A stretch of 64,000 nt of DNA from Bacteroidetes bacterium MED-G17. GTDB taxonomy: Bacteria > Bacteroidota > Bacteroidia > NS11-12g > UBA9320. The first letter of the stretch is position 1; each line of letters begins with the position of its first letter. Positions 1-64,000 of this stretch are shown in pieces. The DNA lies in contig NTKK01000003.1 in assembly GCA_002457675.1 (NCBI GenBank), positions 142,668 through 206,667 of the forward strand, in the 5' to 3' direction. The notes beneath the pieces are model-generated. The model had not been told where the DNA came from, did no database searches, and was given only the letters and a program-made list of their open reading frames with translations. Position numbers and translations under genes: made by a program.

Positions 1-1
1 A

Positions 2-2311
2 TTGGGATATTTTTCTCTCAAAATATCCCACGGGATAGCATCGTCTTTAAGCATTAGTTATCAAAACAAGAAAATTGATATCAATATCCCGGCTTTGGCT
101 GAGGGAGCCATTTGGAAAAGAAGTATTGTATTTAATATTGCCTCTGATATTTCACAAGTAAATGTTATTGCTGATAAATTTAGAAAATCACCGAGTGTTT
201 TTATTCTAAAGCCAAAAGATTTAAAACGTTTCCCAAATCCTTCTGGTTCTATAGAATCATTCATAAAAACATTGCCTGGTGTTGCTTCGGGAAATGAGCT
301 TTCTTCTGCACTAAGCGTTCGGGGCGGAAATTTTGATGAAAACTTGATTTATGTCAACGGTTTTGAAATTTATAGACCTCAACTCATTCGATCAGGACAG
401 CAAGAGGGCATGAGTTTCATCAATCCAGATTTGGTAGAAAATATTAAGTTCTCCGCAGGAGGATTTACCGCAAATTACGGCGATAAGCTTTCGTCAGTAT
501 TAGATATACAATACAAAATCCCCAAAAAAAAAGGTATTGGTGCTGAAATTAGTTTCTTGGGTGGCAGTTTGTTTGGTGAATATCTCTCTAAAGATAACCG
601 ACTTTCAGTTATTGGTGGACTTCGCTACAGAACCAATCAGTATTTACTTAACTCTTTAGATGTTCAAGGAACATATGCACCCAAGTTTTTTGATTTTCAG
701 CTTTACAGCACCTATCGGTTAAATAAAAAGGTGTCTTTTAATTGGCTTTCAAATATTTCGAATAACCTATTTTTGTTACTACCTCAGTCTCAAGAAACAA
801 GCTTTGGGACATTTAACCAAGCGTTAAAACTTTTTGTTGCTTTTGGGGGACAAGAAAAACTTCAATACCAAACAATCTTCAATGGAATAAATTTAGATGT
901 CAACTGGTCTGACAAGCTGCACACAACATTTTTTTCGACCCAGTATATTTCTACAGAGTTGGAGTATTTTACAGTTGAGGGCGCATATCGTCTAGATCAA
1001 CTTGAAAATAATTTAGGATCAGATGATTTCGGAGAATCTGCCTATATACTTGGTTTGGGTTATTTCATTGATCATGGAAGAAATCGGTTAAATACAAGTG
1101 TAAATAATTTAGGCTTCAGAGGTAGTTGGACACCAAATCTTGAAAATCAAATTTCTTGGGGTGGTAAGTTGCAATTCGAAGAAATTGAAGATAAGCTGAA
1201 AGAGTGGCGATTTCAAGACAGTGCAGGCTACAACATAAGCAAAACAAATAGTGAAGAAATAAATTTAGATGAATTGTTGATTTCCAAAAACACATTGAGC
1301 AGCCAACGGAAAATGGCCTTTATTCAGCAAACATGGGCCTTGAGTAAAACCAAAAATGCTAACATCAACTACGGCCTTAGAGCAAATCATTGGACATTAA
1401 ATAACCAATTGTTTTTCTCACCAAGAATTAATTTCTCTTTTGAGCCCAATAAGGCACACAATGATTTTGTAAAGAAAAACTTTAAACCCCAACAATATGA
1501 CAGTTTATTTAAACAAGACTGGGTGCTCAAATTTGCATTTGGTTTATACCATCAACCAGCCTTTTACAGAGAATTACGAGACTTAGAAGGCAATTTGATC
1601 AAAAATAAATTTGCTCAAAGGTCCACTCACTTCGTGCTTGGTGGAGATAGAAACTTTGTGATGTGGGGTCGAAAATTCAAATTTTTTGGTGAAGCTTATT
1701 ACAAGCACTTAAATAATATGATTCCCTACTTGATAGACAATGTCCGGATTAGATACCTTCCAAACCAAAGTTCTAAAGGCTATGCAAGTGGAATTGATGC
1801 ACGCATAAATGGGCAGTTTATTCCTGAATTAGAAAGTTGGCTCAGTGTAGGTATACTTAGCACCCAAGAAAAAATTACCTACCAAAAAAGTGGAACGTCT
1901 TTTTCAAGTCCATATCTAAGAAGGCCAACAGACCAAAGAATTAATTTTTCTTTACTATTTCAAGATGAACTGAAAAAAAATGAAAATTTTAAAATGCACA
2001 TGAATATAAGCTTCGGCTCTGGCTTGCCCTATTTTTTCTCTGGAGAGAATAGATACAACGATCTTATTACAATTCCAGCCTACAGGCGAGTGGATATGGG
2101 AATGAGCAAAGAGGTAGACATAAATAAACTTACAAACCCACATATCAAGAGGTTTCAAAAAATTTGGATGAGTTTGGAGCTTTATAATATGTTAGATTTT
2201 AACAATACAATTAGCTATATATGGGTTAAAGATATTCAAAATAGAACTTATGGGGTGCCCAACTATCTCACAGGAAGGCGCTTAAATTTTCGAATATCCT
2301 TAAAATGGTGA
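2..2311 (+). CDS. TonB-dependent receptor, 5'-truncated by the window edge
   Basis: This is the C-terminal 769 residues of an outer-membrane TonB-dependent receptor. The frame is open to the window edge, so the signal peptide and any N-terminal regulatory domain lie outside. A plug domain is visible at about residues 60-160, including the phrases SALSVRGGNFDENLIYVNG and SAGGFTANYGDKLSSVLD. A long barrel region rich in alternating aromatic residues follows and ends in a terminal Trp, as usual for outer-membrane barrels. It is not of the 1000-residue SusC type. It lies 84 nt upstream of porP in the same direction, so it may be co-expressed with the secretion genes. Its substrate cannot be read from the sequence. 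Confidence 0.9.
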   Translation: MGYFSLKISHGIASSLSISYQNKKIDINIPALAEGAIWKRSIVFNIASDISQVNVIADKFRKSPSVFILKPKDLKRFPNPSGSIESFIKTLPGVASGNELSSALSVRGGNFDENLIYVNGFEIYRPQLIRSGQQEGMSFINPDLVENIKFSAGGFTANYGDKLSSVLDIQYKIPKKKGIGAEISFLGGSLFGEYLSKDNRLSVIGGLRYRTNQYLLNSLDVQGTYAPKFFDFQLYSTYRLNKKVSFNWLSNISNNLFLLLPQSQETSFGTFNQALKLFVAFGGQEKLQYQTIFNGINLDVNWSDKLHTTFFSTQYISTELEYFTVEGAYRLDQLENNLGSDDFGESAYILGLGYFIDHGRNRLNTSVNNLGFRGSWTPNLENQISWGGKLQFEEIEDKLKEWRFQDSAGYNISKTNSEEINLDELLISKNTLSSQRKMAFIQQTWALSKTKNANINYGLRANHWTLNNQLFFSPRINFSFEPNKAHNDFVKKNFKPQQYDSLFKQDWVLKFAFGLYHQPAFYRELRDLEGNLIKNKFAQRSTHFVLGGDRNFVMWGRKFKFFGEAYYKHLNNMIPYLIDNVRIRYLPNQSSKGYASGIDARINGQFIPELESWLSVGILSTQEKITYQKSGTSFSSPYLRRPTDQRINFSLLFQDELKKNENFKMHMNISFGSGLPYFFSGENRYNDLITIPAYRRVDMGMSKEVDINKLTNPHIKRFQKIWMSLELYNMLDFNNTISYIWVKDIQNRTYGVPNYLTGRRLNFRISLKW

Positions 2312-2395
2312 AGAAGATTTTGTGAAAAAGAAATTGGAATTTGGCTTAAATATCACGACTTTTGACATTCTGTCTAAAGTTTGAAAGATTCGTTA

Positions 2396-3463
2396 ATGAC
2401 AAGTAAACTAAAACAAAAATCTCCAGTTGTGCTATTGATTTTGGCTATGTTATTAACCAAAATTAGCCTTGCACAAATGGATCCTTACTACTCACATTTC
2501 AATTTCAATAGGCAGGCCTATAACCCAGCTGCTGCTGGAGAAAAGATCGATTACATCTGTGTAAATGGGCTATACCACAGACAGTGGCTTAATTACAGTG
2601 ATTTAACTCCAGAAAGAGGCGATGAAGGCCAGCAAGGGACTGCAGTAGAGAATATTGCCCCAGAAACAGTGAATATTAATATTGGTTATCCATTTCGTTT
2701 AAAAAATGGAGATTATTTGGGTTTGGGTGTTTTATTAATGGATGATAAGGTTAGCTTTTTACAGAATACTGGATTCAAAGCCCAAGCAAATTATCAAAAG
2801 GAGCTTCAGGGAGGTTTTTCGTCAATTTCCCTTGGCGCAGAATTTGGCTTAAATCAATTTGGATACAATGAACCCAATTATATCTCGAGAGATCAAGGAG
2901 ATGTGCGAATTCCGGTCACGGGTGGTAGCCAAGGTAAGCTAGATGTTGGTGCAGGGATTTACTATAGACAAAAAACTTTGGGCTCTTTCGGACAGGATTT
3001 CTACGCTGGTTTTTCGGCAACACATTTAACTCAACAAACATATGACTTGACGCTAACCTACCAAGACAATGGTCAAAGAGCTGAACAGTTCAATTTTGTC
3101 ATGCATTGGTATCTCTTGGCTGGGGTAGATATACCTCTAAGTGGAGGAGTTTATGTTCTTGAACCTGCCATTTTGGTGAAGAATAGAGCGCGTCCACAAG
3201 TCGACTTATCAGCCACGGTATTATATAATGGAACATTTAGAGGTGGCATAGGATACAGACAATGGGGCACGGTAGATGCACTTACATTTAAACTGGGTTA
3301 TGTAAAAAATCAACTACAAGTAGGTTACTCTTTCGACAAAACATTAAGTAGCATTACGCAAGTTAGTAATGGTACACATGAGCTTATGTTGAAATACTGT
3401 TTTCAACTACAAACTGAGTTTGCACAAACCAAGGATTATAAACTTAGTCCAAGATTTTTATAA
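2396..3463 (+). CDS. porP: PorP/SprF family type IX secretion outer-membrane protein
   Basis: This 355-residue outer-membrane protein of the PorP/SprF family belongs to the type IX secretion/gliding machinery. I chose the ATG at 2396 because it gives a clean signal peptide ending ISLAQ; the in-frame TTG at 2381 only adds five residues. The mature protein opens with the family hallmark, a DPYYSHFNFNRQAYNPAAAG segment, and continues as repeated beta strands. It stands directly before gldK, matching the porP-porK-porL-porM-porN order known from Porphyromonas gingivalis. The family is thought to dock cargo or adhesins at the outer membrane. Assignment to the family is secure; which cargo it serves is unknown. 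Confidence 0.92.
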   Translation: MTSKLKQKSPVVLLILAMLLTKISLAQMDPYYSHFNFNRQAYNPAAAGEKIDYICVNGLYHRQWLNYSDLTPERGDEGQQGTAVENIAPETVNINIGYPFRLKNGDYLGLGVLLMDDKVSFLQNTGFKAQANYQKELQGGFSSISLGAEFGLNQFGYNEPNYISRDQGDVRIPVTGGSQGKLDVGAGIYYRQKTLGSFGQDFYAGFSATHLTQQTYDLTLTYQDNGQRAEQFNFVMHWYLLAGVDIPLSGGVYVLEPAILVKNRARPQVDLSATVLYNGTFRGGIGYRQWGTVDALTFKLGYVKNQLQVGYSFDKTLSSITQVSNGTHELMLKYCFQLQTEFAQTKDYKLSPRFL

Positions 3464-3540
3464 TAGATTATACTACAAAAAAAGAATCACCGTTCATAAT
3501 AGGAGTCGTAAAAAAAATAGTAATTAATTGTGCAAAAGCG

Positions 3541-3548
3541 TAATATTG
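3541..3548 (+). promoter_or_regulatory. Possible -7 box upstream of gldK
   Basis: TAATATTG differs from the Bacteroidota consensus TAnnTTTG at one position and ends 17 nt before the preferred gldK ATG (3566). It lies downstream of the alternative GTG at 3530, which argues for the later start. gldK may equally be read from an upstream porP transcript. Confidence 0.3.
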
Positions 3549-3565
3549 TAAATCTCAAATTTAAA

Positions 3566-4855
3566 ATGCTGCTTAAGACAAAAAACTTTAAAGCAATCGT
3601 TATAGGTATTTCTTTACTCAGTATCGCAGGCTGTGGTTTGAATAGAGGAACTGGAGAATTAACTGGCGTTACAGGTAGATCAATCTGGTTTCACCCAGAA
3701 CCTGTGGGCATGGTTTATGTTCCAACTGGCACCTTTCATACTGGACAAAGTGATGAAGATATTTTTAGTTCCTTCATAACACCAAACAAACAAGTTTCAA
3801 TCGTGGCCTTTTGGATGGACGATACCGAAATTACCAACAATGAATATAGACAATTTGTATATTATACTAGAGATTCTATTGCCCGCTACATGTTAATGGA
3901 GCCTTATGTTGTAGAGGATGAGGAAGGTGTTTTGCGAATTGATTGGGACGAAGATTTGGATTGGGAAGAATCTGCAGACGATTTAGAACCTATGTATCTT
4001 CCACCAAATCTTCGCTTCAGAAGAGGAAACAAAGAAATCAACACAGGTAAATTAATTTATCACTATGAATGGATCGACTACAATGTAGCTAAAGACAAAA
4101 AAGTAACTCGTCAGAAAGACTTCAAACGTATTATAAGAAAAGAAGATGTGCATGTTTATCCGGACACCTTGTGTTGGGTTAGAGATTTTGCATACTCTTA
4201 TAACGAACCAATGACCCGAAATTACTTTCATCATCCAAAGTTTGATGATTATCCTGTTGTAGGTGTCAATTGGCACCAAGCTAATGCCTTTTGCAATTGG
4301 AGAACTAGATGGAAACAACAATATTGGGACAGAATACAAGCGCCAAGAACAGAAGATTTTAGACTTCCAACAGAATATGAGTGGGAATATGCAGCTAGAG
4401 GGGGTAGAGACAACAATATGTATCCTTGGGGTGGTCCTTACACAAGAAATGCGAAAGGCTGTTTTTTAGCCAATTTTAAACCAAACAGAGGTAATCTAGT
4501 TGACGATGGGGCATTTTATCCAGTTAGAGCTGATAAATATTTCCCCAATGATTACGGATTGTATAATATGGCGGGAAACGTATCAGAATGGACTGCAAAT
4601 TCTTTCTCTGAAACTTCCCATTCTTTTACTACCGATTTCAACCCGGACTATCGTTATGATGCAAGACCAGATAAAGACGGCACAAATTACCTTTCACTTA
4701 GTAGAAAAGTTATACGAGGAGGATCTTGGAAAGATATTGCTGCTTTTATACAATGCGGTCAGCGTTCATATGAATATCAAGATACAACTAAATCTTATGT
4801 TGGGTTCAGAACAGTTCAAAGTTATTTAGGTAGATCGAGAAACGATCGGGAATAA
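3566..4855 (+). CDS. gldK: Gliding motility/T9SS lipoprotein GldK (FGE-sulfatase fold)
   Basis: GldK (PorK) is an outer-membrane lipoprotein that forms the periplasmic ring with GldN in the type IX secretion system. From the ATG at 3566 the protein has 429 residues with a lipobox (SIAGC, Cys 23). A GTG at 3530 would add 12 residues ahead of the hydrophobic stretch and is less likely. The rest is a formylglycine-generating-enzyme (SUMF1) fold. Visible markers are MVYVPTGTF, a WMDDTEITNNEYRQF segment, RLPTEYEWEYAARGG, YGLYNMAGNVSEW and VIRGGSWKD. In this family the fold is structural, not catalytic. It is followed by gldL, gldM and gldN with short gaps, forming one transcription unit. Confidence 0.95.
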   Translation: MLLKTKNFKAIVIGISLLSIAGCGLNRGTGELTGVTGRSIWFHPEPVGMVYVPTGTFHTGQSDEDIFSSFITPNKQVSIVAFWMDDTEITNNEYRQFVYYTRDSIARYMLMEPYVVEDEEGVLRIDWDEDLDWEESADDLEPMYLPPNLRFRRGNKEINTGKLIYHYEWIDYNVAKDKKVTRQKDFKRIIRKEDVHVYPDTLCWVRDFAYSYNEPMTRNYFHHPKFDDYPVVGVNWHQANAFCNWRTRWKQQYWDRIQAPRTEDFRLPTEYEWEYAARGGRDNNMYPWGGPYTRNAKGCFLANFKPNRGNLVDDGAFYPVRADKYFPNDYGLYNMAGNVSEWTANSFSETSHSFTTDFNPDYRYDARPDKDGTNYLSLSRKVIRGGSWKDIAAFIQCGQRSYEYQDTTKSYVGFRTVQSYLGRSRNDRE

Positions 4856-4893
4856 ATTAGTCTAAAACAAACAAAATATACAAAAGAAAAATT

Positions 4894-5544
4894 ATGGCAA
4901 ACAGTTTTTTAGAAACCAAAGGGTTTAAAAAGTTCATGGCTATGGCCTACGGATTAGGTGCATCAATAGTAATTATCGGTGCCTTGTTCAAAATACTCCA
5001 CTTAGAAGGGGCAAACTTCATGCTTATGGTTGGAATGGGTGTGGAAGCATTTATTTTCGCGATATCAGCTTTTGAACCTTTAGGACACGAATGGGATTGG
5101 TCTTTGGTTTATCCTGAATTGTCAAAAGGAGAAGGAAGCGGATCCACGGGCACTGTTTCTCAACAGTTGGATGAAATGCTTTCTGACGCGAATGTAGGAC
5201 CGGAAGTAATTGCAAGTTTAGGAACGGGATTAAATAAACTTTCTGAGAATGTAGAACACATGGCTGATTTGTCAAGTGCTAGCGTTGCCACTGAAGCATA
5301 TGCAGTAAATGTGCAAAATGCGAATGAAAAGTTGAATGATATGAACAACTCTTACGGAAGAGCTATTGAAGCACTCGAATCGTTGGCTACATCAACGGGA
5401 TCTTTTTCAGAAACTGCAGAAGCTTTCAAGGCTTCGTCAAGAAATCTAGAAAACGTGAATAATAGCCTGGCAGCTTTCGACGCAAATATTCAAAGTTTAA
5501 ATGATGTCTATGGTGGTATGCTATCAGCGATGAAAGGAAAATAA
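4894..5544 (+). CDS. gldL: T9SS motor protein GldL
   Basis: GldL is the inner-membrane subunit that, with GldM, forms the proton-driven motor of type IX secretion and gliding. The protein has 216 residues. Two transmembrane helices lie at about residues 15-35 and 42-60, followed by a long cytoplasmic tail with coiled-coil character. Charged residues inside the membrane segments are visible: Lys33, His36, Glu51 and Glu61. They correspond to the conserved motor residues of the family. The helix-to-helix loop after HLEG looks short: Lys33 to Glu51 is 18 residues, while I remember about 22 in Flavobacterium. Start is the ATG after a 38-nt gap from gldK. Confidence 0.95.
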   Translation: MANSFLETKGFKKFMAMAYGLGASIVIIGALFKILHLEGANFMLMVGMGVEAFIFAISAFEPLGHEWDWSLVYPELSKGEGSGSTGTVSQQLDEMLSDANVGPEVIASLGTGLNKLSENVEHMADLSSASVATEAYAVNVQNANEKLNDMNNSYGRAIEALESLATSTGSFSETAEAFKASSRNLENVNNSLAAFDANIQSLNDVYGGMLSAMKGK

Positions 5545-5579
5545 TTACTGGATAAAAACGTTTAGAAATAGAATAAACA

Positions 5580-7145
5580 ATGGCATCCGGAAAATTATCA
5601 CCTCGGCAAAAGATGATCAACATGATGTACCTCGTGTTGATTGCACTCTTGGCATTGAACGTGTCCAAAGAGATATTAAAGTCATTTCAGCTTTTTGAAA
5701 GCAGCTTTGAAAAAGCGCAAGATAATGTTGAAAGAAGCACCAACGCTTTAATGACTACCTTTGATAAACAGCAAAAGAATGATCCTTCTTTAAGGCCACT
5801 TTATTCAAAGGCAGAACAAGTAAGAAGTACGACTGGTTCTTTCATGGCATATATCAACAAAGTAAAAAAAGATGTTGAAGTTGGTGCTGGGGGAAGAATT
5901 ACAGAAGGCCAAAGTGCAGGGGAAGTTAAGAATTCTGACGACATGGAGGCACATGCGAACTATTTTATGGTAGAGAAATATAATGGTGTAGAAGGTGGAA
6001 GGGGAAAAGAGTTCGAGGATAAAATTAACGACTTTAGGAAGAACATGGTAAAATTATTGACCAAAGGAGATTCTAATAGCATATTACCGCAAGGAGTGGT
6101 TAATCAAATGGAACAAAGCTCTGGACTTTTTACGAGCGTGCCAAAGGGAGATAAGCAGTCTTGGGTCTCAAAATATTTTGAACACAATCCAGCGGCAGGT
6201 TCCTTAGCCATGATTGAAAAAATAAAGACAGATGCTAAAAATTTTGAGGCAGCAGCAGTAAAAGCTCTTATGTCCAATGTATCTGAAGAAGAAGTAAGTT
6301 TTGATAAATTCGTTGCCACTGTTGTAGCACCAACCAGTTATGTAATGGTCGGGGAAGAATATAAAGCAGACATCATCCTTACGGCTTTTAGTTCAAAATC
6401 AAACCACCAAGTTGTTCTTGAGGGAGGTTCAGAACTTGAAGTGTTAGACGGTATTGCTTCTTACACAGTTAGACCTAGTAATGTAGGAACAAGAAAATGG
6501 GGTGGAAATATTATTTTGAAAACTAAAAAAGGTGATAAATCATTGCCTTTCGAAGCGGAATATCAAGCCTTTCAGGGTACAGCAACTATTTCAGCTGATG
6601 CGATGAATGTACTTTACATCGGCTTGGAAAATCCAATATCAGTATCCGTTCCTGGAGCAAACCCAAATGCAGTAAGTGTTGTAATGAGAGGAGGAAGCCT
6701 CACAAGAACAGGTAAAGGATCCTACATAGCAAAGGTGAGAAGAGGAACGAGAGAAGCTATTATTACTGCTATGGTAGACGGAAAAGTAAGAGGTACGATG
6801 AAGTATAGAATTAAAAATGTTCCTAGACCTAAGGCTGTGGTTATACCACAAGGCAGTGGAGCAACTTCAAAGGCTTCATTGATTGCACAGAATTCTATGC
6901 GAGCAGTCATGGATAATTTTGTTTTTGAGGGTATCCGATATAAAGTAACGAGTTTTAATATGACATTAGTGCCCAAGAGAAGACCGCCTGTAACACGTGC
7001 AGTTAATGGTGCTTCATTGACCTCAGTTAAATCTGTAATTAGCCAAGCGTCAAAGGGTGATAAGGTTATATTCTCAGACATTAAGGCTAAAGGTCCTGGT
7101 GGTGGAAAAAGACTCGACCCATTGGTATTTGATATAACACGTTAA
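5580..7145 (+). CDS. gldM: T9SS motor/periplasmic shaft protein GldM
   Basis: GldM (521 residues) has one N-terminal transmembrane helix (about residues 13-31, MMYLVLIALLALNVSKEI) that sits in the GldL ring. A large periplasmic part follows, known in the family to form four domains as a dimeric shaft reaching the GldK/GldN ring. The first periplasmic part (35-220) is helical. The later parts are beta-rich with repeated Gly/Ser turns, and the protein ends DPLVFDITR. It lies 35 nt after gldL and 16 nt before gldN, in the same operon. Length and N-terminus are typical of the family. Confidence 0.95.
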   Translation: MASGKLSPRQKMINMMYLVLIALLALNVSKEILKSFQLFESSFEKAQDNVERSTNALMTTFDKQQKNDPSLRPLYSKAEQVRSTTGSFMAYINKVKKDVEVGAGGRITEGQSAGEVKNSDDMEAHANYFMVEKYNGVEGGRGKEFEDKINDFRKNMVKLLTKGDSNSILPQGVVNQMEQSSGLFTSVPKGDKQSWVSKYFEHNPAAGSLAMIEKIKTDAKNFEAAAVKALMSNVSEEEVSFDKFVATVVAPTSYVMVGEEYKADIILTAFSSKSNHQVVLEGGSELEVLDGIASYTVRPSNVGTRKWGGNIILKTKKGDKSLPFEAEYQAFQGTATISADAMNVLYIGLENPISVSVPGANPNAVSVVMRGGSLTRTGKGSYIAKVRRGTREAIITAMVDGKVRGTMKYRIKNVPRPKAVVIPQGSGATSKASLIAQNSMRAVMDNFVFEGIRYKVTSFNMTLVPKRRPPVTRAVNGASLTSVKSVISQASKGDKVIFSDIKAKGPGGGKRLDPLVFDITR

Positions 7146-7161
7146 AAAATTAGGTTAAGAT

Positions 7162-8010
7162 ATGTATAAGAGAAATCATTTGAACATCATTTTCGCATTA
7201 GCACTTTTGGTATTATCTCTAGGTGGTAATCCATTAATTGCACAAAGTAGTTTTGAAGACTTTACTTATTATAAATCTGCAGTCAAAGAAAGACAGGTAG
7301 TACCTTACCGCTTCATAAGAGAAGCAAATATCAAATATGCAAAAAGAATACATCGCATAATTGATACACGAGAGAAGCAAAATAAGGTTATGCATTGGCC
7401 CAGAAATCCATTACATAAAATTATTTATGAGTCGGTAATGGATGGCGAAGTAAAGGCATATAGAAATGATTCTCTTTCTTCTTTTTATACACCTGAAGAG
7501 GTTGCTGAAAGAGGTATTGTAAAAGAAAATACGACCATACAAGACCCACTGTATCCAGACGACCCAGATATGGTTATTGATACCACAATCAATATACCGT
7601 TCGAATCTAAGTATATCACCAAGTATCGTATTATGGAAGACTGGTTATTCGATTACAATTATGGTGATTTTAGAGCGAGAATTATAGCAATAGCTCCCTT
7701 ATACCGACCAGTCGTTGGAGGTGTAGAATTAGGTGATCAGCCTCTATTTTATGCAAAACTTGATGATTTGAGACCAATTTTTGTTAATCAAGAGTTGTTT
7801 AACAGGTTTAATGATGCCGCCAGAATTAGTTTCGATGATTTCTTTCAAATGCGCATGTTTTCAAGCTATATAGTCAAACAAAGCAATCAGGACGATATCG
7901 ACTTAAAGTATATGGAACAATTCGAGGAAGATGGTGTTAGACTCCTGCTAGAAAGTGATCGAATTAAGAATAAGTTATTTATTCTTGAGCATGACTTGTG
8001 GGAATATTAA
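7162..8010 (+). CDS. gldN: T9SS ring protein GldN
   Basis: GldN (PorN) is a periplasmic protein that joins GldK in the outer-membrane-associated ring. The 282-residue product has a signal peptide (about residues 1-28, ending NPLIAQ). The family region follows, with VVPYRFIREANIKYAKRIHR and a MHWPRNPLHKIIYE segment near residue 80-100. A second conserved part contains YRIMEDWLFD and IIAIAPLYRP. It closes the porP-gldKLMN transcription unit and is followed within 25 nt by a strong hairpin terminator. Confidence 0.94.
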   Translation: MYKRNHLNIIFALALLVLSLGGNPLIAQSSFEDFTYYKSAVKERQVVPYRFIREANIKYAKRIHRIIDTREKQNKVMHWPRNPLHKIIYESVMDGEVKAYRNDSLSSFYTPEEVAERGIVKENTTIQDPLYPDDPDMVIDTTINIPFESKYITKYRIMEDWLFDYNYGDFRARIIAIAPLYRPVVGGVELGDQPLFYAKLDDLRPIFVNQELFNRFNDAARISFDDFFQMRMFSSYIVKQSNQDDIDLKYMEQFEEDGVRLLLESDRIKNKLFILEHDLWEY

Positions 8011-8033
8011 TAAAGACCAATATCTAGTATATT

Positions 8034-8064
8034 AAAAAGCCTTGTTTCATGACAGGGCTTTTTT
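8034..8064. terminator. Bidirectional intrinsic terminator after gldN
   Basis: A 12-bp stem (AAAAAGCCTTGT with ACAGGGCTTTTT, one G-U pair) encloses a 6-nt loop at 8046-8051. It has a T run on the plus strand and, from the A run, also on the minus strand. It sits between the convergent ends of gldN and the exonuclease/GIY-YIG gene, whose stop codon it touches. Confidence 0.85.
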
Positions 8065-9421
8065 ATTTCAGGGAGATTAGTTTAGGGAAAGCCTTTCTTC
8101 TTAGATACTTTTTTAAGATTCTCTGAACATCATTGTTGTTTGATTGCAGGTGCAAATGTGCCTCTAAGTCTTCAACTTTAGTGATTGAAAGTCCTTTAGG
8201 AACAAAAGCATAGCCCATATATATCCAGTTTTTTACCCAAATAAAAGCGACTTCTTCTGTTGTTTTTCCACTCTCTGTAATTAAAAAGTTACCATTGTGA
8301 GGTAAAAAGCTACTTATCGCTAGAAGCATTCTTTTATTATGGTCTTCAAAATTTTTTGAAGTTGGGCAGACATAACCATTATCCTTGCACACCACACAGT
8401 CACCAGCATTGCTTTTTCCTGAGATAAATTTCTGGCAAAGCCCGAATTCTTTAGATAAACTATGCAAAAATCTATAACATTCAGCAACATTAGAAAAGCT
8501 AATTAATGGGTTCTTAATCACACTATTTTTCTCTATTCCAAGACGTATTGCTCCAGATTGATTACAATATTGGAAAATGCAGTAAGCGTAGCTTGTATAT
8601 TTTTGAATCTTATTGTAGGTAGGCCAGTATTTTTTTATCTCAGCTGATTCTATTAACTCAGCTAGTAACTCATTTCCAGTAAGTTGATGATCCAGATGGT
8701 AAATATTTCTTTTGAGTTCAGCCTTTTTGGCAGAATTTTCGGAGAAATGTTGTCTCACTCTATTTTTTATATTTTTGGCTTTACCAATGTATACAGGTTT
8801 AAATTGTTCGTTCAAAAAATAGTAAATACCTGGCTGATTTGGAAGATCTTCAAATTCTTTTGGATCAAGATGAGAGGGTATAGAAACGTGCTTTTTTATT
8901 GGTTTAAGATTTTTTTCTAAAATTCCTGAATCATTTTCTATTATTTTCTTCATGAGTTTTGCAGTTGCGAGTGCATCACCATATGCTCTATGTCTATTTT
9001 CCAAAGGAATTTTTAGAGATCTACACAATTTTCCCAAAGAATATGATCTTTCTTTTGGGAATACTTTTCTAGCGAGTTGGATAGAACATAATCTATCTTG
9101 ATTAAAAGTGATATTGGCACGCGCAAAAGCTGATTTTAATACGCCATAATCAAAGGCTACATTATGTGCAACGAAGGTCGTACCTTTAATAAAATCAAAT
9201 ATTTGTGGAGCAATTTCTTCGAAAGTAGGCGCATCTTGAACCATTTCATGTGTTATACCTGTAAGTTTTTGAATGAATGGTGGGATTGCAACTGGCGGTT
9301 TAACCAATGAAGAGAAATTATCCCGAATTTCTCCGTTGATCAACTGAAAACACGCGAATTCTGTGACAAAATTACCGTTAGAACCTCCGGTAGTTTCAAT
9401 ATCAATGATTGAAAGAACCAT
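8063..9421 (-). CDS. DEDD exonuclease fused to GIY-YIG nuclease domain
   Basis: This 452-residue fusion has an N-terminal DnaQ-type (Pol III epsilon-like) 3'-5' exonuclease and a UvrC-like GIY-YIG endonuclease domain. The exonuclease motifs are visible: DIETTGG (Asp7, Glu9), AHNVAFDYGVL, and HRAYGDALAT. The GIY-YIG part begins near residue 195 with PGIYYFLNEQFKPVYIGKAK and includes a conserved Arg in NRVRQHF and a Glu in ELIESAEIKKYWP. A Cys-containing segment follows (CQKF...GDCVVCKDNGYVC). The architecture is known in bacteria and is presumed to act in DNA repair. The ATG at 9421 is preferred over a GTG two codons earlier. It follows the PhoH gene by 11 nt, so the two are likely co-transcribed. 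Confidence 0.88.
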   Translation of the reverse strand: MVLSIIDIETTGGSNGNFVTEFACFQLINGEIRDNFSSLVKPPVAIPPFIQKLTGITHEMVQDAPTFEEIAPQIFDFIKGTTFVAHNVAFDYGVLKSAFARANITFNQDRLCSIQLARKVFPKERSYSLGKLCRSLKIPLENRHRAYGDALATAKLMKKIIENDSGILEKNLKPIKKHVSIPSHLDPKEFEDLPNQPGIYYFLNEQFKPVYIGKAKNIKNRVRQHFSENSAKKAELKRNIYHLDHQLTGNELLAELIESAEIKKYWPTYNKIQKYTSYAYCIFQYCNQSGAIRLGIEKNSVIKNPLISFSNVAECYRFLHSLSKEFGLCQKFISGKSNAGDCVVCKDNGYVCPTSKNFEDHNKRMLLAISSFLPHNGNFLITESGKTTEEVAFIWVKNWIYMGYAFVPKGLSITKVEDLEAHLHLQSNNNDVQRILKKYLRRKAFPKLISLK

Positions 9422-9432
9422 TTGCACTAAAT

Positions 9433-10767
9433 TTATAACAAATCATTGGCCAAATTGGCAAGTTCTGATCGTTCACCCTTTTGCAAGGTAATGTGTGCAA
9501 ATAAATTCTGGCCTTTCATTCGATCAATCAGAAAACTAAGACCATTACTTTGCTCATCCAAATATGGTGTATCTATCTGATGAACATCTCCAGTGAAAAT
9601 GATTTTTGTATTTTCTCCTGCTCGAGTTACAATGGTTTTTATTTCGTGTGGTGTGAGGTTTTGCGCTTCATCAATTATAAAAATGATATTTGAAAAACTT
9701 CTCCCACGAATGAACGCCAATGGAGTAATCAAGATTTTTTGTTCCTCCACCATACTTTCTATTGCTTTGAACTTCTTTTCACTTTGTTTATATAAGCTTT
9801 TAATAAATTTTAAATTATCCCATAAGGGTTCCATGTACGGAGATATTTTATCTTCCGCATCTCCTGGAAGGAATCCAATATCACGATTACTTAGAGGTAC
9901 AATTGGACGAGCCAGGATGATTTGATGGTATCTATTTTTCTGTTCTAGAGCTGCTGCCAAGGAGAGTAATGTTTTGCCAGTTCCAGCAACTCCTTGAATG
10001 GTTACCAATTTAATATCATCATTCATCAGCGCATTTATGGCAAAAGTTTGTTCGGCATTTTTTGGTTTTATCCCGTAAATGTAATTTTTCTCAACCCTTT
10101 CCAGCTGATTTTCCCGTGGATTAAAATAGGCGAGAGAACTAGTTGTTCCATTTTTAAGGATATAAAAGTGATTGTTTACTGGATTATTAATTTGTTTCGT
10201 CTGTTTTAACACACCTTTAGAATACAACTCTTTTATCTCATTTGTATCTACATCTTCCACCTTCTCTATGCCAGTAAAGAGGGTTTTTACGTCTTTAATC
10301 TTACCCGTTTTATAATCCTCTGAATTAAGATTTAATGCTTTTGCTTTCAGCCGTAAGTTTATGTCTTTCGTAACCAATGTTACTCTAGCTTCTGGTTTTT
10401 CTTGTTTCACCAATAAAGCTGCGTTGATTATTTTATGATCGTTTTTTCGGTCTTCAAAAATTTGTTGGGCATTAATCTCTAAATTATTTTGATTCAAAAT
10501 CACTTTAAATTTTCCTTTAGCAGGTTTCGGTAGAGAAATCCAGTCTAGAAGTGAGTTTTCCTCGGATAGTTTATCCACCAATCTTATAAATTGTCTCGCT
10601 TCAAAGTTTTTGGTATCATTCCCTCTTTTAAAATTATCTAGTTCCTCCAAAACGGTTATGGGAATAGCCATATCGTTTTCTTCGAAATTGAGTAATGATT
10701 GATGATCATACAAAATGACAGAAGTGTCAAGAACGTATATTTTTTTTTCTTTCTTTTTACGTGGCAT
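9433..10767 (-). CDS. PIN domain-PhoH family ATPase
   Basis: The 444-residue protein joins an N-terminal PIN nuclease-like domain (residues about 8-140, with VLDTSVILYDH, VLEELDNFKRG and downstream acidic residues) to a C-terminal PhoH ATPase. The ATPase Walker A is GVAGTGKTLLS and the Walker B is IIFIIDEAQNLTP, followed by IIFTGDVHQID. PIN-PhoH (PhoH2-type) proteins are known or proposed to act as RNA helicase/ribonucleases. I place the start at the ATG 10767. The TTG at 10776 overlaps a near-consensus -7 sequence (CTAGTTTG), so it is probably not translated. It forms an operon with the exonuclease/GIY-YIG gene and is divergent from recJ. Confidence 0.9.
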   Translation of the reverse strand: MPRKKKEKKIYVLDTSVILYDHQSLLNFEENDMAIPITVLEELDNFKRGNDTKNFEARQFIRLVDKLSEENSLLDWISLPKPAKGKFKVILNQNNLEINAQQIFEDRKNDHKIINAALLVKQEKPEARVTLVTKDINLRLKAKALNLNSEDYKTGKIKDVKTLFTGIEKVEDVDTNEIKELYSKGVLKQTKQINNPVNNHFYILKNGTTSSLAYFNPRENQLERVEKNYIYGIKPKNAEQTFAINALMNDDIKLVTIQGVAGTGKTLLSLAAALEQKNRYHQIILARPIVPLSNRDIGFLPGDAEDKISPYMEPLWDNLKFIKSLYKQSEKKFKAIESMVEEQKILITPLAFIRGRSFSNIIFIIDEAQNLTPHEIKTIVTRAGENTKIIFTGDVHQIDTPYLDEQSNGLSFLIDRMKGQNLFAHITLQKGERSELANLANDLL

Positions 10768-10858
10768 ATTTACCAAACTAGTGTTCCAAGTTTACTTATT
10801 TATTATGAGCTTAAAATTAAAAAGTAATTAACGATTTACTATCAATTTCAAAATGTGT

Positions 10859-10866
10859 TATACTTG
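10859..10866 (+). promoter_or_regulatory. -7 box of recJ, 5 nt before its TTG start
   Basis: TATACTTG has one mismatch to TAnnTTTG and ends 5 nt before the TTG at 10872. The mRNA would start at or next to the start codon. Confidence 0.45.
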
Positions 10867-10871
10867 AGGTC

Positions 10872-12554
10872 TTGGAAAAGCTTAGTTATCAATGGAGTGA
10901 AAATTTAGCGGATACGCCTAAAGAAACCATGCAAATATTTGAGCATTTGGGATTTAGCTCTATTATGTCGAAGCTAATTGTTCAAAAAGGTATACATAAT
11001 GTTGAGAGTGCAAAAAAGTTTTTCCTCCCAAAAGTAGACCAACTATATGACCCCTTTCTGATGAAGGGAATGGAGGAAGCAGTAGATAGAATAGCTCAAG
11101 CAATCACGAATGGACAAAAAATATTGGTTTATGGGGATTATGATGTTGACGGAACTACTTCAGTTGCTTTATTGTTTTCATTTCTTGAAGATTTAGGTAT
11201 ATCCGTAAGTTTCTATATCCCGGATAGGGAAAAAGAAGGGTATGGGATAAGTTCTCTAGGAATAAACTATGCGCATCAAAATAATATCAAACTAATTGTT
11301 GCTCTTGACTGTGGGATACGGTCAGTGGAGCTTGTTCAGAAGGCTAAGAACCTAAGCATCGATTTTGTCATCTGCGACCATCATATACCTGGAGCAACTT
11401 TACCTGATGCATTTGCTATTTTGAATCCTAAACAAAAAGGATGTAATTATCCATTTAAAGAATTATCTGGATGTGGCATTGGTTTTAAACTCTGTCAGGC
11501 TATTGCTTCACGTTTGCGTTTAGATTCAAGCACGTATATGGATAAAATTGATTTGGTAGCTGTGAGTATAGCTGCTGATTTGGTTGAAATGAATGACGAA
11601 AATAGGGTACTCACATTTTTAGGTATGAAAAAATTATCAGAAAATCCATTTGGAGGACTGCGCTTATTTAGAGATTTAGTGATAGGCAATCGGCCAGTAA
11701 AGACACACGACCTTGTTTTTAAAATTGGCCCTAGAATCAATGCAGCAGGAAGAGTTTTTCATGCCAATCAATCCGTAAAAACCCTTCTTTATGGTGGACA
11801 AGAACATTTTGATAAGCTAAATGCATTAAACAAAGAGAGACAAGAACTAGACCAACATGTCGGAAAGCAAGCATTGGCAATGCTATCAAAAGATACAAAG
11901 AGTACAGTTGTTTTTCAATCGGATTGGCACAAAGGTGTCATAGGTATTGTCGCCTCTAGAATATTGGAGCATGCTTATAAGCCTACTGTTGTACTGACTG
12001 AAAAGTCAGCAGATATTTTGGTAGGTTCTGCAAGGAGTATTCCCAATTTCAATATGTATGAAGGTTTAAATAAATGCGCAGATTTACTTGAACAATTTGG
12101 AGGGCATTATTTTGCTGCAGGTCTAAGCCTTAAGAAAAATAATTTATCTGCTTTCAAACAGCGCTTTGAAGAAGTAGTCTCCCAAACCTTAATCGATATA
12201 GATTTTGTGCCAAAGGCAATTTATAATTCGGAATTAAAGCTCGAAGAAATTACAGGAAAGTTGGCTGCAGAGGTGGAAAAATTAGCTCCATTTGGGCCTA
12301 AAAATATGAGACCTATTTTTTTGATTAAACAAGTAGAAAATTATCAATACCAGATCATTGGCAAAGGAAATCACCATCTGCGCTTAGAAATTTCACATGC
12401 TGGTCAAAAAATTAATTGCATAGCTTTTCAGATGGCGCATCATGCTCAGAAACTCAATCTTAAAGTACCTTTTGATCTATTTTTTCATCTCGAGATAAAT
12501 GATTTTCGGGGACGAAAAAACGTTCAACTTGTTGTTGTCGACATCAAGTTTTGA
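10872..12554 (+). CDS. recJ: Single-stranded-DNA-specific exonuclease RecJ
   Basis: RecJ degrades single-stranded DNA 5'-3' in recombination and mismatch repair. The 560-residue product has the DHH-family motifs: GDYDVDGTTS near residue 90, an ALDCG motif, and VICDHH near residue 170. A DHHA1 domain with the GGHYFAAG motif lies near residue 412, followed by the C-terminal OB-like domain. Length matches the E. coli enzyme. The start is a TTG at 10872, giving MEKLSYQW. No ATG exists before the conserved N-terminal region, and a promoter-like -7 box ends 5 nt upstream. It is divergent from the PIN-PhoH gene. Confidence 0.93.
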   Translation: MEKLSYQWSENLADTPKETMQIFEHLGFSSIMSKLIVQKGIHNVESAKKFFLPKVDQLYDPFLMKGMEEAVDRIAQAITNGQKILVYGDYDVDGTTSVALLFSFLEDLGISVSFYIPDREKEGYGISSLGINYAHQNNIKLIVALDCGIRSVELVQKAKNLSIDFVICDHHIPGATLPDAFAILNPKQKGCNYPFKELSGCGIGFKLCQAIASRLRLDSSTYMDKIDLVAVSIAADLVEMNDENRVLTFLGMKKLSENPFGGLRLFRDLVIGNRPVKTHDLVFKIGPRINAAGRVFHANQSVKTLLYGGQEHFDKLNALNKERQELDQHVGKQALAMLSKDTKSTVVFQSDWHKGVIGIVASRILEHAYKPTVVLTEKSADILVGSARSIPNFNMYEGLNKCADLLEQFGGHYFAAGLSLKKNNLSAFKQRFEEVVSQTLIDIDFVPKAIYNSELKLEEITGKLAAEVEKLAPFGPKNMRPIFLIKQVENYQYQIIGKGNHHLRLEISHAGQKINCIAFQMAHHAQKLNLKVPFDLFFHLEINDFRGRKNVQLVVVDIKF

Positions 12555-12575
12555 TTTTTTTATTATTTTTAATGG

Positions 12576-13847
12576 ATGAAAAATGTTTTACTTCCTTACG
12601 TTTTCTCACTCTGTTTTACTCATCTATCTGCCCAAATTACTGTTGTAGCAAGTGGGTCTGGCAGCAATGAGATCAATGTAAATTCATCATATACGCAGAA
12701 TTTTAACGCCTTAAACTCAAATGGTTCTGCCAATTTTTCTAATAACAGTACGCTTCGTGCGTGGTATATAAATTCCGAGCATTTTGACAACAACTCCAAT
12801 ACGTATTATTCCGGGGCAGGAACCAATAGTGCCGGTAGGGTTTATTCATTGGGTTCTTCAGCCAGCAGTGATTGTGCCCTGGGCTATGTAGGTTCGGGAA
12901 CAAATGACTATTTTAATCTTGGTTTTAGATTAAAAAATAACTCTGGTAGTAATTTGCGTTCAGTCACAATTTCTTTTGTTGGAGAGCAATGGAGGAGTGG
13001 GGGAAATACAAATGATAACAATAATCATCTTCATTTCTTTTATCAAGTATTTTCTGGGGCAGGGAGTTTACCAACAAATACTAATCAAGGCAATTGGACA
13101 CAAATAAATTCATTGTCATTTACTGCTCCACAAAAATCGGTAACTGTCGGTGCTTTAAATGGAAATATGAGTGCAAATAGAAAAGTGGTTTCTACTACTA
13201 TACAAGTCAATGTGCCAAATGGAAATGAAATTTGGTTTAGATGGGTAGGAAATGATGGTTCAGGTTTCGATGCCGCCTTGGGTATTGACGATTTTACCAT
13301 TACACCATCAAGTACTGTGCCTGTGACTTGGCTGTATCAAAACCCGACAAGGGTGAGTGAAAAACTTGTGAAGATAGAATTTGCAACTGCTTCAGAGATT
13401 AATAATGAAAAATTTGAGATACAAAAAAATATAGAAGGAGAAAGTGCTTTTCGAACAGTCAAAGAAATGGCAGGGAAGGGTAATTTCACAGGAGTTACTT
13501 CTTACCAATTTCATGATAAAGTAAATAATTTACAGACCAATTTTTATCGAATAAAGCAAGTTGATTTTGACGGCAAGTTTTCTTATACACCAGTGCTTGT
13601 TTTGCAGAAACAAGCGTGTGAAAAGTTAACTTTTTTCCCGAATCCATGTAAAAACAAAATTTATATTCATTCAAGTACACCATTATCAAATGCCTTGGTT
13701 TTTGATTCAAAAGGTCATTTAGTAGCTTCTCAAAAATTCTCTAAAAATCAAGAATTAGTTTTATCTCAACTAAAACAAGGAAAATATTACATAAATGTAT
13801 TCAACAAAAGAGGAAGATTGAAAGAACTAAAAGTTGTAAAACAGTAA
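12576..13847 (+). CDS. Secreted protein with T9SS sorting domain
   Basis: A 423-residue exported protein of unknown function. A signal peptide (residues 1-19, ending HLSAQ) is followed by a Ser/Asn/Gly-rich beta region with GIDDFTITP near residue 240, as seen in choice-of-anchor-like extracellular proteins. The last ~80 residues form a type A T9SS C-terminal domain, with FFPNPCKNKIYIHS, LVFDSKGHLV and LKQGKYYINV. It should therefore be exported by the machinery encoded at the window start. It begins 21 nt after recJ and may share its transcript. No catalytic motif is recognisable. Confidence 0.85.
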   Translation: MKNVLLPYVFSLCFTHLSAQITVVASGSGSNEINVNSSYTQNFNALNSNGSANFSNNSTLRAWYINSEHFDNNSNTYYSGAGTNSAGRVYSLGSSASSDCALGYVGSGTNDYFNLGFRLKNNSGSNLRSVTISFVGEQWRSGGNTNDNNNHLHFFYQVFSGAGSLPTNTNQGNWTQINSLSFTAPQKSVTVGALNGNMSANRKVVSTTIQVNVPNGNEIWFRWVGNDGSGFDAALGIDDFTITPSSTVPVTWLYQNPTRVSEKLVKIEFATASEINNEKFEIQKNIEGESAFRTVKEMAGKGNFTGVTSYQFHDKVNNLQTNFYRIKQVDFDGKFSYTPVLVLQKQACEKLTFFPNPCKNKIYIHSSTPLSNALVFDSKGHLVASQKFSKNQELVLSQLKQGKYYINVFNKRGRLKELKVVKQ

Positions 13848-13865
13848 AACTATTTTGAAAACGTA

Positions 13866-14738
13866 TTAAAGAATACCATACTTAAATTCAATAAAATATT
13901 CCTTTTGTAAAGTGAATTTCTCATAGAAATTAGCTACCGATTGAATTTGAGAACCTTCAAAATCAAGAATCATATTTCTTCCCGCAAATTTTTGAATCAA
14001 TCCATCCAGTAAAAAGGGTAAAGCACCTAAAGATCTTCCAAGTTCGGTGGGTGCACCCAATATATAATAGAGACGTTTACTGTCTTGTAAAAAAATCGCT
14101 GAAGCGAGCCATTGATTGTCTTTTTTTACTCCAATAAGGTGAAAATTAATCGATTTTTTGTTCTGTATTTTAAGGAAAAAATCAAAATTTAATTCGTTGT
14201 GATATTTCCCATGGGCTTTTTGATAATGATCAAAACAGATCTTTAAGGGGGCGTTCTGTTTCCATTGAAGATTATTTTTGTTTGCTTTATTTAGATTTTT
14301 TTTTAAACTGCTTTTGTATTGGGTGTAAATTTTTTGGTAATCATTTTGGAGAGGTAAAATATAGTTTGGTCGTTGATGATATCCTTCTAAATATTTAGTA
14401 TTTAAAGCATTAAAAAAATAGTGGACTTTTATTATGCTTTGTTTTTTAAGGATTTTTAGGAATTCGGTAAATATAGAATAAGTCAAAACATCTTTTGAAA
14501 ACACCCCCAATTGTTGACAAAATTGTGGTTGGGATACAAATGGGATAATATTCCATTTGTATTTAATTGGTATTGGCATTACCGCCTTATAATCTTCATA
14601 TATTAGACCTATCCATTGTTTACCTATACTACAATACAAAACATCATAATAAGCATAAACACGCTCTTGTAGAGAATTTCGAACACAGCTGTCCCATTTG
14701 ACAGGATCAATTTGATTGAAATTTACAACTTGAATCAA
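13866..14738 (-). CDS. FemAB/GNAT-like acyltransferase
   Basis: The 290-residue protein looks like a GNAT/FemAB-fold acyltransferase of the kind common in Bacteroidota. Supporting features are a late acceptor domain with HLIGVKKDNQWLASAIFL, the YYILGAPTELGRSLGALPFL segment, and the family phrase DFEGSQIQSVANFYEKF near the C-terminus. Substrate is unknown; FemAB relatives transfer aminoacyl groups to peptidoglycan precursors. It starts 2 nt after pruA and is the last gene of a murB-rluA-pruA operon, so a cell-wall or amino-acid role is conceivable but unproven. Confidence 0.7.
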   Translation of the reverse strand: MIQVVNFNQIDPVKWDSCVRNSLQERVYAYYDVLYCSIGKQWIGLIYEDYKAVMPIPIKYKWNIIPFVSQPQFCQQLGVFSKDVLTYSIFTEFLKILKKQSIIKVHYFFNALNTKYLEGYHQRPNYILPLQNDYQKIYTQYKSSLKKNLNKANKNNLQWKQNAPLKICFDHYQKAHGKYHNELNFDFFLKIQNKKSINFHLIGVKKDNQWLASAIFLQDSKRLYYILGAPTELGRSLGALPFLLDGLIQKFAGRNMILDFEGSQIQSVANFYEKFTLQKEYFIEFKYGIL

Positions 14739-14740
14739 AT

Positions 14741-16369
14741 TTAAGATTGGTGAAATGGATATCTATAATCACCAACAGGCTTCAAGTTTTCTTTGATAGT
14801 TCGCATACTAACCCAACGAGTCAGATTGGCTTTTGCACCTGCCTTGTCATTTGTACCACTACCTCGAGCTCCCCCGAAAGGTTGTTGACCGACTACCGCG
14901 CCTGTGGGTTTGTCGTTAATATAAAAATTACCTGCTGAATGTTTCAAAACATCAAGGGCTTTTTGAATTGCGTATCGGTCTTTAGAGAATATGGCGCCTG
15001 TAAGAGCATATTCTGATGTTTCATCTAAAATTTTCAGGTATTCCTCAAATGATTGGTCCGGATAAAGACATAATGTAAGAACAGGTCCAAAAATTTCTTC
15101 ACACATGGTTGTATATTTTGGGTTTTGGGTGAGAATTACTGTTGGCTCTATAAAATATCCATTGGTTTTGTCAAAGCTACCACCAGATATTATTTCTGCA
15201 TCATTATCTGATTTAGCTTTTTCTATATAGTTCGTGATTTTATCAAAAGCTCTTTGGTCGATGACAGCGTTTATAAAATTCGAAAAGTCTTCTGTTGGCC
15301 CCATTTTAAGAGATCTTAATTCTTGAAGTAACTTGGATTTTATGCTGGGCCATAATGATTCTGGCAAATAACATCTTGAAGCCGCAGAGCATTTCTGGCC
15401 CTGGAATTCAAAAGCCCCTCTTATCATATTGGCAACTACTTCATCAACTTCAGCACTCGGATGAACCATAATGAAATCTTTACCTCCAGTTTCTCCAACA
15501 ATACGTGGGTATGATTTGTACAGATCAATATTGTTGCCGATTACTTTCCAAAGGTGTTTGAATACTGCTGTAGATCCAGTAAAATGTAAACCTCCAAAAT
15601 CTGGGTGTTTAAAAATTACTCCACCCGCCTCTGGCCCATTGACGTATACCAAATTTATTACGCCTGCTGGTAGTCCAGCTTTAATGAAAATTTCCATAAC
15701 AACTTGGGCAGAGTATATCTGACTGTCAGCAGGTTTCCAAACAACTGTATTGCCCATCAGTGCAGGCGCAGCCGGTAGATTTCCAGAGATAGCGGTGAAA
15801 TTAAACGGCGTGACAGCAAAAATAAAACCCTCCAAAGGTCTATATTCTACGCGGTTCCAAATCCCTTCAGAATTTTCAGGCGGCTGTTCATTATAAAGTT
15901 CATATAAATATTGGACATTGAATCGCAAAAAGTCAGCGAATTCACAAGCGGCATCAATTTCTGCTTGGAATGCATTTTTGCTCTGTGCGAGCATTGTTGC
16001 AGCGTTTATTGTATTTCTGTACTCGCCTGAAACCAATTCTGCAGCTTTCAAAAAAATACTTGCTCTTTGTTGCCAAGGCATTCTTTCCCATTGACTTTTG
16101 GCACTTTGAGCTGCATTAATTGCTTGATGAACATGTGTTGCGTTTCCGTAATTATATATTCCTAATTGATGCTTTAAATCATGCGGTACAAAAATGGCTC
16201 TTTTATCCTCTGTAAAGATTTGTTCGCCATTTATGTACATAGGAATTTCCTTTTGTTTAGATCGTAATTTGGCTAGCTCATTTTGAAGTGCTTCTCTTTC
16301 AGTACTTCCTGATGCATAAGAGAGAACTTCCTCATTAATTGCGATAGGTGGTTGATAATTTCCGTTCAT
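14741..16369 (-). CDS. pruA: L-glutamate gamma-semialdehyde dehydrogenase (P5C dehydrogenase)
   Basis: PruA oxidises L-glutamate gamma-semialdehyde (in equilibrium with 1-pyrroline-5-carboxylate) to glutamate with NAD+, the second step of proline catabolism. The 542-residue aldehyde dehydrogenase shows FNFTAISGNLPAAPALMGN, the general base in GETGGKDF (Glu293), the catalytic Cys327 in FQGQKCSAASR, and PFGGARGSGTNDKAG near the C-terminus. Length matches stand-alone P5C dehydrogenases, without a proline dehydrogenase domain. No putA/prodh is in the window. It is 12 nt downstream of rluA and 2 nt upstream of the FemAB-like gene. Confidence 0.94.
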   Translation of the reverse strand: MNGNYQPPIAINEEVLSYASGSTEREALQNELAKLRSKQKEIPMYINGEQIFTEDKRAIFVPHDLKHQLGIYNYGNATHVHQAINAAQSAKSQWERMPWQQRASIFLKAAELVSGEYRNTINAATMLAQSKNAFQAEIDAACEFADFLRFNVQYLYELYNEQPPENSEGIWNRVEYRPLEGFIFAVTPFNFTAISGNLPAAPALMGNTVVWKPADSQIYSAQVVMEIFIKAGLPAGVINLVYVNGPEAGGVIFKHPDFGGLHFTGSTAVFKHLWKVIGNNIDLYKSYPRIVGETGGKDFIMVHPSAEVDEVVANMIRGAFEFQGQKCSAASRCYLPESLWPSIKSKLLQELRSLKMGPTEDFSNFINAVIDQRAFDKITNYIEKAKSDNDAEIISGGSFDKTNGYFIEPTVILTQNPKYTTMCEEIFGPVLTLCLYPDQSFEEYLKILDETSEYALTGAIFSKDRYAIQKALDVLKHSAGNFYINDKPTGAVVGQQPFGGARGSGTNDKAGAKANLTRWVSMRTIKENLKPVGDYRYPFHQS

Positions 16370-16381
16370 TGTATACTTTAA

Positions 16382-17059
16382 TTAGATATAATCTTTAAAA
16401 ATGTTCCAATTGGTTTGGTTTGGAAGACTTGCCTGCAAAGATATTTTTTCCTTTTTCACTGGATGTATAAATTCTAATGAATAGGCATGTAAATAGATGA
16501 AATGTCCTCGGCCTTTTGGTGAACCATATTTTAAATCTCCAACTATAGGGCAGTTTATGGCGGCTAGCTGGGCTCTAATTTGATGTGGACGACCTGTTTT
16601 TGGGAATACACGGAGCAAATGTTTGTGATTTCCTGCTCCAAGGTACTCGTAACTTAAAATGGCTTTTTTACTGTCTTTTTTTTCTGATTGAAAGGCTTTT
16701 GTGACATTTTTCTGGCGGTTCTTTACTAAATAATGAATAAGCTCTGCCTGTAATTTCTGAGGTTTCCTCTCTACAATAGCCAAATAGGTTTTTTCAATTT
16801 TACGTTCTTGAAATAGTTTGTTTAGCCGTGGTAGAATTTTGCTGGATTTCGCAAAAATTAGAACACCACTAACAGGTCTGTCTAATCTATGTGCAGTTTC
16901 TAGCCATACGTTATTGGGCTTTTTATCTCTTTTTTTGATGAATTGTTTATACGAATCAAGTAAAGCTTCATCATCACTTTGGTCTGATTGAACAAGTAAA
17001 CCTGCTTTTTTATTTATAACCAAAAGATGATTGTCTTCAAAAACTATTTCTTCCTGCAT
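16382..17059 (-). CDS. RluA-family pseudouridine synthase
   Basis: This 225-residue enzyme isomerises uridine to pseudouridine in rRNA or tRNA. The catalytic motif HRLDRPVSG is present (Asp60), as is the later GRPHQIRAQLA motif. The protein begins directly with the catalytic domain and lacks the N-terminal S4 RNA-binding domain of RluC/RluD, so it resembles the shorter RluA/TruC type. The exact target position cannot be deduced. It lies 7 nt after murB and 12 nt before pruA in one operon. Confidence 0.9.
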   Translation of the reverse strand: MQEEIVFEDNHLLVINKKAGLLVQSDQSDDEALLDSYKQFIKKRDKKPNNVWLETAHRLDRPVSGVLIFAKSSKILPRLNKLFQERKIEKTYLAIVERKPQKLQAELIHYLVKNRQKNVTKAFQSEKKDSKKAILSYEYLGAGNHKHLLRVFPKTGRPHQIRAQLAAINCPIVGDLKYGSPKGRGHFIYLHAYSLEFIHPVKKEKISLQASLPNQTNWNIFKDYI

Positions 17060-17066
17060 AAATTTC

Positions 17067-18089
17067 CTATAAAATATTTACCTCTGCTTGAAGTTCTATG
17101 TTAAATTTCTTTTTGACAGATTCAATTATGGCCAATGATAGATTTTTTATTTCTAATCCAGAAGAATTACCATAATTGACTAGAACCAAAGGCTGTTTTG
17201 GGTAAGTGCCAAAATTATTTTTTCGAAAATTTTTCCAGCCGGTTCTCTCTATTAACCATGCTGCAGGAATTTTAATACTTTCATCAGGCAGTATGTAGTG
17301 TGGTATTACAGAAAATGATTTTAAAAGAATTTCAAACTGTTTTACAGAAATGACAGGATTTTTAAAAAATGACCCTGCATTTCCTAGCTCTTTCGGGTTT
17401 GGCAATTTTGATTGTCTCACGGCAATTACAGCTGATGATATATCTTGAATACTTGGGTGATTAATTCCGCGTTCCTTTAGATAATTAGCTAAGCTAGCAT
17501 ACGAAGATTTTATATGATGATTCAATTTTGAAAGCTTAAGCGTCACCGTCGTAATAATCGCTTTATTTTTTAGACTTCCTTTAAAAATACTACTTCGGTA
17601 TCCAAAATTCATTTCGCTTTTATGAATTTTTATAAATCTTTTCTCTTCTACATGAAAAGCCTCCAACTCAACAAAAATATTCTGTAACTCTTGACCATAA
17701 GCACCAATATTTTGAATAGGTGCAGCGCCCATACTCCCTGGGATTAAAGATAAATTCTCCATGCCACCAAAGTTATTTTTCAGACACCATAAAACTGTCT
17801 CATGCCAATTTTCTCCAGCGCCAAATCTTACTTCAGTATGGCTTGAATTATCAGCAATTATTTCTTTACCCATTATTTTGTTATGTAAAACAACACCCTC
17901 AAAATCTTTGGTAAATAAAATATTGCTCCCACCACCTATTGTTAGAAATTGTTTGTCGATAAGATGCTTATATATGTTTGGATCTTCTAGGTCCTCAGGA
18001 TAAGTTATTTCCCCTAAGAATTTTGCATTAACGTCAATACCAAATGTATTGAGACGCTCTAAAGATTGATTTTTTGACAACCTTATCAT
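17067..18089 (-). CDS. murB: UDP-N-acetylenolpyruvoylglucosamine reductase MurB
   Basis: MurB reduces the enolpyruvyl group to give UDP-MurNAc in peptidoglycan synthesis. The 340-residue protein is the E. coli-like type. It has the FAD-binding motif GGGSNILFTKDFEG near residue 53, LIPGSMGAAPIQNIGAYGQE, the catalytic Ser in GNAGSFFKNPV, and the conserved Glu five residues from the C-terminus (LQAEVNIL). It is the first gene of a four-gene operon. Its ATG follows a consensus -7 box by only 7 nt. Confidence 0.95.
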   Translation of the reverse strand: MIRLSKNQSLERLNTFGIDVNAKFLGEITYPEDLEDPNIYKHLIDKQFLTIGGGSNILFTKDFEGVVLHNKIMGKEIIADNSSHTEVRFGAGENWHETVLWCLKNNFGGMENLSLIPGSMGAAPIQNIGAYGQELQNIFVELEAFHVEEKRFIKIHKSEMNFGYRSSIFKGSLKNKAIITTVTLKLSKLNHHIKSSYASLANYLKERGINHPSIQDISSAVIAVRQSKLPNPKELGNAGSFFKNPVISVKQFEILLKSFSVIPHYILPDESIKIPAAWLIERTGWKNFRKNNFGTYPKQPLVLVNYGNSSGLEIKNLSLAIIESVKKKFNIELQAEVNIL

Positions 18090-18096
18090 TATTAAG

Positions 18097-18104
18097 CAAA
18101 GCTA
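18097..18104 (-). promoter_or_regulatory. -7 box of the murB operon
   Basis: TAGCTTTG on the minus strand matches TAnnTTTG exactly and ends 7 nt before the murB ATG, leaving almost no 5' leader. Confidence 0.6.
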
Positions 18105-18136
18105 AAGGATTAATAAAGTAAAAATAAACTAGTTTT

Positions 18137-19702
18137 CTAATCTCCAAAATTTTGTTTTTTAGAGATGCGAAAAGTTTTATAAACACTAAAGGAAACAAGT
18201 GTTAAGATCAAAAATAAGCCCCCTATGGATAAGTAGTATAATGTAAGCACAAATAATCCGGCTACAAAAAATGCCACCAAAGCAGTTAAAAACCATCCTG
18301 ATATTACGTTAATTACGCCTGCGACTCTCGCACCAGCAGTATCTTTTTTCCAGGCTCTATCTGCAAGTGAAGTGCCCATTGCGACCATGAAAGTTACATA
18401 GGTTGTTGATAATGGCAATTTATTATTTGTAGCATAGGCAATAACCATACTTGCTACCGATAAGTTTACCGAAGCCCTTAATAAATCGTAGGCAGGGGCT
18501 TCTGGCTTATCAAGCCAAGCAGGTATCTTAAAGCGATTATTTATCCATATTTTGGTTTTTTCCGGCAATAATTTATTAAAAGCTGTAAAAACAATGGTAA
18601 ATAATCGGACAATTGTATTTGAAAATATATTTGATTTAAATCTTTCATTTTTGACATTTTGACTTGAAAGTTTAATTTCAGTTAGGGTTACTTTTTTCGC
18701 TTTTTTGGATAACCATAAAGTTATTATCATTACCACACCGGCACCGAATAAAATCAAAAATGGAGTGGGAACATTACCAGCCAAATCATTCATAAGCAAG
18801 TTTTCTGCTGAATCACCAGAATTCATCCATATTTGGTAACTCTGAAAACCTGCAACAGGCACACCAATAAAATTTACTAAATCGTTGCTAGCAAATGCCA
18901 TAGCCAAGGTAAAGACACCGAACAATACGGTTATTTTCAATATATTAACTTTTAATGCTTTATGAAGTATGTATATTATTACACTTAAAACAGTCGCTGT
19001 AAAAGCTATTATTTGTAAGGCATTTTGTTTAACATAAATCATTTGATCAATGCTAAGAAAATTTGATTTTTTAAGACCTTTCACAACCAATAAATAGGAT
19101 AAAAATGAAAATGCTAAACCCGTGTAAAGAGCGATGCCAACTGCTGAATTCTCTAAATAGTTGTAAGAAAAAATTACGCGAACAACATATTGCACAATAG
19201 CACCAGCTGCAAAAGCAATTCCAACAGAATACAAGATGCCTTGTATAATTTTCAAGGCTTTCTCCGAATTAATAAAATCCAATAGTTCCGATGAATTACC
19301 TTCAAAGTTTATTTTTAAATAAGCAGTAATTACGGCTGCTCCTAAAAGTTCGAAAACGATTGAAACGGTTGTCGAAGTAGGTAAGCCTAAAGTATTGAAT
19401 ACATCTAGCAAAAATATGTCGGTAAGCATTACTGCTAAAAAGATATAAAGTAAGTTTTGGAAAGTGAACAAATTAGGGTTGAAGATGCCTTTTCGGGCTA
19501 CCTCCATCATTTGGCCCGACAAAAGAGCTCCTGTCAAAATCCCAATGGAAGCCAATATGAGAATGGTCCTGACCTTGGTGACCTTACTACCAATCGCAGA
19601 ATTCAGGAAATTGACTGCATCGTTACTTACACCCACTATCAAATCGATAATGGCCAATAAAAATAATAAGGCAACCAAGACCATCAAAAGCGAAGGATTC
19701 AT
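18137..19702 (-). CDS. PiT-family inorganic phosphate transporter
   Basis: A 521-residue inner-membrane transporter of the PiT family, which couples phosphate uptake to a cation gradient. The two inverted-repeat signatures of the family are present: GVSNDAVNFLNSAIGSK near the N-terminus and FASNDLVNFIGVPVAG in the middle. About ten or more hydrophobic segments surround a hydrophilic loop near residues 345-425. I prefer the ATG at 19702, because the TTG at 19714 falls inside a perfect -7 box (19712-19719). It is divergent from a second phosphate transporter of unrelated family. Confidence 0.9.
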   Translation of the reverse strand: MNPSLLMVLVALLFLLAIIDLIVGVSNDAVNFLNSAIGSKVTKVRTILILASIGILTGALLSGQMMEVARKGIFNPNLFTFQNLLYIFLAVMLTDIFLLDVFNTLGLPTSTTVSIVFELLGAAVITAYLKINFEGNSSELLDFINSEKALKIIQGILYSVGIAFAAGAIVQYVVRVIFSYNYLENSAVGIALYTGLAFSFLSYLLVVKGLKKSNFLSIDQMIYVKQNALQIIAFTATVLSVIIYILHKALKVNILKITVLFGVFTLAMAFASNDLVNFIGVPVAGFQSYQIWMNSGDSAENLLMNDLAGNVPTPFLILFGAGVVMIITLWLSKKAKKVTLTEIKLSSQNVKNERFKSNIFSNTIVRLFTIVFTAFNKLLPEKTKIWINNRFKIPAWLDKPEAPAYDLLRASVNLSVASMVIAYATNNKLPLSTTYVTFMVAMGTSLADRAWKKDTAGARVAGVINVISGWFLTALVAFFVAGLFVLTLYYLSIGGLFLILTLVSFSVYKTFRISKKQNFGD

Positions 19703-19711
19703 GCTTGCCTT

Positions 19712-19719
19712 CAAAAGTA
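19712..19719 (-). promoter_or_regulatory. -7 box of the PiT transporter gene
   Basis: TACTTTTG on the minus strand matches TAnnTTTG and ends 9 nt before the ATG at 19702. It contains the spurious upstream TTG start. Confidence 0.6.
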
Positions 19720-19849
19720 AAATTTATGGAACAGATAAGAAAGAGGCTTTTATGTCTATTATGCAAAATGTTGATTATCAACAAAAAGTATTATTTGAGA
19801 ATTACAATTTCTTTACAAAGACCTAACCTATTTGCTAAAAAAACAATCT

Positions 19850-19857
19850 TAACTTTG
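19850..19857 (+). promoter_or_regulatory. -7 box 4 nt before the Na/Pi cotransporter start
   Basis: TAACTTTG matches TAnnTTTG and is followed by TTGT and then the TTG start at 19862, a leaderless arrangement. The TAA of the box is also the in-frame stop, so no earlier start is possible. Confidence 0.65.
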
Positions 19858-19861
19858 TTGT

Positions 19862-21547
19862 TTGCCAATAGTAGAAGTTATAAAGTTGTTAGGCTCAATT
19901 GCCTTTTTTATTTTTGGAATGCACCTGATGAGTGACGGTGTAAACCGATTGGCAAGTGGCAATTTTAAAGCTGTAATAAATGCGATGTCAGGAAATCGAT
20001 TCACTGGCATTTTAACTGGCTTTTTTTCAACTTCTATTGTACAATCTTCTTCAACTATAACTGTTTTAATTGTCAGTTTTGTTAATGCGAAGTTGATTAG
20101 TCTAAAACAATCGATATACCTTGTTCTAGGGTCGAATATCGGCACTACGCTTACCGCATGGCTGATATTATTCCTAGGATTTGGTGATGTTTCATTTAGC
20201 AATCCAGATTATATTCTTCCCTTATTGGTCATTGCAGTTCCAATATATTTTTCAAGAAATAATCAGTTACGATCATTTGGGACACTCACCATAGGTTTTG
20301 TCATATTGGTCTTTGGTTTAGCAGAGTTGAAAAGTACGGTAATTGGTTTTGATTTAAGTAACAATATTTATTTCACTGAGCTTGTGGAGAATAATAACCA
20401 AGAAGGAATAAAAGGTGTTTTTAGTTTTTTTCTTTTGGGTTTGGTATTTACATCACTTATTCAAAGCTCAAGTGCAGCCTTGGCACTTACACTTGCCATG
20501 GTTGTTGATGGCCTTTCTTTCGAATTGGCAGCTGGGATGATTCTGGGTGCTAATCTCGGTACTACTATAACCTGCAACTTAGCAGCAATAGTTGCAAATA
20601 CTGAGGCAAAAAAAGCTGCGCGGGCTCATTTCGTAATTAATTTAATGGGTATTTTATGGGCATTCCCACTATTTTATGTTTTGCTTTCATTGGTGGGCAA
20701 TTTATTTGATTATTTGTTGCCGATTATTGGTTTACAGGGAACACAAGAAATAATTCAATACGAACTTGCTTTGTTTCACACGGGTTTCAACCTAATTAAT
20801 GTGGTGTTAGTGGTGTGGTTTGTGCCATTTATTGAAAAGATGGCATCAAGATTGGTTTTTGCAGCAGAAGTAAATGAACAAAGCAGAAAAGACAACTTAT
20901 TAAATCCAATTTTTACATCATCATCTGATTATTCAATGTTAAAAGTGCACGATGAAGTGCATGGGTTTTTGGATTTAAATTTGGAAATGATGGAGCTTTT
21001 TGGAACCCTCATTAATCAAAAGGATCAAGATAAACAGCAGGATGTGATAAACAAAATAATCGATTTAGAGGAAAAGTCGGATTCGCTTGAATTAAAAATT
21101 GCATCTGTGCTCACACGAATTGCCCAAAATGGCGATGGAAATGATAATCAAATCAGAAAACAACTCATAATCGTAACTGAATTAGAGAGAATTGCAGATA
21201 AAATTTATGATTTATCTGAGCTTTTTCAACAAAAAAGAGAAAATAAGATTTGGTTTATTCAAAAGCAGAGAGATGCCCTTTTACTATTGTTGCAAGATTG
21301 TATCCTTATATTACACACATTAAAAAAGATCCTTAAAAATAAAGAAAATGCAATTGAGCTCTCAAACTTTTCGATGCTGTGTGAACGCTTAAATCAAGAT
21401 ATGAAAAACATAAAAAGAAATCATTATGCAAGCATCCAAAAAGGAAACTATAAAATAAAGAGTGGTGTTATTTTTAACAATATGTTTACGACCTTGGCGA
21501 GCATTGAAGAAAATACAGGTATTATTTTTTCAGAAATTATCGAATAG
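19862..21547 (+). CDS. Na/Pi cotransporter family protein with PhoU-like domain
   Basis: A 561-residue sodium/phosphate cotransporter (NptA/YjbB type). The two QSSS repeats are clear: STSIVQSSSTITVLIV followed by GSNIGTTLTAW, and LIQSSSAALALTL followed by GANLGTTITCN. The C-terminal ~200 residues are helical and resemble PhoU. The start must be the TTG at 19862. The next Met is inside the first membrane helix (residue 20), and an in-frame stop lies 4 codons upstream. Divergent from the PiT gene, so two unrelated phosphate systems share a 160-bp intergenic region. Direction of transport (import or export) cannot be read from sequence. Confidence 0.9.
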   Translation: MPIVEVIKLLGSIAFFIFGMHLMSDGVNRLASGNFKAVINAMSGNRFTGILTGFFSTSIVQSSSTITVLIVSFVNAKLISLKQSIYLVLGSNIGTTLTAWLILFLGFGDVSFSNPDYILPLLVIAVPIYFSRNNQLRSFGTLTIGFVILVFGLAELKSTVIGFDLSNNIYFTELVENNNQEGIKGVFSFFLLGLVFTSLIQSSSAALALTLAMVVDGLSFELAAGMILGANLGTTITCNLAAIVANTEAKKAARAHFVINLMGILWAFPLFYVLLSLVGNLFDYLLPIIGLQGTQEIIQYELALFHTGFNLINVVLVVWFVPFIEKMASRLVFAAEVNEQSRKDNLLNPIFTSSSDYSMLKVHDEVHGFLDLNLEMMELFGTLINQKDQDKQQDVINKIIDLEEKSDSLELKIASVLTRIAQNGDGNDNQIRKQLIIVTELERIADKIYDLSELFQQKRENKIWFIQKQRDALLLLLQDCILILHTLKKILKNKENAIELSNFSMLCERLNQDMKNIKRNHYASIQKGNYKIKSGVIFNNMFTTLASIEENTGIIFSEIIE

Positions 21548-21605
21548 CAATTCTGACAAATCGACATATTTTACAATTGGTTAATCTTTTGCTTAGACAT
21601 TAAAT

Positions 21606-23414
21606 ATGCAAAAAGGAAAAATATCTGTAAATACGGAAAACATATTTCCAATAATCAAAAAATTTCTTTACACAGATAATGAGATATTTTTGAGAGAGCT
21701 GGTCTCTAATGCTGTAGATGCTTCTCAGAAACTAAAATATTTCGCTTCAAAAGGTGATTTTGAAGGGAAAACCAACGACTTAAAAATCAACGTAAAGTTG
21801 GACGAAAAGAAAAAAACTTTAACCATTAGCGATATGGGTATTGGTATGACCGCAGAGGAGATAGAAAAGTACATTAACCAAATCGCTTTTTCTGGTGCAG
21901 AGGAATTTGTCGAAAAATACAAGGATTCAAAGGAAGACACCAACATTATTGGTCATTTTGGACTTGGCTTTTATTCAGCATTTATGGTAGCGGATAAAGT
22001 AGAAATTGATACCTTAAGCTACAAAAAAGATTCAGAACCCGCTCGTTGGACTTGCACAGGGAGTACAGATTTTAAAATCACCAAGGGTAAAAGAAAAAAA
22101 ATTGGTACCGACATCATTCTGCACATTAATGAAGAATCAGTTGAGTTTTTAGATAAATTTAAGATTAAGAATCTTTTGAGTAAGTATGCAAAATTTTTAC
22201 CCATTGCCATATGGTTTGATGATGAAAACATCAACAATACAAGTCCTATTTGGAAAAAAAATCCAGCTGATTTAGATGAGAAAGAGTATAAAGATTTTTA
22301 TAAGGAATTGTATCCAATCGAAGATGAACCACTTTTTTGGATTCACTTAAATGTTGATTTCCCATTTAATCTCACGGGAGTTCTGTATTTCCCTAAATTA
22401 AAAAAGGACATCGATCCCAATAGGAACAAAATTCAACTTTACAGTAATCAGGTATTCGTGACAGACAATGTAGAAGATATTGTGCCCGATTACCTTATGC
22501 TTTTACATGGCATCTTGGATTCTCCAGATATTCCATTAAACGTTTCTAGAAGCAGCCTCCAGGCAGATGGGAATGTGAAAAAAATCACTTCTCACATTAG
22601 CAAAAAAGTATCGGATAAACTTCATGAAATATTCAAAAAAGACCGCAATGATTTTGAAGAGAAATGGGAAAGCATGAGCATTTTTGTTAAATATGGAATG
22701 ATCAATGATGAAAAATTTTATGACCGAGCACAAAATTTTGCTTTATTGAAAGACACCAACAACAACCATATGCTCATTGATGAGTTTACTGATAAAATAG
22801 AAATTAGTCAAAAGGACAAAGAAGGTAACCGAATTGCGCTTTATACAAACAACAAAGAGGAACAAATTACTTTTGTTCAAGCCGCAACAAAAAAAGGCTT
22901 TTTAGTACTTGAATTAAATGAAATCATAGACAATCATCTAGTAAGCGCTTTCGAATCAAAATTTGAGAAAGTACAGTTTAAAAGAGTCGATGCTGATAGT
23001 TTGTCAAAATTGGTGCAGCAAGAGTTAGAAATAGAGTCGACATTATCAGATGATGAAAAAGAAAAACTTGTTGAGCAATTCAAAAGTCAAATTCAAAATG
23101 AAAATTGTGTTATTGAAACTGTAGCCCAAGGTTCGGAGGATAATTTTGTCACAATTACAAAATCAGAGTTTGACAGAAGAATGCGAGAAATGTATAGTGT
23201 GGGGGGGGGCAATCCTTTTGGACAAATGCCAGAAAAGCACAACCTAGTAATTAACTTAAATCATCCTAATGCAAAAAAAATCTTAAGCTTTAGTGATGAA
23301 CAAAGGCGTAAAAATGCTATCCAACACGTGTATGACTTGGCTTTGCTCTCTCAAAATATGTTGAAGGGAGAGGATTTGCTAAGGTTTGTAGAGAGAACCT
23401 CAGAAAAAATATAA
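21606..23414 (+). CDS. htpG: Molecular chaperone HtpG (Hsp90)
   Basis: Bacterial Hsp90, a cytosolic ATP-dependent chaperone of 602 residues. The GHKL ATPase motifs are visible: FLRELVSNAVDAS, SDMGIGMTAEEI and IIGHFGLGFYSAFMV. The middle domain contains NVSRSSLQAD with the conserved Arg, and the C-terminal dimerisation domain follows. A run of nine G bases (23201-23209) encodes part of a Gly-Gly-Gly linker near residue 533, which is unusual in so AT-rich a gene. The next gene starts 4 nt after the stop. Confidence 0.96.
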   Translation: MQKGKISVNTENIFPIIKKFLYTDNEIFLRELVSNAVDASQKLKYFASKGDFEGKTNDLKINVKLDEKKKTLTISDMGIGMTAEEIEKYINQIAFSGAEEFVEKYKDSKEDTNIIGHFGLGFYSAFMVADKVEIDTLSYKKDSEPARWTCTGSTDFKITKGKRKKIGTDIILHINEESVEFLDKFKIKNLLSKYAKFLPIAIWFDDENINNTSPIWKKNPADLDEKEYKDFYKELYPIEDEPLFWIHLNVDFPFNLTGVLYFPKLKKDIDPNRNKIQLYSNQVFVTDNVEDIVPDYLMLLHGILDSPDIPLNVSRSSLQADGNVKKITSHISKKVSDKLHEIFKKDRNDFEEKWESMSIFVKYGMINDEKFYDRAQNFALLKDTNNNHMLIDEFTDKIEISQKDKEGNRIALYTNNKEEQITFVQAATKKGFLVLELNEIIDNHLVSAFESKFEKVQFKRVDADSLSKLVQQELEIESTLSDDEKEKLVEQFKSQIQNENCVIETVAQGSEDNFVTITKSEFDRRMREMYSVGGGNPFGQMPEKHNLVINLNHPNAKKILSFSDEQRRKNAIQHVYDLALLSQNMLKGEDLLRFVERTSEKI

Positions 23415-23418
23415 GCCT

Positions 23419-23856
23419 TTGGATAAAGTTTATTTCAAAAGCGCAAAAGATCCACTTTTTCGTTCTATAATGTATGGCACCGTTATTTTTTTGTTTGTGC
23501 TTAGTACCATACAATATTTAACAAGCAAGACCCTTAACACCAGTGATATATTTGGCCATCTTACCTTATTGCTTACCAATGGTTTACTCATTTCCATAAT
23601 TGAGGGCACAAACTATAGTATTGACAAACAACATGTCTATTATAGATCAAGTTTTTTGAGAGGAAAAATTCCCATAAACAAGATAACAAAATTGGAAGTT
23701 GGAAAAACAATGTGGGTAGGGTATAGGCCGGCAACTTCAAGAAATGGAATTGTAGTGCATTATGGCAAATACCGCAAAATTTATTTTAGCCCAAGATCAA
23801 ACGAAAAATTTGTTGAGATTTTATCAAAAATAAACGAAGATTTAATAGTAGAATAG
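23419..23856 (+). CDS. Membrane protein with bacterial PH-like domain
   Basis: A 145-residue protein with two predicted transmembrane helices (about 17-34 and 42-60). They are followed by a beta-rich part (SIDKQHVYYRSSFLRGKIPI, then YRPATSRNGIVVHYGKY) typical of bacterial PH-like domains. It starts with TTG 4 nt after the htpG stop, so it is probably co-transcribed with htpG. Function is unknown; relatives in Bacteroidota are small uncharacterised membrane proteins. Confidence 0.7.
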   Translation: MDKVYFKSAKDPLFRSIMYGTVIFLFVLSTIQYLTSKTLNTSDIFGHLTLLLTNGLLISIIEGTNYSIDKQHVYYRSSFLRGKIPINKITKLEVGKTMWVGYRPATSRNGIVVHYGKYRKIYFSPRSNEKFVEILSKINEDLIVE

Positions 23857-23867
23857 ATGAATAAATC

Positions 23868-23894
23868 AACTTATGGTTTTTCTTACCATAAGTT
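23868..23894. promoter_or_regulatory. Palindromic operator at the susC promoter
   Basis: A perfect inverted repeat has 10-bp arms AACTTATGGT (23868-23877) and ACCATAAGTT (23885-23894) and a 7-nt spacer. It ends 2 nt before the susC -7 box and covers the expected -33 region. Two related copies lie in the 36934-37060 intergenic region next to a Nudix-type regulator gene. I infer it is that regulator's binding site. Confidence 0.7.
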
Positions 23895-23896
23895 TA

Positions 23897-23904
23897 TATA
23901 TTTG
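23897..23904 (+). promoter_or_regulatory. -7 box of the susC operon
   Basis: TATATTTG matches TAnnTTTG exactly and lies 18 nt before the susC ATG. Its upstream flank is the palindrome at 23868-23894. Confidence 0.65.
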
Positions 23905-23922
23905 TTGCAGATAGGTTAACAA

Positions 23923-26900
23923 ATGCATAAAACTATTCCAAGCGTTATTGCCTTTTTGGTGTTTTCTACGGCCTCTTTCGGCCAAAATAAAATCCAGATT
24001 AGTGGGCAAGTGACTGATGATGAAAACCAAGCTATTATTGGTGTTGCCGTCCTTGAAACTGTATCCAATTCAGGTGCTTTTACAGACGAGAATGGGAATT
24101 ATGTTCTCGATATTACTTCATTTAGAGACTCAGCAACAATTTATTTTGAAATGGAGAATTTTCAGACAGAGAAAAGGGTTGTTTACGGAACGTCTATTTT
24201 AAATGTAAAACTAGTTAATGACGTAAATAAGCTAAATGAAGTTTTGGTAGTGGGTTATGGTAGCGCTTCAAAAAAGGAACTTACTGGTGCTACTACCCAA
24301 GTTGGAAAAGAAAATATTGAAAAGTTGAATATTCCGAGATTGGATCAAGCATTACAAGGTCAAGTCGCGGGTGTCAATATTGGCACCAATTCTGGGTCGC
24401 CTGGTGGTACATCAAACATCAGAATTCGTGGACTTTCAACATTTGGAGACAATGATCCATTAATCGTTGTTGATGGCGTTATTTATGACTCTGATGGTTT
24501 AAATTCTTTAAATCCCAACGATATTGAATCGGTTAACATACTAAAAGATGCTACTGCAGGAATCTACGGAGTGAGAGCAGCAAACGGGGTCATACTAATC
24601 GAGACCAAAAAAGGAAGAAGAAATACAAAGCCACAAATTACCTTGAGTAGTTATTTTGGAACACAACAAGCCGTAAATCAACTCGACCTTCTTAATGCAA
24701 CTGAATATGCAGTGATAAAAAATGAAATGTTCGGAACCGCTGGCGAACAGCTTCCTTTCCCAAATGCACAACTTGGTGAAGGAACAGACTGGCAAAAAGC
24801 TGTTTTTTCCAATGCTTCAATACAAAACCACAACATTAGTATACAAGGTGGATCAAAAAATACAAGCTATTCTCTTGGTGGAAGTTACTTTTTGCAAAAT
24901 GGTATTGTGGGAAATGAAAAAGCAAACTTTGAAAGGCTAAATGGCCGGGTAAATATCACAACGAAATTGTCTGAAAGACTGAGATTGAATTCGATATTCC
25001 TGTATACTAAAGAAACAAGAAACGCTTTGCCTGAAAACGGTATTGGTTCTGTCTTGTACAATACAATCAATGCATTTCCAACTGCACCAATTAAAACAGT
25101 TGAAGGAAGATATAGCTACCTTGAGGAGGTTAATGATATCATCAACCCAATCGCTCAGATGGAAAATACATACAATACGTCATGGGTGAATAAATTTGTT
25201 GGTAAAGAAGAAATTGCCTTTGACATTACCAAAAACTTAGTTTTTACAAATCGTTTAAACTATAACGTGGCATTGTTAGATGGTAAGGTGTTCTCCCCTC
25301 TCGTTTGGTACGGCCCCGGTAAATATGCCAACAATGCAGCAAATGAAGACTTGGATCCAGTTCAAGTGGAGATTGCAGATGGTGTGCAGATAGATAGAGG
25401 TGCGAGTGTATCCGAGTCAAGAACAACATATACTGATTTGAATTACGAAGGATTCTTGAATCATAAAAAGAACATAACACCAAACCAAACCCTGAAAAGT
25501 ACGCTAGGATGGTCAGTCTTTAAGAGGAGAGGGGAAAACCTATCAGGAACCGCATTCAACATACCAAATAATTCGAAGGACTATGCCGATATTTCAGCAA
25601 ACTTAGCTTCTGGAGGATTCTTGAATAATGTAAGCTCTTACGAATTTGAAGAACGACTGGTTTCCGTATTTCTAAGGACTGAATACAATAGAGAAGATCG
25701 TTATCTACTATCTGGAATTTTAAGAAGGGATGGGTCATCAAAATTTGGTCCAAATAATCGTTTTGGATTATTTCCTACACTCTCTGCAGGGTGGTTGCTT
25801 TCGGAAGAGCCATTCTTCAAGAGTGATGTAATTTCCTTCGCAAAAATTAGGACAAGTTTTGGTGTTAGCGGCAATGATCAAATTGAAAATTTTGCATATC
25901 GAGCGCAACTTAATGGCGAAGGTGTTTATGTGTTTGACGATATTATTACCATTGGAACCGCTATCGGTCGAGCTGCAAACCCTGACCTAAAATGGGAAAC
26001 AACTCGACAGTTCAATATAGGCGCCGACATCATTTTATTTAATAGACTAAATACCACAGTGAATTATTTTGTTAAAAATACTTTTGACTTACTATTTCAA
26101 CCAGATGTTTCTGGTATAATCGGTTCGTATGGACCCGGCGGATACCCACCAATTATTAATGCAGGTAATGTGAGCAATAAAGGAGTTGAGTTGGAAATGC
26201 GCTACAGCACAAATTCAAAAAGAGCATTGAAGTTAAATGCTGCATATAACGTCACCTATCTCAACAATGAGGTAACTGAGACACCACAAGGTGTCGATTT
26301 CCTTCCAGGAGCAAGCTTTGGTGTTGGAGGCAATGTGGCTACACGTTTTGAAAAAGGCTTTCCTATTGGTTATTTCCACGGATATCAAACAGATGGGGTT
26401 TTTCAAACACAAGAAGAAATTGACAATGCATCTGTGATACAGGAAGGAGCAAAGCCAGGTGATTTTAGATTTGTTGACCAAGACGGCGACGGACAAATTA
26501 GCTTTAGCGATGATTCAGATAAAACCATGATTGGTACTCCAATCCCAAAAGTTACCATGGGTTTCAATTTCAATTTGATTTTTAAAGGCTTTGATTTATC
26601 TGGTAATTTGTATGTAGCATTGGGACATGAAATTATTAGAAATTATGAGCGACAACAACCTTATGCCAATCAATTGGCTTATGCGCTTGACAGATGGACA
26701 GGTCCTAATTCAACCAATGATCAGGCTAGAATTACAACAGAGCTTAACAGAAATGGTGTTTTCTCCGATTTTTATGTTGAAAGCGGTGATTTCGCAAGAC
26801 TCAGGAATCTACAAATCGGATATACATTACCAACTAAATTTACTTCAAAAGCAGCTATTCAGAGTATGAGGGTATATCTATCGGCCAACAACCTTTTAAC

Positions 26901-27024
26901 TTTAACCAGATACATGGGCTATGATCCTGATGTAAGTTCAGGTTCAGCACTAGCTGTAGGTATAGACAACGGTTTTTATCCGCAGGCAAAAACTTTTATG
27001 GGTGGAATTTCAATAAGACTATAA
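23923..27024 (+). CDS. SusC/RagA-family TonB-linked outer-membrane transporter
   Basis: The 1033-residue protein imports oligosaccharides across the outer membrane together with the following SusD. A signal peptide (1-20) precedes a carboxypeptidase-regulatory-like domain (about 25-105, ISGQVTDDENQAIIGVAV). Then come the SusC hallmark NEVLVVGYGSASKKELTGAT, a plug domain (about 118-235), and a long barrel ending in ISIRL. A DQDGDGQISFSDDSD calcium-loop-like segment near residue 850 is common in the family. It is first in a six-gene run with SusD, a PKD lipoprotein and two GH16 enzymes, which points to a beta-glucan substrate. Confidence 0.95.
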   Translation: MHKTIPSVIAFLVFSTASFGQNKIQISGQVTDDENQAIIGVAVLETVSNSGAFTDENGNYVLDITSFRDSATIYFEMENFQTEKRVVYGTSILNVKLVNDVNKLNEVLVVGYGSASKKELTGATTQVGKENIEKLNIPRLDQALQGQVAGVNIGTNSGSPGGTSNIRIRGLSTFGDNDPLIVVDGVIYDSDGLNSLNPNDIESVNILKDATAGIYGVRAANGVILIETKKGRRNTKPQITLSSYFGTQQAVNQLDLLNATEYAVIKNEMFGTAGEQLPFPNAQLGEGTDWQKAVFSNASIQNHNISIQGGSKNTSYSLGGSYFLQNGIVGNEKANFERLNGRVNITTKLSERLRLNSIFLYTKETRNALPENGIGSVLYNTINAFPTAPIKTVEGRYSYLEEVNDIINPIAQMENTYNTSWVNKFVGKEEIAFDITKNLVFTNRLNYNVALLDGKVFSPLVWYGPGKYANNAANEDLDPVQVEIADGVQIDRGASVSESRTTYTDLNYEGFLNHKKNITPNQTLKSTLGWSVFKRRGENLSGTAFNIPNNSKDYADISANLASGGFLNNVSSYEFEERLVSVFLRTEYNREDRYLLSGILRRDGSSKFGPNNRFGLFPTLSAGWLLSEEPFFKSDVISFAKIRTSFGVSGNDQIENFAYRAQLNGEGVYVFDDIITIGTAIGRAANPDLKWETTRQFNIGADIILFNRLNTTVNYFVKNTFDLLFQPDVSGIIGSYGPGGYPPIINAGNVSNKGVELEMRYSTNSKRALKLNAAYNVTYLNNEVTETPQGVDFLPGASFGVGGNVATRFEKGFPIGYFHGYQTDGVFQTQEEIDNASVIQEGAKPGDFRFVDQDGDGQISFSDDSDKTMIGTPIPKVTMGFNFNLIFKGFDLSGNLYVALGHEIIRNYERQQPYANQLAYALDRWTGPNSTNDQARITTELNRNGVFSDFYVESGDFARLRNLQIGYTLPTKFTSKAAIQSMRVYLSANNLLTLTRYMGYDPDVSSGSALAVGIDNGFYPQAKTFMGGISIRL

Positions 27025-27025
27025 A

Positions 27026-28492
27026 ATGAAAATAAAATTATATATCATAACTATCGGCTTATTTTTTTCAGGTTGTAGCGATTTTCTTGAGATTGATCCG
27101 CCTTACACGCAAGATGCCGAAAACTTTTTTGAGCGTCAAGAAGACTATGAAAGAGCCCTTGTCGGTGCCTACGATTTACTTCAAGGTTCATTCTTGAATA
27201 TATGGATTGGTGAAATTGCCTCAGACAATGCCATTGCAGGAGGAGAAAGTGTTACAGATACTGAAGGTTTGCACGAGATTGAAAATATGAGCCACGATGC
27301 GGTAAATAACGAACTTAGGAGCATTTGGCGTTGGAATTACGCCGGTCTAACAAGAGCCAACTATATTTTGGAATTTAAAGATAAAATAGATTTTGAGGGC
27401 AAAGACCAAATAATTGCAGAATGTCAATTTCTAAGGGCTTATTATTATTTCCAACTTGTTAAATTTTTTGGGGATGTTCCACTAATATTGGATAAAAGAC
27501 TAGGCGCTGAAGAAGCAAAAGAAATTGAAAGAACTTCAAAATCTGAAGTCTATAGACAAATAGAAAGCGATTTGAAAGCCGCTGCCGCTGTCCTACCTGA
27601 AGTACAAGTGATAAAAGGAAAAGTAACAAAAGGTGCCGCCCGTAGTTTATTGGGTAAAGTTCAACTTTATCAAAATAAATTTGACCAAGCTGCAAGCACG
27701 CTAGACTCTGTTATTCAAAGCAGTATGTATAGCCTTATAAATGACTATTCACAGTTGTTTTCTGTGGCAAATGAGGGACATAGCGAAACTGTTTTTGATA
27801 TAGAATATTCTGGTTTGGAAGGTGGGAGTTATGGATGCTTTATTTGTTTGGAGGGCAATGTAGCTCCTGGTTTTCAAGGGATAAGACAATATAATGGGCC
27901 TGTTTATGGTGATGGGAATAGTTACAATTTGCCAACGCAAGATTTGTACGACTTTTTTGATGCCAATGATCCACGAAAAGACGCAACCGTATTAAACCTT
28001 GATGAATTTATATCTAAACAAGCCAATCCAGATCAAATAGAATATGCTAAAGGTGCTGGTGGGCATACTGGGTTTTACAACAACAAGTACATTAAAAAAC
28101 AAGGGGAGATTGGTTTGCCTGATAACGATTTGACAAGTCCTGTAAATTATAAAGTTATTCGATATGCGGATGTACTACTTATGGCAGCAGAAGCACACAA
28201 CAGAAAATCAAGCCCCAACGACGCTAAAGCTCTTGAATATTTAAACTTGGTGCGCACAAGAGTAGGTATGCCTTCAATATCAAGCAATGGATCAAACCTC
28301 ACTGAAGACATTTGGAATGAACGCAGATCAGAATTGTCGGGCGAAGGTCTCCGGTTTTTTGACCTAGTTAGAACAGGAAAAGCATCAACTGAAATTGACA
28401 ATTTTGTGCCAGGAAAACATGAATTATTCCCAATTCCTCAAGTTGAAATTGATTTGGCAGGAGGAAATTGGTCTCAAAATCCAAATTATTAA
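27026..28492 (+). CDS. SusD/RagB-family nutrient-binding lipoprotein
   Basis: The SusD partner of the preceding SusC is a 488-residue surface lipoprotein that caps the transporter and binds glycan. The lipobox is FFSGC (Cys17), followed by the family N-terminus DFLEIDPP. The TPR-like helical core shows FLRAYYYFQLVKFFGDVPL. The C-terminal RagB motifs ERRSELSGEGLRFFDLVR and the ending WSQNPNY are typical. It starts 1 nt after the susC stop, so translation is probably coupled. Confidence 0.95.
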   Translation: MKIKLYIITIGLFFSGCSDFLEIDPPYTQDAENFFERQEDYERALVGAYDLLQGSFLNIWIGEIASDNAIAGGESVTDTEGLHEIENMSHDAVNNELRSIWRWNYAGLTRANYILEFKDKIDFEGKDQIIAECQFLRAYYYFQLVKFFGDVPLILDKRLGAEEAKEIERTSKSEVYRQIESDLKAAAAVLPEVQVIKGKVTKGAARSLLGKVQLYQNKFDQAASTLDSVIQSSMYSLINDYSQLFSVANEGHSETVFDIEYSGLEGGSYGCFICLEGNVAPGFQGIRQYNGPVYGDGNSYNLPTQDLYDFFDANDPRKDATVLNLDEFISKQANPDQIEYAKGAGGHTGFYNNKYIKKQGEIGLPDNDLTSPVNYKVIRYADVLLMAAEAHNRKSSPNDAKALEYLNLVRTRVGMPSISSNGSNLTEDIWNERRSELSGEGLRFFDLVRTGKASTEIDNFVPGKHELFPIPQVEIDLAGGNWSQNPNY

Positions 28493-28496
28493 TACC

Positions 28497-29357
28497 ATGA
28501 AAAAAATTAATCAAAATCTAACAGTATGTATCTTGTTTCTTTCTTTCATTTCTTGTAATGATGAAAGACCAAATTTAGGGGAAGCGCCAACAACAAAAGA
28601 CGCTGAGTTTACCTATAACTTTAATGACTCTAACCAAAATATAGTTGAATTTCTAGCTGGTGATGCAAATTACCAGTATGTGTGGGATTTTGGGAATGGA
28701 CGTAAATCTGCTGAGAAACAAACCACTTCATTCTATCCAAATAAAGGTGACTATGATGTCTCCCTTACAGTATTTGGCCCTGGTGGTAGTGCGAGCACAA
28801 AACAGACCATTCAAATAGTAAATGATGACCTATCTCTACTAAGCGATTCTATTTATTATTATTTAACAGGAGGCAGTGAAAGGACATGGATGATTGATTC
28901 TACTCGAGATCAACATTTGGGTGTAGGGCCAAACCCTCCTGACCCAACTTTAGGTTTTACTCCAAATTGGTGGGCAGCAGGTCCTGCAGATAAATCTGGT
29001 TGTAACTTATATGATGATCGATTTACATTCCGTTTTGAAGGATTTGAGTTTGATCAAATAACCAACGGATTCGCATACACTCACGGAGACTTTCATGAAA
29101 CATTTCCGTCATCTGTTCAAGTGAAAGATGATTATACCGTGCCATTTGAAAATCAAATGGGTGAAACTTGGACAATAGATAAAGAAAGTGATACAACCAT
29201 AAGCATATCTGGTAAAGCATTTATTGGGTTTTATACCGGGCAAGGTACAAATACGTATAAGGTACTCAAAATAAATAACAATGAGATGCATCTTAGATAT
29301 CTACATGAAGGAAATGAAGAATTGTCATGGTATCTTTGGTTGGTACCTGTTGAATAG
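28497..29357 (+). CDS. PKD-domain lipoprotein, probable surface glycan-binding protein
   Basis: The true start is the ATG at 28497, 4 nt after the SusD stop; earlier in-frame codons lie inside susD. The 286-residue product has a lipobox (SFISC, Cys20) and one PKD domain (about residues 45-115, with YVWDFGNGRKSAEKQ). A C-terminal domain (about 125-286) contains a WMIDS opening, the phrase LGVGPNPPDP, SGCNLYDDRFTF, and a WYLWLVP close. That domain resembles two repeats in the secreted protein at 37061-38935. Its place after SusD and before GH16 genes is that of a surface glycan-binding protein. Binding to glucan is inference. Confidence 0.75.
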   Translation: MKKINQNLTVCILFLSFISCNDERPNLGEAPTTKDAEFTYNFNDSNQNIVEFLAGDANYQYVWDFGNGRKSAEKQTTSFYPNKGDYDVSLTVFGPGGSASTKQTIQIVNDDLSLLSDSIYYYLTGGSERTWMIDSTRDQHLGVGPNPPDPTLGFTPNWWAAGPADKSGCNLYDDRFTFRFEGFEFDQITNGFAYTHGDFHETFPSSVQVKDDYTVPFENQMGETWTIDKESDTTISISGKAFIGFYTGQGTNTYKVLKINNNEMHLRYLHEGNEELSWYLWLVPVE

Positions 29358-29362
29358 ATTGA

Positions 29363-30463
29363 ATGATAAAAAAGCATAAATATATTCTCATATTGGGTAT
29401 TTGTGTCCTTCTTTTTCAATGCAAAGAAGACAACAATCCCAATGGTGATAGTATTATTTTACCTACCAATTTTGAAGTGCTTATCAATGTGCTGGATACC
29501 ACAAATGGACAAATAGAACTCCGGTGCAATGCTGACCTAGCAAACTTCTATTCAGTTAGTGTGGAAAGCAGCAACTCAAATGAAAGTAAAAATTCCACAG
29601 CAGGGATTTTCGAGTTTGACGTAAACCCGGTGGGTAAATATCAGATAAAAGCAAGAGCACATTCAACTGAAAGCAATTTTATTCAAGAAAATTTGCAACT
29701 TGACTTTGATCAACTTAGGGAACATGAAGATTTTGATAAAGGTTATACGTCTCCTCAAGCTTATACTGGTTACAAGTTAATTTGGAATGATGAATTTGAA
29801 GGCATCATTGTAAATGAAGAAAATTGGAATTTTGAAAAGGGTTTTGCTCAAAACAACGAACTACAAAACTATGTAAAACAAAATGCTTCTGTAAACAATG
29901 GCTATTTAGATATTCTAGGCAATGGCAATGGTGGTACCTACACATCAGCTCGTTTAAACACAAACAATCATTTTTCTTTCCAGTTTGGGAGGATAGATGT
30001 ACGCGCCAAAATTCCAATTTCAAAAGGTATGTGGCCGGCTATTTGGTTGTTGGGGGATAGCTATGAGCAAATTGGGTGGCCAAAATGCGGGGAAATTGAT
30101 ATAATGGAATATTGGGGAGATCCAAAGGCAACAGTTCATGGAACTATTCACTGGTTCAACGAAAATAATGGTAAAAGAGGAGATACAGGAGGATCAAAAA
30201 CCTTAGATGATCAAGATGAGTTGTCTTCTGAATTTCACGTATACTCAATAGTTTGGGATAAAAATAGAATAAAGTGGTATGTTGACAATAGACAATTCCT
30301 TGTCAAAGAAATATCTGCCGCTGATATGTCGGAATTAAGAGAAAAGTTCTTAATTATCATAAATTTGGCAATCGGTGGGGATAACCCAGGAAATCCAGAT
30401 AATACAACAATTTTTCCTAGCCATATGTATGTAGATTATGTAAGGGTATTCCAAAAAGAGTGA
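29363..30463 (+). CDS. GH16 family lipoprotein, beta-glucanase/laminarinase-like (copy 1)
   Basis: A 366-residue lipoprotein (lipobox LLFQC, Cys20) has an N-terminal Ig-like domain (about 30-115) and a glycoside hydrolase family 16 domain (about 128-365). The catalytic motif EIDIME is intact: nucleophile Glu244, Asp246, acid/base Glu249. It is preceded by GMWPAIWLLG, typical of laminarinase-like GH16 enzymes. These cleave internal beta-1,3 or mixed beta-1,3/1,4 glucan bonds. Exact specificity is inference. It starts 5 nt after the PKD gene and has a close paralogue immediately downstream. Confidence 0.92.
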   Translation: MIKKHKYILILGICVLLFQCKEDNNPNGDSIILPTNFEVLINVLDTTNGQIELRCNADLANFYSVSVESSNSNESKNSTAGIFEFDVNPVGKYQIKARAHSTESNFIQENLQLDFDQLREHEDFDKGYTSPQAYTGYKLIWNDEFEGIIVNEENWNFEKGFAQNNELQNYVKQNASVNNGYLDILGNGNGGTYTSARLNTNNHFSFQFGRIDVRAKIPISKGMWPAIWLLGDSYEQIGWPKCGEIDIMEYWGDPKATVHGTIHWFNENNGKRGDTGGSKTLDDQDELSSEFHVYSIVWDKNRIKWYVDNRQFLVKEISAADMSELREKFLIIINLAIGGDNPGNPDNTTIFPSHMYVDYVRVFQKE

Positions 30464-30480
30464 ATCACGTTGATTGAATT

Positions 30481-31632
30481 ATGAATAAAATGAAAATATT
30501 TTTCTCAGGTTTATTTTTCTGTTTCTCTATTCTAATGCTAACTACAAGTAGTTGTAAGACTAGTGAAAGAGAAAGTTTCACTTTGCAAACACCCTCAGAT
30601 TTACAAATCGATTTGTCTGTCTTAGATTCTTCAATCGGTTCAGTAAGACTTCAGGCAGTGGCGAAAAACACCAACAACTACGCTGTAAATATCGAAGGTC
30701 CTAATGAATTTCAAACATATGAAATAAGGAAAGATGGTGTCTTTAATTTCAATTTGAATTCGAGAGGAACATATACATTTACAATTCGGGCCTTGGCACT
30801 TGAAGACATTTATATCGAGGAAACAAGGGTTATAAACTTTTTAGTGCCGGATCCACTCATCGAGTATGACAAAGGATATAAAAGTCCAAAATCTTATGAT
30901 GGGTATCGCTTGGTTTGGGAAGATGATTTTAACGGAGAGGTTTTGGATGGCTCATCTTGGACCTTTCAAAAAGGAACCGGGAGCGAATACGGTTTGTACG
31001 GTTGGGGAAATAATGAATTGCAGTATTACAGAACTGAAAACACAAGATTAGAAAATGGGTACTTAAAAATTACTGCTAAAAAAGAAAATTTTCATGATCA
31101 ATCATACACCTCTTCTCGGTTGTATACCATCGGTAAAAAAAGCTTTCAATATGGTAGGTTTGATATCCGCGCTAAGTTGCCAACAACTCAAGGAATGTGG
31201 CCAGCTTTATGGATGTTAGGTGAAAACATAGGTTCTATTGGATGGCCAAGATGTGGAGAAATTGATATTATGGAAGTAGTAGGAAAGCAACCTCGTCACC
31301 TATTGGGTACTTTACATTGGCATAATGAAGATCGAAACCAAAAAGTACAAGCAGGTGGAGAAATCTATTTGAACACAGAAAAAGCAGGATTTGACCAAGA
31401 GTTTCATGTTTTCTCTATTGAATGGGACAGCAAGGAAATCAGGTGGTACTTGGATAACCGACAGTACGCTAGCGTGAACATAAGCCAAGGGCATATGAGT
31501 GAATTTCACAAGCCTTTTCATTTCTTATTTAATATCGCTGTAGGAGGTAACTGGCCGGGAAGTCCGGATCAAAACACAATTTTCCCAAGCGAAATGGCTG
31601 TTGACTACATTCGTGTTTTTCAGCAACAATAG
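30481..31632 (+). CDS. GH16 family lipoprotein, beta-glucanase/laminarinase-like (copy 2)
   Basis: A paralogue of the previous gene with the same plan: lipobox (TTSSC, Cys25), N-terminal Ig-like domain, and GH16 domain with EIDIME (Glu260, Asp262, Glu265) and GMWPALWMLG. The linker phrase DKGYKSPKSYDGYRLVWEDDF matches DKGYTSPQAYTGYKLIWNDEF of copy 1. The genes therefore arose by tandem duplication and then diverged, with extra residues around the active cleft (GSEYGLYGWGNNELQYY here). Probably the two enzymes attack different linkages or chain lengths of the same glucan. Gap to copy 1 is 17 nt. Confidence 0.92.
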   Translation: MNKMKIFFSGLFFCFSILMLTTSSCKTSERESFTLQTPSDLQIDLSVLDSSIGSVRLQAVAKNTNNYAVNIEGPNEFQTYEIRKDGVFNFNLNSRGTYTFTIRALALEDIYIEETRVINFLVPDPLIEYDKGYKSPKSYDGYRLVWEDDFNGEVLDGSSWTFQKGTGSEYGLYGWGNNELQYYRTENTRLENGYLKITAKKENFHDQSYTSSRLYTIGKKSFQYGRFDIRAKLPTTQGMWPALWMLGENIGSIGWPRCGEIDIMEVVGKQPRHLLGTLHWHNEDRNQKVQAGGEIYLNTEKAGFDQEFHVFSIEWDSKEIRWYLDNRQYASVNISQGHMSEFHKPFHFLFNIAVGGNWPGSPDQNTIFPSEMAVDYIRVFQQQ

Positions 31633-31684
31633 AGGAAATAGGTTTTTTAGATGCCTATACTTTTATTTATATTTTAAATGCATT

Positions 31685-32350
31685 ATGAAAAAATCTTTAC
31701 AACTCATTTTTTTATCAATTATTTGTTTTTCGGCTAACTTTTCCTGGGGGCAAGGGGTCGAACTGCCAAGAAAAAGACAATTTAAACCACTTAATCAAAA
31801 ACGACATGAACTACGTATTGGCGCAATAAAATCTCTTGCTATACCTAGTTATGATATTGAATATGAAAAAGATTTTAGTAACAATTCTTCATTTGGGGCA
31901 ACACTTCTCATAAATGGGAATAGTGATTCAAGAGTTTTGAGGCTTAATCTAATGGCTACTCCTTACTTCAGATTTTATTTTAATAAACAAAAAGAGTACG
32001 GAATGCAGGGAATATTTGCACAAGGGTATGTTGGTTACTATAATGTAGATAGGGACAATGGGAGATTTGTTAACGATACCACTGGGAATTACCCTTGGTC
32101 TAACTTCATTTCAAATTGGGAGTCGATTCATAACCTAGGCTATGGTTTTGGTTTTGGAAAGAAATGGACGCAAAGCTCTGGGTTTACACTTTCAATATTT
32201 ACAGGATTTTCAAGAACTACAAGAGGTTTTGGCTCACCAGAATTTTGGAGAACTTGGGACGACGTAAATGGAAACCAGCGTCAGCCCAAGGAGTCTGACT
32301 ATAGGCATGTTCTTTTTAACGCGGATATACACTTAGGATATAGATTTTAA
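31685..32350 (+). CDS. Outer-membrane beta-barrel protein
   Basis: The likely start is the ATG at 31685, which gives a 221-residue protein with a signal peptide ending SWGQ. The upstream in-frame ATG is inside the GH16 gene. The mature part alternates short beta strands (YRIGA-type strands, TPYFRFYFNKQKEYGMQG, GYGFGFGKKW) and ends in Phe, as expected for a small outer-membrane barrel. It closes the susC-led gene run and converges with the GH3 gene 2 nt away. Function in the glucan locus is unknown. Confidence 0.65.
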   Translation: MKKSLQLIFLSIICFSANFSWGQGVELPRKRQFKPLNQKRHELRIGAIKSLAIPSYDIEYEKDFSNNSSFGATLLINGNSDSRVLRLNLMATPYFRFYFNKQKEYGMQGIFAQGYVGYYNVDRDNGRFVNDTTGNYPWSNFISNWESIHNLGYGFGFGKKWTQSSGFTLSIFTGFSRTTRGFGSPEFWRTWDDVNGNQRQPKESDYRHVLFNADIHLGYRF

Positions 32351-32352
32351 TA

Positions 32353-34557
32353 TTAGTAAACCACTATTTTTTTAGACCAATCTCCCACATGGACGATGAA
32401 TTCTCCGGGCTCTACCTTTTTTTGTAAATCTGAATGCACAAAAGCTAAGGAAGATATCGGTATGACGAACTGGTAAGTTTGTTTATCCCTTGCCCTTATT
32501 TCCTTTTTATTAAATGCCCTTAAACGCTTTACTGCTGGGGCTACTGATGCCACCAAGTCACTTATAAATATTAACTCTGTTTTCATTGCGTTTCGATCAC
32601 TTGTGTTTGTAATGGTATAGCTTAAAATTAAAGTGTCCTTTTGGTTAAACGTGTCATTGTTTAGCGTAAATTCCTTGTAATCAAAACTACTATAGGATAG
32701 GCCGTGGCCAAACGCATACTGGGGCTTAAATGCACCCATTCCAAAATCTATATTTAGCCTATCGGTATATTTATGGTCATAGGGCAACAAACTATTGGTA
32801 TGCCTAGGATATGTGATCGGTAATATGCCACTTGGATTTATATCTCCAAGAAGAGTTTTGGCAATTGCGTTAGTTCCATTTTCAGAAATTAAATAGCTCA
32901 TCAAAATTGCATCACAATAGGGTTCCATCTCACGAATAATTAGGGGTCTATTTACACTCAATACAAGTATTATTGGCTTGTTGTATTTGGCTAGTTCTTT
33001 TACTTGTTTTACCCAAGAAGTTGGTACATCAAGGGAATGTATATCGCCAGGTTTTTCGGTGCTTGGTTTTTCTCCAAAAAATAAAACAATGGCATCAACA
33101 TTTTGAGCATCACTTGATTCTTTAAGTTTGATTGACTTTGGACTTTTTTTGGATAAAGCATCCCAAAGTGTATTTTTAGATGTATCATCCCATTGGCTAT
33201 CAACGCCTTGCCAAGTCCTTGACCAAGCACCATTTACTAGTGTCAGTTTTTCTAAGGCGTTGCCGCTTACACCAATTCGTAAATCTTTTGATAGGGGCAA
33301 AACTTGGTTTTGATTTTTTAACAAGGTAACTGATTCCTCAGCCACATTTTCTGCCACTTGCCGAAAACTGTCAGAAGATAATAGCGGGTAATCTTCTTTT
33401 TGGAACCACAAGGGATCGTCAAAAAGTCCCAATTTTTTTTTCAAGTCTAAAATTCTGAATACCGCTTCATCAATTCTTTTCATAGGGACTTCGCCTTCTT
33501 CAACCAGCTCCAATAATAAATCTGAAAAATTATAGTCATTAGGTACCATACTCATATCTATTCCTGCATTGATTGATATTTTCACTGCTTCTTTCAAGTC
33601 TTTGGCTATATGATGAAAGTCAACAAGCTTTATTATGTCTTCCCAATCAGTAACAGCAACACCAGTAAAACCTAATTCTTTTCTTAACAAATCAGTCAAT
33701 ATACTTTTATCTGCATGAACAGGTATTCCGTTTAAATCTCCAGAATTTATCATCACACTTAGCGCTCCTTCTTCAATTGCTTTTTCAAAACTGGGAAGAA
33801 AAATTTCTCTCAATTGAATGGGGTGCACATACACAGAAGTTCTATCTTTTCCAGTAAATGGAAAACTGTAAGCCAAAAAGTGTTTCATGCATCCAGAAAC
33901 GTGAAAATTATCTACTTCTGTTCCTTCTCCTTGATAACCTCTTATGGCTGAAGCACCCATTTGGGAAGCTAAAAAAGGATCTTCTCCATATGTTTCAAAA
34001 ACTCTACTCCATAAGGGTTGTCTTGCAACATCTAAAACAGGTGAAAAGTTCCAAGGAATACCCATGGCCCGAGTTTCATAAGCTGTTATCTCGGCTACTT
34101 TTTGAATCAATTCAGGGTTAAATGTTGCGGCTTGAGCTAATGGTTGTGGGAAAAGCGTACCTTCCATTAAATAGTTGGCCCCGTGGATGGCATCTATGCC
34201 ATAAAGTACCGGAATTTTGTGATTTGTTTTTCTAGACTCTTTATCTATTTCTGTTATAATCTCATGCCAAGTTGATATTGAATGCCCATGAGAATTACCT
34301 GCATTAAGTATTGAGCCAACGCCATATTCGCTAATTGCTTTTTTTAGTTTGTCAGCATCTATCTGCAAAGGCTCATCTAAATTGTATAACGCGCCTTTAC
34401 AAATTAAACCTATGTTCAGTTGGGTCATTTGACCAATTTTTTCTTTGGTTGTCATCTGACGCAATAACCTCTTAATTGGATCACTCGACTTTTGAACATT
34501 TTGGCAAGCGGAAGAATAAAGTGCTGCCAAAAAAATACTAAGAAATATATTTTTCAT
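32353..34557 (-). CDS. GH3 family beta-glucosidase lipoprotein
   Basis: A 734-residue exo-acting glycoside hydrolase family 3 enzyme, expected to release glucose from beta-gluco-oligosaccharides. From the ATG at 34557 it has a lipobox (YSSAC, Cys18). The GH3 N-terminal barrel shows IPVLYGIDAIHGANYL, MKHFLAYSFPFTGKDRT, and the nucleophile Asp304 in GVAVTDWEDI. The C-terminal domain (SVTLLKNQNQVLPL onward) and a fibronectin-III-like end follow. An upstream TTG would overlap the transporter stop and is not needed. It is the last gene of the Nudix-SSS-GH3 operon, starting 1 nt after the transporter stop. Confidence 0.92.
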   Translation of the reverse strand: MKNIFLSIFLAALYSSACQNVQKSSDPIKRLLRQMTTKEKIGQMTQLNIGLICKGALYNLDEPLQIDADKLKKAISEYGVGSILNAGNSHGHSISTWHEIITEIDKESRKTNHKIPVLYGIDAIHGANYLMEGTLFPQPLAQAATFNPELIQKVAEITAYETRAMGIPWNFSPVLDVARQPLWSRVFETYGEDPFLASQMGASAIRGYQGEGTEVDNFHVSGCMKHFLAYSFPFTGKDRTSVYVHPIQLREIFLPSFEKAIEEGALSVMINSGDLNGIPVHADKSILTDLLRKELGFTGVAVTDWEDIIKLVDFHHIAKDLKEAVKISINAGIDMSMVPNDYNFSDLLLELVEEGEVPMKRIDEAVFRILDLKKKLGLFDDPLWFQKEDYPLLSSDSFRQVAENVAEESVTLLKNQNQVLPLSKDLRIGVSGNALEKLTLVNGAWSRTWQGVDSQWDDTSKNTLWDALSKKSPKSIKLKESSDAQNVDAIVLFFGEKPSTEKPGDIHSLDVPTSWVKQVKELAKYNKPIILVLSVNRPLIIREMEPYCDAILMSYLISENGTNAIAKTLLGDINPSGILPITYPRHTNSLLPYDHKYTDRLNIDFGMGAFKPQYAFGHGLSYSSFDYKEFTLNNDTFNQKDTLILSYTITNTSDRNAMKTELIFISDLVASVAPAVKRLRAFNKKEIRARDKQTYQFVIPISSLAFVHSDLQKKVEPGEFIVHVGDWSKKIVVY

Positions 34558-34558
34558 A

Positions 34559-36187
34559 TTATACAAAAACTATCCATAAAGAAATGACACCCAAGATAAC
34601 CAATGCGGAAAGGATCAAGTTTGTAAAATTTTCTTTCCATATAAAATGTCCTTTCGAGTAGGTAATTTCAGAAAGTTCTTTACCAACAGCCTCTTTTTTA
34701 GTGGAAAATAAAAACAAGATGGCTACGCAAATCAAAAACAGCAAGAAGGCAAAATGTAAAAAATTAATTTGAGCAAAGTCGTACAAAAATCCCGATAGAT
34801 TTTCTTTAATTAATTCCAAAATCAATCTTGCAGTCCCAACAAATGCCCCTGTCAAAAGGGCATATTTTGCGGCTTTACTAGTTATTTTTTTATTGAATAT
34901 CCCAACTAGAAATACGGCAGCGATTGGTGGGGATATATAAGCTTGAATACTTTGCAATTTTTGAAATAGACCTCCTTCAATAAGATTCATTAATGGAATC
35001 CATGCCAAACCTAACAACACCAAAAATGCGGTAGATTTTTGTCCAAACCTTACAAGTGCTTTATCATCTGTTTGAGGTCTCCACTTTTTATACAAATCCA
35101 TAGTTATCAATGTAGAACAAGAGTTGAATACCGAAGACAATGAGCTCATTAATGCTGCCAGTAATCCTGCAATTACTAAACCCTTCAAGCCTGCGGGCAA
35201 CAGCTGCATAGTTAAAATTGGTAATGCGGCGTCATAATTAATCACGCCATTTTCCATCGGAAAATGAATTTTTGCGTCGGGCCCATTGGAAAGCACAAAA
35301 GCAATAACCCCTGGAATTACAAATAGAAACAAGGGCAATAACTTCAGAAATGCCCCAAAAATAGTCCCCTTTCTTCCCTCATCAATATTTTTTGCTGACA
35401 ATACACGTTGCACAATAAATTGATCTGTACACCAATACCAAACCCCCAATATGGGTGCACCGAGCAAGACACCTGTCCAGGGAAAAGAAGTGTCGTCAGC
35501 GCTGCGCCATAAACTTAGGTAACTTGATTCTGTTTTAGAGACCAATTCTCCCCATCCGCCTAATTCACCAAGGCCATATAAAGTAATTGCAATCGACCCA
35601 CCTAATAAGACCAACATTTGTAAGAAATCAGTATAAACCACAACTTTTAATCCACCAAGTATTGTGTAAACACCGGTAATCAGAACAATTAATATCGCAC
35701 CAGTCCAAAAATTTATTCCAAGAAGAGCAGTAAACACAATGCCACCTGCGGCAATGGTTACAGAAATTTTTGTTATTACATAAGCGACAATTGAAACCCA
35801 AGTAAGGTAGGATCTTGCCCAAGAATTGTATCTTTTTTCTAAAAATTCTGGCATTGTATACACGCCACTCTTCATATAAAATGGCACGAAAACCCAACCC
35901 AATAGGAGTAAGATTAACGAAGCCAAAATTTCAAACTGAGCAGCAGGGAAATCGCCTTTTGCGCCTGCACCTGCTAAACCAATTAAGTGCTCAGAACCAA
36001 TATTTGATGCAAATAGGGATGCGCCAATTGCCCACCAAGCCAAATTTTTACCTCCTAAAAAGTAATCTTCTGATTGCCCGTTATTTGATTTATTCCTTCT
36101 AAAATAGAAGAATAGAGCAATGCTGAAAACAGCTAAAAAATATAAGCTGATAACACCTATGTCTAAAACTTGCAATTCACTATTCAT
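34559..36187 (-). CDS. SSS-family sodium/sugar symporter
   Basis: A 542-residue inner-membrane sodium:solute symporter with about 14 hydrophobic segments. The family features are visible: DYFLGGKNLAWWAIGASLFASNIG near residues 40-65, GVYTMPEFLEKRYN, WYWCTDQFIVQRVLSAKN, and the LPAGLKGLVIAGLLAALMSSLSS region. It is of the SGLT-like sugar type. Given its operon with a GH3 glucosidase it probably takes up the glucose or small glucoside released in the periplasm. It lies 2 nt after the regulator gene. Confidence 0.9.
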   Translation of the reverse strand: MNSELQVLDIGVISLYFLAVFSIALFFYFRRNKSNNGQSEDYFLGGKNLAWWAIGASLFASNIGSEHLIGLAGAGAKGDFPAAQFEILASLILLLLGWVFVPFYMKSGVYTMPEFLEKRYNSWARSYLTWVSIVAYVITKISVTIAAGGIVFTALLGINFWTGAILIVLITGVYTILGGLKVVVYTDFLQMLVLLGGSIAITLYGLGELGGWGELVSKTESSYLSLWRSADDTSFPWTGVLLGAPILGVWYWCTDQFIVQRVLSAKNIDEGRKGTIFGAFLKLLPLFLFVIPGVIAFVLSNGPDAKIHFPMENGVINYDAALPILTMQLLPAGLKGLVIAGLLAALMSSLSSVFNSCSTLITMDLYKKWRPQTDDKALVRFGQKSTAFLVLLGLAWIPLMNLIEGGLFQKLQSIQAYISPPIAAVFLVGIFNKKITSKAAKYALLTGAFVGTARLILELIKENLSGFLYDFAQINFLHFAFLLFLICVAILFLFSTKKEAVGKELSEITYSKGHFIWKENFTNLILSALVILGVISLWIVFV

Positions 36188-36189
36188 AA

Positions 36190-36933
36190 TTAAAATTCAA
36201 ATTGAAATCCCATGTTTTTCAACGTATTATATTTATCTCTGTCAAAACGATACAACTTGGCAGGCCTATGATTTACATTGCTTTGTAACTCGTTTAAATC
36301 TTCTAAAATTTTCATGGAGAGAATTTTTTTTCTAAAATTCGGTTTGTCATACTCAACCCCAAAAATCGCTTCATAAGTACTTTGTAATTCTAGAAGGGTG
36401 AATTTTTCTGGGAGTAACTCAAAGCCAATGGATTCGTATTTCGCTTTTTTTCTTAAACGTTTTAAACCTTTTCTAATAATAAATGCATGGTCAAAAGCCA
36501 ACTCTGGAAGCTCATTAATATCCCACCACTTAGTATCTTTTGCCCAAGCGGCAGGCAAAGGATAAATATTCTCTGATTTAACCAATGAAAAAAATCCAAC
36601 AGTGAGTACTCTGCCCATTGGGTGTCTGTCAATGGCTCCAAATGTCTTGAATTGCTTGAAATAAATTTCTCTTAATCCTGTTAGTTGATATAAAACCCGT
36701 TCGGCTGCATTTTTCAAATCTTCATCTTTTTTCAATAAATCACCTGGCAAAGCCCAATAGCCACGATAAGGAGAAACGCCTCTTTCAACCAATAGTACTT
36801 TCAGTTTGCCAGATTGATACCCGAGGACAATACAATCAACAGATACCCCAAATACGAATGGATAACCAAGATTTTCTTCTCCATAATCATTTGTGGAATA
36901 ATAGTCTTTTAACGCTTCTTTTTGGTTATACAT
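36190..36933 (-). CDS. NrtR-type regulator with degenerate Nudix domain
   Basis: The 247-residue protein has an N-terminal Nudix-fold domain (about 28-165) and a C-terminal winged-helix part (about 165-245). This is the layout of NrtR-type transcriptional regulators, some of which control sugar catabolism in Bacteroidota. The Nudix box is degenerate: the expected REUxEExG reads RVLYQLTG, so the metal-binding glutamates are gone and hydrolase activity is unlikely. It leads the operon with the SSS symporter and GH3 enzyme. Two palindrome copies lie in its upstream region and a perfect copy at the susC promoter. I infer it senses a sugar or sugar-nucleotide and controls the whole glucan locus. 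Confidence 0.85.
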   Translation of the reverse strand: MYNQKEALKDYYSTNDYGEENLGYPFVFGVSVDCIVLGYQSGKLKVLLVERGVSPYRGYWALPGDLLKKDEDLKNAAERVLYQLTGLREIYFKQFKTFGAIDRHPMGRVLTVGFFSLVKSENIYPLPAAWAKDTKWWDINELPELAFDHAFIIRKGLKRLRKKAKYESIGFELLPEKFTLLELQSTYEAIFGVEYDKPNFRKKILSMKILEDLNELQSNVNHRPAKLYRFDRDKYNTLKNMGFQFEF

Positions 36934-36942
36934 TTAGCCAAG

Positions 36943-36950
36943 CAAATAAA
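36943..36950 (-). promoter_or_regulatory. Probable -7 box of the Nudix-SSS-GH3 operon
   Basis: TTTATTTG on the minus strand has one mismatch to TAnnTTTG and ends 9 nt before the ATG at 36933. The operator at 36964-36988 covers the corresponding -33 region. Confidence 0.45.
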
Positions 36951-36963
36951 CATCTTTTTTGGG

Positions 36964-36988
36964 ACTTATGGTTTATTTTACCTTAAGT
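36964..36988. promoter_or_regulatory. Operator copy A, regulator-side
   Basis: ACTTATGGT (36964-36972) and ACCTTAAGT (36980-36988) are separated by 7 nt, the same arms and spacing as at susC with one mismatch in the right arm. It lies 13 nt upstream of the Nudix operon -7 box and could mediate autoregulation. Confidence 0.65.
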
Positions 36989-36998
36989 TGGTAATTTG

Positions 36999-37023
36999 AC
37001 TTATAGTATTTTTTACTTTAACA
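36999..37023. promoter_or_regulatory. Operator copy B, secreted-protein side (degenerate)
   Basis: ACTTATAGT (36999-37007) and ACTTTAACA (37015-37023) again have a 7-nt spacer. The left arm is well conserved and the right arm weaker. It lies 9 nt upstream of the -7 box of the gene at 37061. Confidence 0.5.
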
Positions 37024-37032
37024 ATTTTTCTT

Positions 37033-37040
37033 TAAGTTTG
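37033..37040 (+). promoter_or_regulatory. -7 box of the secreted glucan-locus protein
   Basis: TAAGTTTG matches TAnnTTTG and lies 20 nt before the ATG at 37061. No convincing -33 TTTG is present; operator copy B occupies that place. Confidence 0.55.
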
Positions 37041-37060
37041 GATTACTAAAACATTAACAT

Positions 37061-38935
37061 ATGAAAAAACTTTTATTTGCAGTGAGCATTCTAGTTAGTA
37101 TAACTGCTTTTGCTCAAATTGAGGGAACTTGGAGAATATCCAATGAGTTCGGCTCATTGATGGTTGGGCCCTCCGTAGGCTCTGGACAATATTATTCCTA
37201 TCCTGGCGATGGTTCTCGACCTTGCTTGCTTGACGACTCCTTTACATTCAATAATGACGGTTCTTTTGCCATGAATGTCCAAAATGAAACATGGTTAGAG
37301 ACAGGCGCACATGGTGTAACTACAGAAGGTTGTGGTGCTACAATTGCACCTTTTGATGGCTCAAGTTTGGCTACATGGAAATATGATGCAGGTGCCAAAA
37401 CGCTTACAGTCGTGGGCAAAGGTGCGTACCTTGGTCTCAATAAAGCATACAATGGAGGAGAGCTAGTGAATTGGGCACCAGTACAAGATAGTATTGTGTA
37501 TCAAGTTACAGATTTAAGTGATGAGAAAATGACCTTAGATATTGCAGTTGGTGGAGGTAATTGGTGGCGTTTTATTTTGGCCAAGGAAGGGGTTGTACAA
37601 TCAACTTCAAATACGGTTGAATTTTCTGCTTCCGACGCTTGGGTAGGCTACGCAAATATATTCGATTTTGCAGGCGCTTATCAATTTGGCAATGCTTGGG
37701 CGATAGATGAGCTTAAAACGACAATTGATGTGACGGGAAATAGCATAACATTGCAACCCAATTTTAACTTATTTGGCGATGGTACAGATGAATATTGGGC
37801 AAAAGATGGAAAGGGTCAAAAAAATGTTGAAGCCAATACAGAAGTTGAAACAGACGGTTCATTTAATGGTAAAGACCTTACCTTCCGCGGCTCTGTGCTA
37901 AGTAATACCCTTGATACAAGCTACGATGCTTACTTTCATATCGTGGCACTCGATCCCAACAATGGCTATCAAGATGCTTTGGGCGGTGCAGGTCGAACAA
38001 AACTTCCGTCTAGCGGTAATTTTTCTGTTACCATTTCTGGTGACGATTTAGCTGCAGGTCTTGTAGTGAAATATGGATTTAGAATTTTTGGGGTAAATGC
38101 CAATCCAGCTGATGAAACTGCTCTTGGTAGCGTTGTTATTGGTGAAACTCAGCCTGAATTGGCAGGTAGATGGAAGCTTGCTCCACGAGGTGGATCGATG
38201 GGTGTAGGTCCCAATCAAGGTGATATTTCTTGGTGGAACAATTCACAAGAAGACGTAGAAACTAGACATTGCTTATTTGCTGATCACTATGTTTTCAATA
38301 TAGATGGATCTTTTGAAAATGATTTGGCTGAACACACTTGGTTGGAAACTTGGCAAGCAGCAGAAGAGGGTTGTGGAGAACCAGTAGCGCCGCACGATGG
38401 TTCTGCGTCTGCAACTTGGTCTTACGATGCGCCCACAAAATCAATTACACTTGTTGGGAAAGGTGCTTATTTAGGCCTTTCAAAAGTTACAAATACCACA
38501 CAATTGGAAGATCCTGCAAATGCACCAGATACGATTACTTATTTAGTTACAGATTTCTCTGACAGCACACTTATGCTTGACATCAATTATGGCAATGGCG
38601 GAGAAGGTTGGTGGAGATTCAATTTTGTTCGAACAGATGAAACCATGTCCATTGATTCTTTAGCAAAAGATACAGGTGATACTAGCGGGTTCATCATTGA
38701 TCCAAAATGGGGTGCCACTTCAATCTATCCAAACCCTACCAATGAGTTTGTAAATATCCAGAGTAACGAGAGATTTACTTCCTATTTGATATACGATCAA
38801 TTAGGTCAAACCATTCAAAAAGGTGAAATTGTTGCCAATAGAATTTCTGTTGCCGACTTGAGAAGAGGTGTTTACTTCATAGCTATTATTAACGAAGAAA
38901 ATCTTGGATTTGTGAGAAAACTAATCAAGGACTAA
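37061..38935 (+). CDS. Secreted protein with two repeats of a putative glycan-binding module and T9SS domain
   Basis: A 624-residue exported protein of unknown function. After a signal peptide (1-19) it has two homologous modules, at about residues 20-190 and 367-525. Shared landmarks are GTWRIS/GRWKLA, GVGPN or its variant, CLLDDSFTFN/CLFADHYVFN, HNTWLET-like and GAYLGL phrases, and a closing WWRF. A different beta-rich domain separates them, and a type A T9SS C-terminal domain follows (about 552-624, SIYPNPTNEFVNIQS, DLRRGVYFI). The same module appears once at the C-terminus of the PKD lipoprotein. Control by the same palindrome as susC suggests a role in capturing the glucan. No catalytic motif is seen. 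Confidence 0.8.
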   Translation: MKKLLFAVSILVSITAFAQIEGTWRISNEFGSLMVGPSVGSGQYYSYPGDGSRPCLLDDSFTFNNDGSFAMNVQNETWLETGAHGVTTEGCGATIAPFDGSSLATWKYDAGAKTLTVVGKGAYLGLNKAYNGGELVNWAPVQDSIVYQVTDLSDEKMTLDIAVGGGNWWRFILAKEGVVQSTSNTVEFSASDAWVGYANIFDFAGAYQFGNAWAIDELKTTIDVTGNSITLQPNFNLFGDGTDEYWAKDGKGQKNVEANTEVETDGSFNGKDLTFRGSVLSNTLDTSYDAYFHIVALDPNNGYQDALGGAGRTKLPSSGNFSVTISGDDLAAGLVVKYGFRIFGVNANPADETALGSVVIGETQPELAGRWKLAPRGGSMGVGPNQGDISWWNNSQEDVETRHCLFADHYVFNIDGSFENDLAEHTWLETWQAAEEGCGEPVAPHDGSASATWSYDAPTKSITLVGKGAYLGLSKVTNTTQLEDPANAPDTITYLVTDFSDSTLMLDINYGNGGEGWWRFNFVRTDETMSIDSLAKDTGDTSGFIIDPKWGATSIYPNPTNEFVNIQSNERFTSYLIYDQLGQTIQKGEIVANRISVADLRRGVYFIAIINEENLGFVRKLIKD

Positions 38936-38958
38936 ACTTTCATTTTATATAGATCAAT

Positions 38959-38986
38959 AAAAAAGGGGCTTTGTGGCCCCTTTTTT
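38959..38986 (+). terminator. Intrinsic terminator after the secreted protein gene
   Basis: The stem AAAAAAGGGGC pairs perfectly with GCCCCTTTTTT around a 6-nt loop (38970-38975), ending in a T run. It lies 23 nt after the stop codon. Confidence 0.9.
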
Positions 38987-39044
38987 ATTTTGTAAACAGC
39001 CTATTAGTAAAAGAAGCCTTAAACAGTGTGTGCTTTGGTAATGC

Positions 39045-39052
39045 TATCTTTG
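39045..39052 (+). promoter_or_regulatory. -7 box 6 nt before the Gre-like gene
   Basis: TATCTTTG matches TAnnTTTG and ends 6 nt before the ATG at 39059. This supports that ATG over the in-frame GTG-type start further upstream and implies a leaderless or nearly leaderless mRNA. Confidence 0.6.
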
Positions 39053-39058
39053 AAGCAA

Positions 39059-39502
39059 ATGAACAAACTTGCCTTAATAGAAAAATGTCTAACTGATTTA
39101 GATAGCAGCATTGCTGAAATGAAATCTTCTTTACAGTCCTTAGAAGAAGATATGCAAAATGACACCAAAAGTTCAGCAGGAGACAAGTTTGAAACCTCTA
39201 GAGAAATGATGAGTCAAGAAAGAGAAAAACTGATGTATCGAATAAATCTCCAACAAAAACAAAGAAATATGCTTGCACATTTACCCACACAAAAAACGAA
39301 TAAAGCTGGATTAGGGTCACTTATTTTAACAGATAAACAGTGTTTTTTCTTAAGCCAAAGTTTGGGCAAAAGGTTGTTTCAAGGTTTTGAGATAATTTTT
39401 ATTTCGGTGCAAGCGCCAATTGCACAACAATTAATCAATAAGGAAATTGGAGAATGCTTTCAATGGAATGGCACACAGTATAAAATTGTAGATTTAATAT
39501 AA
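39059..39502 (+). CDS. GreA/GreB-like protein (often annotated 3-oxoacyl-ACP synthase)
   Basis: A 147-residue cytosolic protein with an N-terminal helical hairpin (about 1-75, including SSAGDKFETSREMMSQEREK). A small C-terminal beta domain follows, with LGSLILTDKQCFFLS and FQWNGTQYKIVDL. The layout resembles transcription elongation factor GreA (coiled coil plus FKBP-like domain). Bacteroidota homologues are frequently labelled 3-oxoacyl-ACP synthase in databases, which the sequence does not support. It may bind RNA polymerase, but this is inference. Confidence 0.6.
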   Translation: MNKLALIEKCLTDLDSSIAEMKSSLQSLEEDMQNDTKSSAGDKFETSREMMSQEREKLMYRINLQQKQRNMLAHLPTQKTNKAGLGSLILTDKQCFFLSQSLGKRLFQGFEIIFISVQAPIAQQLINKEIGECFQWNGTQYKIVDLI

Positions 39503-39562
39503 TTTTTTTTAGAAAAGTCAACCAACTTGGCTTTCTGTTGTTTAGGTTCTAAATAAAATTAA

Positions 39563-39570
39563 TTTCTTTG
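39563..39570 (+). promoter_or_regulatory. -7-like box 4 nt before lysA
   Basis: TTTCTTTG has one mismatch to TAnnTTTG and is followed by TTAT and the lysA ATG at 39575. Confidence 0.45.
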
Positions 39571-39574
39571 TTAT

Positions 39575-40807
39575 ATGCAGTCAAAAAAGGATTCTAACAT
39601 TCGTGTGCATGCGCAAAAAATTGCAGAAAATTTTGGCACTCCAACGTACGTATATGATGGCTCTACAATTGCCCAACAATATGAAAATATGAAAGCTGCG
39701 TTTACTGGGGTTAATGTGAAAATAAAATATGCTTGTAAGGCACTTAGTAATATAAATATTCTCAAACTAATGAATTCTTTGGGGAGTGGATTAGATACAG
39801 TTTCTATTCAGGAAGCAATGCTAGGCGTACATGCAGGTTTTGATCCTAAAGACATAATTTTTACGCCCAATAGTGTAGATATGAATGAGATGCGAGATGC
39901 GGCTCATTTGGGTTTGGTAATCAATATTGATAATCTTTCAATTTTAGAACAATTTGGCAATGAATTTGGCGATAAACATCCCGTATGTATTCGCTTAAAT
40001 CCCCACATTATGGCAGGTGGGCATGCACACATTTCTACGGGGCACATTGATAGCAAGTTTGGTATTTCTATTTATCAACTACCACATGTTCATCGTATTG
40101 TTGAAGCAACAGGCCTGAAAATTAATGGTTTGCACATGCATACTGGATCAGACATCTTAGATGCGGATGTTTTTTTGAGAGGGGCCGAATTACTTTTTGA
40201 CGCTTCCGAGAAATTTGAGGATTTAGAATTTATGGATTTTGGCTCAGGTTTTAAAGTGGCTTATAAAGACAATGATATGACCACGGACATGAGTGATGTC
40301 GGACAAAAAATTTCGGAACGGTTTTTAAAGTTTTGTCAAGACTATGGTAAAGAGTTAGCCTTGTGGTTTGAACCCGGTAAATTTATTGTAAGTGAAGCAG
40401 GGCAGCTTTTGGTTAAGTGTAATGTAGTTAAACAGACGACAAGCACCGTTTTTGTGGGGGTCAATTCTGGACAAAATCATCTAATTCGGCCAATGATGTA
40501 TGATGCGTATCATAAAATTGAAAACGTAAGCAACCCTGAGGGTATTGAGCGTATTTATTCTGTTGTAGGCTATATCTGTGAGACAGATACTTTTGGATAT
40601 GATAGAAAAATAGCTGAAGTTAGAGAAGGGGATATTTTGGCAATACACAATGCAGGTGCCTATGGATTTCAAATGAGTAGCAATTACAACTCACGATATC
40701 GACCTTCAGAAGTGCTTATTTATAATGAGCAAGCCCACCTGATTAGAAGAAGAGAAACATTTAATGACTTGATTGCCAATCAAATTGTATTAGACGTTTG
40801 GGAATAG
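39575..40807 (+). CDS. lysA: Diaminopimelate decarboxylase
   Basis: LysA decarboxylates meso-diaminopimelate to lysine with PLP. The 410-residue alanine-racemase-fold enzyme has the PLP lysine in KYACKALSN (Lys55), the Gly-rich phosphate loop region (LEFMDFGSGF) and a substrate-binding EPGKFIV segment. It also has the Cys-Glu pair in VGYICETDTFG, where the usual motif is CESGD. A C-terminal GAYGFQMSSNYNSRYRP segment is diagnostic. It converges with pckA with only 21 nt between the stops. Confidence 0.93.
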   Translation: MQSKKDSNIRVHAQKIAENFGTPTYVYDGSTIAQQYENMKAAFTGVNVKIKYACKALSNINILKLMNSLGSGLDTVSIQEAMLGVHAGFDPKDIIFTPNSVDMNEMRDAAHLGLVINIDNLSILEQFGNEFGDKHPVCIRLNPHIMAGGHAHISTGHIDSKFGISIYQLPHVHRIVEATGLKINGLHMHTGSDILDADVFLRGAELLFDASEKFEDLEFMDFGSGFKVAYKDNDMTTDMSDVGQKISERFLKFCQDYGKELALWFEPGKFIVSEAGQLLVKCNVVKQTTSTVFVGVNSGQNHLIRPMMYDAYHKIENVSNPEGIERIYSVVGYICETDTFGYDRKIAEVREGDILAIHNAGAYGFQMSSNYNSRYRPSEVLIYNEQAHLIRRRETFNDLIANQIVLDVWE

Positions 40808-40828
40808 TTGGCCCGTCTAGCACGCAAT

Positions 40829-42427
40829 CTATACTTTAGCTCTAGTTTGTAATTTTGGTGCAGCAGCAATGGTTTCTGACGAACATCCCTCTGAATATTT
40901 TTCAAAATTTTCATTGAAAAGGTGAGCCAATTTTTGGCATATTTCTGTAAACTTTTGTTTGTCTTGCCAAGTATCTATTGGGTTTAGAAGTTCGGATGGG
41001 ACGCCATCAACCTTTACAGGCATAGCCAGTCCAAAAAGCTCTTGATTATGGTATTCTGCATGGGCCAATTTTCCTTCTAAGGCGGCGGTGATCATCGCCC
41101 TAGTGTATTTTAATTTCATACGTTGACCAACTCCATATTCACCTCCAGACCAACCAGTATTAATAAGCCATACATTGATCTCAGGATTGGCTTTGAGTTT
41201 TTCTCCCAACATATTGGCGTATTCACTTGGATGCAAGGGGAGAAAAGCTTCACCAAAACAAGCAGAAAAAGTTGCTTTTGGTTCATTTATTCCTTCTTCT
41301 GTACCAGCAACTTTGGCTGTGTAACCAGAAATAAAGTGATACATGGCTTGACCAGCAGTCAATTTGGATATTGGAGGCAATACCCCAAAAGCGTCGCAGG
41401 TTAAAAAGAAAATATTTTTTGGAGGATTGCCAATACTAGGTAGTTTGACTCCTTCAATGTGTTCAATGGGGTAAGCAACTCGGGTATTTTGTGTAACACG
41501 AATATCTTCAAAATTCACCTTATTGCTTCCTTCGAAAAAACGAACATTTTCTACCAAAGCACCCTTTTTGATGGCCCGGTAGATTTGTGGTTCTTTTTCT
41601 TCGCTGAGGTCGATACATTTAGCATAGCATCCGCCTTCAAAGTTAAAAACACTATTTTCTGACCATCCATGCTCATCATCTCCGATTAGCTTTCGATTCG
41701 AATCTGCAGAAAGTGTGGTTTTACCAGTTCCTGAAAGACCAAAAAAAACAGCAGTATCTCCGTTTTTACCTTCATTGGCTGAGCAGTGCATACTCAAAAC
41801 GCCATGTTCTTTGGGTAAAGTAAAATTAAGCACAGTAAAAATCCCTTTTTTAATTTCACCAGTATAACCTGTTCCACCGATAAGGATGATTTTCTTTGAA
41901 AAATTGGTAATTGAAAAATTGTGTTGACGAGTTCCATCTTCAGCAGCAACCGCCATAAAAGATGGGGCAGCCAATATGATCCAATCAGCATCCTCACGGA
42001 AACTATTGTCTTTAAACCGTTGAAAGAGGTTATTGGCGAATAGGTTTTGATAAGCAGTCTCTGTAACAACTTTGATGCTCATCTGGTAATCTAAATCCGA
42101 GCAAACAAATGCATCTCGAATAAAAAGTTCTTTGCGACGGTAGTGTTTTAAAATCTTGTGCAACAAGCCTTCAAATTTTTCAGTTGATATAGGGTGGTTG
42201 ATGTCGCCCCACCAGACTTTCTTTTCGGTAAATACATCTTTAACTACAAATTTATCCTTGGGAGAACGACCTGTAAATTCACCTGTATCGGCAGCGAGTG
42301 CGCCCATATCTGTTAGTTTACCCTCCTTGCGCTCAAGAGCGTAATCTATTAGTTCACTGGGACTTAGATTTATATGTGTTTTTTCTGCTTGGTCAATAAT
42401 TTGGGAAATGATGGCTTTGTTATCCAT
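40829..42427 (-). CDS. pckA: Phosphoenolpyruvate carboxykinase (ATP)
   Basis: PckA converts oxaloacetate and ATP to PEP and CO2, the first step of gluconeogenesis. The 532-residue protein has TGRSPKDKFVV near the N-terminus, the metal-binding MHCSANEG segment, the P-loop GLSGTGKTTLS, LIGDDEHGW, and the C-terminal NTGWSGGEYGVGQRM. Length is typical. The start ATG (42427) is preceded by TACATTTG at 42451-42458, leaving a short leader of roughly 18-20 nt. Confidence 0.96.
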   Translation of the reverse strand: MDNKAIISQIIDQAEKTHINLSPSELIDYALERKEGKLTDMGALAADTGEFTGRSPKDKFVVKDVFTEKKVWWGDINHPISTEKFEGLLHKILKHYRRKELFIRDAFVCSDLDYQMSIKVVTETAYQNLFANNLFQRFKDNSFREDADWIILAAPSFMAVAAEDGTRQHNFSITNFSKKIILIGGTGYTGEIKKGIFTVLNFTLPKEHGVLSMHCSANEGKNGDTAVFFGLSGTGKTTLSADSNRKLIGDDEHGWSENSVFNFEGGCYAKCIDLSEEKEPQIYRAIKKGALVENVRFFEGSNKVNFEDIRVTQNTRVAYPIEHIEGVKLPSIGNPPKNIFFLTCDAFGVLPPISKLTAGQAMYHFISGYTAKVAGTEEGINEPKATFSACFGEAFLPLHPSEYANMLGEKLKANPEINVWLINTGWSGGEYGVGQRMKLKYTRAMITAALEGKLAHAEYHNQELFGLAMPVKVDGVPSELLNPIDTWQDKQKFTEICQKLAHLFNENFEKYSEGCSSETIAAAPKLQTRAKV

Positions 42428-42450
42428 TGAAATTGCCTTTTGAAGATATT

Positions 42451-42458
42451 CAAATGTA
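42451..42458 (-). promoter_or_regulatory. -7 box of pckA
   Basis: TACATTTG on the minus strand matches TAnnTTTG and lies 23 nt before the pckA ATG. Confidence 0.5.
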
Positions 42459-42485
42459 TTTGACTGAGTTTGGCTTAAACAAAAA

Positions 42486-42839
42486 TCAGCCGCCTTTTTT
42501 TGTTACTTTATAACCTTTTTGAATTAGGAATTGAAAAATTTTGTCTCTAAAATCACCTTGAACTACTATTTCTTCGTCTTTCCAAGCGCCCCCGGAGCCA
42601 CAGAGCTGTTTTAGATTTTTGGTTAGTGCTTTAGCTTCTTCATCACTTCCCTCAAAGCCTTCAATAAGGGTGACAACTTTACCCTTCCGGTTCTTTTTGT
42701 CTCGGGAGAGGTAAAGGTTTTGTTTATCGGCTGGTCGTTGTTCTTCGGCATCTTCATTTGCTTCAAAAGATGCTTCCGGGTTTGTTGAGTAAATAAGGCC
42801 TCCTAAATCTTCTAAACCCAATTTATGCTTTTTGCCCAT
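42486..42839 (-). CDS. Translation initiation factor SUI1/eIF1-like (YciH family)
   Basis: A 117-residue homologue of eukaryotic eIF1 and bacterial YciH. The SUI1 core is in the C-terminal two thirds: RKGKVVTLIEGFEGSDEEAK, LKQLCGSGGAWKDEEIV, and VQGDFRDKIFQFLIQKGYKV. In E. coli, YciH affects start-codon fidelity, which is of interest in a genome that seems to use leaderless mRNAs and unusual start codons. The gene itself appears leaderless: TACCTTTG ends 4 nt before its ATG. Confidence 0.88.
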   Translation of the reverse strand: MGKKHKLGLEDLGGLIYSTNPEASFEANEDAEEQRPADKQNLYLSRDKKNRKGKVVTLIEGFEGSDEEAKALTKNLKQLCGSGGAWKDEEIVVQGDFRDKIFQFLIQKGYKVTKKGG

Positions 42840-42843
42840 ATGG

Positions 42844-42851
42844 CAAAGGTA
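42844..42851 (-). promoter_or_regulatory. -7 box 4 nt before the SUI1 gene
   Basis: TACCTTTG on the minus strand matches TAnnTTTG and is followed by CCAT and the ATG at 42839. Confidence 0.65.
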
Positions 42852-42940
42852 AAAGCATTTTTCTGTACTAAAGGTGATTAACTAGTGATGAACAAACTTT
42901 GGTTAAAAAAACAAAAGCACGAAAATCTGATGTAAACTAT

Positions 42941-44098
42941 TTAAGAAATCCAGCTTTTATAGTAATCAGGATCCTCAATATTCAATGCATCTTGAGTGAG
43001 ATTCAACGGATAAAATGGATCAATCATCACTGCCAATTCTTTAGTTTCATTTTGACCAATGCTTTTTTCTACCGTACCTGGATGTGGTCCATGAGGAATC
43101 CCTTTCGGGTGCAATGTAATCATTCCTTTTTCAACATGTTTTCTGCTCATAAAATCACCATCTACATAATATAAGATTTCGTCGCTGTCCACATTGCTGT
43201 GGTTGTAAGGCGCAGGAATACTTTGTGGGTGATAGTCATATAAACGGGGAACAAATGAACAAATAACAAAATTATTGCCTTCAAATGTTTGATGAATAGG
43301 AGGTGGTAAATGTATACGCCCAGTAATGGGTTCAAAATTGTGTATGCTAAAGCCAAAAGGGTAAACATAGCCGTCCCAGCCTATTGCATCAAAGGGATGG
43401 CTTGCCATGGTGTAATTAAAGTATTGATCAGACTTTTTAATTATCACCTTATAGTCACCAATCTCGTCGTAGGTTTTAAGATTTTCAGGTAGTTTGATGT
43501 CTCTTTCGCAATAGGGTGCGTGCTCCAAAAGTTGTCCAAAATTATTCAGATAACGTTTGGGAGGATGAATAGGAGAAAAACTTTCAGTAATAAAAATTCT
43601 GTTGTTTTCGTTTTCAACATCCAATTGATAGGTAGTTCCTCTTGGAATTACCAAATAATCTCCATATTCAAATGGAATTTGGCCATAAATTGTTTTTAAC
43701 TTGCCAGAACCTTCGTGTATAAAAAGGACTTCATCTGCGTCCGCATTTTTATAGAAATAATCTTGCATACTTTGTCTAGGTGCTGCAGACCCAATATATA
43801 AATCTTTGTTGCCAAATAGGATTTTTCTACTCTCAAGATAATCGTTCTCTGGAGCAAACGAAAATGTAGTAAAACTTCTATGTTTTAAATTTTCAGAAAG
43901 TACAAAATTGGGTTTTACACTTTTCGCCTTTTCAACCTCTTTCACCAAAGTGGGAGCATGACAGTGGTAAAGTAGAGAGTATATGTTAGAAAAACCCTCT
44001 GTACTAACTAGTTCTTCAGCATACAATTTTCCATTGGATTTTCTGAATTGGGTGTGTCTCTTATTTGGTATTTTACCCTGTGTATAATAAAACGGCAT
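42941..44098 (-). CDS. hmgA: Homogentisate 1,2-dioxygenase
   Basis: HmgA opens the aromatic ring of homogentisate to maleylacetoacetate in tyrosine/phenylalanine catabolism, using Fe(II). The 385-residue cupin protein shows the family segments HEGSGKLKTIYGQIPFEYGD, HPFDAIGWDGYVYPF and RIHLPPPIHQTFEG (His and Glu iron ligands). ITLHPKGIPHGPHPG, with the third His, is also present. Other tyrosine-degradation genes are not in the window. A TAATTTTG box (44112-44119) ends 13 nt before the ATG. Confidence 0.93.
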   Translation of the reverse strand: MPFYYTQGKIPNKRHTQFRKSNGKLYAEELVSTEGFSNIYSLLYHCHAPTLVKEVEKAKSVKPNFVLSENLKHRSFTTFSFAPENDYLESRKILFGNKDLYIGSAAPRQSMQDYFYKNADADEVLFIHEGSGKLKTIYGQIPFEYGDYLVIPRGTTYQLDVENENNRIFITESFSPIHPPKRYLNNFGQLLEHAPYCERDIKLPENLKTYDEIGDYKVIIKKSDQYFNYTMASHPFDAIGWDGYVYPFGFSIHNFEPITGRIHLPPPIHQTFEGNNFVICSFVPRLYDYHPQSIPAPYNHSNVDSDEILYYVDGDFMSRKHVEKGMITLHPKGIPHGPHPGTVEKSIGQNETKELAVMIDPFYPLNLTQDALNIEDPDYYKSWIS

Positions 44099-44111
44099 GC
44101 TTTTATGTAGT

Positions 44112-44119
44112 CAAAATTA
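44112..44119 (-). promoter_or_regulatory. -7 box of hmgA
   Basis: TAATTTTG on the minus strand matches TAnnTTTG and ends 13 nt before the hmgA ATG, giving a leader of only a few nucleotides. Confidence 0.5.
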
Positions 44120-44133
44120 ACGAAATTCGCCTC

Positions 44134-45150
44134 GTGCTAAAATTGAATCTACAATTGATTTTGATTTTTTACCTGTTTTGTAGCATTGCATGTAAAAAAA
44201 TAGTCGTAGAAAAACCTCAAGATTTGTCACGTGATACTACGCTTTCCATCCCTACGCAGCAATGGACCAAGTTGGTGAACAAAAACCCTAACAATACATC
44301 ATATTTACTAGAACGCGCTAAATCACTAGTGAATAATGATCAGCTTATAGGTTTGGCAGTTAGAGATTTTCAATTTTTACACAAAAAGGAACCTGAAAAT
44401 TCAGAATTCGCACTATCTTATGTGAAGTTGCTATTTGACAATAAAGAGGTCAAGGAGTCAATGCAGGTTTTAAATGACTACACCAAACTAAATCCTAAAG
44501 ATGTGGAGGCTTTATTTCTTCAAGGCAAATACCATTATTATTTAACGGAGTTTGAAGATGCAATTTTATATTTAAATAGAGCACTAAATTTAAAGGGGAC
44601 ACATGTTGAAAGTATGTTTTTTTTGGCCAATAGTTACAGAGATATGCGTGATTCAGGCCAAGCATTATCCTTATACAAGAAAATAGTAGAAGTAGATCCA
44701 GCGCATTATAATTCAGTAGTTCAGATTGCCAATTTGTATGCTTACCAAAAAAATCCTGATGCAGTAGATTATTACAACATGGCATTAAGGTTAAATGAGT
44801 TTGGTCTTGATGCGCTATATGGTCGTGCTTATTTTTACCAACAAATGGGTTATATTGAGGAGGCGGTAAAGGATTATCAACAAATTGTAGAAATTAACCC
44901 AACTCATACCCAATCAATTTACAACATAGCATACCTTAACTTTAAAAAAAAATCATGGAACCTCGCCAAATCTCAATTCGCAAAGCTTGCAGAATTGTCA
45001 CCAACATATGTACCCGCCTGGTATATGATTGGTCTATGTTTTGAAGCAGAAAAAAACACAAGGAAAGCAGCGGACTATTATCAAAAATGCTTGCAATTGG
45101 ACGCCTCATTTTCCAAAGCTCAGTTGGGTTTGACGCGACTAACCAAGTAG
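44134..45150 (+). CDS. TPR-repeat lipoprotein
   Basis: The product is about 338 residues of tetratricopeptide repeats behind a lipoprotein signal (FCSIACKK). Repeats run through most of the chain, for example NPKDVEALFLQGKYHYYLTEF, YNMALRLNEFGLDALYGRAYFYQQ (split here by convention) and YYQKCLQLDASFSKAQLGL. Such proteins mediate protein contacts at the periplasmic face of the outer membrane; partners are unknown. The start is uncertain because no ATG is suitable. A GTG at 44134 (or TTG at 44143) gives a normal signal peptide, whereas longer versions would overlap the divergent hmgA. Confidence 0.75.
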   Translation: MLKLNLQLILIFYLFCSIACKKIVVEKPQDLSRDTTLSIPTQQWTKLVNKNPNNTSYLLERAKSLVNNDQLIGLAVRDFQFLHKKEPENSEFALSYVKLLFDNKEVKESMQVLNDYTKLNPKDVEALFLQGKYHYYLTEFEDAILYLNRALNLKGTHVESMFFLANSYRDMRDSGQALSLYKKIVEVDPAHYNSVVQIANLYAYQKNPDAVDYYNMALRLNEFGLDALYGRAYFYQQMGYIEEAVKDYQQIVEINPTHTQSIYNIAYLNFKKKSWNLAKSQFAKLAELSPTYVPAWYMIGLCFEAEKNTRKAADYYQKCLQLDASFSKAQLGLTRLTK

Positions 45151-45151
45151 C

Positions 45152-45658
45152 TTATTTTAGTTTCTTTTGGATATTCTCGTGGTCAGCTTGAATTTCTTTC
45201 CATTCGATAATATTGGCCTTTCCGTCCAAAACCATATACCTTGGGATCCAATCTAGCTTAATGAAATTACCAATTGGATTTTTCCATTCACCTAAAATTA
45301 GATAATGTTGGCCTCGGAGGTCATATTTATCAATTGCCTCTTTCCATTTATCTGTTGATTTATCAATAGATAAAAACAGAAAATGATTATTTTTTTCATA
45401 GATATCAAACATCTCCTTGGCTTTTGGGAAGCCCTGAATGCAATCCTTACACCAGCTTGCCCACATATCTACGAAACAGGATTTACCTTGGTTTTTTTGT
45501 AAAACTTCCTTAAAAGAAAATGTATCTCCTTGAAGATTAATCAATTTGGCATTCAACGCCGTATCAGAAAATTGACGAGGGAATTCCCGCTTACTTTGAG
45601 CTTGTAAAAAATAGCTGCAAAGCAAAGCCAGTAGAAAAAAGCAAAGGTTCTTGTTCAT
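45152..45658 (-). CDS. TlpA-type thioredoxin-like periplasmic protein
   Basis: A 168-residue exported thioredoxin-fold protein. The signal peptide ends LQAQ (about residue 21), and the redox motif is WASWCKDC (Cys70, Cys73). The LSIDKSTDKWKEAIDKYDL and DWIPRYMVLDGKANI segments with cis-Pro are typical of TlpA/ResA-like proteins. It probably reduces or isomerises disulfides in exported proteins. It follows the S1/P1-like gene by 8 nt in the same direction. Confidence 0.85.
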   Translation of the reverse strand: MNKNLCFFLLALLCSYFLQAQSKREFPRQFSDTALNAKLINLQGDTFSFKEVLQKNQGKSCFVDMWASWCKDCIQGFPKAKEMFDIYEKNNHFLFLSIDKSTDKWKEAIDKYDLRGQHYLILGEWKNPIGNFIKLDWIPRYMVLDGKANIIEWKEIQADHENIQKKLK

Positions 45659-45666
45659 ATCATAAT

Positions 45667-46542
45667 TCAGTATACATCCAATTTTGGTTTTCCTGCATCA
45701 ACCCACGCAGAATACCAAACTGCGCCAACAAATTCTATAGAGTGCCTCATTCTTCTTTCCACCATCCCATTAAGAACATTATGGTAAGCTTCACAGAATA
45801 CATTGCTGTAATATTTCCTAGTTTGAGAACCATTTTTTTCAATTTGATATTTACCACGTGCGCCTATATTTTTGGATACCAATTTTTCTAGATACAATAC
45901 ACTATCTACCAGGGCAAAACTTTGGGCCTGCCTTTCCCAAATCTTTTCGGGAATGTGCTTAATATATTGCGCTTTGCCAACAAGAAGATTGTAATCGTCT
46001 ACAAAGTGTTTAACCAACTTTGTCTCCCACAAACTGTGTATTCCTCTTTGTCCACTTAGTTGTCCATCATAATTTAATGTGCTGTGCAACGGAACGTGAA
46101 TGTCAGCCAAATAATGTCCCAAATCGGCGGATATTTTAACGATTTGTTCTTCGTTTTTTTGTTCAAAGGCGGCTATCAATTTTTGGTAAACATATTGGCT
46201 GTTCCATGGATTGGTGCCGTATTCTTCTAAGGTATCCAGAGAATATTTTGAAATGGCGTTTTCCCAGTAAACGGGCACCGTATCAAAAGGTAGAACTTTT
46301 TCGTAATGGTCTAAATCGCAGTAGTGTTTAGGTGCTTCTCCTTTTACGACTGATTTTCTTTGATCAGCTTTTACTGCCCATTCCGTTATTTCATCTACAT
46401 GCGCTTTGTAAAAAGCAAACAAGCCTTTGGGCAGGGTAAATACTGCCAATCTATTGATTTTTTTATGCGCCTGAAACCCCCATCCTTGCGTGACAAGAGG
46501 GACTAACAAAAAAGATAAAACAAAACAAATTGACTTGCTCAA
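45667..46542 (-). CDS. S1/P1 nuclease / zinc-dependent phospholipase C-like protein
   Basis: A 291-residue exported protein of the S1/P1-nuclease and zinc phospholipase C superfamily. After a signal peptide the mature protein would begin WGFQAHKKIN, where Trp and His are zinc ligands in the fold. More ligands are visible in HYCDLDHYEK and DLGHYLADIHVPLHSTLNYDG. Whether it hydrolyses nucleic acid or lipid is unclear. The start appears to be a TTG (46542), 9 nt after the upstream lipoprotein stop; no ATG precedes the signal peptide. Confidence 0.75.
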   Translation of the reverse strand: MSKSICFVLSFLLVPLVTQGWGFQAHKKINRLAVFTLPKGLFAFYKAHVDEITEWAVKADQRKSVVKGEAPKHYCDLDHYEKVLPFDTVPVYWENAISKYSLDTLEEYGTNPWNSQYVYQKLIAAFEQKNEEQIVKISADLGHYLADIHVPLHSTLNYDGQLSGQRGIHSLWETKLVKHFVDDYNLLVGKAQYIKHIPEKIWERQAQSFALVDSVLYLEKLVSKNIGARGKYQIEKNGSQTRKYYSNVFCEAYHNVLNGMVERRMRHSIEFVGAVWYSAWVDAGKPKLDVY

Positions 46543-46551
46543 ACCAAGATT

Positions 46552-47121
46552 TTACTCAATGGTATAGGGAATATTTTCCAATTCTCCTGTGAATACGATT
46601 GAATCACTCTTCAAAATGGTGTACATCTTAAGTTTGAAACTACCCGAATAAAGCATGGCTGTTGTATCAAAACTCTCTAAAGTAACGGTAGAATTTGGAT
46701 CGTCTTGTTCAACATAATAGAGCTCACTGCCAATTTTGTAGCTGGCATTGAATAGATCACAATACCAAACATTGTCAATTTTTTTGCATTGGTCAGCATC
46801 ATTGTTATTTTCATACTTCCCGTAGGTTTTTTCTAATAGGGCCTTGTTGGGTGGTTTTTGCCATGCCCAGTTCTCAATGGTTATGCTCAGTTCTCTTTTG
46901 TCAACTTGGAATTTATTGACCATTCTTTTGCCCTCAACTTTTTGTCTGCTAAAATCTGCTAAAACTGCTGAAGTAAATGCTGATTCTTTCAAAGTATCAT
47001 CCATTTCAATATTTAGAACTAGTGGGTTTGAAGGAGGAGGAGGAGGCTCATTGTCATTGGTGCATGCAACAAACGAAACAATTGAAATACATCCTAACAC
47101 GTGAAACAAATAATTTTTCAT
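46552..47121 (-). CDS. Hypothetical lipoprotein
   Basis: I do not recognise the family. From the ATG at 47121 the 189-residue product has a lipobox (SFVAC, Cys20) followed by a Pro-rich linker NEPPPPPSNP and a beta-rich domain that may be a small periplasmic beta sandwich. The TTG nine bases upstream falls in a perfect -7 box and is not the start. It heads a three-gene run with the S1/P1-like and TlpA-like genes (gaps 9 and 8 nt), suggesting a joint envelope function. Confidence 0.6.
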   Translation of the reverse strand: MKNYLFHVLGCISIVSFVACTNDNEPPPPPSNPLVLNIEMDDTLKESAFTSAVLADFSRQKVEGKRMVNKFQVDKRELSITIENWAWQKPPNKALLEKTYGKYENNNDADQCKKIDNVWYCDLFNASYKIGSELYYVEQDDPNSTVTLESFDTTAMLYSGSFKLKMYTILKSDSIVFTGELENIPYTIE

Positions 47122-47127
47122 TGCCGC

Positions 47128-47135
47128 CAAAAGTA
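47128..47135 (-). promoter_or_regulatory. -7 box 6 nt before the lipoprotein start
   Basis: TACTTTTG on the minus strand matches TAnnTTTG and ends 6 nt before the ATG at 47121. Confidence 0.6.
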
Positions 47136-47146
47136 AGAAAAAATTG

Positions 47147-47731
47147 TTAATGCAATTTTGCTTGTATAGGCAAAGATGTTAAAATTTCTGCTTCAGCATC
47201 CATAAGCTCATTGAGTCGAGCATAGACTAATTCTTTGTCAAAATAGTGAAGGGCAAGTTTAACGAAAATGTGGGCGTGTTTTGCCTCGGAAGTCCAAAGT
47301 TGTTTGTAGAATAGTTGCAAGTCTATTTCTTTACAATTTTGTGCGATCATTTTGAAGCGCTCAGCCCCTCGACATTCGATAACTGAGCCAAGTAATAAGC
47401 GATCTAAAAATCGTTCTTCGATGCCCGATTTCATACATTTCAACAGTTTTTGGACGTATAGATCCTTTTCCATGTTTGATGGAAGTGGAATGCCTCTATT
47501 GGTCATCAATAAGTAAACTTGATTGAAATGCTCAAGCTCCTCTATTGCAGTATCAATTAAATCGGGAATAATCAAAGATCTATTGGGGTACTTTGCTACC
47601 AGGCTCATGGCCATGCCACTTGCTTTTCGTTCACAGTCTGCATGATCTTGAAGAAAGGAAGGAAAATCGTCGAGCACGGCTTTTATCCAATCTTTTGGGC
47701 TAGCACATTTTACATCTATTGATAATTTCAC
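47147..47731 (-). CDS. miaE: tRNA-(ms2io6A)-hydroxylase MiaE
   Basis: MiaE hydroxylates the isopentenyl group of ms2i6A37 in tRNA. The 194-residue protein has the ferritin-like diiron fold, with ligands in DCERKASGMAMSL, AIEELEHFNQVY, SVIECRGAERF and SEAKHAHIFVKL. The start is a GTG (47731) placed 4 nt after TACTTTTG, another leaderless-type arrangement. It is divergent from rpsP. Confidence 0.9.
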   Translation of the reverse strand: MKLSIDVKCASPKDWIKAVLDDFPSFLQDHADCERKASGMAMSLVAKYPNRSLIIPDLIDTAIEELEHFNQVYLLMTNRGIPLPSNMEKDLYVQKLLKCMKSGIEERFLDRLLLGSVIECRGAERFKMIAQNCKEIDLQLFYKQLWTSEAKHAHIFVKLALHYFDKELVYARLNELMDAEAEILTSLPIQAKLH

Positions 47732-47735
47732 ACAA

Positions 47736-47743
47736 CAAAAGTA
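47736..47743 (-). promoter_or_regulatory. -7 box 4 nt before miaE
   Basis: TACTTTTG on the minus strand matches TAnnTTTG and is followed by TTGT and the GTG start at 47731. Confidence 0.65.
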
Positions 47744-47775
47744 TTTTAGAGTTTTGCATAATCACAGAAATTATT

Positions 47776-47783
47776 CATTTTTG
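47776..47783 (+). promoter_or_regulatory. Possible -7 box of the rpsP operon
   Basis: CATTTTTG has one mismatch to TAnnTTTG and lies 35 nt before the rpsP ATG, giving a leader of about 30 nt. That leader contains a short self-complementary ACGC-AA-GCGT sequence near 47798-47808. Confidence 0.35.
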
Positions 47784-47818
47784 CACCTCATTTAAACGAC
47801 GCAAGCGTTATTTAACCT

Positions 47819-48598
47819 ATGGCGGTAAAATTAAGACTACAAAGACACGGAAGAAAAGCAAAACCTTTTTATCACATCGTTGCTTCAGATGCACGCTCTA
47901 AAAGGGATGGTAGAATTATTGAACGAATTGGTTCGTACAATCCAAACACCAATCCAGCAACAATAGAATTAAATATTGATAGTGCTTTGGTTTGGTTGCA
48001 AAATGGAGCAGAACCAACCAATACGGTTCGAGCCATTTTGAGCAATCAAGGCGTTCTTTACAAGAAACATTTATTACGGGGTGTTAAGTTGGGTGTAATA
48101 AATGAGGCGGACGTTCAAGAAAAGTTCAATCTTTGGTTGGAAGAAAAATCCAAGCAAATAGAAAGCAAAAAGACCAAGTTAAAAGAGGCAAGTAATGCTT
48201 CCAGTGCTGAAGCTTTCGAAAGAGAACAAAAGATAAGAATAAATAGAGAAGAAGCTTTAGCAGCGAAGAATACACCTCCCGCAGAAGAGGCTGACAATGA
48301 GGAAGCAAATCAAGACAATGCTGTTACAGAAATAGAAGGGCAAGAAAATAAAGAAGAAGCAACTGAAAACACATCAACTCCAGAAAATGCCAAGACGGAT
48401 GAAATAGCTGAGAATAAAGAGGTAGAACAAGAAAACGAGGCGAATGAGACGGGCGATCAAGTAAAAGCTGAAGAAGAAGTAACCGAAACCGAGAAAGCCA
48501 CGAAAGTAGAGGCCAATGAAGCGCCTGCTGGAGAAGGTTCAGCCAAAACAGACAGCGAAGAATCGTCTAAAAAAGACGATCAAAAAACAGAAGCGTAA
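47819..48598 (+). CDS. rpsP: 30S ribosomal protein S16 with long acidic C-terminal extension
   Basis: Residues 1-80 are a normal S16, with VKLRLQRHGRKAKPFYHIVA, RDGRIIERIGSYNPN and GAEPTNTVRAIL. The helical segment up to about 150 is common in Bacteroidota S16. The protein then continues to 259 residues in a low-complexity tail rich in Glu, Asn, Thr, Ala and Lys, more than tripling the size of the E. coli protein (about 82). The tail has no recognisable domain and is probably disordered. It is the first gene of rpsP-rimM-trmD; rimM starts 2 nt after the stop. Confidence 0.93.
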   Translation: MAVKLRLQRHGRKAKPFYHIVASDARSKRDGRIIERIGSYNPNTNPATIELNIDSALVWLQNGAEPTNTVRAILSNQGVLYKKHLLRGVKLGVINEADVQEKFNLWLEEKSKQIESKKTKLKEASNASSAEAFEREQKIRINREEALAAKNTPPAEEADNEEANQDNAVTEIEGQENKEEATENTSTPENAKTDEIAENKEVEQENEANETGDQVKAEEEVTETEKATKVEANEAPAGEGSAKTDSEESSKKDDQKTEA

Positions 48599-48600
48599 GC

Positions 48601-49116
48601 ATGTTATCCTGGGCCTCCATGAGCGCAATTGGATACCTTGGAAAACCACACGGATTTAAAGGGTGCTTAAAATTCGAAACTAGAACGCCCCTTGAAACAT
48701 CCATGTTCATATTTCTATCAATGGATGATTGCCCCATTCCATTCAAAATCAAAAATATCAATAATGGTGGAAGTACGCTTTGCCTTGAAGATATTGAAAC
48801 AGAGGAAAAAGCCAAGGAGCTATCTGGTAAACAAATTTGGCAACTTACGTCCAAATTGCCTACTGATGTAGAAGAAAGCCAATCTGTAGATTTCTTAAAT
48901 TATCAGTGTTTTAATTGCTCAAACTTGGTTGGAGAGGTCGTAGACGTTTTGAATCATACACATCAAAAAATACTTAGAGTTATGCAGGCAAACGGAGAAG
49001 AGTCTTTGGTGCCTTTTGTTGAAGAGTTTTTGGTTGATATAGACCACCAAACTCAGAGAATATGGTTTGAACTCCCAGATGGGTTGTTAGGCATAAATGA
49101 AAAAAATGCAGATTGA
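48601..49116 (+). CDS. rimM: Ribosome maturation factor RimM
   Basis: RimM assists assembly of the 30S head and binds S19. The 171-residue protein shows the N-terminal IGYLGKPHGFKGCLKFE segment, the linker, and the PRC-barrel C-terminal domain with GEVVDVLNHTHQKILRV and SLVPFVEEFLVDID. Its 3' end overlaps trmD by about 11-20 nt. The gene order rpsP-rimM-trmD is widely conserved in bacteria; rplS, often next, is absent here. Confidence 0.93.
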   Translation: MLSWASMSAIGYLGKPHGFKGCLKFETRTPLETSMFIFLSMDDCPIPFKIKNINNGGSTLCLEDIETEEKAKELSGKQIWQLTSKLPTDVEESQSVDFLNYQCFNCSNLVGEVVDVLNHTHQKILRVMQANGEESLVPFVEEFLVDIDHQTQRIWFELPDGLLGINEKNAD

Positions 49117-49780
49117 TATCATCGCCGTAGTTCCGGAATTGTTAGATAGCCCATTTGGACATTCAATTGTGAAACGTGCCAAAGAAAAGGGTAAAGTTGA
49201 CATCAATATTGTTTCACTAAGGGAATATGGTATAGGTGCGTACAAAAAAATTGATGATGAAAGTTATGGCGGAGGAGCAGGCATGGTGTTGATGTGCGAA
49301 CCGCTCGCAAAGTGCATAGAGGACTTAAAAAGTAAGACATGTTATGATGAAATAATTTACTTAAGCCCAGATGGTAACAAGTATGAACAAAAAGAAGCCA
49401 ATCGGTTAAGCATGGCAAGCGCACTACTTTTAATTTGCGGCCATTATAAAGGAATAGACGAGAGAATTAGAGAAAAATATATAAGCTGCGAAATTTCTAT
49501 TGGTGACTATGTTCTGACAGGCGGAGAACTTGCTAGCATTGTCATGGTAGATTCTATAGTACGACTTTTACCTGGTGTTCTAAACGACGAAACTTCTGCG
49601 CTGACCGATACTTTTCAGGATGGACTAGTCGCCCCGCCTGTCTATACGAGGCCTGCCAGTTTTGAAGGGATGGAAGTGCCGGAAGTATTGAGGTCAGGAA
49701 ATGTCAAAAAAATAAATGAGTGGCAAGAAGAAATGTCCTTAAAAAGAACAAAAGAAAAGAGGCCAGATTTATTAAAATGA
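49097..49780 (+). CDS. trmD: tRNA (guanine37-N1)-methyltransferase TrmD
   Basis: TrmD methylates G37 of tRNAs to prevent frameshifting. The 227-residue SPOUT enzyme shows YGGGAGMVLMCEPL, the trefoil-knot segments YLSPDGNKYEQ, LICGHYKGIDERI and EISIGDYVLTGGE, and the catalytic-region DSIVRLLPGVL. Either the ATG at 49097 or the one at 49106 may be used. The overlap with rimM suggests translational coupling. Confidence 0.95.
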   Translation: MKKMQIDIIAVVPELLDSPFGHSIVKRAKEKGKVDINIVSLREYGIGAYKKIDDESYGGGAGMVLMCEPLAKCIEDLKSKTCYDEIIYLSPDGNKYEQKEANRLSMASALLLICGHYKGIDERIREKYISCEISIGDYVLTGGELASIVMVDSIVRLLPGVLNDETSALTDTFQDGLVAPPVYTRPASFEGMEVPEVLRSGNVKKINEWQEEMSLKRTKEKRPDLLK

Positions 49781-49804
49781 GTGATAAAAAGTGCTTAAAT
49801 TAAT

Positions 49805-49812
49805 TATTTTCG
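49805..49812 (+). promoter_or_regulatory. -7 box of tRNA-Pro
   Basis: TATTTTCG (TTCG variant) ends 12 nt before the mature tRNA 5' end. The other two tRNA genes here have a similar box at a similar distance. Confidence 0.5.
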
Positions 49813-49824
49813 CAATTCTTTTCT

Positions 49825-49899
49825 CGGGGTGTAGCGTAGCCCGGTCATCGCGCCTGCTTTGGGAGCAGGAGGTCGCAGGTTCGAATCCTGCCACCCCGA
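49825..49899 (+). tRNA. tRNA-Pro (anticodon TGG)
   Basis: The cloverleaf has acceptor CGGGGTG/CACCCCG and anticodon stem CCTGC/GCAGG with loop TTTGGGA, so the anticodon is TGG. The T-arm is GCAGG-TTCGAAT-CCTGC. CCA is not encoded. Confidence 0.95.
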
Positions 49900-49936
49900 C
49901 TGGTTTCTCGATTGCTTCGGAAACAACGCATTGTAT

Positions 49937-50599
49937 ATGTTGAAGGCGGTATTTTTTGATTTGGATGGTGTATTGTGTGACACATCTCAACACCATTTTC
50001 AATCATGGAAATTGGTTGCCGAAAAGTTCAATTTTGATCTTACTGTCAAAAAAAATGAAAAACTTAAGGGACTCAACCGTAAAGAATCTGTGAACAAAAT
50101 TCTATCATGGGCGGATGTTCAATTGGCGGAAGCTAGGAAAGAAGAGCTAATCAAGGAGAAAAATAATCAATACCTTAAGTTGATAGATTTGATGACGCCC
50201 CAAGACTTAAATGAAGGCGTACTTAAGTTGTTTCATAGTTTACGCTCCAACGGAGTTAAAATTGGTTTAGGTGCAAGCACAAGTCATGCTGTTAGGGTAT
50301 TAGATAAGTTAGACTGTATTGCAGAATTTGATGCAATCGTAGATGGTAATATGGTGAAAAGACCCAAGCCGGATGCAGAGGTGTTTGAACTTCTGATGGA
50401 AAAATTGGATGTTCAACCAGAAGAGTGTGTTGTTTTAGAAGATTCGCCCAACGGTTTTGAAAGTTCAAAAAGAGCCAAAATAAAGTGTGTTGCAATGGGT
50501 AATCTTTGCACGGGACATGATGCCTGTTGCTCCTTGGCTATAAAAAATCTAAGTGAGCTCAATTTTGAGTCTCTAGCCAAATTGGTTGCGCCAAACTAA
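49937..50599 (+). CDS. pgmB: Beta-phosphoglucomutase
   Basis: PgmB interconverts beta-glucose 1-phosphate and glucose 6-phosphate. The 220-residue HAD-family protein has the nucleophile motif FDLDGVLCD (Asp8, Asp10) and the cap-domain LKGLNRKESVNKIL segment. It also has motif II GLGASTSHAV, the Lys in VKRPKPDAEVF, and VLEDSPNGFES. These details favour beta-phosphoglucomutase over other HAD phosphatases. The start is the ATG at 49937; earlier in-frame codons run through the tRNA-Pro gene. No disaccharide phosphorylase is nearby. A link to beta-glucan breakdown elsewhere in the window is only a possibility. Confidence 0.88.
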   Translation: MLKAVFFDLDGVLCDTSQHHFQSWKLVAEKFNFDLTVKKNEKLKGLNRKESVNKILSWADVQLAEARKEELIKEKNNQYLKLIDLMTPQDLNEGVLKLFHSLRSNGVKIGLGASTSHAVRVLDKLDCIAEFDAIVDGNMVKRPKPDAEVFELLMEKLDVQPEECVVLEDSPNGFESSKRAKIKCVAMGNLCTGHDACCSLAIKNLSELNFESLAKLVAPN

Positions 50600-50870
50600 G
50601 GCCTCGGTGCAGCAGGTTTTCCAAAAATGTGGCTGATATTTCTTCAAATGCAAAAGGAACCAATACCATTGAGTTGACTACCAACAATGGCATATTGGTG
50701 AAAAGAGTTGATGTAGACTGGTATAGGAAAATACAGCGAATGTTTTTTCAGGAATAGTACACATGATCAACAGCTACTAGAGGTTTTAGGGTGTTGTCTA
50801 TAGTTGAATTACCAATTACAGACGTTTAGACCAACTATTTTTTTTAAATAATTTAGAGTATCTTTGGTGT
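50600..50870 (+). pseudogene. Intergenic stretch with a possible gene remnant
   Basis: In this 271-nt gap one frame stays open from inside pgmB to a TAG at 50755-50757. It encodes about 42 residues from a GTG at 50629, including GTNTIELTTNNGILVKRVDV. That resembles the end of a beta-rich secreted domain, but there is no plausible start or signal. It could be the 3' remnant of a decayed gene. The rest (50758-50858) shows nothing recognisable. Confidence 0.25.
50859..50866 (+). promoter_or_regulatory. -7 box 4 nt before a lipoprotein gene
   Basis: TATCTTTG matches TAnnTTTG and is followed by GTGT and the ATG at 50871. Confidence 0.65.
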
Positions 50871-51335
50871 ATGCGTATTGGTATATTTTTAATTATTTCA
50901 ATTCTATTGTTCAATTGCTCTGAAGAGAAAGTAGTAATTGAATATGTTGATCGACCGGAAACAAATACTCAAGAAGATATAAGTGGTCTCTATATGGGAA
51001 GGACGGTATGGAAGCAGTTTCGTAATGATGGACGTCAAACAGGTCTTTGGTCTGCTGATGACACTTTTTGGGTTACAAAATACCCTGCTTATGATGGCGA
51101 CAGTGTTTTCGTTGTTGGGCAGTATCCTGATACCCTCCACCTAAAAACGTTTGATAATAGTGTCTATTCTAGGGTAAACCAGTGGAAGAACAACGATGAA
51201 AAAAGTAGCTGGAGCGATGGTGAACGTTGGGAAGTAAAAAATGATACTTTATTAAGAGAATGGTTCACGCAGAAACTTGATAGCAATGGAAAGAAAACAC
51301 GATGGGAAGGTGTTGGTGTTTATCCAAAAACGTAA
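50871..51335 (+). CDS. Hypothetical lipoprotein
   Basis: The family is not recognised. The 154-residue product has a lipobox (LLFNC, Cys16). A domain rich in Trp and charged residues follows (GRTVWKQFRNDGRQTGLWSADDTFWV, shown in two parts by function; TRWEGVGVYP at the end), which looks like a small lipocalin-like or beta-barrel fold. It is a single-gene unit between the pgmB region and tRNA-Ala, with its own leaderless-type promoter. Confidence 0.6.
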   Translation: MRIGIFLIISILLFNCSEEKVVIEYVDRPETNTQEDISGLYMGRTVWKQFRNDGRQTGLWSADDTFWVTKYPAYDGDSVFVVGQYPDTLHLKTFDNSVYSRVNQWKNNDEKSSWSDGERWEVKNDTLLREWFTQKLDSNGKKTRWEGVGVYPKT

Positions 51336-51377
51336 TGTAATGTCAAAATAGCTAGTCATAGCTACGACTAGATCACT

Positions 51378-51385
51378 TACCTTTA
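51378..51385 (+). promoter_or_regulatory. -7-like box of tRNA-Ala
   Basis: TACCTTTA has one mismatch to TAnnTTTG and ends 11 nt before the mature tRNA. Confidence 0.4.
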
Positions 51386-51396
51386 AAATTCCTTTA

Positions 51397-51470
51397 GGGG
51401 CCTTAGCTCAGCTGGCTAGAGCGCTACACTGGCAGTGTAGAGGTCACGAGTTCGAATCTCGTAGGCTCCA
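51397..51470 (+). tRNA. tRNA-Ala (anticodon GGC)
   Basis: Acceptor GGGGCCT pairs with AGGCTCC (one G-U). The anticodon stem CTACA/TGTAG encloses CTGGCAG, so the anticodon is GGC. The T-arm is ACGAG-TTCGAAT-CTCGT. CCA is not encoded in full. Confidence 0.94.
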
Positions 51471-51660
51471 CTATAAATTGTTGATTAACAGGAAATTAAT
51501 TACGCGTTTAAATCCACGGTATTTCGAGAATAGGTCTTTTTTGGCAAAAAAACAGTAAAAAATAGCAGTTAATTGGTAGTAAATGGACCAAGATTATTTG
51601 AATATGTTTAGGAAAAAGCGTGGATAGTATGTAGCTACTTGATTCGATATAACTATTTAA

Positions 51661-51668
51661 TAAATTTG
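51661..51668 (+). promoter_or_regulatory. -7 box of the DUF6428-like gene
   Basis: TAAATTTG matches TAnnTTTG and ends 14 nt before the ATG at 51683. The 190 nt between tRNA-Ala and this box show no gene. Confidence 0.55.
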
Positions 51669-51682
51669 CAAACAAATAATTT

Positions 51683-52144
51683 ATGCGTCTTTCAGCATTT
51701 ATACAAACACTAGATAAATTAGATACATTGAAATTTCAACTCCCATCTAGTGAATTTGTGCCTGCGCATTTTCATATTACTGAAGTAGGGGAGATAACGC
51801 GCAAATACATAGATTGCGGTGGTATCCAGCGGCAAGAAAATAAAATTAACTTACAGCTTTGGGTGGCTGCTGATATTGAACATCGCCTGAGGCCAAGTAG
51901 TTTATTGGATATTCTTGAAATGGCAGAGAAACAGTTGGGTTATTCTAATCTAGAAGTCGAAATCGAATACCAACAAGGCACAATTGGGCGTTATAAATTG
52001 GCTTTTGACGGAGAGATATTTCAGCTTATTAATACAAATACCGCTTGCTTAGCACCTGATCAATGCGGAATACCTAAAGAAAAATCTCGTTTGGGTATTG
52101 CTTCGGGAAGCCTAAGCTGCAACCCTGAATCGGGTTGTTGTTGA
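51683..52144 (+). CDS. DUF6428-like protein with Cys-rich C-terminus
   Basis: The 153-residue protein resembles the DUF6428 family, with FVPAHFHITEVGEITRKYIDCGG in the first half (given only as a landmark) and a INLQLWVA segment. Family members often sit beside arsenic-resistance genes, but none is visible here. The C-terminal 35 residues hold five Cys (TACLAPDQCG, and LSCNPESGCC at the very end), suggesting metal or metalloid binding. Function is otherwise unknown. Confidence 0.65.
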   Translation: MRLSAFIQTLDKLDTLKFQLPSSEFVPAHFHITEVGEITRKYIDCGGIQRQENKINLQLWVAADIEHRLRPSSLLDILEMAEKQLGYSNLEVEIEYQQGTIGRYKLAFDGEIFQLINTNTACLAPDQCGIPKEKSRLGIASGSLSCNPESGCC

Positions 52145-52162
52145 TATAAAATTGACATGCCC

Positions 52163-53125
52163 TTATTTTTTAATAAAAACTTGATGTTGGGCAGATGTGT
52201 TGTCAATGACCAAAAGGACATAGTTTCCTTTTGGGAAATCCTTTACCGATATAGCTTGAGTGCCACGGTCCGATTGCATAGTGAACATCAGCGAACCATC
52301 CATACGAAAAATACTGATTGTACTTGCAGATCTTAGCTCTATAGACAATTTGTCTGTTGCTGGATTTGGATATGCATTAATTTTACTCTTGCGAACTTGA
52401 TTGATCTTTGACGTTCCCTCATTACGTAAAAAGCTAGAACGTTGATACTGCAGACTTGAATTGGTGTAAAATTTTTCAAATGCAACAACAGGTAAAGGAA
52501 TTTCTGGCACCCACCAATATTTCCCTTCTTCAACATAAGTAACAGTCAGTGGTCCCAGGGGGCCGCCAAACATAGTCTTGATAGACTGAACCAATACTGC
52601 ATTGTCATATTTGGTGCCATCGGGCAAGATCAATGTAGAAGACCCTAGCGAAATACTTTCCCATTTATCGGCAAGTGGTGCTTCAAAACCCATAAACAAA
52701 AAAGTGGAGTTAATTGAATCTATGGAATAAGAGCTAGCATTTAGGGGAAATTGCATCCACCGAACACCATTGGTATAACTGGCTTCAACGTTTTCGGTAA
52801 TTCTCCCATAATTGACAATTTGATTGTTTTGATAGGTATAAAAAAATTCACCATTGTCTGATTTTATCAAGTGAGTCGCTTTAGGATAATTGCTTTTAGA
52901 AGAAGAGGAATCTAGGGGCAATAGTTTCATTTCGTAGGTCTTGGAAGTCATAACTTTTGAAAAGTCCCAAGGACCATTATAATCGTATTTGATTGGTTCA
53001 GCATCACCTTCTATTTGTTCGAATGTGAAGCCGATGCCATTCGCAGGAACAGTGGGCATATCTATATTTTGACATATAGCAAGTATACAAGACAACTGTA
53101 AGGCACTAAATAACATAAAACGCAT
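52163..53125 (-). CDS. Secreted protein with T9SS sorting domain
   Basis: A 320-residue exported protein with no recognised catalytic domain. A signal peptide (about 1-19) precedes a beta-rich body with NGPWDFSKVMTSKTYEMKLL and YVEEGKYWWVPEIPLPVVAFE. The last ~75 residues are a type A T9SS C-terminal domain, with INAYPNPATDKLSIELRS, IFRMDGSLMF and DFPKGNYVLLV. It is probably another cargo of the PorP-GldKLMN machinery. The start ATG lies 4 nt after TAACTTCG. Confidence 0.82.
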   Translation of the reverse strand: MRFMLFSALQLSCILAICQNIDMPTVPANGIGFTFEQIEGDAEPIKYDYNGPWDFSKVMTSKTYEMKLLPLDSSSSKSNYPKATHLIKSDNGEFFYTYQNNQIVNYGRITENVEASYTNGVRWMQFPLNASSYSIDSINSTFLFMGFEAPLADKWESISLGSSTLILPDGTKYDNAVLVQSIKTMFGGPLGPLTVTYVEEGKYWWVPEIPLPVVAFEKFYTNSSLQYQRSSFLRNEGTSKINQVRKSKINAYPNPATDKLSIELRSASTISIFRMDGSLMFTMQSDRGTQAISVKDFPKGNYVLLVIDNTSAQHQVFIKK

Positions 53126-53129
53126 TGTC

Positions 53130-53137
53130 CGAAGTTA
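53130..53137 (-). promoter_or_regulatory. -7 box (TTCG type) 4 nt before a T9SS cargo gene
   Basis: TAACTTCG on the minus strand is followed by GACA and the ATG at 53125. It has one mismatch to TAnnTTTG; the same TTCG variant recurs in this window. Confidence 0.5.
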
Positions 53138-53278
53138 ATTTTTTTTTTTCTGTTACACAAACCAAATAAATTAGAAGATGTAGCTCTTGTGCACTTATAG
53201 TTTAAGATTTCTAGAGAGATGATTGACCGTGTATTTTTTTGTTTTTCCGTTCAAAAAAAACGCTTTTAAGAAAAGCAT

Positions 53279-53659
53279 TTAGAAAAAAAGAAAATGAATG
53301 GCAATAAGGGATATGCAAAGAAAAAACATAAGCAATGAAGGAATGATGGATACAAATGGATCCTGAATCTTCAAATGAAAGTAAATGGCCGCAAGCATAA
53401 ATAGGGCCATTACAGCAGCTGCAGGAAAAACCAAAAAATCGAAATACAAACCGCACAACAGCAAAATAGCGGTAATGATTTTTATAGTGCCCACAATATA
53501 CATGCTGGTTTTACTCAGGCCATAGTTCTGAAATTCTTCCAACAAATTCATGGCTCCGCCGCCTCTATATACTGTTTTCCTATTTTTTCTGAACAACCAT
53601 ACACTCAATACAGTTAGTGCTACGTAAATAATAATGGCTCGATAAAGTAGAAAAACCAT
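53279..53659 (-). CDS. DoxX-like membrane protein
   Basis: A 126-residue inner-membrane protein with four predicted helices and the DoxX-like family pattern. That pattern is GGGAMNLLEEFQNYGLS, then MYIVGTIKIITAILLLCGL, a PAAAVMALFMLAAIYFHLKI helix, and a hydrophobic C-terminus. DoxX relatives are linked to quinone or redox chemistry, but this subgroup has no assigned function. The gene stands alone with a TTCG-type box 4 nt before its ATG. Confidence 0.75.
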   Translation of the reverse strand: MVFLLYRAIIIYVALTVLSVWLFRKNRKTVYRGGGAMNLLEEFQNYGLSKTSMYIVGTIKIITAILLLCGLYFDFLVFPAAAVMALFMLAAIYFHLKIQDPFVSIIPSLLMFFLCISLIAIHFLFF

Positions 53660-53663
53660 GCAC

Positions 53664-53671
53664 CGAAAATA
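53664..53671 (-). promoter_or_regulatory. -7 box (TTCG type) 4 nt before the DoxX-like gene
   Basis: TATTTTCG on the minus strand is followed by GTGC and the ATG at 53659. Confidence 0.5.
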
Positions 53672-53796
53672 CAGTAAAATCTCTCTTTTTTTGTTACCGC
53701 AATATGAACATTCTTTTCTCTTGCTGCCAAAGGAGCCAAAAAGACAAAAGATGACGGAAGAGTAAAGCTATGAAATGGCTGGGGCAAAGAAAGTAT

Positions 53797-55083
53797 CTAT
53801 CCAATCGATGGCATATGTGTTTTTTTCTCTTTAACAAGCAAGTGAATACAGCCCAACAGTAAAGAGATACTGCCTAGAAAAATAGGTGAAAAGCTTTGCA
53901 TATAAGATCCATAGCCCAAATGGATAAAAAAAAGAAACCATATGAGCATCCACAAGGAGAAATTGTTTTTAAATTGTAGGGGCTTTTTTAAATCCACCCC
54001 GAGCAGCAAACAGCAAACGGCGGGCATGGTAAAAATATAATGATTAATCCATGAGCTGGGCGATATCCAGAGCAACAAAATGAGCCACGCAGAAAGTTCA
54101 TAAAACCAGGTGGTCTTGCAATTTCTCTTCCAAAAAGTAAGCACGGACATGCCCATTACCAGTATGGTTTTGATCAACATGCCCACGAACTTTGCCTGGT
54201 TTTCACTGAAAATGACCCAATCAATTTTTTTGTGCAATCCGCCGTATTTTTCTACGGCATAATTGGTAAAATGCCTATTGATAAAAGCATCGAGGCTTTG
54301 GTTGGAATGGTAATATCCAGTATTGCTGGTGCCAATTTCTTGGCCTGAAAAGAAGGGCGCAAGAACATTTTTCACCCAAAGGCTATTCATTTCCATAGAT
54401 TTTTCAAAGCCATAAAAAAATATGGGTACCAAAAAAAGCAAAAGCAAGGTGGTGGCTGCGATATAGCCCACGGACCTTACCTTGCCTTTTAAAAACATAA
54501 AAAATGCAATGATTAATGGTGTTACTTTTAGGGCAATGGCAAAGCCAATCCAAGCGCTATATTTTTCTTTTGCTTGTAGGCCTACCATACCCAACAATAT
54601 TAAAAAAAGCACCAGTGTATTTGATTGACCCATATGGACATTTGTAGCGATTAGTGGAATACAAATAAAAAAACTTAGCCATTTGTAAGGCACAATTCTA
54701 CCTGAAGATTTTTCGATAAAATAAAAACAAAGAAAAAAGCAGTAATAGCTTAATAAGCATATGCTCAACGCCCATAGTAGCGAAGAAAACCATAAGGCAA
54801 AGGGGCTGAACAGACTTATTAGCGTATAAAAAAAAGGCGGATAGGAATTGAACAAGAAATCAATAAGGAAGTTCTTGTCAAAAAAACGTACTTCAATGGC
54901 CGGGCGCAAAAATGCATTGAAATCGGATCTATTGTATACCACTGATCGAACAACAGCCTGCGTAACATTTCCAAGTACAAAAAGACCCATAAACAGTGCA
55001 GCCAATTTGTTTTTCTTTTGCAGAAAAAAAACAATGGCTGCTTTATTGGCCGCTTGTATGATATGTTGGGGTCTTTCTGACAC
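53797..55083 (-). CDS. GT87-like (DUF2029) integral-membrane glycosyltransferase
   Basis: A 428-residue protein with roughly 10-12 transmembrane helices. It resembles GT-C glycosyltransferase family 87 enzymes, which use polyprenyl-phosphate sugars. Supporting features are an N-terminal helix followed by a periplasmic loop with acidic residues (VVYNRSDFNAFLRPAIEVRF), LLLGMVGL-type helices, and a NSYPPFFYTLISLFSPFAL segment. Substrate is unknown. The start is a GTG at 55083, 7 nt after TACCTTTG. Confidence 0.7.
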   Translation of the reverse strand: MSERPQHIIQAANKAAIVFFLQKKNKLAALFMGLFVLGNVTQAVVRSVVYNRSDFNAFLRPAIEVRFFDKNFLIDFLFNSYPPFFYTLISLFSPFALWFSSLLWALSICLLSYYCFFLCFYFIEKSSGRIVPYKWLSFFICIPLIATNVHMGQSNTLVLFLILLGMVGLQAKEKYSAWIGFAIALKVTPLIIAFFMFLKGKVRSVGYIAATTLLLLFLVPIFFYGFEKSMEMNSLWVKNVLAPFFSGQEIGTSNTGYYHSNQSLDAFINRHFTNYAVEKYGGLHKKIDWVIFSENQAKFVGMLIKTILVMGMSVLTFWKRNCKTTWFYELSAWLILLLWISPSSWINHYIFTMPAVCCLLLGVDLKKPLQFKNNFSLWMLIWFLFFIHLGYGSYMQSFSPIFLGSISLLLGCIHLLVKEKKTHMPSIG

Positions 55084-55090
55084 AGATATT

Positions 55091-55098
55091 CAAAGGTA
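55091..55098 (-). promoter_or_regulatory. -7 box of the GT87-like gene
   Basis: TACCTTTG on the minus strand matches TAnnTTTG and ends 7 nt before the GTG at 55083. An imperfect inverted repeat (AAGCCTTG 55098-55105, CAAAGCTT 55111-55118) abuts it; it may be an operator or the end of the upstream transcript. Confidence 0.5.
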
Positions 55099-55207
55099 AG
55101 CCTTGTTAAACAAAGCTTGGCTCAAAGGAGATAGGGTTATTGAAACTTCCTCAAAAGTGGTAGTTTAATTGAATTTTTCTATTGGCCTTTGTACAGGTCT
55201 ATTTGGC

Positions 55208-55567
55208 TTATTGTTTAGCCTTTCTTTCGAGATTTTTCCATGCACCGCCATTATAGGCGTCAAATCCTGCTGATGTTAGCATTTTTTTTGCTGCTTCTGC
55301 TCGGCTGCCCATGGCACAAACCGTTATGATGCTTCGCTCGCTATCTAGATCATCCAATTTATTTTTTAATTGGTTAAGAGGAATATTGACGGCATTTTTC
55401 ATATGTCCTGCAGAAAATTCTTTTGGTGTGCGGACATCAACAACCATGGCACTTTCATTGATTTTTTGCCTGAAATCCACTCGGTTGTCGCCCGTAAATC
55501 GACGTATGCCCATAAAAAGGATAAGTGCAAAAGCCAGTACCCACCAGTATTCCAATAATGTGTTCAT
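55208..55567 (-). CDS. Membrane-anchored rhodanese-like protein
   Basis: A 119-residue protein with an N-terminal transmembrane helix (about 5-22) and a rhodanese domain (about 33-115). The domain begins with VVDVRTPKEFSAGHMKNAVN, and its active-site loop CAMGSR carries the persulfide Cys84. It likely moves sulfane sulfur or senses redox at the membrane. It is not clearly linked to its neighbours. Confidence 0.88.
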   Translation of the reverse strand: MNTLLEYWWVLAFALILFMGIRRFTGDNRVDFRQKINESAMVVDVRTPKEFSAGHMKNAVNIPLNQLKNKLDDLDSERSIITVCAMGSRAEAAKKMLTSAGFDAYNGGAWKNLERKAKQ

Positions 55568-55674
55568 CTTTTTTTTAGCAATATTAATACGAAAACTTTA
55601 CAGCACGTGAGAAGCGTATAACAAATAAGTATAAAAATTGTTTCTAATTTAACATTAAATCGAAACAATTAGAT

Positions 55675-55682
55675 TAATATTG
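55675..55682 (+). promoter_or_regulatory. -7-like box 5 nt before a membrane protein gene
   Basis: TAATATTG has one mismatch to TAnnTTTG and ends 5 nt before the ATG at 55688. Confidence 0.45.
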
Positions 55683-55687
55683 GTCTT

Positions 55688-56101
55688 ATGTTAAAGAAAA
55701 TCAAAACCTTAATGCTCATTTCAGGTATCGCAGATGTGCTGCAAATGATGCCGTTATTTTTGGCCTTGTTTAGCCCAGAAATTAAAACTTTTTTTATGGA
55801 AGACGGGATACAAGGCAGCTCTCAGAATCCAATGGCTGTGGAAGTATTTAATATATTCTTTCTTGTATTTGCATTTCTTGGCTTGGCATTCATTGTGGCC
55901 ACATTTGTTGCAAGAACATTTGAGAATTTGGAGGCCCTGCAGAAGTCTTCTTTGCTGCTGGCTATTTATCATTTGGCTTGGGCATTGCCCGATTTCATCA
56001 ACATTACCATGGGCAAACCACATGCGCCATTGCTTATAATGTTGCTTAGTTTGATTCCGGTAGTCTCTTTGTTTTATGCTTGGAAAAATGGGGAATTATA
56101 A
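55688..56101 (+). CDS. Small four-helix membrane protein
   Basis: The family is not recognised. The 137-residue product is very hydrophobic, with about four predicted transmembrane helices (near 10-30, 55-77, 88-108, 117-134) and no catalytic motif. The next gene starts 7 nt after its stop, so the two probably form an operon. Confidence 0.6.
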   Translation: MLKKIKTLMLISGIADVLQMMPLFLALFSPEIKTFFMEDGIQGSSQNPMAVEVFNIFFLVFAFLGLAFIVATFVARTFENLEALQKSSLLLAIYHLAWALPDFINITMGKPHAPLLIMLLSLIPVVSLFYAWKNGEL

Positions 56102-56108
56102 GATCAAT

Positions 56109-56951
56109 ATGAAATATTTTACTATTGCCTTGTTGCTAACGTGTTCTTTGTTGGCATTTGGTCAAAATGATTCGGGAAAAGATAAAGACGGAAATTTTGG
56201 TTATACTGGAGGCAGCTTCAACACCATGCAAGCGGTAGACAGTAAACCTATAAAAACGTGGTTGAAATGGGCAAGATTTCACAGCTCAAAAGACCTTGAT
56301 TCTATTTTAAATATGGTGAATGAAAAAATCGTCATTGAAATGCCCAATAGCGATAAAGTGCAAGGCAAAAAAGCATATCGAGCACTTTTGGAAAAAGAAT
56401 TTGCAGAGAAAGACATTTACTTTGACGGCTATTGGGCCATTCCTATACACGCTGTTTGGGATTCAAACAACAGCTCTTGGACCAGTTGGAGGTACCAATA
56501 TAGAACCGTAATAGATGGAAAAAGCCATGTTTCAAAAAGCCATGCGGGTATTTATATCGTGGATGATTCCATCCAATATGTTGAAATCATTTCCAATGAA
56601 GTTCCATTGGTTGAGGTAACATTTCGAGTGGACATGAGTCAAGCGCCAGAACTGGCTAAAAAAGGCGTTTATGTAAATGGTACGTTTAACAATTGGTGTG
56701 GGTCTTGTAACAAAATGGCAGATGATGACGGTGACGGAATTTATGAAGCCAAGGTTTTGGTAAACAAAGGCAGAATAGAATACAAATTTACCATAGATGG
56801 GTGGGCGCAAAACGAGACGTTTGAACCAGAAACACCGAGAACAAGAACAACAGTTGATGGCGATAAAGTTTTTACCAACCGGGTTTGGTCTACAAGCGAT
56901 GGGCAATTACTTCCTGTGGTTTGCTACAACCAAACGGCAGCTTGTCGATAA
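56109..56951 (+). CDS. Exported protein with SnoaL-like and CBM48/E-set-like domains
   Basis: The start is the ATG at 56109, which gives a signal peptide ending LAFGQ; the earlier ATG lies within the upstream gene. The 280-residue product has a SnoaL/NTF2-like domain (about 45-165, SNKDLDSILNM-type opening and a SHAGIYIVDDSIQYVEII close). A C-terminal beta domain follows (about 170-265, VTFRVDMSQAPELAKKGVYV, NGTFNNWCG, YKFTIDGW) resembling the glycogen-binding/CBM48-like E-set fold. Function is unknown. A second SnoaL-like protein is encoded at 59179. Confidence 0.65.
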   Translation: MKYFTIALLLTCSLLAFGQNDSGKDKDGNFGYTGGSFNTMQAVDSKPIKTWLKWARFHSSKDLDSILNMVNEKIVIEMPNSDKVQGKKAYRALLEKEFAEKDIYFDGYWAIPIHAVWDSNNSSWTSWRYQYRTVIDGKSHVSKSHAGIYIVDDSIQYVEIISNEVPLVEVTFRVDMSQAPELAKKGVYVNGTFNNWCGSCNKMADDDGDGIYEAKVLVNKGRIEYKFTIDGWAQNETFEPETPRTRTTVDGDKVFTNRVWSTSDGQLLPVVCYNQTAACR

Positions 56952-56967
56952 AGCACAAACAAGACAG

Positions 56968-57480
56968 TTATAAGTATAGTTCCAATTCTTTTAAGATTTG
57001 TATGTGGTAGTTGAAGCCTTTATTAACTTCATCTACCCAACTGTCATGTTGTATTTTACGAATGGATTGAACCAATGCTGCCTGGTTCTCAAAATCATAT
57101 ATCTTACCCGTTGACGGTACTTTTTGTTTGCTTAGCTGACCGCCAAACAATAGGGCCATATAATTGAGGTAAATATGGGCTTGAATGTTTGTGGGGTTTA
57201 AAGCGCTTAAATGCGCACAGTAATTTCTTGTGGCGTCAAGAATCAAAACATCTTGTATATGCTGTGCAAGCTCCTCGATATCTTCTTTAAGTGCATTGCC
57301 TCTCGACAAATCAGGGTGGGGCAGGTCAAATTTTTCTAAGGTTTGAAAAATACTTTGATGTTGTAATAGGTAAGCCCCATAGGCTTCCTTGCTGAGTTTG
57401 CCTTGTATCATTTCCTTGTTGAACGGCATTTCCTCTGCTTGCTTGTGCAATTTTTGTGTAGCTGTTTTTAAATGATTCAT
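56968..57480 (-). CDS. Heme oxygenase-like protein
   Basis: From the ATG at 57480 the 170-residue helical protein fits the biliverdin-producing heme oxygenase family. His12 in the LHKQAEEMPFNKEM opening would be the proximal heme ligand, and the distal region shows YMALLFGGQLSKQKV. It would release iron, CO and biliverdin from heme. The upstream in-frame start would run through the -7 box TATATTTG, which ends 4 nt before this ATG. It is divergent from an HMA-domain protein 58 nt away. Confidence 0.78.
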   Translation of the reverse strand: MNHLKTATQKLHKQAEEMPFNKEMIQGKLSKEAYGAYLLQHQSIFQTLEKFDLPHPDLSRGNALKEDIEELAQHIQDVLILDATRNYCAHLSALNPTNIQAHIYLNYMALLFGGQLSKQKVPSTGKIYDFENQAALVQSIRKIQHDSWVDEVNKGFNYHIQILKELELYL

Positions 57481-57484
57481 GCAC

Positions 57485-57492
57485 CAAATATA
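57485..57492 (-). promoter_or_regulatory. -7 box 4 nt before the heme oxygenase-like gene
   Basis: TATATTTG on the minus strand matches TAnnTTTG and is followed by GTGC and the ATG at 57480. Confidence 0.65.
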
Positions 57493-57526
57493 TTTATTTA
57501 GACTAAATAAAAATGAATTTGGGTTA

Positions 57527-57534
57527 TATATTCG
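57527..57534 (+). promoter_or_regulatory. -7 box (TTCG type) 4 nt before the HMA gene
   Basis: TATATTCG is followed by CACA and the GTG start at 57539. Confidence 0.5.
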
Positions 57535-57538
57535 CACA

Positions 57539-57736
57539 GTGACTCAAGAATTTCATGTTCAAGGCATTACTTGTGCAAATTGTGAGAAGAAGGTAATTGC
57601 TGCGGTCCAAGGCCTCGAGCAAGCGGAAATAATTTCGCTAGATCCCAATTCTGGTAAATTGCTATTAAAATCAACAGATGCTAAATTAAAGGAAAAGCTC
57701 GAAAACAATTTGCCAAAAAAGTTTTCACTAGCATAG
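57539..57736 (+). CDS. Small HMA (heavy-metal-associated) domain protein
   Basis: A 65-residue single-domain protein of the CopZ/HMA fold. The metal-binding motif GITCANC (Cys12, Cys15) is followed by the usual helix (EKKVIAAVQGLEQAE) and strands. It probably binds a soft metal such as Cu(I) as a chaperone. The GTG at 57539 is chosen because it is preceded at 4 nt by TATATTCG and gives the normal HMA length; longer versions overlap the heme oxygenase promoter. It converges with mnmE 2 nt away. Confidence 0.75.
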   Translation: MTQEFHVQGITCANCEKKVIAAVQGLEQAEIISLDPNSGKLLLKSTDAKLKEKLENNLPKKFSLA

Positions 57737-57738
57737 GT

Positions 57739-59076
57739 TTATTTTCCGATGCAAAACTGGCCAAAGATGGTGCCTAGTATATCCCGATCAATATCGATCT
57801 CTCCGGTGATGTTGCCCAAGTGTTTCAGAGCATATCGGATTTCAAATGCAAGTAAATCGTGACTTAGCCCATTTTTTAGCCCGTTTTGTGCGTTGTTGAG
57901 GTAGGACAATGCTTGTTCCAGCTCATATTTATGTCTGGCATTGGTGATGATGGTTTGATCGCCTATTTGAAGTTGACTGGCGTAAGAAGAAAAGGCATCT
58001 AACAGGCTTTTAATTTCTTTGTTTTTGGCACTTATGGTGATGTGGTCTTTGTTGGGGCGAAACAGATCAGCCTTGTTTCGCACTACCCATATTTCTCCTC
58101 GTAGGTTTTTGTCCTTAATATAATGCACATCCTGCAAGACTTCGGCATCGCTTGTTTCAAGAGGGTCGTATAAATAAACAACAATCTTTGCTTTTTCAAT
58201 ATTGCGCATGGTACGTTCAATGCCAAGATTTTCAATGGTGTTTTTGGTTTCTCTTATGCCGGCTGTATCTATTAATCTAAATTTGACGCCTTGCAATTCA
58301 AAAAATTCTTCGATTGTGTCTCTAGTAGTTCCTGGAATGTTGCTAATGATTGCCCTGTCGTCATTGAGCAAAGTATTCAATAGAGTGGATTTTCCCGCAT
58401 TTGGTCTTCCTACCAAGGCAGTTAATACACCCTCTTTGATGGCTTGTCCTGTTTGGAAAGATGTGATCAATGAATTTACTAAGGATTGTAAATTCTCAAT
58501 CAAGTTGATCAGTTTTTCTCGGTCAGCAAATTCCACATCTTCTTCGCCAAAGTCGAGCTCCAACTCCAATAAAGAAGCAAATTGAATAAGTTCCTTTCGA
58601 AGTTCATTTATTTCAGAAGAAACACCACCTCTAAGCTGATCCAAGGCCAAACGATGGCTTGCTTGATTTTCTGAGGCAATTAAATCGGCCACGGCTTCAG
58701 CTTGACTTAAGTCCATTTTGCCATGTAGAAAAGCGCGTTCAGTAAACTCTCCTGCCTGAGCGGGTTGGGCTCCATTTTGGATAAGTAAGTCCAATATTTC
58801 TTTTAAAATGTAGGAAGAGCCATGACAGCTTATTTCTACCATGTTTTCTCCAGTGTAAGATTTTGGTTGTCTAAATATACTCAGCAATACTTCGTCAATC
58901 TTATCCGTTCCATCAGTTATTTGACCAAAATGGAGGGAGTAGCCTTTTTGTTTGTTTAAGTCTTTCCCTTCAAAAACTGCATTTGCTATGCTTATGGCTT
59001 TTGGGCCACTTATCCGGACAATACCTATGGCACCGGCTCCGTTTGGTGTTGCTATGGCAGCTATGGTGGATTGGAT
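57739..59076 (-). CDS. mnmE: tRNA modification GTPase MnmE, apparently starting at ATC
   Basis: MnmE, with MnmG, makes the cmnm5U34 modification in tRNA. Read from 59076 the protein has 445 residues, close to E. coli (454). It includes the conserved N-terminus STIAAIATPNGAGAIGIVRI, the GTPase G1 motif GRPNAGKST (about 223-231), IPGTTRDT, DTAG, NKAD, and the C-terminal FCIGK. No ATG, GTG or TTG occurs in frame between the TGA at 59080-59082 and residue 64 (a TTG at 58887). Starting there would delete the N-terminal folate-binding region. The ATC at 59074-59076 sits exactly 4 nt after TATTTTTG and where the family Met is expected. Confidence 0.88.
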   Translation of the reverse strand: MQSTIAAIATPNGAGAIGIVRISGPKAISIANAVFEGKDLNKQKGYSLHFGQITDGTDKIDEVLLSIFRQPKSYTGENMVEISCHGSSYILKEILDLLIQNGAQPAQAGEFTERAFLHGKMDLSQAEAVADLIASENQASHRLALDQLRGGVSSEINELRKELIQFASLLELELDFGEEDVEFADREKLINLIENLQSLVNSLITSFQTGQAIKEGVLTALVGRPNAGKSTLLNTLLNDDRAIISNIPGTTRDTIEEFFELQGVKFRLIDTAGIRETKNTIENLGIERTMRNIEKAKIVVYLYDPLETSDAEVLQDVHYIKDKNLRGEIWVVRNKADLFRPNKDHITISAKNKEIKSLLDAFSSYASQLQIGDQTIITNARHKYELEQALSYLNNAQNGLKNGLSHDLLAFEIRYALKHLGNITGEIDIDRDILGTIFGQFCIGK

Positions 59077-59080
59077 GCGT

Positions 59081-59088
59081 CAAAAATA
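59081..59088 (-). promoter_or_regulatory. -7 box 4 nt before the ATC start of mnmE
   Basis: TATTTTTG on the minus strand matches TAnnTTTG and is followed by ACGC and then ATC (59076-59074), the spacing seen before ATG or GTG in eleven other genes here. Confidence 0.6.
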
Positions 59089-59178
59089 AGGAAGTATACT
59101 GGCAAAAATTGAAGCAAAAAAAAATAGAGTTAACAAAAAAGATACATGAGAATAGTTATTATTCTCGACATTCGTAAA

Positions 59179-59757
59179 GTGAGAAAACTAATATTGGGCT
59201 TGTCCATCATCGTATTTTTAATGGCCTGCCAACAAGAGACACAAACGCAAGAAAGATCAGTTGGATTTTCTTTGCAAGATTCAAGTATTTCGTGGGGGCT
59301 AGGTAGTCAAGAATCGGTTGATTTATGGGAAAAGTATTTGGGATTCCATAATGACCGTCAATACGATTCGATCGCGAAATACAATGCGGATGCTATTCAT
59401 ATAGAGGGTTCAGATGGTTTAGTGGTTGATGGATCTGACAACCATATTGCTTTGCTTAAAGCTTGGATTGGTCAAACAGATGCAAAATGGACTACTCAAT
59501 GGGTTACCTCCGTTAAAGATGTTAACGGTGTTGGCGGAGAATGGGTTTTATCCGGTCATAATTTGAAACAAAATTTTGGAGACTCCGTTGCCAATGAACA
59601 AGATTTTGCAGGTGTTAGGGTAGAGGATGGAAAAATCATAGAATTTTATGTTTTTTCAAAGCAATATCCAAAATCTCCTGAAGCTACCGCGCCAGCCATC
59701 CAATTACCTGAAGAAGGAACTGAGGAAGTAGCTGAAGAAGCTTCTACAGAAGAATAA
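59179..59757 (+). CDS. SnoaL-like lipoprotein
   Basis: A 192-residue lipoprotein (lipobox VFLMAC) with a SnoaL/NTF2-like domain (about 40-165, including DLWEKYLGFHNDRQYDSIAKY and RVEDGKIIEFYVFSKQYP) and an acidic Glu/Thr-rich tail. I prefer the GTG at 59179, which gives a compact signal MRKLILGLSIIVFLMAC and follows a TTCG by 4 nt. The ATG at 59146 would add an odd hydrophobic 11-residue extension. The domain is related to that of the protein at 56109. A terminator follows. Confidence 0.7.
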   Translation: MRKLILGLSIIVFLMACQQETQTQERSVGFSLQDSSISWGLGSQESVDLWEKYLGFHNDRQYDSIAKYNADAIHIEGSDGLVVDGSDNHIALLKAWIGQTDAKWTTQWVTSVKDVNGVGGEWVLSGHNLKQNFGDSVANEQDFAGVRVEDGKIIEFYVFSKQYPKSPEATAPAIQLPEEGTEEVAEEASTEE

Positions 59758-59777
59758 AAAAAATCAAATAAATTGTT

Positions 59778-59807
59778 TAAACCCTGTCCTTTCGGATGGG
59801 GTTTTTT
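59778..59807 (+). terminator. Intrinsic terminator after the SnoaL-like lipoprotein gene
   Basis: AAACCCTGTCC pairs with GGATGGGGTTT (two G-U pairs) around loop TTTC, followed by a T run. It lies about 20 nt after the stop. Confidence 0.75.
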
Positions 59808-59825
59808 GTTAGGTGCATTTGAAAT

Positions 59826-59852
59826 AAAAAACCTCACTATAAAAGTGAGGTT
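59826..59852 (-). terminator. Intrinsic terminator of tRNA-Val
   Basis: On the minus strand AACCTCAC and GTGAGGTT form an 8-bp stem around a 7-nt loop and are followed by a T run. It starts 5 nt after the tRNA 3' end. Confidence 0.85.
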
Positions 59853-59856
59853 GAAG

Positions 59857-59934
59857 TGGTGAGTCATACTGGATTCGAACCAGTGACCTCTGCCCTGTCA
59901 AGGCAGCGCTCTAAACCAACTGAGCTAATGACTC
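59857..59934 (-). tRNA. tRNA-Val (anticodon GAC), CCA encoded
   Basis: Acceptor GAGTCAT pairs with ATGACTC. The anticodon stem CTGCC/GGCAG encloses TTGACAG, so the anticodon is GAC (Val). The T-arm is ACTGG-TTCGAAT-CCAGT and the 3' end ACCA is encoded. A TAATTTCG box (59945-59952) ends 10 nt upstream. Confidence 0.92.
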
Positions 59935-59944
59935 TAATTTGGGG

Positions 59945-59952
59945 CGAAATTA
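59945..59952 (-). promoter_or_regulatory. -7 box (TTCG type) of tRNA-Val
   Basis: TAATTTCG on the minus strand ends 10 nt before the mature tRNA 5' end, comparable to the 11-12 nt at the other two tRNA genes. Confidence 0.5.
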
Positions 59953-59959
59953 ATTTTTT

Positions 59960-60133
59960 TTAGATTTCTTCGCCAAATTCTTGTTTTAGTCGTTCTTTTA
60001 ATTTTTTGATTTTCATGCTTCTCCACCATGCTTTGCTTGTTTCGTTGTTGAGTATGGCACGGTGGTATTTTTTGTTTAATCGGTTTATTTTTTGAATCAA
60101 TTTGTCTTTATTATTTTTTCTATATCCGATCAT
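59960..60133 (-). CDS. Small basic protein of 57 residues, unknown
   Basis: An ATG at 60133 opens a 57-codon frame ending TAA at 59960. The peptide is very basic and probably helical (MIGYRKNNKDKLIQKINRLN at the start, a central SKAWWRSMKIKKLKERL, ending QEFGEEI). It fills an otherwise empty gap and has the codon character of neighbouring genes. I do not recognise a family; a nucleic-acid- or ribosome-binding role would fit the charge but is a guess. It lies upstream of tRNA-Val on the same strand. Confidence 0.5.
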   Translation of the reverse strand: MIGYRKNNKDKLIQKINRLNKKYHRAILNNETSKAWWRSMKIKKLKERLKQEFGEEI

Positions 60134-60207
60134 TCGCTCTCAAGATATTGATTTTTTGCAGACTAACAAAAAAAAGCGGAAAAATAGTCGCAGCCAGTCA
60201 ATTCGCT

Positions 60208-60215
60208 TACCTTTG
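60208..60215 (+). promoter_or_regulatory. -7 box 4 nt before the prohibitin-like gene
   Basis: TACCTTTG matches TAnnTTTG and is followed by CTCT and the ATG at 60220. Confidence 0.65.
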
Positions 60216-60219
60216 CTCT

Positions 60220-61050
60220 ATGAGTCAAGTTAAAATAAATAATCCATTGTCCAAGTTTGGCACAACGGGTATTGTTATTGCCCTAGTGGTATTGATAGTT
60301 TTGTTTCGTTCGGCCATTACTATTGATTCTGGTGAAGCTGGTGTATTGTACAAAAAATTTGGTGGAGGTGTCGATATAGAAAAAACCTACGGTGAAGGAT
60401 TTCATATTGTTGCGCCTTGGAATAAGATGATTCAGTATGAAGTTCGTCAACAAGAGATTTTGGAAACAATGAGTGTATTGTCATCTAATGGCTTGGACAT
60501 TAAATTGGAAGCTTCTATCTGGTTTCAACCGAAATATGAAGATTTGGGCAAACTGCATAAAGAAAGGGGCAAAGAATATATAGATAGGGTAATCAAGCCA
60601 GCTGTGCGTTCTGCAACGCGCAGCATAGTTGGTAGATACGCGCCTGAGCAGATTTATTCATCCAAAAGAGATGCTATTCAAAAAGAAATTTTTGAAGAAA
60701 CCAAACTGATTTTAGATCGGCAATATGTTCAGCTTAATGAAGTTTTGGTGAGAGATGTGACACTCCCTTCAACGATAAAATCCGCAATCGAGAAAAAACT
60801 TAAGCAAGAACAAGAAGCTTTGGAATATGAATTTAAGTTGAAAAAAGCTGTTCAGGAAGCAGAGAGGCAACGAATTGATGCCGAAGGAAAGGCTAAAGCA
60901 AATAAGATACTGAGTGCGTCATTAACAGACAAAATCTTGAGGGAAAAAGGTGTTGAAGCAACATTGAAGTTGTCGGAGTCCCCAAATGCTAAAGTTATTG
61001 TAATAGGCAACCCCAAAGATGGATTGCCTATCATTCTTGGAGATAAATAG
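60220..61050 (+). CDS. Prohibitin/SPFH-domain membrane protein
   Basis: A 276-residue SPFH-family protein with one N-terminal transmembrane helix (about 16-34). The prohibitin/band-7 domain follows (about 38-200, DSGEAGVLYKKFGGGVDIEK, EGFHIVAPWNKMIQYEVRQQ), then a coiled-coil tail with KKAVQEAERQRIDAEGKAKA. Such proteins form large rings or membrane scaffolds. The start is the ATG at 60220, fixed by the promoter 4 nt upstream; a longer frame from 60148 would be read through the promoter. Confidence 0.9.
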   Translation: MSQVKINNPLSKFGTTGIVIALVVLIVLFRSAITIDSGEAGVLYKKFGGGVDIEKTYGEGFHIVAPWNKMIQYEVRQQEILETMSVLSSNGLDIKLEASIWFQPKYEDLGKLHKERGKEYIDRVIKPAVRSATRSIVGRYAPEQIYSSKRDAIQKEIFEETKLILDRQYVQLNEVLVRDVTLPSTIKSAIEKKLKQEQEALEYEFKLKKAVQEAERQRIDAEGKAKANKILSASLTDKILREKGVEATLKLSESPNAKVIVIGNPKDGLPIILGDK

Positions 61051-61054
61051 AAGC

Positions 61055-61477
61055 TTACTGTTTTTCGTAAGTGCCGGTAGAGGTAATATTGTATAATTCA
61101 CCCGCATCAACCTTAATGTCGGTAGTCAGCGTAGAACCTTTCACCGTTGCATTGTAGATAATGTCTGCTCCATCTGCGATTGTATCTGAAGACAATACTT
61201 TGTCGTTGTTAAACTTACCAATTGCAACTGCCTTAATAAAAACTGAGGTGTCCGACAAATAGTGGTCCTGGCCTTCTTTGAAAATGTACATGGTATCTGT
61301 ATACGTTTCGTCTACAGGAAAACCAAAAGCGGTTCCCTTGTCTACGGCAGTGCCAATGTACACGCCAGCATAATCATCATTGGTAACAGGATTTTGGACA
61401 TCATTACTGGAAGAATCATCATCACTACAAGCAAACAGCGCTGCAATCATGCTAATTACAATTAAATTTCTAAGCAT
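61055..61477 (-). CDS. Hypothetical lipoprotein
   Basis: The family is not recognised. The 140-residue product has a lipobox (AALFACSDDDSSSND, Cys17), an acidic linker and a beta-rich domain with repeated short strands, suggesting a small periplasmic beta sandwich. It converges with the prohibitin-like gene 4 nt away. TAAATTCG ends 4 nt before its ATG. Confidence 0.6.
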   Translation of the reverse strand: MLRNLIVISMIAALFACSDDDSSSNDVQNPVTNDDYAGVYIGTAVDKGTAFGFPVDETYTDTMYIFKEGQDHYLSDTSVFIKAVAIGKFNNDKVLSSDTIADGADIIYNATVKGSTLTTDIKVDAGELYNITSTGTYEKQ

Positions 61478-61481
61478 GTTG

Positions 61482-61489
61482 CGAATTTA
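61482..61489 (-). promoter_or_regulatory. -7 box (TTCG type) 4 nt before a lipoprotein gene
   Basis: TAAATTCG on the minus strand is followed by CAAC and the ATG at 61477. Confidence 0.5.
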
Positions 61490-61525
61490 AGTGTTTGATT
61501 GGCAATACTTTAAAAAGGTATTAAT

Positions 61526-63322
61526 TTACATCGATTTGCCCTGCCTTTTTCTGTCGGTTTCGTCAAGAAGTATTTTTCGGAGTCTTATATTTTCTGGGGT
61601 TATTTCTATACATTCATCTTGTTCAATATACTCCATACATTCTTCCAAAGTCATCTCAACTTTTGGTGCAATACCTACCGCATCATCAGTTCCTGAAGCA
61701 CGCACGTTGGTAAGTTTTTTCCCTTGACATACATTAACTACCAAATCATCAGATCTGGAGTTTTCACCAATAATTTGTCCGGTGTAGATAGATGTTCCTG
61801 GATCAATAAAGAATTTTCCCCTATCTTGAAGTTTGTCAATTGAATAGGCTGTAGCGGTGCCTTTTTCCTTGGAAATCAATACACCATTTCTTTTGCTGCC
61901 AATGGTGCCTTTCCATTGTTTAAATTCAGTGAATCTATGCGCCATTATTGCATTTCCTGAAGTAGTAGTAAGCATAATTGACCGAAGGCCAATTAGTCCT
62001 CTCGATGGTATTTCAAATTCTAGATGCTGAAAACTGCCTTTGGATTCCATGATGAGCAATTCACCTTTTCTTTGGGTAACGAGTTCAATTGCTTTCCCAG
62101 AGAAATTTTCTGGAACATCAATGACCAATTGCTCAAACGGTTCCATTTTTACGCCCTCTTTTTCTTTGGTAATTACTTGAGGTTGTCCAACGGTAAGTTC
62201 ATAACCTTCTCTCCGCATGGTTTCTATAAGGACGCCAATGTGCATGATCCCTCTGCCGTAAACGATAAAGCGTTCACCACTTTCATTGGGTTCAATACGA
62301 AGTGCCAAATTTTTCTCAAGTTCTTTTTCCAAACGGTCTTTTATGTGTCTGCTGGTGACCAATTTCCCTTCTTTACCAAAAAAAGGTGAATTATTGATTG
62401 AAAAAGTCATGTTCATTGTAGGCTCATCAATTGAAATTAGAGGCATTGCTTCTGGGTTTTCGAGGTCTGAAATTGTTTCACCAATATTGAAATCTTGTAT
62501 ACCTATAACTGCACAAATGTCGCCTGCTTTTGCTGTTTTTATTTTTTTCTTCCCCAAACCTTCGAAGCTGTAAAGCTCTTTTACTTTTTGTTTTACAATG
62601 GAGCCATCTCTTTTTGTGAGTGAAATTCTATCTCCTTCATTTATTGCACCACGACTTATCTTTCCAATGGCTATTCTTCCCAAAAAGCTGGAATAGTCTA
62701 AACTGGTAATTTGCATCTGGAGGTTTCCTTCTTGGCTGACGGGTTTAGGCACATGTTTCAAAATTCCGTCTAAAAGGGGCAGTATGTTGTCGCAAGGTGT
62801 AGTGCTAGAATTGAACCAACCTTGTTTGCCACTGCCATAATAGGTTACGAAATCGAGTTGTTTTTCTGAGGCATCTAATTGAAAAAAGAGTTCAAAAACA
62901 GCCTCATGCACTTCTTCAGGTCTACAATTTTCTTTGTCAACTTTATTTATAACTACAATAGGTTGAAGATTTAGTTCTAATGCTTTTTTGAGTACAAAGC
63001 GCGTTTGCGGCATAGGACCTTCAAAGGCATCAACGAGCAATAAAACACCGTCGGCCATTTTTAATACGCGTTCTACTTCACCACCAAAATCTGCGTGCCC
63101 TGGCGTGTCTATGACATTTATTTTACAATCCTTGTAAATCACAGAAGCATTCTTTGAAAAAATGGTTATACCTCTTTCTTTTTCTAAATCATTGCTATCC
63201 ATGATTAAGTCACCAGTTTCCTGATTTTCCCTAAATACTTGAGTGGCTTTTAGGATGTTGTCTACAAGTGTTGTTTTGCCGTGATCAACGTGTGCAATGA
63301 TGGCTATATTTCTAATGTTCAA
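61526..63322 (-). CDS. typA: Ribosome-associated GTPase TypA/BipA
   Basis: TypA (598 residues) is a translational GTPase that helps ribosome assembly and stress growth. It has [19 protein letters not shown] (G1), [28 protein letters not shown] (G3) and [14 protein letters not shown] (G4). The C-terminal domain has [17 protein letters not shown] and [18 protein letters not shown]. The start is a TTG at 63322 giving MNIRNIAII, as expected for the family; no ATG is available. The 212-nt gap upstream (63323-63534) contains only a short palindrome (CTTAAG twice, 63450-63469) and AT-rich sequence. Confidence 0.95.
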
Positions 63323-63534
63323 AACGAAAAAAAATTAATCAAAGGTCGTGTTTTTATGTTTGTAAAGCTTAAATGAATTGAAAAATTGAAGAAACAAAAT
63401 CTATTGCGCCATAAGGTTTTGTCTTCCCAACGATAAACTAAAATGGTCACTTAAGATTTTAAACTTAAGCTAAGGATAATTAGTAAGTGTACTTTTTTAA
63501 AAAAATAATATTCGTATTCTTGGGTTTTATAATG

Positions 63535-64000
63535 CTAAAAGCACTTGATAACAAGCTTTTCGATATCAATTTTCCCATTTTTATGGTGAATATGCAATAG
63601 GTAAGTTCCTCCCTGCAGGGAGGATATATCCATTAAATATTTGTTAGCCAATTCACAAGACATTTCTTTTAATTTCTTACCATGTGCATTAAATACTTCT
63701 ATTTTCTGTATTGGTTTATGGCTTTTCACCCAAACTAATTTTTTGGCAGGATTTGGGTAGATTTTAATATCTGAATTGTTATTTAACTTATTTATTACTC
63801 CCGTCTTAATCGCGTATTCAATAATTAATTTAGGCGCATTAGCAGGTGCCCCATTGTAGGATTCAGCAACACGCTTTCCTTCCCCTTTTACTACTATGCT
63901 CAAGGCATTCAAGATTTGCCAATCTTTATCTTGAATAATTTCTTGAATAATTTCCTTTAGGTCAGGGCTTTGTTGGTCTTTTCCACTTTCTCCTCTGGTG
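63535..64000 (-). CDS. C-terminus of a secreted T9SS cargo protein, 5'-truncated by the window edge
   Basis: The frame is open to the window edge, so only the last ~155 residues are present. It contains EIIQEIIQDKDWQILNALS and KRVAESYNGAPANAPKLIIEY, which match the end of an extracellular repeat domain found in large Bacteroidota secreted proteins. A type A T9SS C-terminal domain follows (IKIYPNPAKKLVWVKSH, IEVFNAHGKKLKE, SSLQGGTYLLHI). The apparent TTG start at 63912 is internal. Function of the missing part is unknown. Confidence 0.85.
   Translation of the reverse strand, partial: TRGESGKDQQSPDLKEIIQEIIQDKDWQILNALSIVVKGEGKRVAESYNGAPANAPKLIIEYAIKTGVINKLNNNSDIKIYPNPAKKLVWVKSHKPIQKIEVFNAHGKKLKEMSCELANKYLMDISSLQGGTYLLHIHHKNGKIDIEKLVIKCF

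Follow-up and report, generated by a model that had tools for sequence, protein, structure and literature searches.

Start-proximal -7 promoter boxes predict an abundant class of leaderless or nearly leaderless mRNAs in Bacteroidetes bacterium MED-G17

Bacteroidota ribosomes ignore Shine-Dalgarno (SD) sequences. In the published maps, transcription of Flavobacterium johnsoniae starts 4-5 nt past the sigma-A promoter box (PMC6847099), and the box of F. psychrophilum lies at -12 to -5 (PMC9723704). Short-leader mRNAs are reported to be few (4-13%) in three mapped Bacteroidota; 87% of F. johnsoniae leaders exceed 10 nt (PMC6847099), 5.5% of F. psychrophilum mRNAs are leaderless (PMC9723704), and ∼3.7% of B. 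thetaiotaomicron leaders are shorter than 10 nt. The F. johnsoniae study states that leaderless translation cannot account for the missing SD sequences in that organism. A survey of 953 bacterial genomes reported leaderless genes in 207 of them (Zheng 2011; PMC3160421). It sought Pribnow-like boxes only and recorded such genes in one of 37 Bacteroidetes/Chlorobi genomes (2.4%); its authors considered that Bacteroidetes were possibly undercounted, yet thought it unlikely that high percentages had been missed. Leaderless initiation in mycobacteria is described as requiring ATG or GTG at +1 (PMC4633059).

We examined the spacing between promoter boxes and start codons in a 64,000-nt stretch of DNA from the uncultured bacterium MED-G17 (the window, meaning the whole stretch analysed) and in about half of the genome. 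The first-pass annotation had noted a TAnnTTTG or TTCG box just upstream of the start codon in at least 18 genes of the window. This observation is real and holds beyond the window: on re-reading the 18 listed boxes (Table 1), TAnnTT[TC]G was exact in 15 and carried one mismatch in three, with gaps of 4-7 nt between box and codon. The gap is exactly 4 nt in 12 of the 18 (11 exact boxes plus lysA), and these twelve spacers read as originally written. The start codons had been given as ATG, GTG and TTG, which is correct for the other listed genes and overlooked the ATC of mnmE. Boxes had also been assigned 10-12 nt upstream of three tRNA genes; those of tRNA-Pro and tRNA-Val are exact, and tRNA-Ala has only the near-match TACCTTTA.

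Table 1. Boxes near start codons and tRNA genes in the window
Feature	Positions	Strand	Box	Gap to codon or mature tRNA 5' end (nt)	Codon after gap	Remarks
recJ	10859..10874	+	TATACTTG, one mismatch	5	TTG (10872)	recJ domains
murB	18087..18104	-	TAGCTTTG (18104-18097)	7	ATG (18089)	NCBIfam UDP-N-acetylmuramate dehydrogenase
Na/Pi symporter family gene	19850..19864	+	TAACTTTG	4	TTG (19862)	
Gre-like gene	39045..39061	+	TATCTTTG	6	ATG (39059)	single weak NCBIfam match, under its cut-off, to transcript cleavage factor
lysA	39563..39577	+	TTTCTTTG, one mismatch	4	ATG (39575)	TIGR01048
SUI1/YciH-like gene	42837..42851	-	TACCTTTG	4	ATG (42839)	family matches under curated cut-offs
47121 gene	47119..47135	-	TACTTTTG	6	ATG	
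miaE	47729..47743	-	TACTTTTG	4	GTG (47731)	
50871 gene	50859..50873	+	TATCTTTG	4	ATG	
53125 gene	53123..53137	-	TAACTTCG	4	ATG	secretion system C-terminal sorting domain
53659 gene	53657..53671	-	TATTTTCG	4	ATG	DoxX-like
55083 gene	55081..55098	-	TACCTTTG	7	GTG	GT87
55688 gene	55675..55690	+	TAATATTG, one mismatch	5	ATG	
57480 gene	57478..57492	-	TATATTTG	4	ATG	divergent from 57539
57539 gene	57527..57541	+	TATATTCG	4	GTG	65 aa, CopZ-like (weak)
mnmE	57739..59088	-	TATTTTTG (59088-59081)	4 (ACGC)	ATC (59076-59074)	
60220 gene	60208..60222	+	TACCTTTG	4	ATG	SPFH/Band 7
61477 gene	61475..61489	-	TAAATTCG	4	ATG	
tRNA-Pro	49805..49900	+	TATTTTCG	12		control
tRNA-Ala	51378..51471	+	TACCTTTA, near-box, not exact	11		read by eye
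tRNA-Val	59857..59952	-	TAATTTCG	10		control

We consider it very probable that in ∼30% of the genes with upstream intergenic space a box 4-9 nt before the start is the only predicted sigma-A promoter, and that their mRNAs have no leader or almost none. Transcription would begin at the start codon or at most 5 nt before it, 4-5 nt past the box as measured in Flavobacterium; the published box-to-TSS spacing and gaps of 4-9 nt thus predict leaders of 0-5 nt. That transcription would start from the first base of the codon we infer from the Flavobacterium spacing, and genes with gaps of 5-9 nt would have leaders of 1-5 nt and not be leaderless in the strict sense, unless the TSS spacing varies. 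Ribosomes would load at the 5' end without SD pairing, as on other leaderless mRNAs.

For the wider count, a simple purpose-made gene finder called 684 genes in about half of the genome and assigned starts without regard to the box; 337 of these blind-start genes were counted, after 347 had been left out for lying too near a stretch end or having an upstream intergenic space below 40 nt. Exact boxes at gaps 0 to 10 numbered 2, 1, 2, 1, 16, 5, 4, 9, 8, 6 and 4, with a sharp lower edge at gap 4. Gaps 4-9 held 48 exact boxes vs. a shuffled mean of 2.53 (maximum 8 in 200 shuffles), and the anticipated excess at 4 nt over a shuffled background was found, 16 boxes vs. 0.37 (maximum 3). An EM motif fit returned a TAnnTTTG-like box, the -7 element of Bacteroidota sigma-A promoters, with a modal gap of 4 (30.4 expected genes vs. 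4.7 at gap 3); gaps 4-5, with predicted leaders of 0-1 nt, accounted for ∼12-14% of those genes that have upstream space, and gaps 6-9, with predicted leaders of 2-5 nt, for another ∼17%. Seeding without the motif also recovered the TTTG core. Of the other seeds, TTGNNAAA led to TTTG, and AAAAAAAA and TATAATNN led to A-rich motifs. With the window left out, gaps 4-9 held 9, 5, 4, 8, 8 and 5 exact boxes, 39 among 304 genes, and the motif fit placed 88.4 of the 304 at gap 4-9. The start codons of these 39 genes were ATG or GTG in 36 and TTG in three. Gap 4 has no prominence outside the window (9/39). The genome-wide spacing is a step at 4 followed by a plateau to 9, and 'exactly 4' overstates the rule. 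The large leaderless class proposed at first pass therefore survives as an abundant predicted class of leaderless or near-leaderless genes with a -7 box, and its fixed distance does not.

Could the boxes mean something else? Gap-4 boxes are indeed commoner in the window than elsewhere (7/32 blind-start genes vs. 9/304; Fisher p 2e-4), as a fortunate choice of examples would produce, but the excess persists without the window and against whole-set shuffles, which leaves chance, base composition or selection by the reader with next to no probability. The box also sits where a ribosome binding site would be. A translation signal of a Bacteroidota type, and no promoter, is nevertheless very improbable, because the box is nearly missing from operon-internal genes (3/238 vs. 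11-21% in six other gene classes), an exact box lies 3-26 nt 5' of 13 of the 16 sampled tRNA genes, and the same box is the experimentally known -7 element (PMC6847099, PMC7366714, PMC9723704). Near boxes also replace upstream boxes: none of 48 near-box genes had a further exact box 14-72 nt before the start, vs. 57 of 279 others with an exact box there (p 6e-5). Given this replacement and the scarcity at operon-internal genes, TAnnTTTG behaves as a promoter and not as a ribosome signal.

If the box is a promoter, it might still be a secondary one, with most of the mRNA beginning at a different promoter further upstream and carrying an ordinary leader. Such a promoter could belong to another sigma factor, have a degenerate box or lie beyond 72 nt from the start, but the 0/48 count argues against such an arrangement and we regard it as improbable. 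We attach a similarly small probability to true starts lying further downstream, which would make the near codon false and the leaders ordinary. Such errors could come from the simple gene finder, which chose TTG, a weak start codon, in 33 of 337 genes. However, a start shift would not give an edge at exactly gap 4; in the nearest hits the alignment begins at residue 1 for miaE and at residues 1-3 for SUI1; residue 1 of MnmE aligns with the Met of a sister species; and out-of-frame ATGs showed no peak. Start-proximal promoters with little or no leader thus remain our preferred reading.

A single sigma-70 region 3 match in the genome, a 288-aa protein, gives MED-G17 a sigma-A factor of the Bacteroidota type; its identity to the 80 best loci found is 67-94%, and almost all of these carry a Bacteroidota label. 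Neither the 68 near boxes nor the 82 far boxes examined had a clear TTG/TTTG peak around -33; the F. johnsoniae report likewise describes no clear -33 motif (PMC6847099). The 16S rRNA retains the anti-SD CCTCC, and five SD-like words showed no enrichment at -20 to -4 in the 337 genes; the absence of SD use is general in the phylum and not special to MED-G17. We looked for leaderless 5' ends that are less folded or richer in A and saw neither: folding at the predicted 5' ends of near-box mRNAs was not significantly below that of coding sequence (p 0.11), and it exceeded that of far-box genes.

The mnmE reading frame has no ATG, GTG or TTG for 189 nt, and its start codon appears to be ATC, 4 nt after the box. 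The cmk start likewise appears to be ATC at the same distance. Initiation at AUC would give the N-termini MQSTIAAIATP for MnmE and MAFQSKINIAIDGH for Cmk. In all five near-identical clusters listed for Cmk the called protein lacks the P-loop, and in three of the four listed for MnmE it lacks the N-terminus. A near-cognate AUC may serve as start because the first codon would already be defined by the position of the mRNA 5' end. Loss of IF3 as a simple cause of leaderless and AUC starts was rejected, infC being present (193.9 bits, positions 3-169 of 170). A NodB-like gene (L004:981) with ATA at gap 4 was set aside as ambiguous; it has an in-frame ATG 60 nt upstream, preceded by TAG, and a homologue has ATG at -72. 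A gene that we labelled CrtI-like (in L036) has an apparent ATC start just 3' of the upstream gene and no box, so AUC use would not be confined to leaderless genes.

The comparison with related genomes that the annotation had called for gave a near-box share ∼10 times that of the control relatives, 32% vs. 3% in Flavobacteriaceae and Cytophagales, with 10-36% in the sampled relatives. By the same motif-fit pipeline, gaps 4-9 held 31.8% of genes in MED-G17 (n = 337). G028, which belongs to the same order, reached 35.7% (n = 92), and six members of the family 10-22%. The shares were 3.1% in Flavobacteriaceae loci (n = 342), 2.7% in Cytophagales loci (n = 181) and 1.6% in Hymenobacter (n = 103). 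Every Flavobacteriaceae and Cytophagales control locus lies around rpoD, and orthologues recur among them; of the 80 named rpoD loci, 15 were placed in no control set, and 15 Cytophagales loci entered this comparison (12 in an earlier run). G009 and G172, with 14 genes each, were too few for shares, and the 3-kb stretches of G021 were left out. In other families of the class, four genomes chosen because their raw gap-4 counts were high gave 10.5-17%, so the feature is not confined to the order. The raw counts (gap 4 vs. gap 3 in 247 phylum genomes) were judged mostly chance matches within coding sequence and served only to pick genomes for sampling.

Near boxes were read in three of eight miaE orthologues (gaps 4, 4 and 5 in G009, G014 and G002) and at gap 4 in two of 25 SUI1 orthologues (G001 and G006), that is, absent from most; these five hold gap 4-5 though the remaining upstream DNA diverges. 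Across wider relatives, gene-by-gene conservation was not significant (6/38 vs. 25/221, p 0.29; 103 of 362 pairs with unmatched N-termini left out), and the near-box state of single genes therefore turns over.

A broader reading, on which we are evenly divided, is that in this lineage the choice of start codon falls to the TSS. Roughly half of the sigma-A promoters would then fire less than 10 nt from the coding sequence, where relatives have an A-rich leader, and the first codon would be so well marked by the mRNA 5' end that AUC can initiate mnmE and cmk; standard gene callers would lose these N-termini. If the leaderless class is as large as predicted, the phylum would be able to switch between leaders rich in A and none at all, with MED-G17, G028, other family members and Flavobacteriaceae as a natural series for studying the switch. 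Gene-start annotation would also be corrected, the cmk P-loop and the mnmE N-terminus being lost otherwise.

MED-G17 shares the TAnnTTTG -7 box with the sigma-A (ABfr) promoters described in Bacteroidota, and the step at gap 4 fits their measured 4-5 nt from box to TSS. Mapped Bacteroidota mostly have leaders, whereas among MED-G17 genes whose exact box lies within 60 nt, window left out, 49 of 99 are predicted to have leaders of 0-9 nt; the same prediction gave 9/98 in Flavobacteriaceae, in accord with the published range for three species. As in Flavobacterium with its A-rich, Kozak-like leaders, SD sequences are not used and the anti-SD is kept, but the A-rich stretch at -8 to -13 (A 0.50-0.64 in 135 Flavobacteriaceae genes) is absent from 81 MED-G17 genes (A 0.28-0.40). 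A promoter element near the start codon is common to the leaderless genes of Actinobacteria, Deinococcus-Thermus and archaea; the MED-G17 element is TAnnTTTG, unlike the Pribnow-like boxes of the Zheng survey. The ATG or GTG starts of 36 of the 39 near-box genes outside the window resemble mycobacterial leaderless starts. The mycobacterial rule would not hold throughout, given TTG in 3/39 and the apparent AUC of mnmE and cmk at predicted 5' ends. These two apparent AUC starts at a predicted mRNA 5' end are new here and, if true, would break the ATG/GTG rule of mycobacterial leaderless genes.

The MED-G17 genome (1.67 Mb, 17 contigs) was sampled as 40 stretches of 20 kb plus the window, about half of the genome. 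Our own script called 684 genes with starts set blind to the boxes, and boxes (TAnnTTTG or TTCG) were counted in the 337 genes whose upstream intergenic sequence measures at least 40 nt. Exact boxes at gaps (nt between box and start codon) of 0 to 10 numbered 2, 1, 2, 1, 16, 5, 4, 9, 8, 6, and 4, on a dinucleotide-shuffled background of ∼0.4 per gap. Gaps 4-9 together held 48 exact boxes vs. 2.53 after shuffling (maximum 8 in 200 shuffles). The excess at gap 4 anticipated by the first-pass annotation was thus found in this half-genome sample (16 vs. 0.37 in 337 genes). With the window removed, 39 exact boxes remained at gaps 4-9 among 304 genes, and gap 4 was not prominent (9, 5, 4, 8, 8, and 5 at gaps 4-9). 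Starting from the seed TANNTTTG with position left free, EM motif discovery placed the mode at gap 4 and few sites at gaps 0-3, with the window in or out; the TTTG core was recovered again with no seed motif, and the seeds AAAAAAAA and TATAATNN converged on A-rich motifs, not on the box. The gap-4 edge was visible for in-frame ATGs and not for out-of-frame ATGs. By the counts and the EM fit, box frequency drops abruptly below gap 4 and stays on a plateau up to gap 9: the fixed distance proposed earlier holds as a sharp lower limit, but not as a single spacing.

The box positions first listed for 18 genes in the window, 4-7 nt ahead of the start codons and interpreted as -7 elements that would make the mRNAs leaderless, are all correct, 15 being exact and three (recJ, lysA, and the gene at 55688) having one mismatch, and the gap is exactly 4 in 12 of them, as stated. 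Family searches back the labels recJ, miaE, murB, Na/Pi symporter, lysA, and mnmE; SUI1 has family matches, but below the cut-offs of those families, and a single weak match stands behind the Gre-like label. An important correction concerns mnmE, whose gap-4 codon is ATC. In a divergent gene pair (window 57478-57541) both boxes lie at gap 4, with start codons 58 bp apart. Boxes at exactly gap 4 are denser in the window (7/32 blind-start genes, mainly at 42-62 kb) than in the remaining sample (9/304; p = 2e-4).

Near boxes (exact, gap 4-9) occur in 3 of 238 operon-type genes (same strand, ≤10 nt from the upstream gene) and in 11-21% of genes in six other classes. A second exact box at gap 14-72 was found for 0/48 near-box genes vs. 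57/279 others (p = 6e-5), so the box close to the codon is apparently the lone exact box upstream within that range. Among the tRNA genes sampled, 13/16 have an exact box 3-26 nt upstream. Given the rarity inside operons, the absence of a second exact box, and the tRNA boxes, the box behaves as the promoter of its genes and not as a ribosome-binding signal. A box-to-TSS distance of 4-5 nt is reported for F. johnsoniae (PMC6847099); at such a distance transcripts would begin at or just ahead of the start codon. In the proposed scheme, ribosomes would take the mRNA 5′ end, and this end would help AUC function as a start. What the sequences show is the placement of the box, its scarcity within operons, its exclusivity, and the contrast with control families. 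The anti-SD is described as sequestered in Bacteroidia (PMC9976891), and on leaderless mRNAs the 5′-terminal codon is reportedly bound mostly by 70S ribosomes, IF3 being inhibitory at high levels (PMC9031893). Absence of IF3 as a cause was ruled out, since infC is present in the genome.

A scan of the 684 genes for coding signal 5′ of the first ATG, GTG, or TTG gave 19 cases at a score of at least 4, nine at ≥6, and three at >13, namely mnmE, a CrtI-like gene (our label), and a NodB-like gene; cmk came from a separate look.

Candidate genes with unusual starts in the MED-G17 genome
Gene	Location	Strand	Start region
mnmE	window 59076-57739	-	ATC at gap 4; no ATG/GTG/TTG start; first usual start 189 nt downstream
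cmk	L032:14019-14714	+	ATC at gap 4; no usual start ahead of P-loop
CrtI-like	L036, ∼19449	-	directly after another reading frame; seems ATC start, no box
NodB-like	L004:921-1526	+	upstream ATG then in-frame TAG; ATA at gap 4

Read from ATC, MnmE has a complete TrmE_N domain (profile 1-117) and the full conserved N-terminus. One NCBIfam model (cut-off 380) scores 381.4 from ATC and 346.1 from the usual start; a second MnmE model passes its cut-off from either start. The MnmE of a sister species (69% identical) begins MVSTIAAIATP and aligns residue by residue. The protein-collection record for the mnmE contig already places Met at the ATC, and three further near-identical clusters are shortened to 382 or 367 aa. 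For Cmk, five clusters at 99-100% identity, one from 69 contigs, were called at 206-210 aa without the P-loop, and that of the sister (79% identity) at 202 aa. So many near-identical truncated calls, which are protein records and not contig DNA, argue against an assembly slip in cmk. Boxes with a gap of exactly 4 seldom arise by chance (0.37 expected per 337 genes), and both mnmE and cmk appear to start at ATC. The NodB-like gene is ambiguous, being either pseudogene-like or re-started. At score 6, the scan gave 0/474 genes in Flavobacteriaceae, 0/221 in Cytophagales, none in seven relatives, and 1-2 cases in each of four other sets. The sampled genome G016 (L042-L046, L162-L166) gave 13/178, so the upstream coding signal is not peculiar to MED-G17; these cases may be frameshifts or unusual starts, and none of the six listed has a near box.

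Control loci from Flavobacteriaceae, Cytophagales, and Hymenobacter, all drawn from around rpoD, went through the same pipeline. Public record labels of four loci (L062, Chitinophaga pinensis; L066, Sphingomonadales; L083, Bifidobacterium breve; L137, Rokubacteria) seem implausible for Bacteroidota-type rpoD loci. In Flavobacteriaceae (31 loci, 342 genes) the box peaks at gaps 17-25, with 3.1% at gaps 4-9; at these rpoD loci the share is 2.7% in Cytophagales and 1.6% in Hymenobacter. Leaders of 0-9 nt are predicted for 49/99 exact-box genes in MED-G17 (window excluded) vs. 9/98 in Flavobacteriaceae. The latter agrees with reported transcriptomes, which speaks for the method: in F. johnsoniae 87% of leaders exceed 10 nt (PMC6847099), in F. 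psychrophilum 5.5% are leaderless (PMC9723704), and in B. thetaiotaomicron ∼3.7% fall below 10 nt (PMC7366714). G028, a genome of the same order, resembles MED-G17 with 35.7% at gaps 4-9. The share is 10-22% in six further members of the family (G001, G002, G003, G006, G012, G016; 31-102 genes each), 14.5% in five named near relatives (31 genes pooled), and 10.5-17% in G069, G073, G143, and G206, which belong to other families of the class and were chosen for high raw gap-4 counts. Near boxes are therefore not confined to MED-G17 and G028, the strongest of the genomes sampled, but other genomes of the class have them less often. In G143 (L147-L151, L202-L206) ATGs pile up at exactly gap 4 (10, against 1 at gap 3 and 2 at gap 5); G073 has 7 ATGs at gap 4.

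Gene by gene, the near box of miaE recurs in 3/8 orthologues (gap 4 in G009 and in G014, gap 5 in G002) and that of SUI1 in 2/25 (gap 4 in G001 and in G006); N-termini align and the DNA flanking the boxes otherwise differs. In the remaining orthologues the box is farther away or absent. Across 259 usable pairs from sampled relatives, the near state was not significantly common to orthologues (6/38 vs. 25/221, p = 0.29). The near-box layer is common to the lineage, with single genes joining and dropping out.

Flavobacteriaceae have an A-rich stretch before start codons, whereas MED-G17 has none. StartLink describes AT-rich non-canonical RBSs for the FCB group (PMC9581028). A survey limited to Pribnow-like boxes was positive in 1 of 37 Bacteroidetes/Chlorobi genomes, and its text allows for an undercount in Bacteroidetes, a large one being deemed unlikely (PMC3160421). 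Nakagawa 2017 cites reports that leaderless mRNAs are numerous in Bacteroidetes (PMC5397173). Among the matches listed from open-licence literature, the passages at hand contain neither a measured large leaderless class in any Bacteroidota nor leaderless AUC starts. The -7 box, like leaderless mRNA as such, is a known feature.
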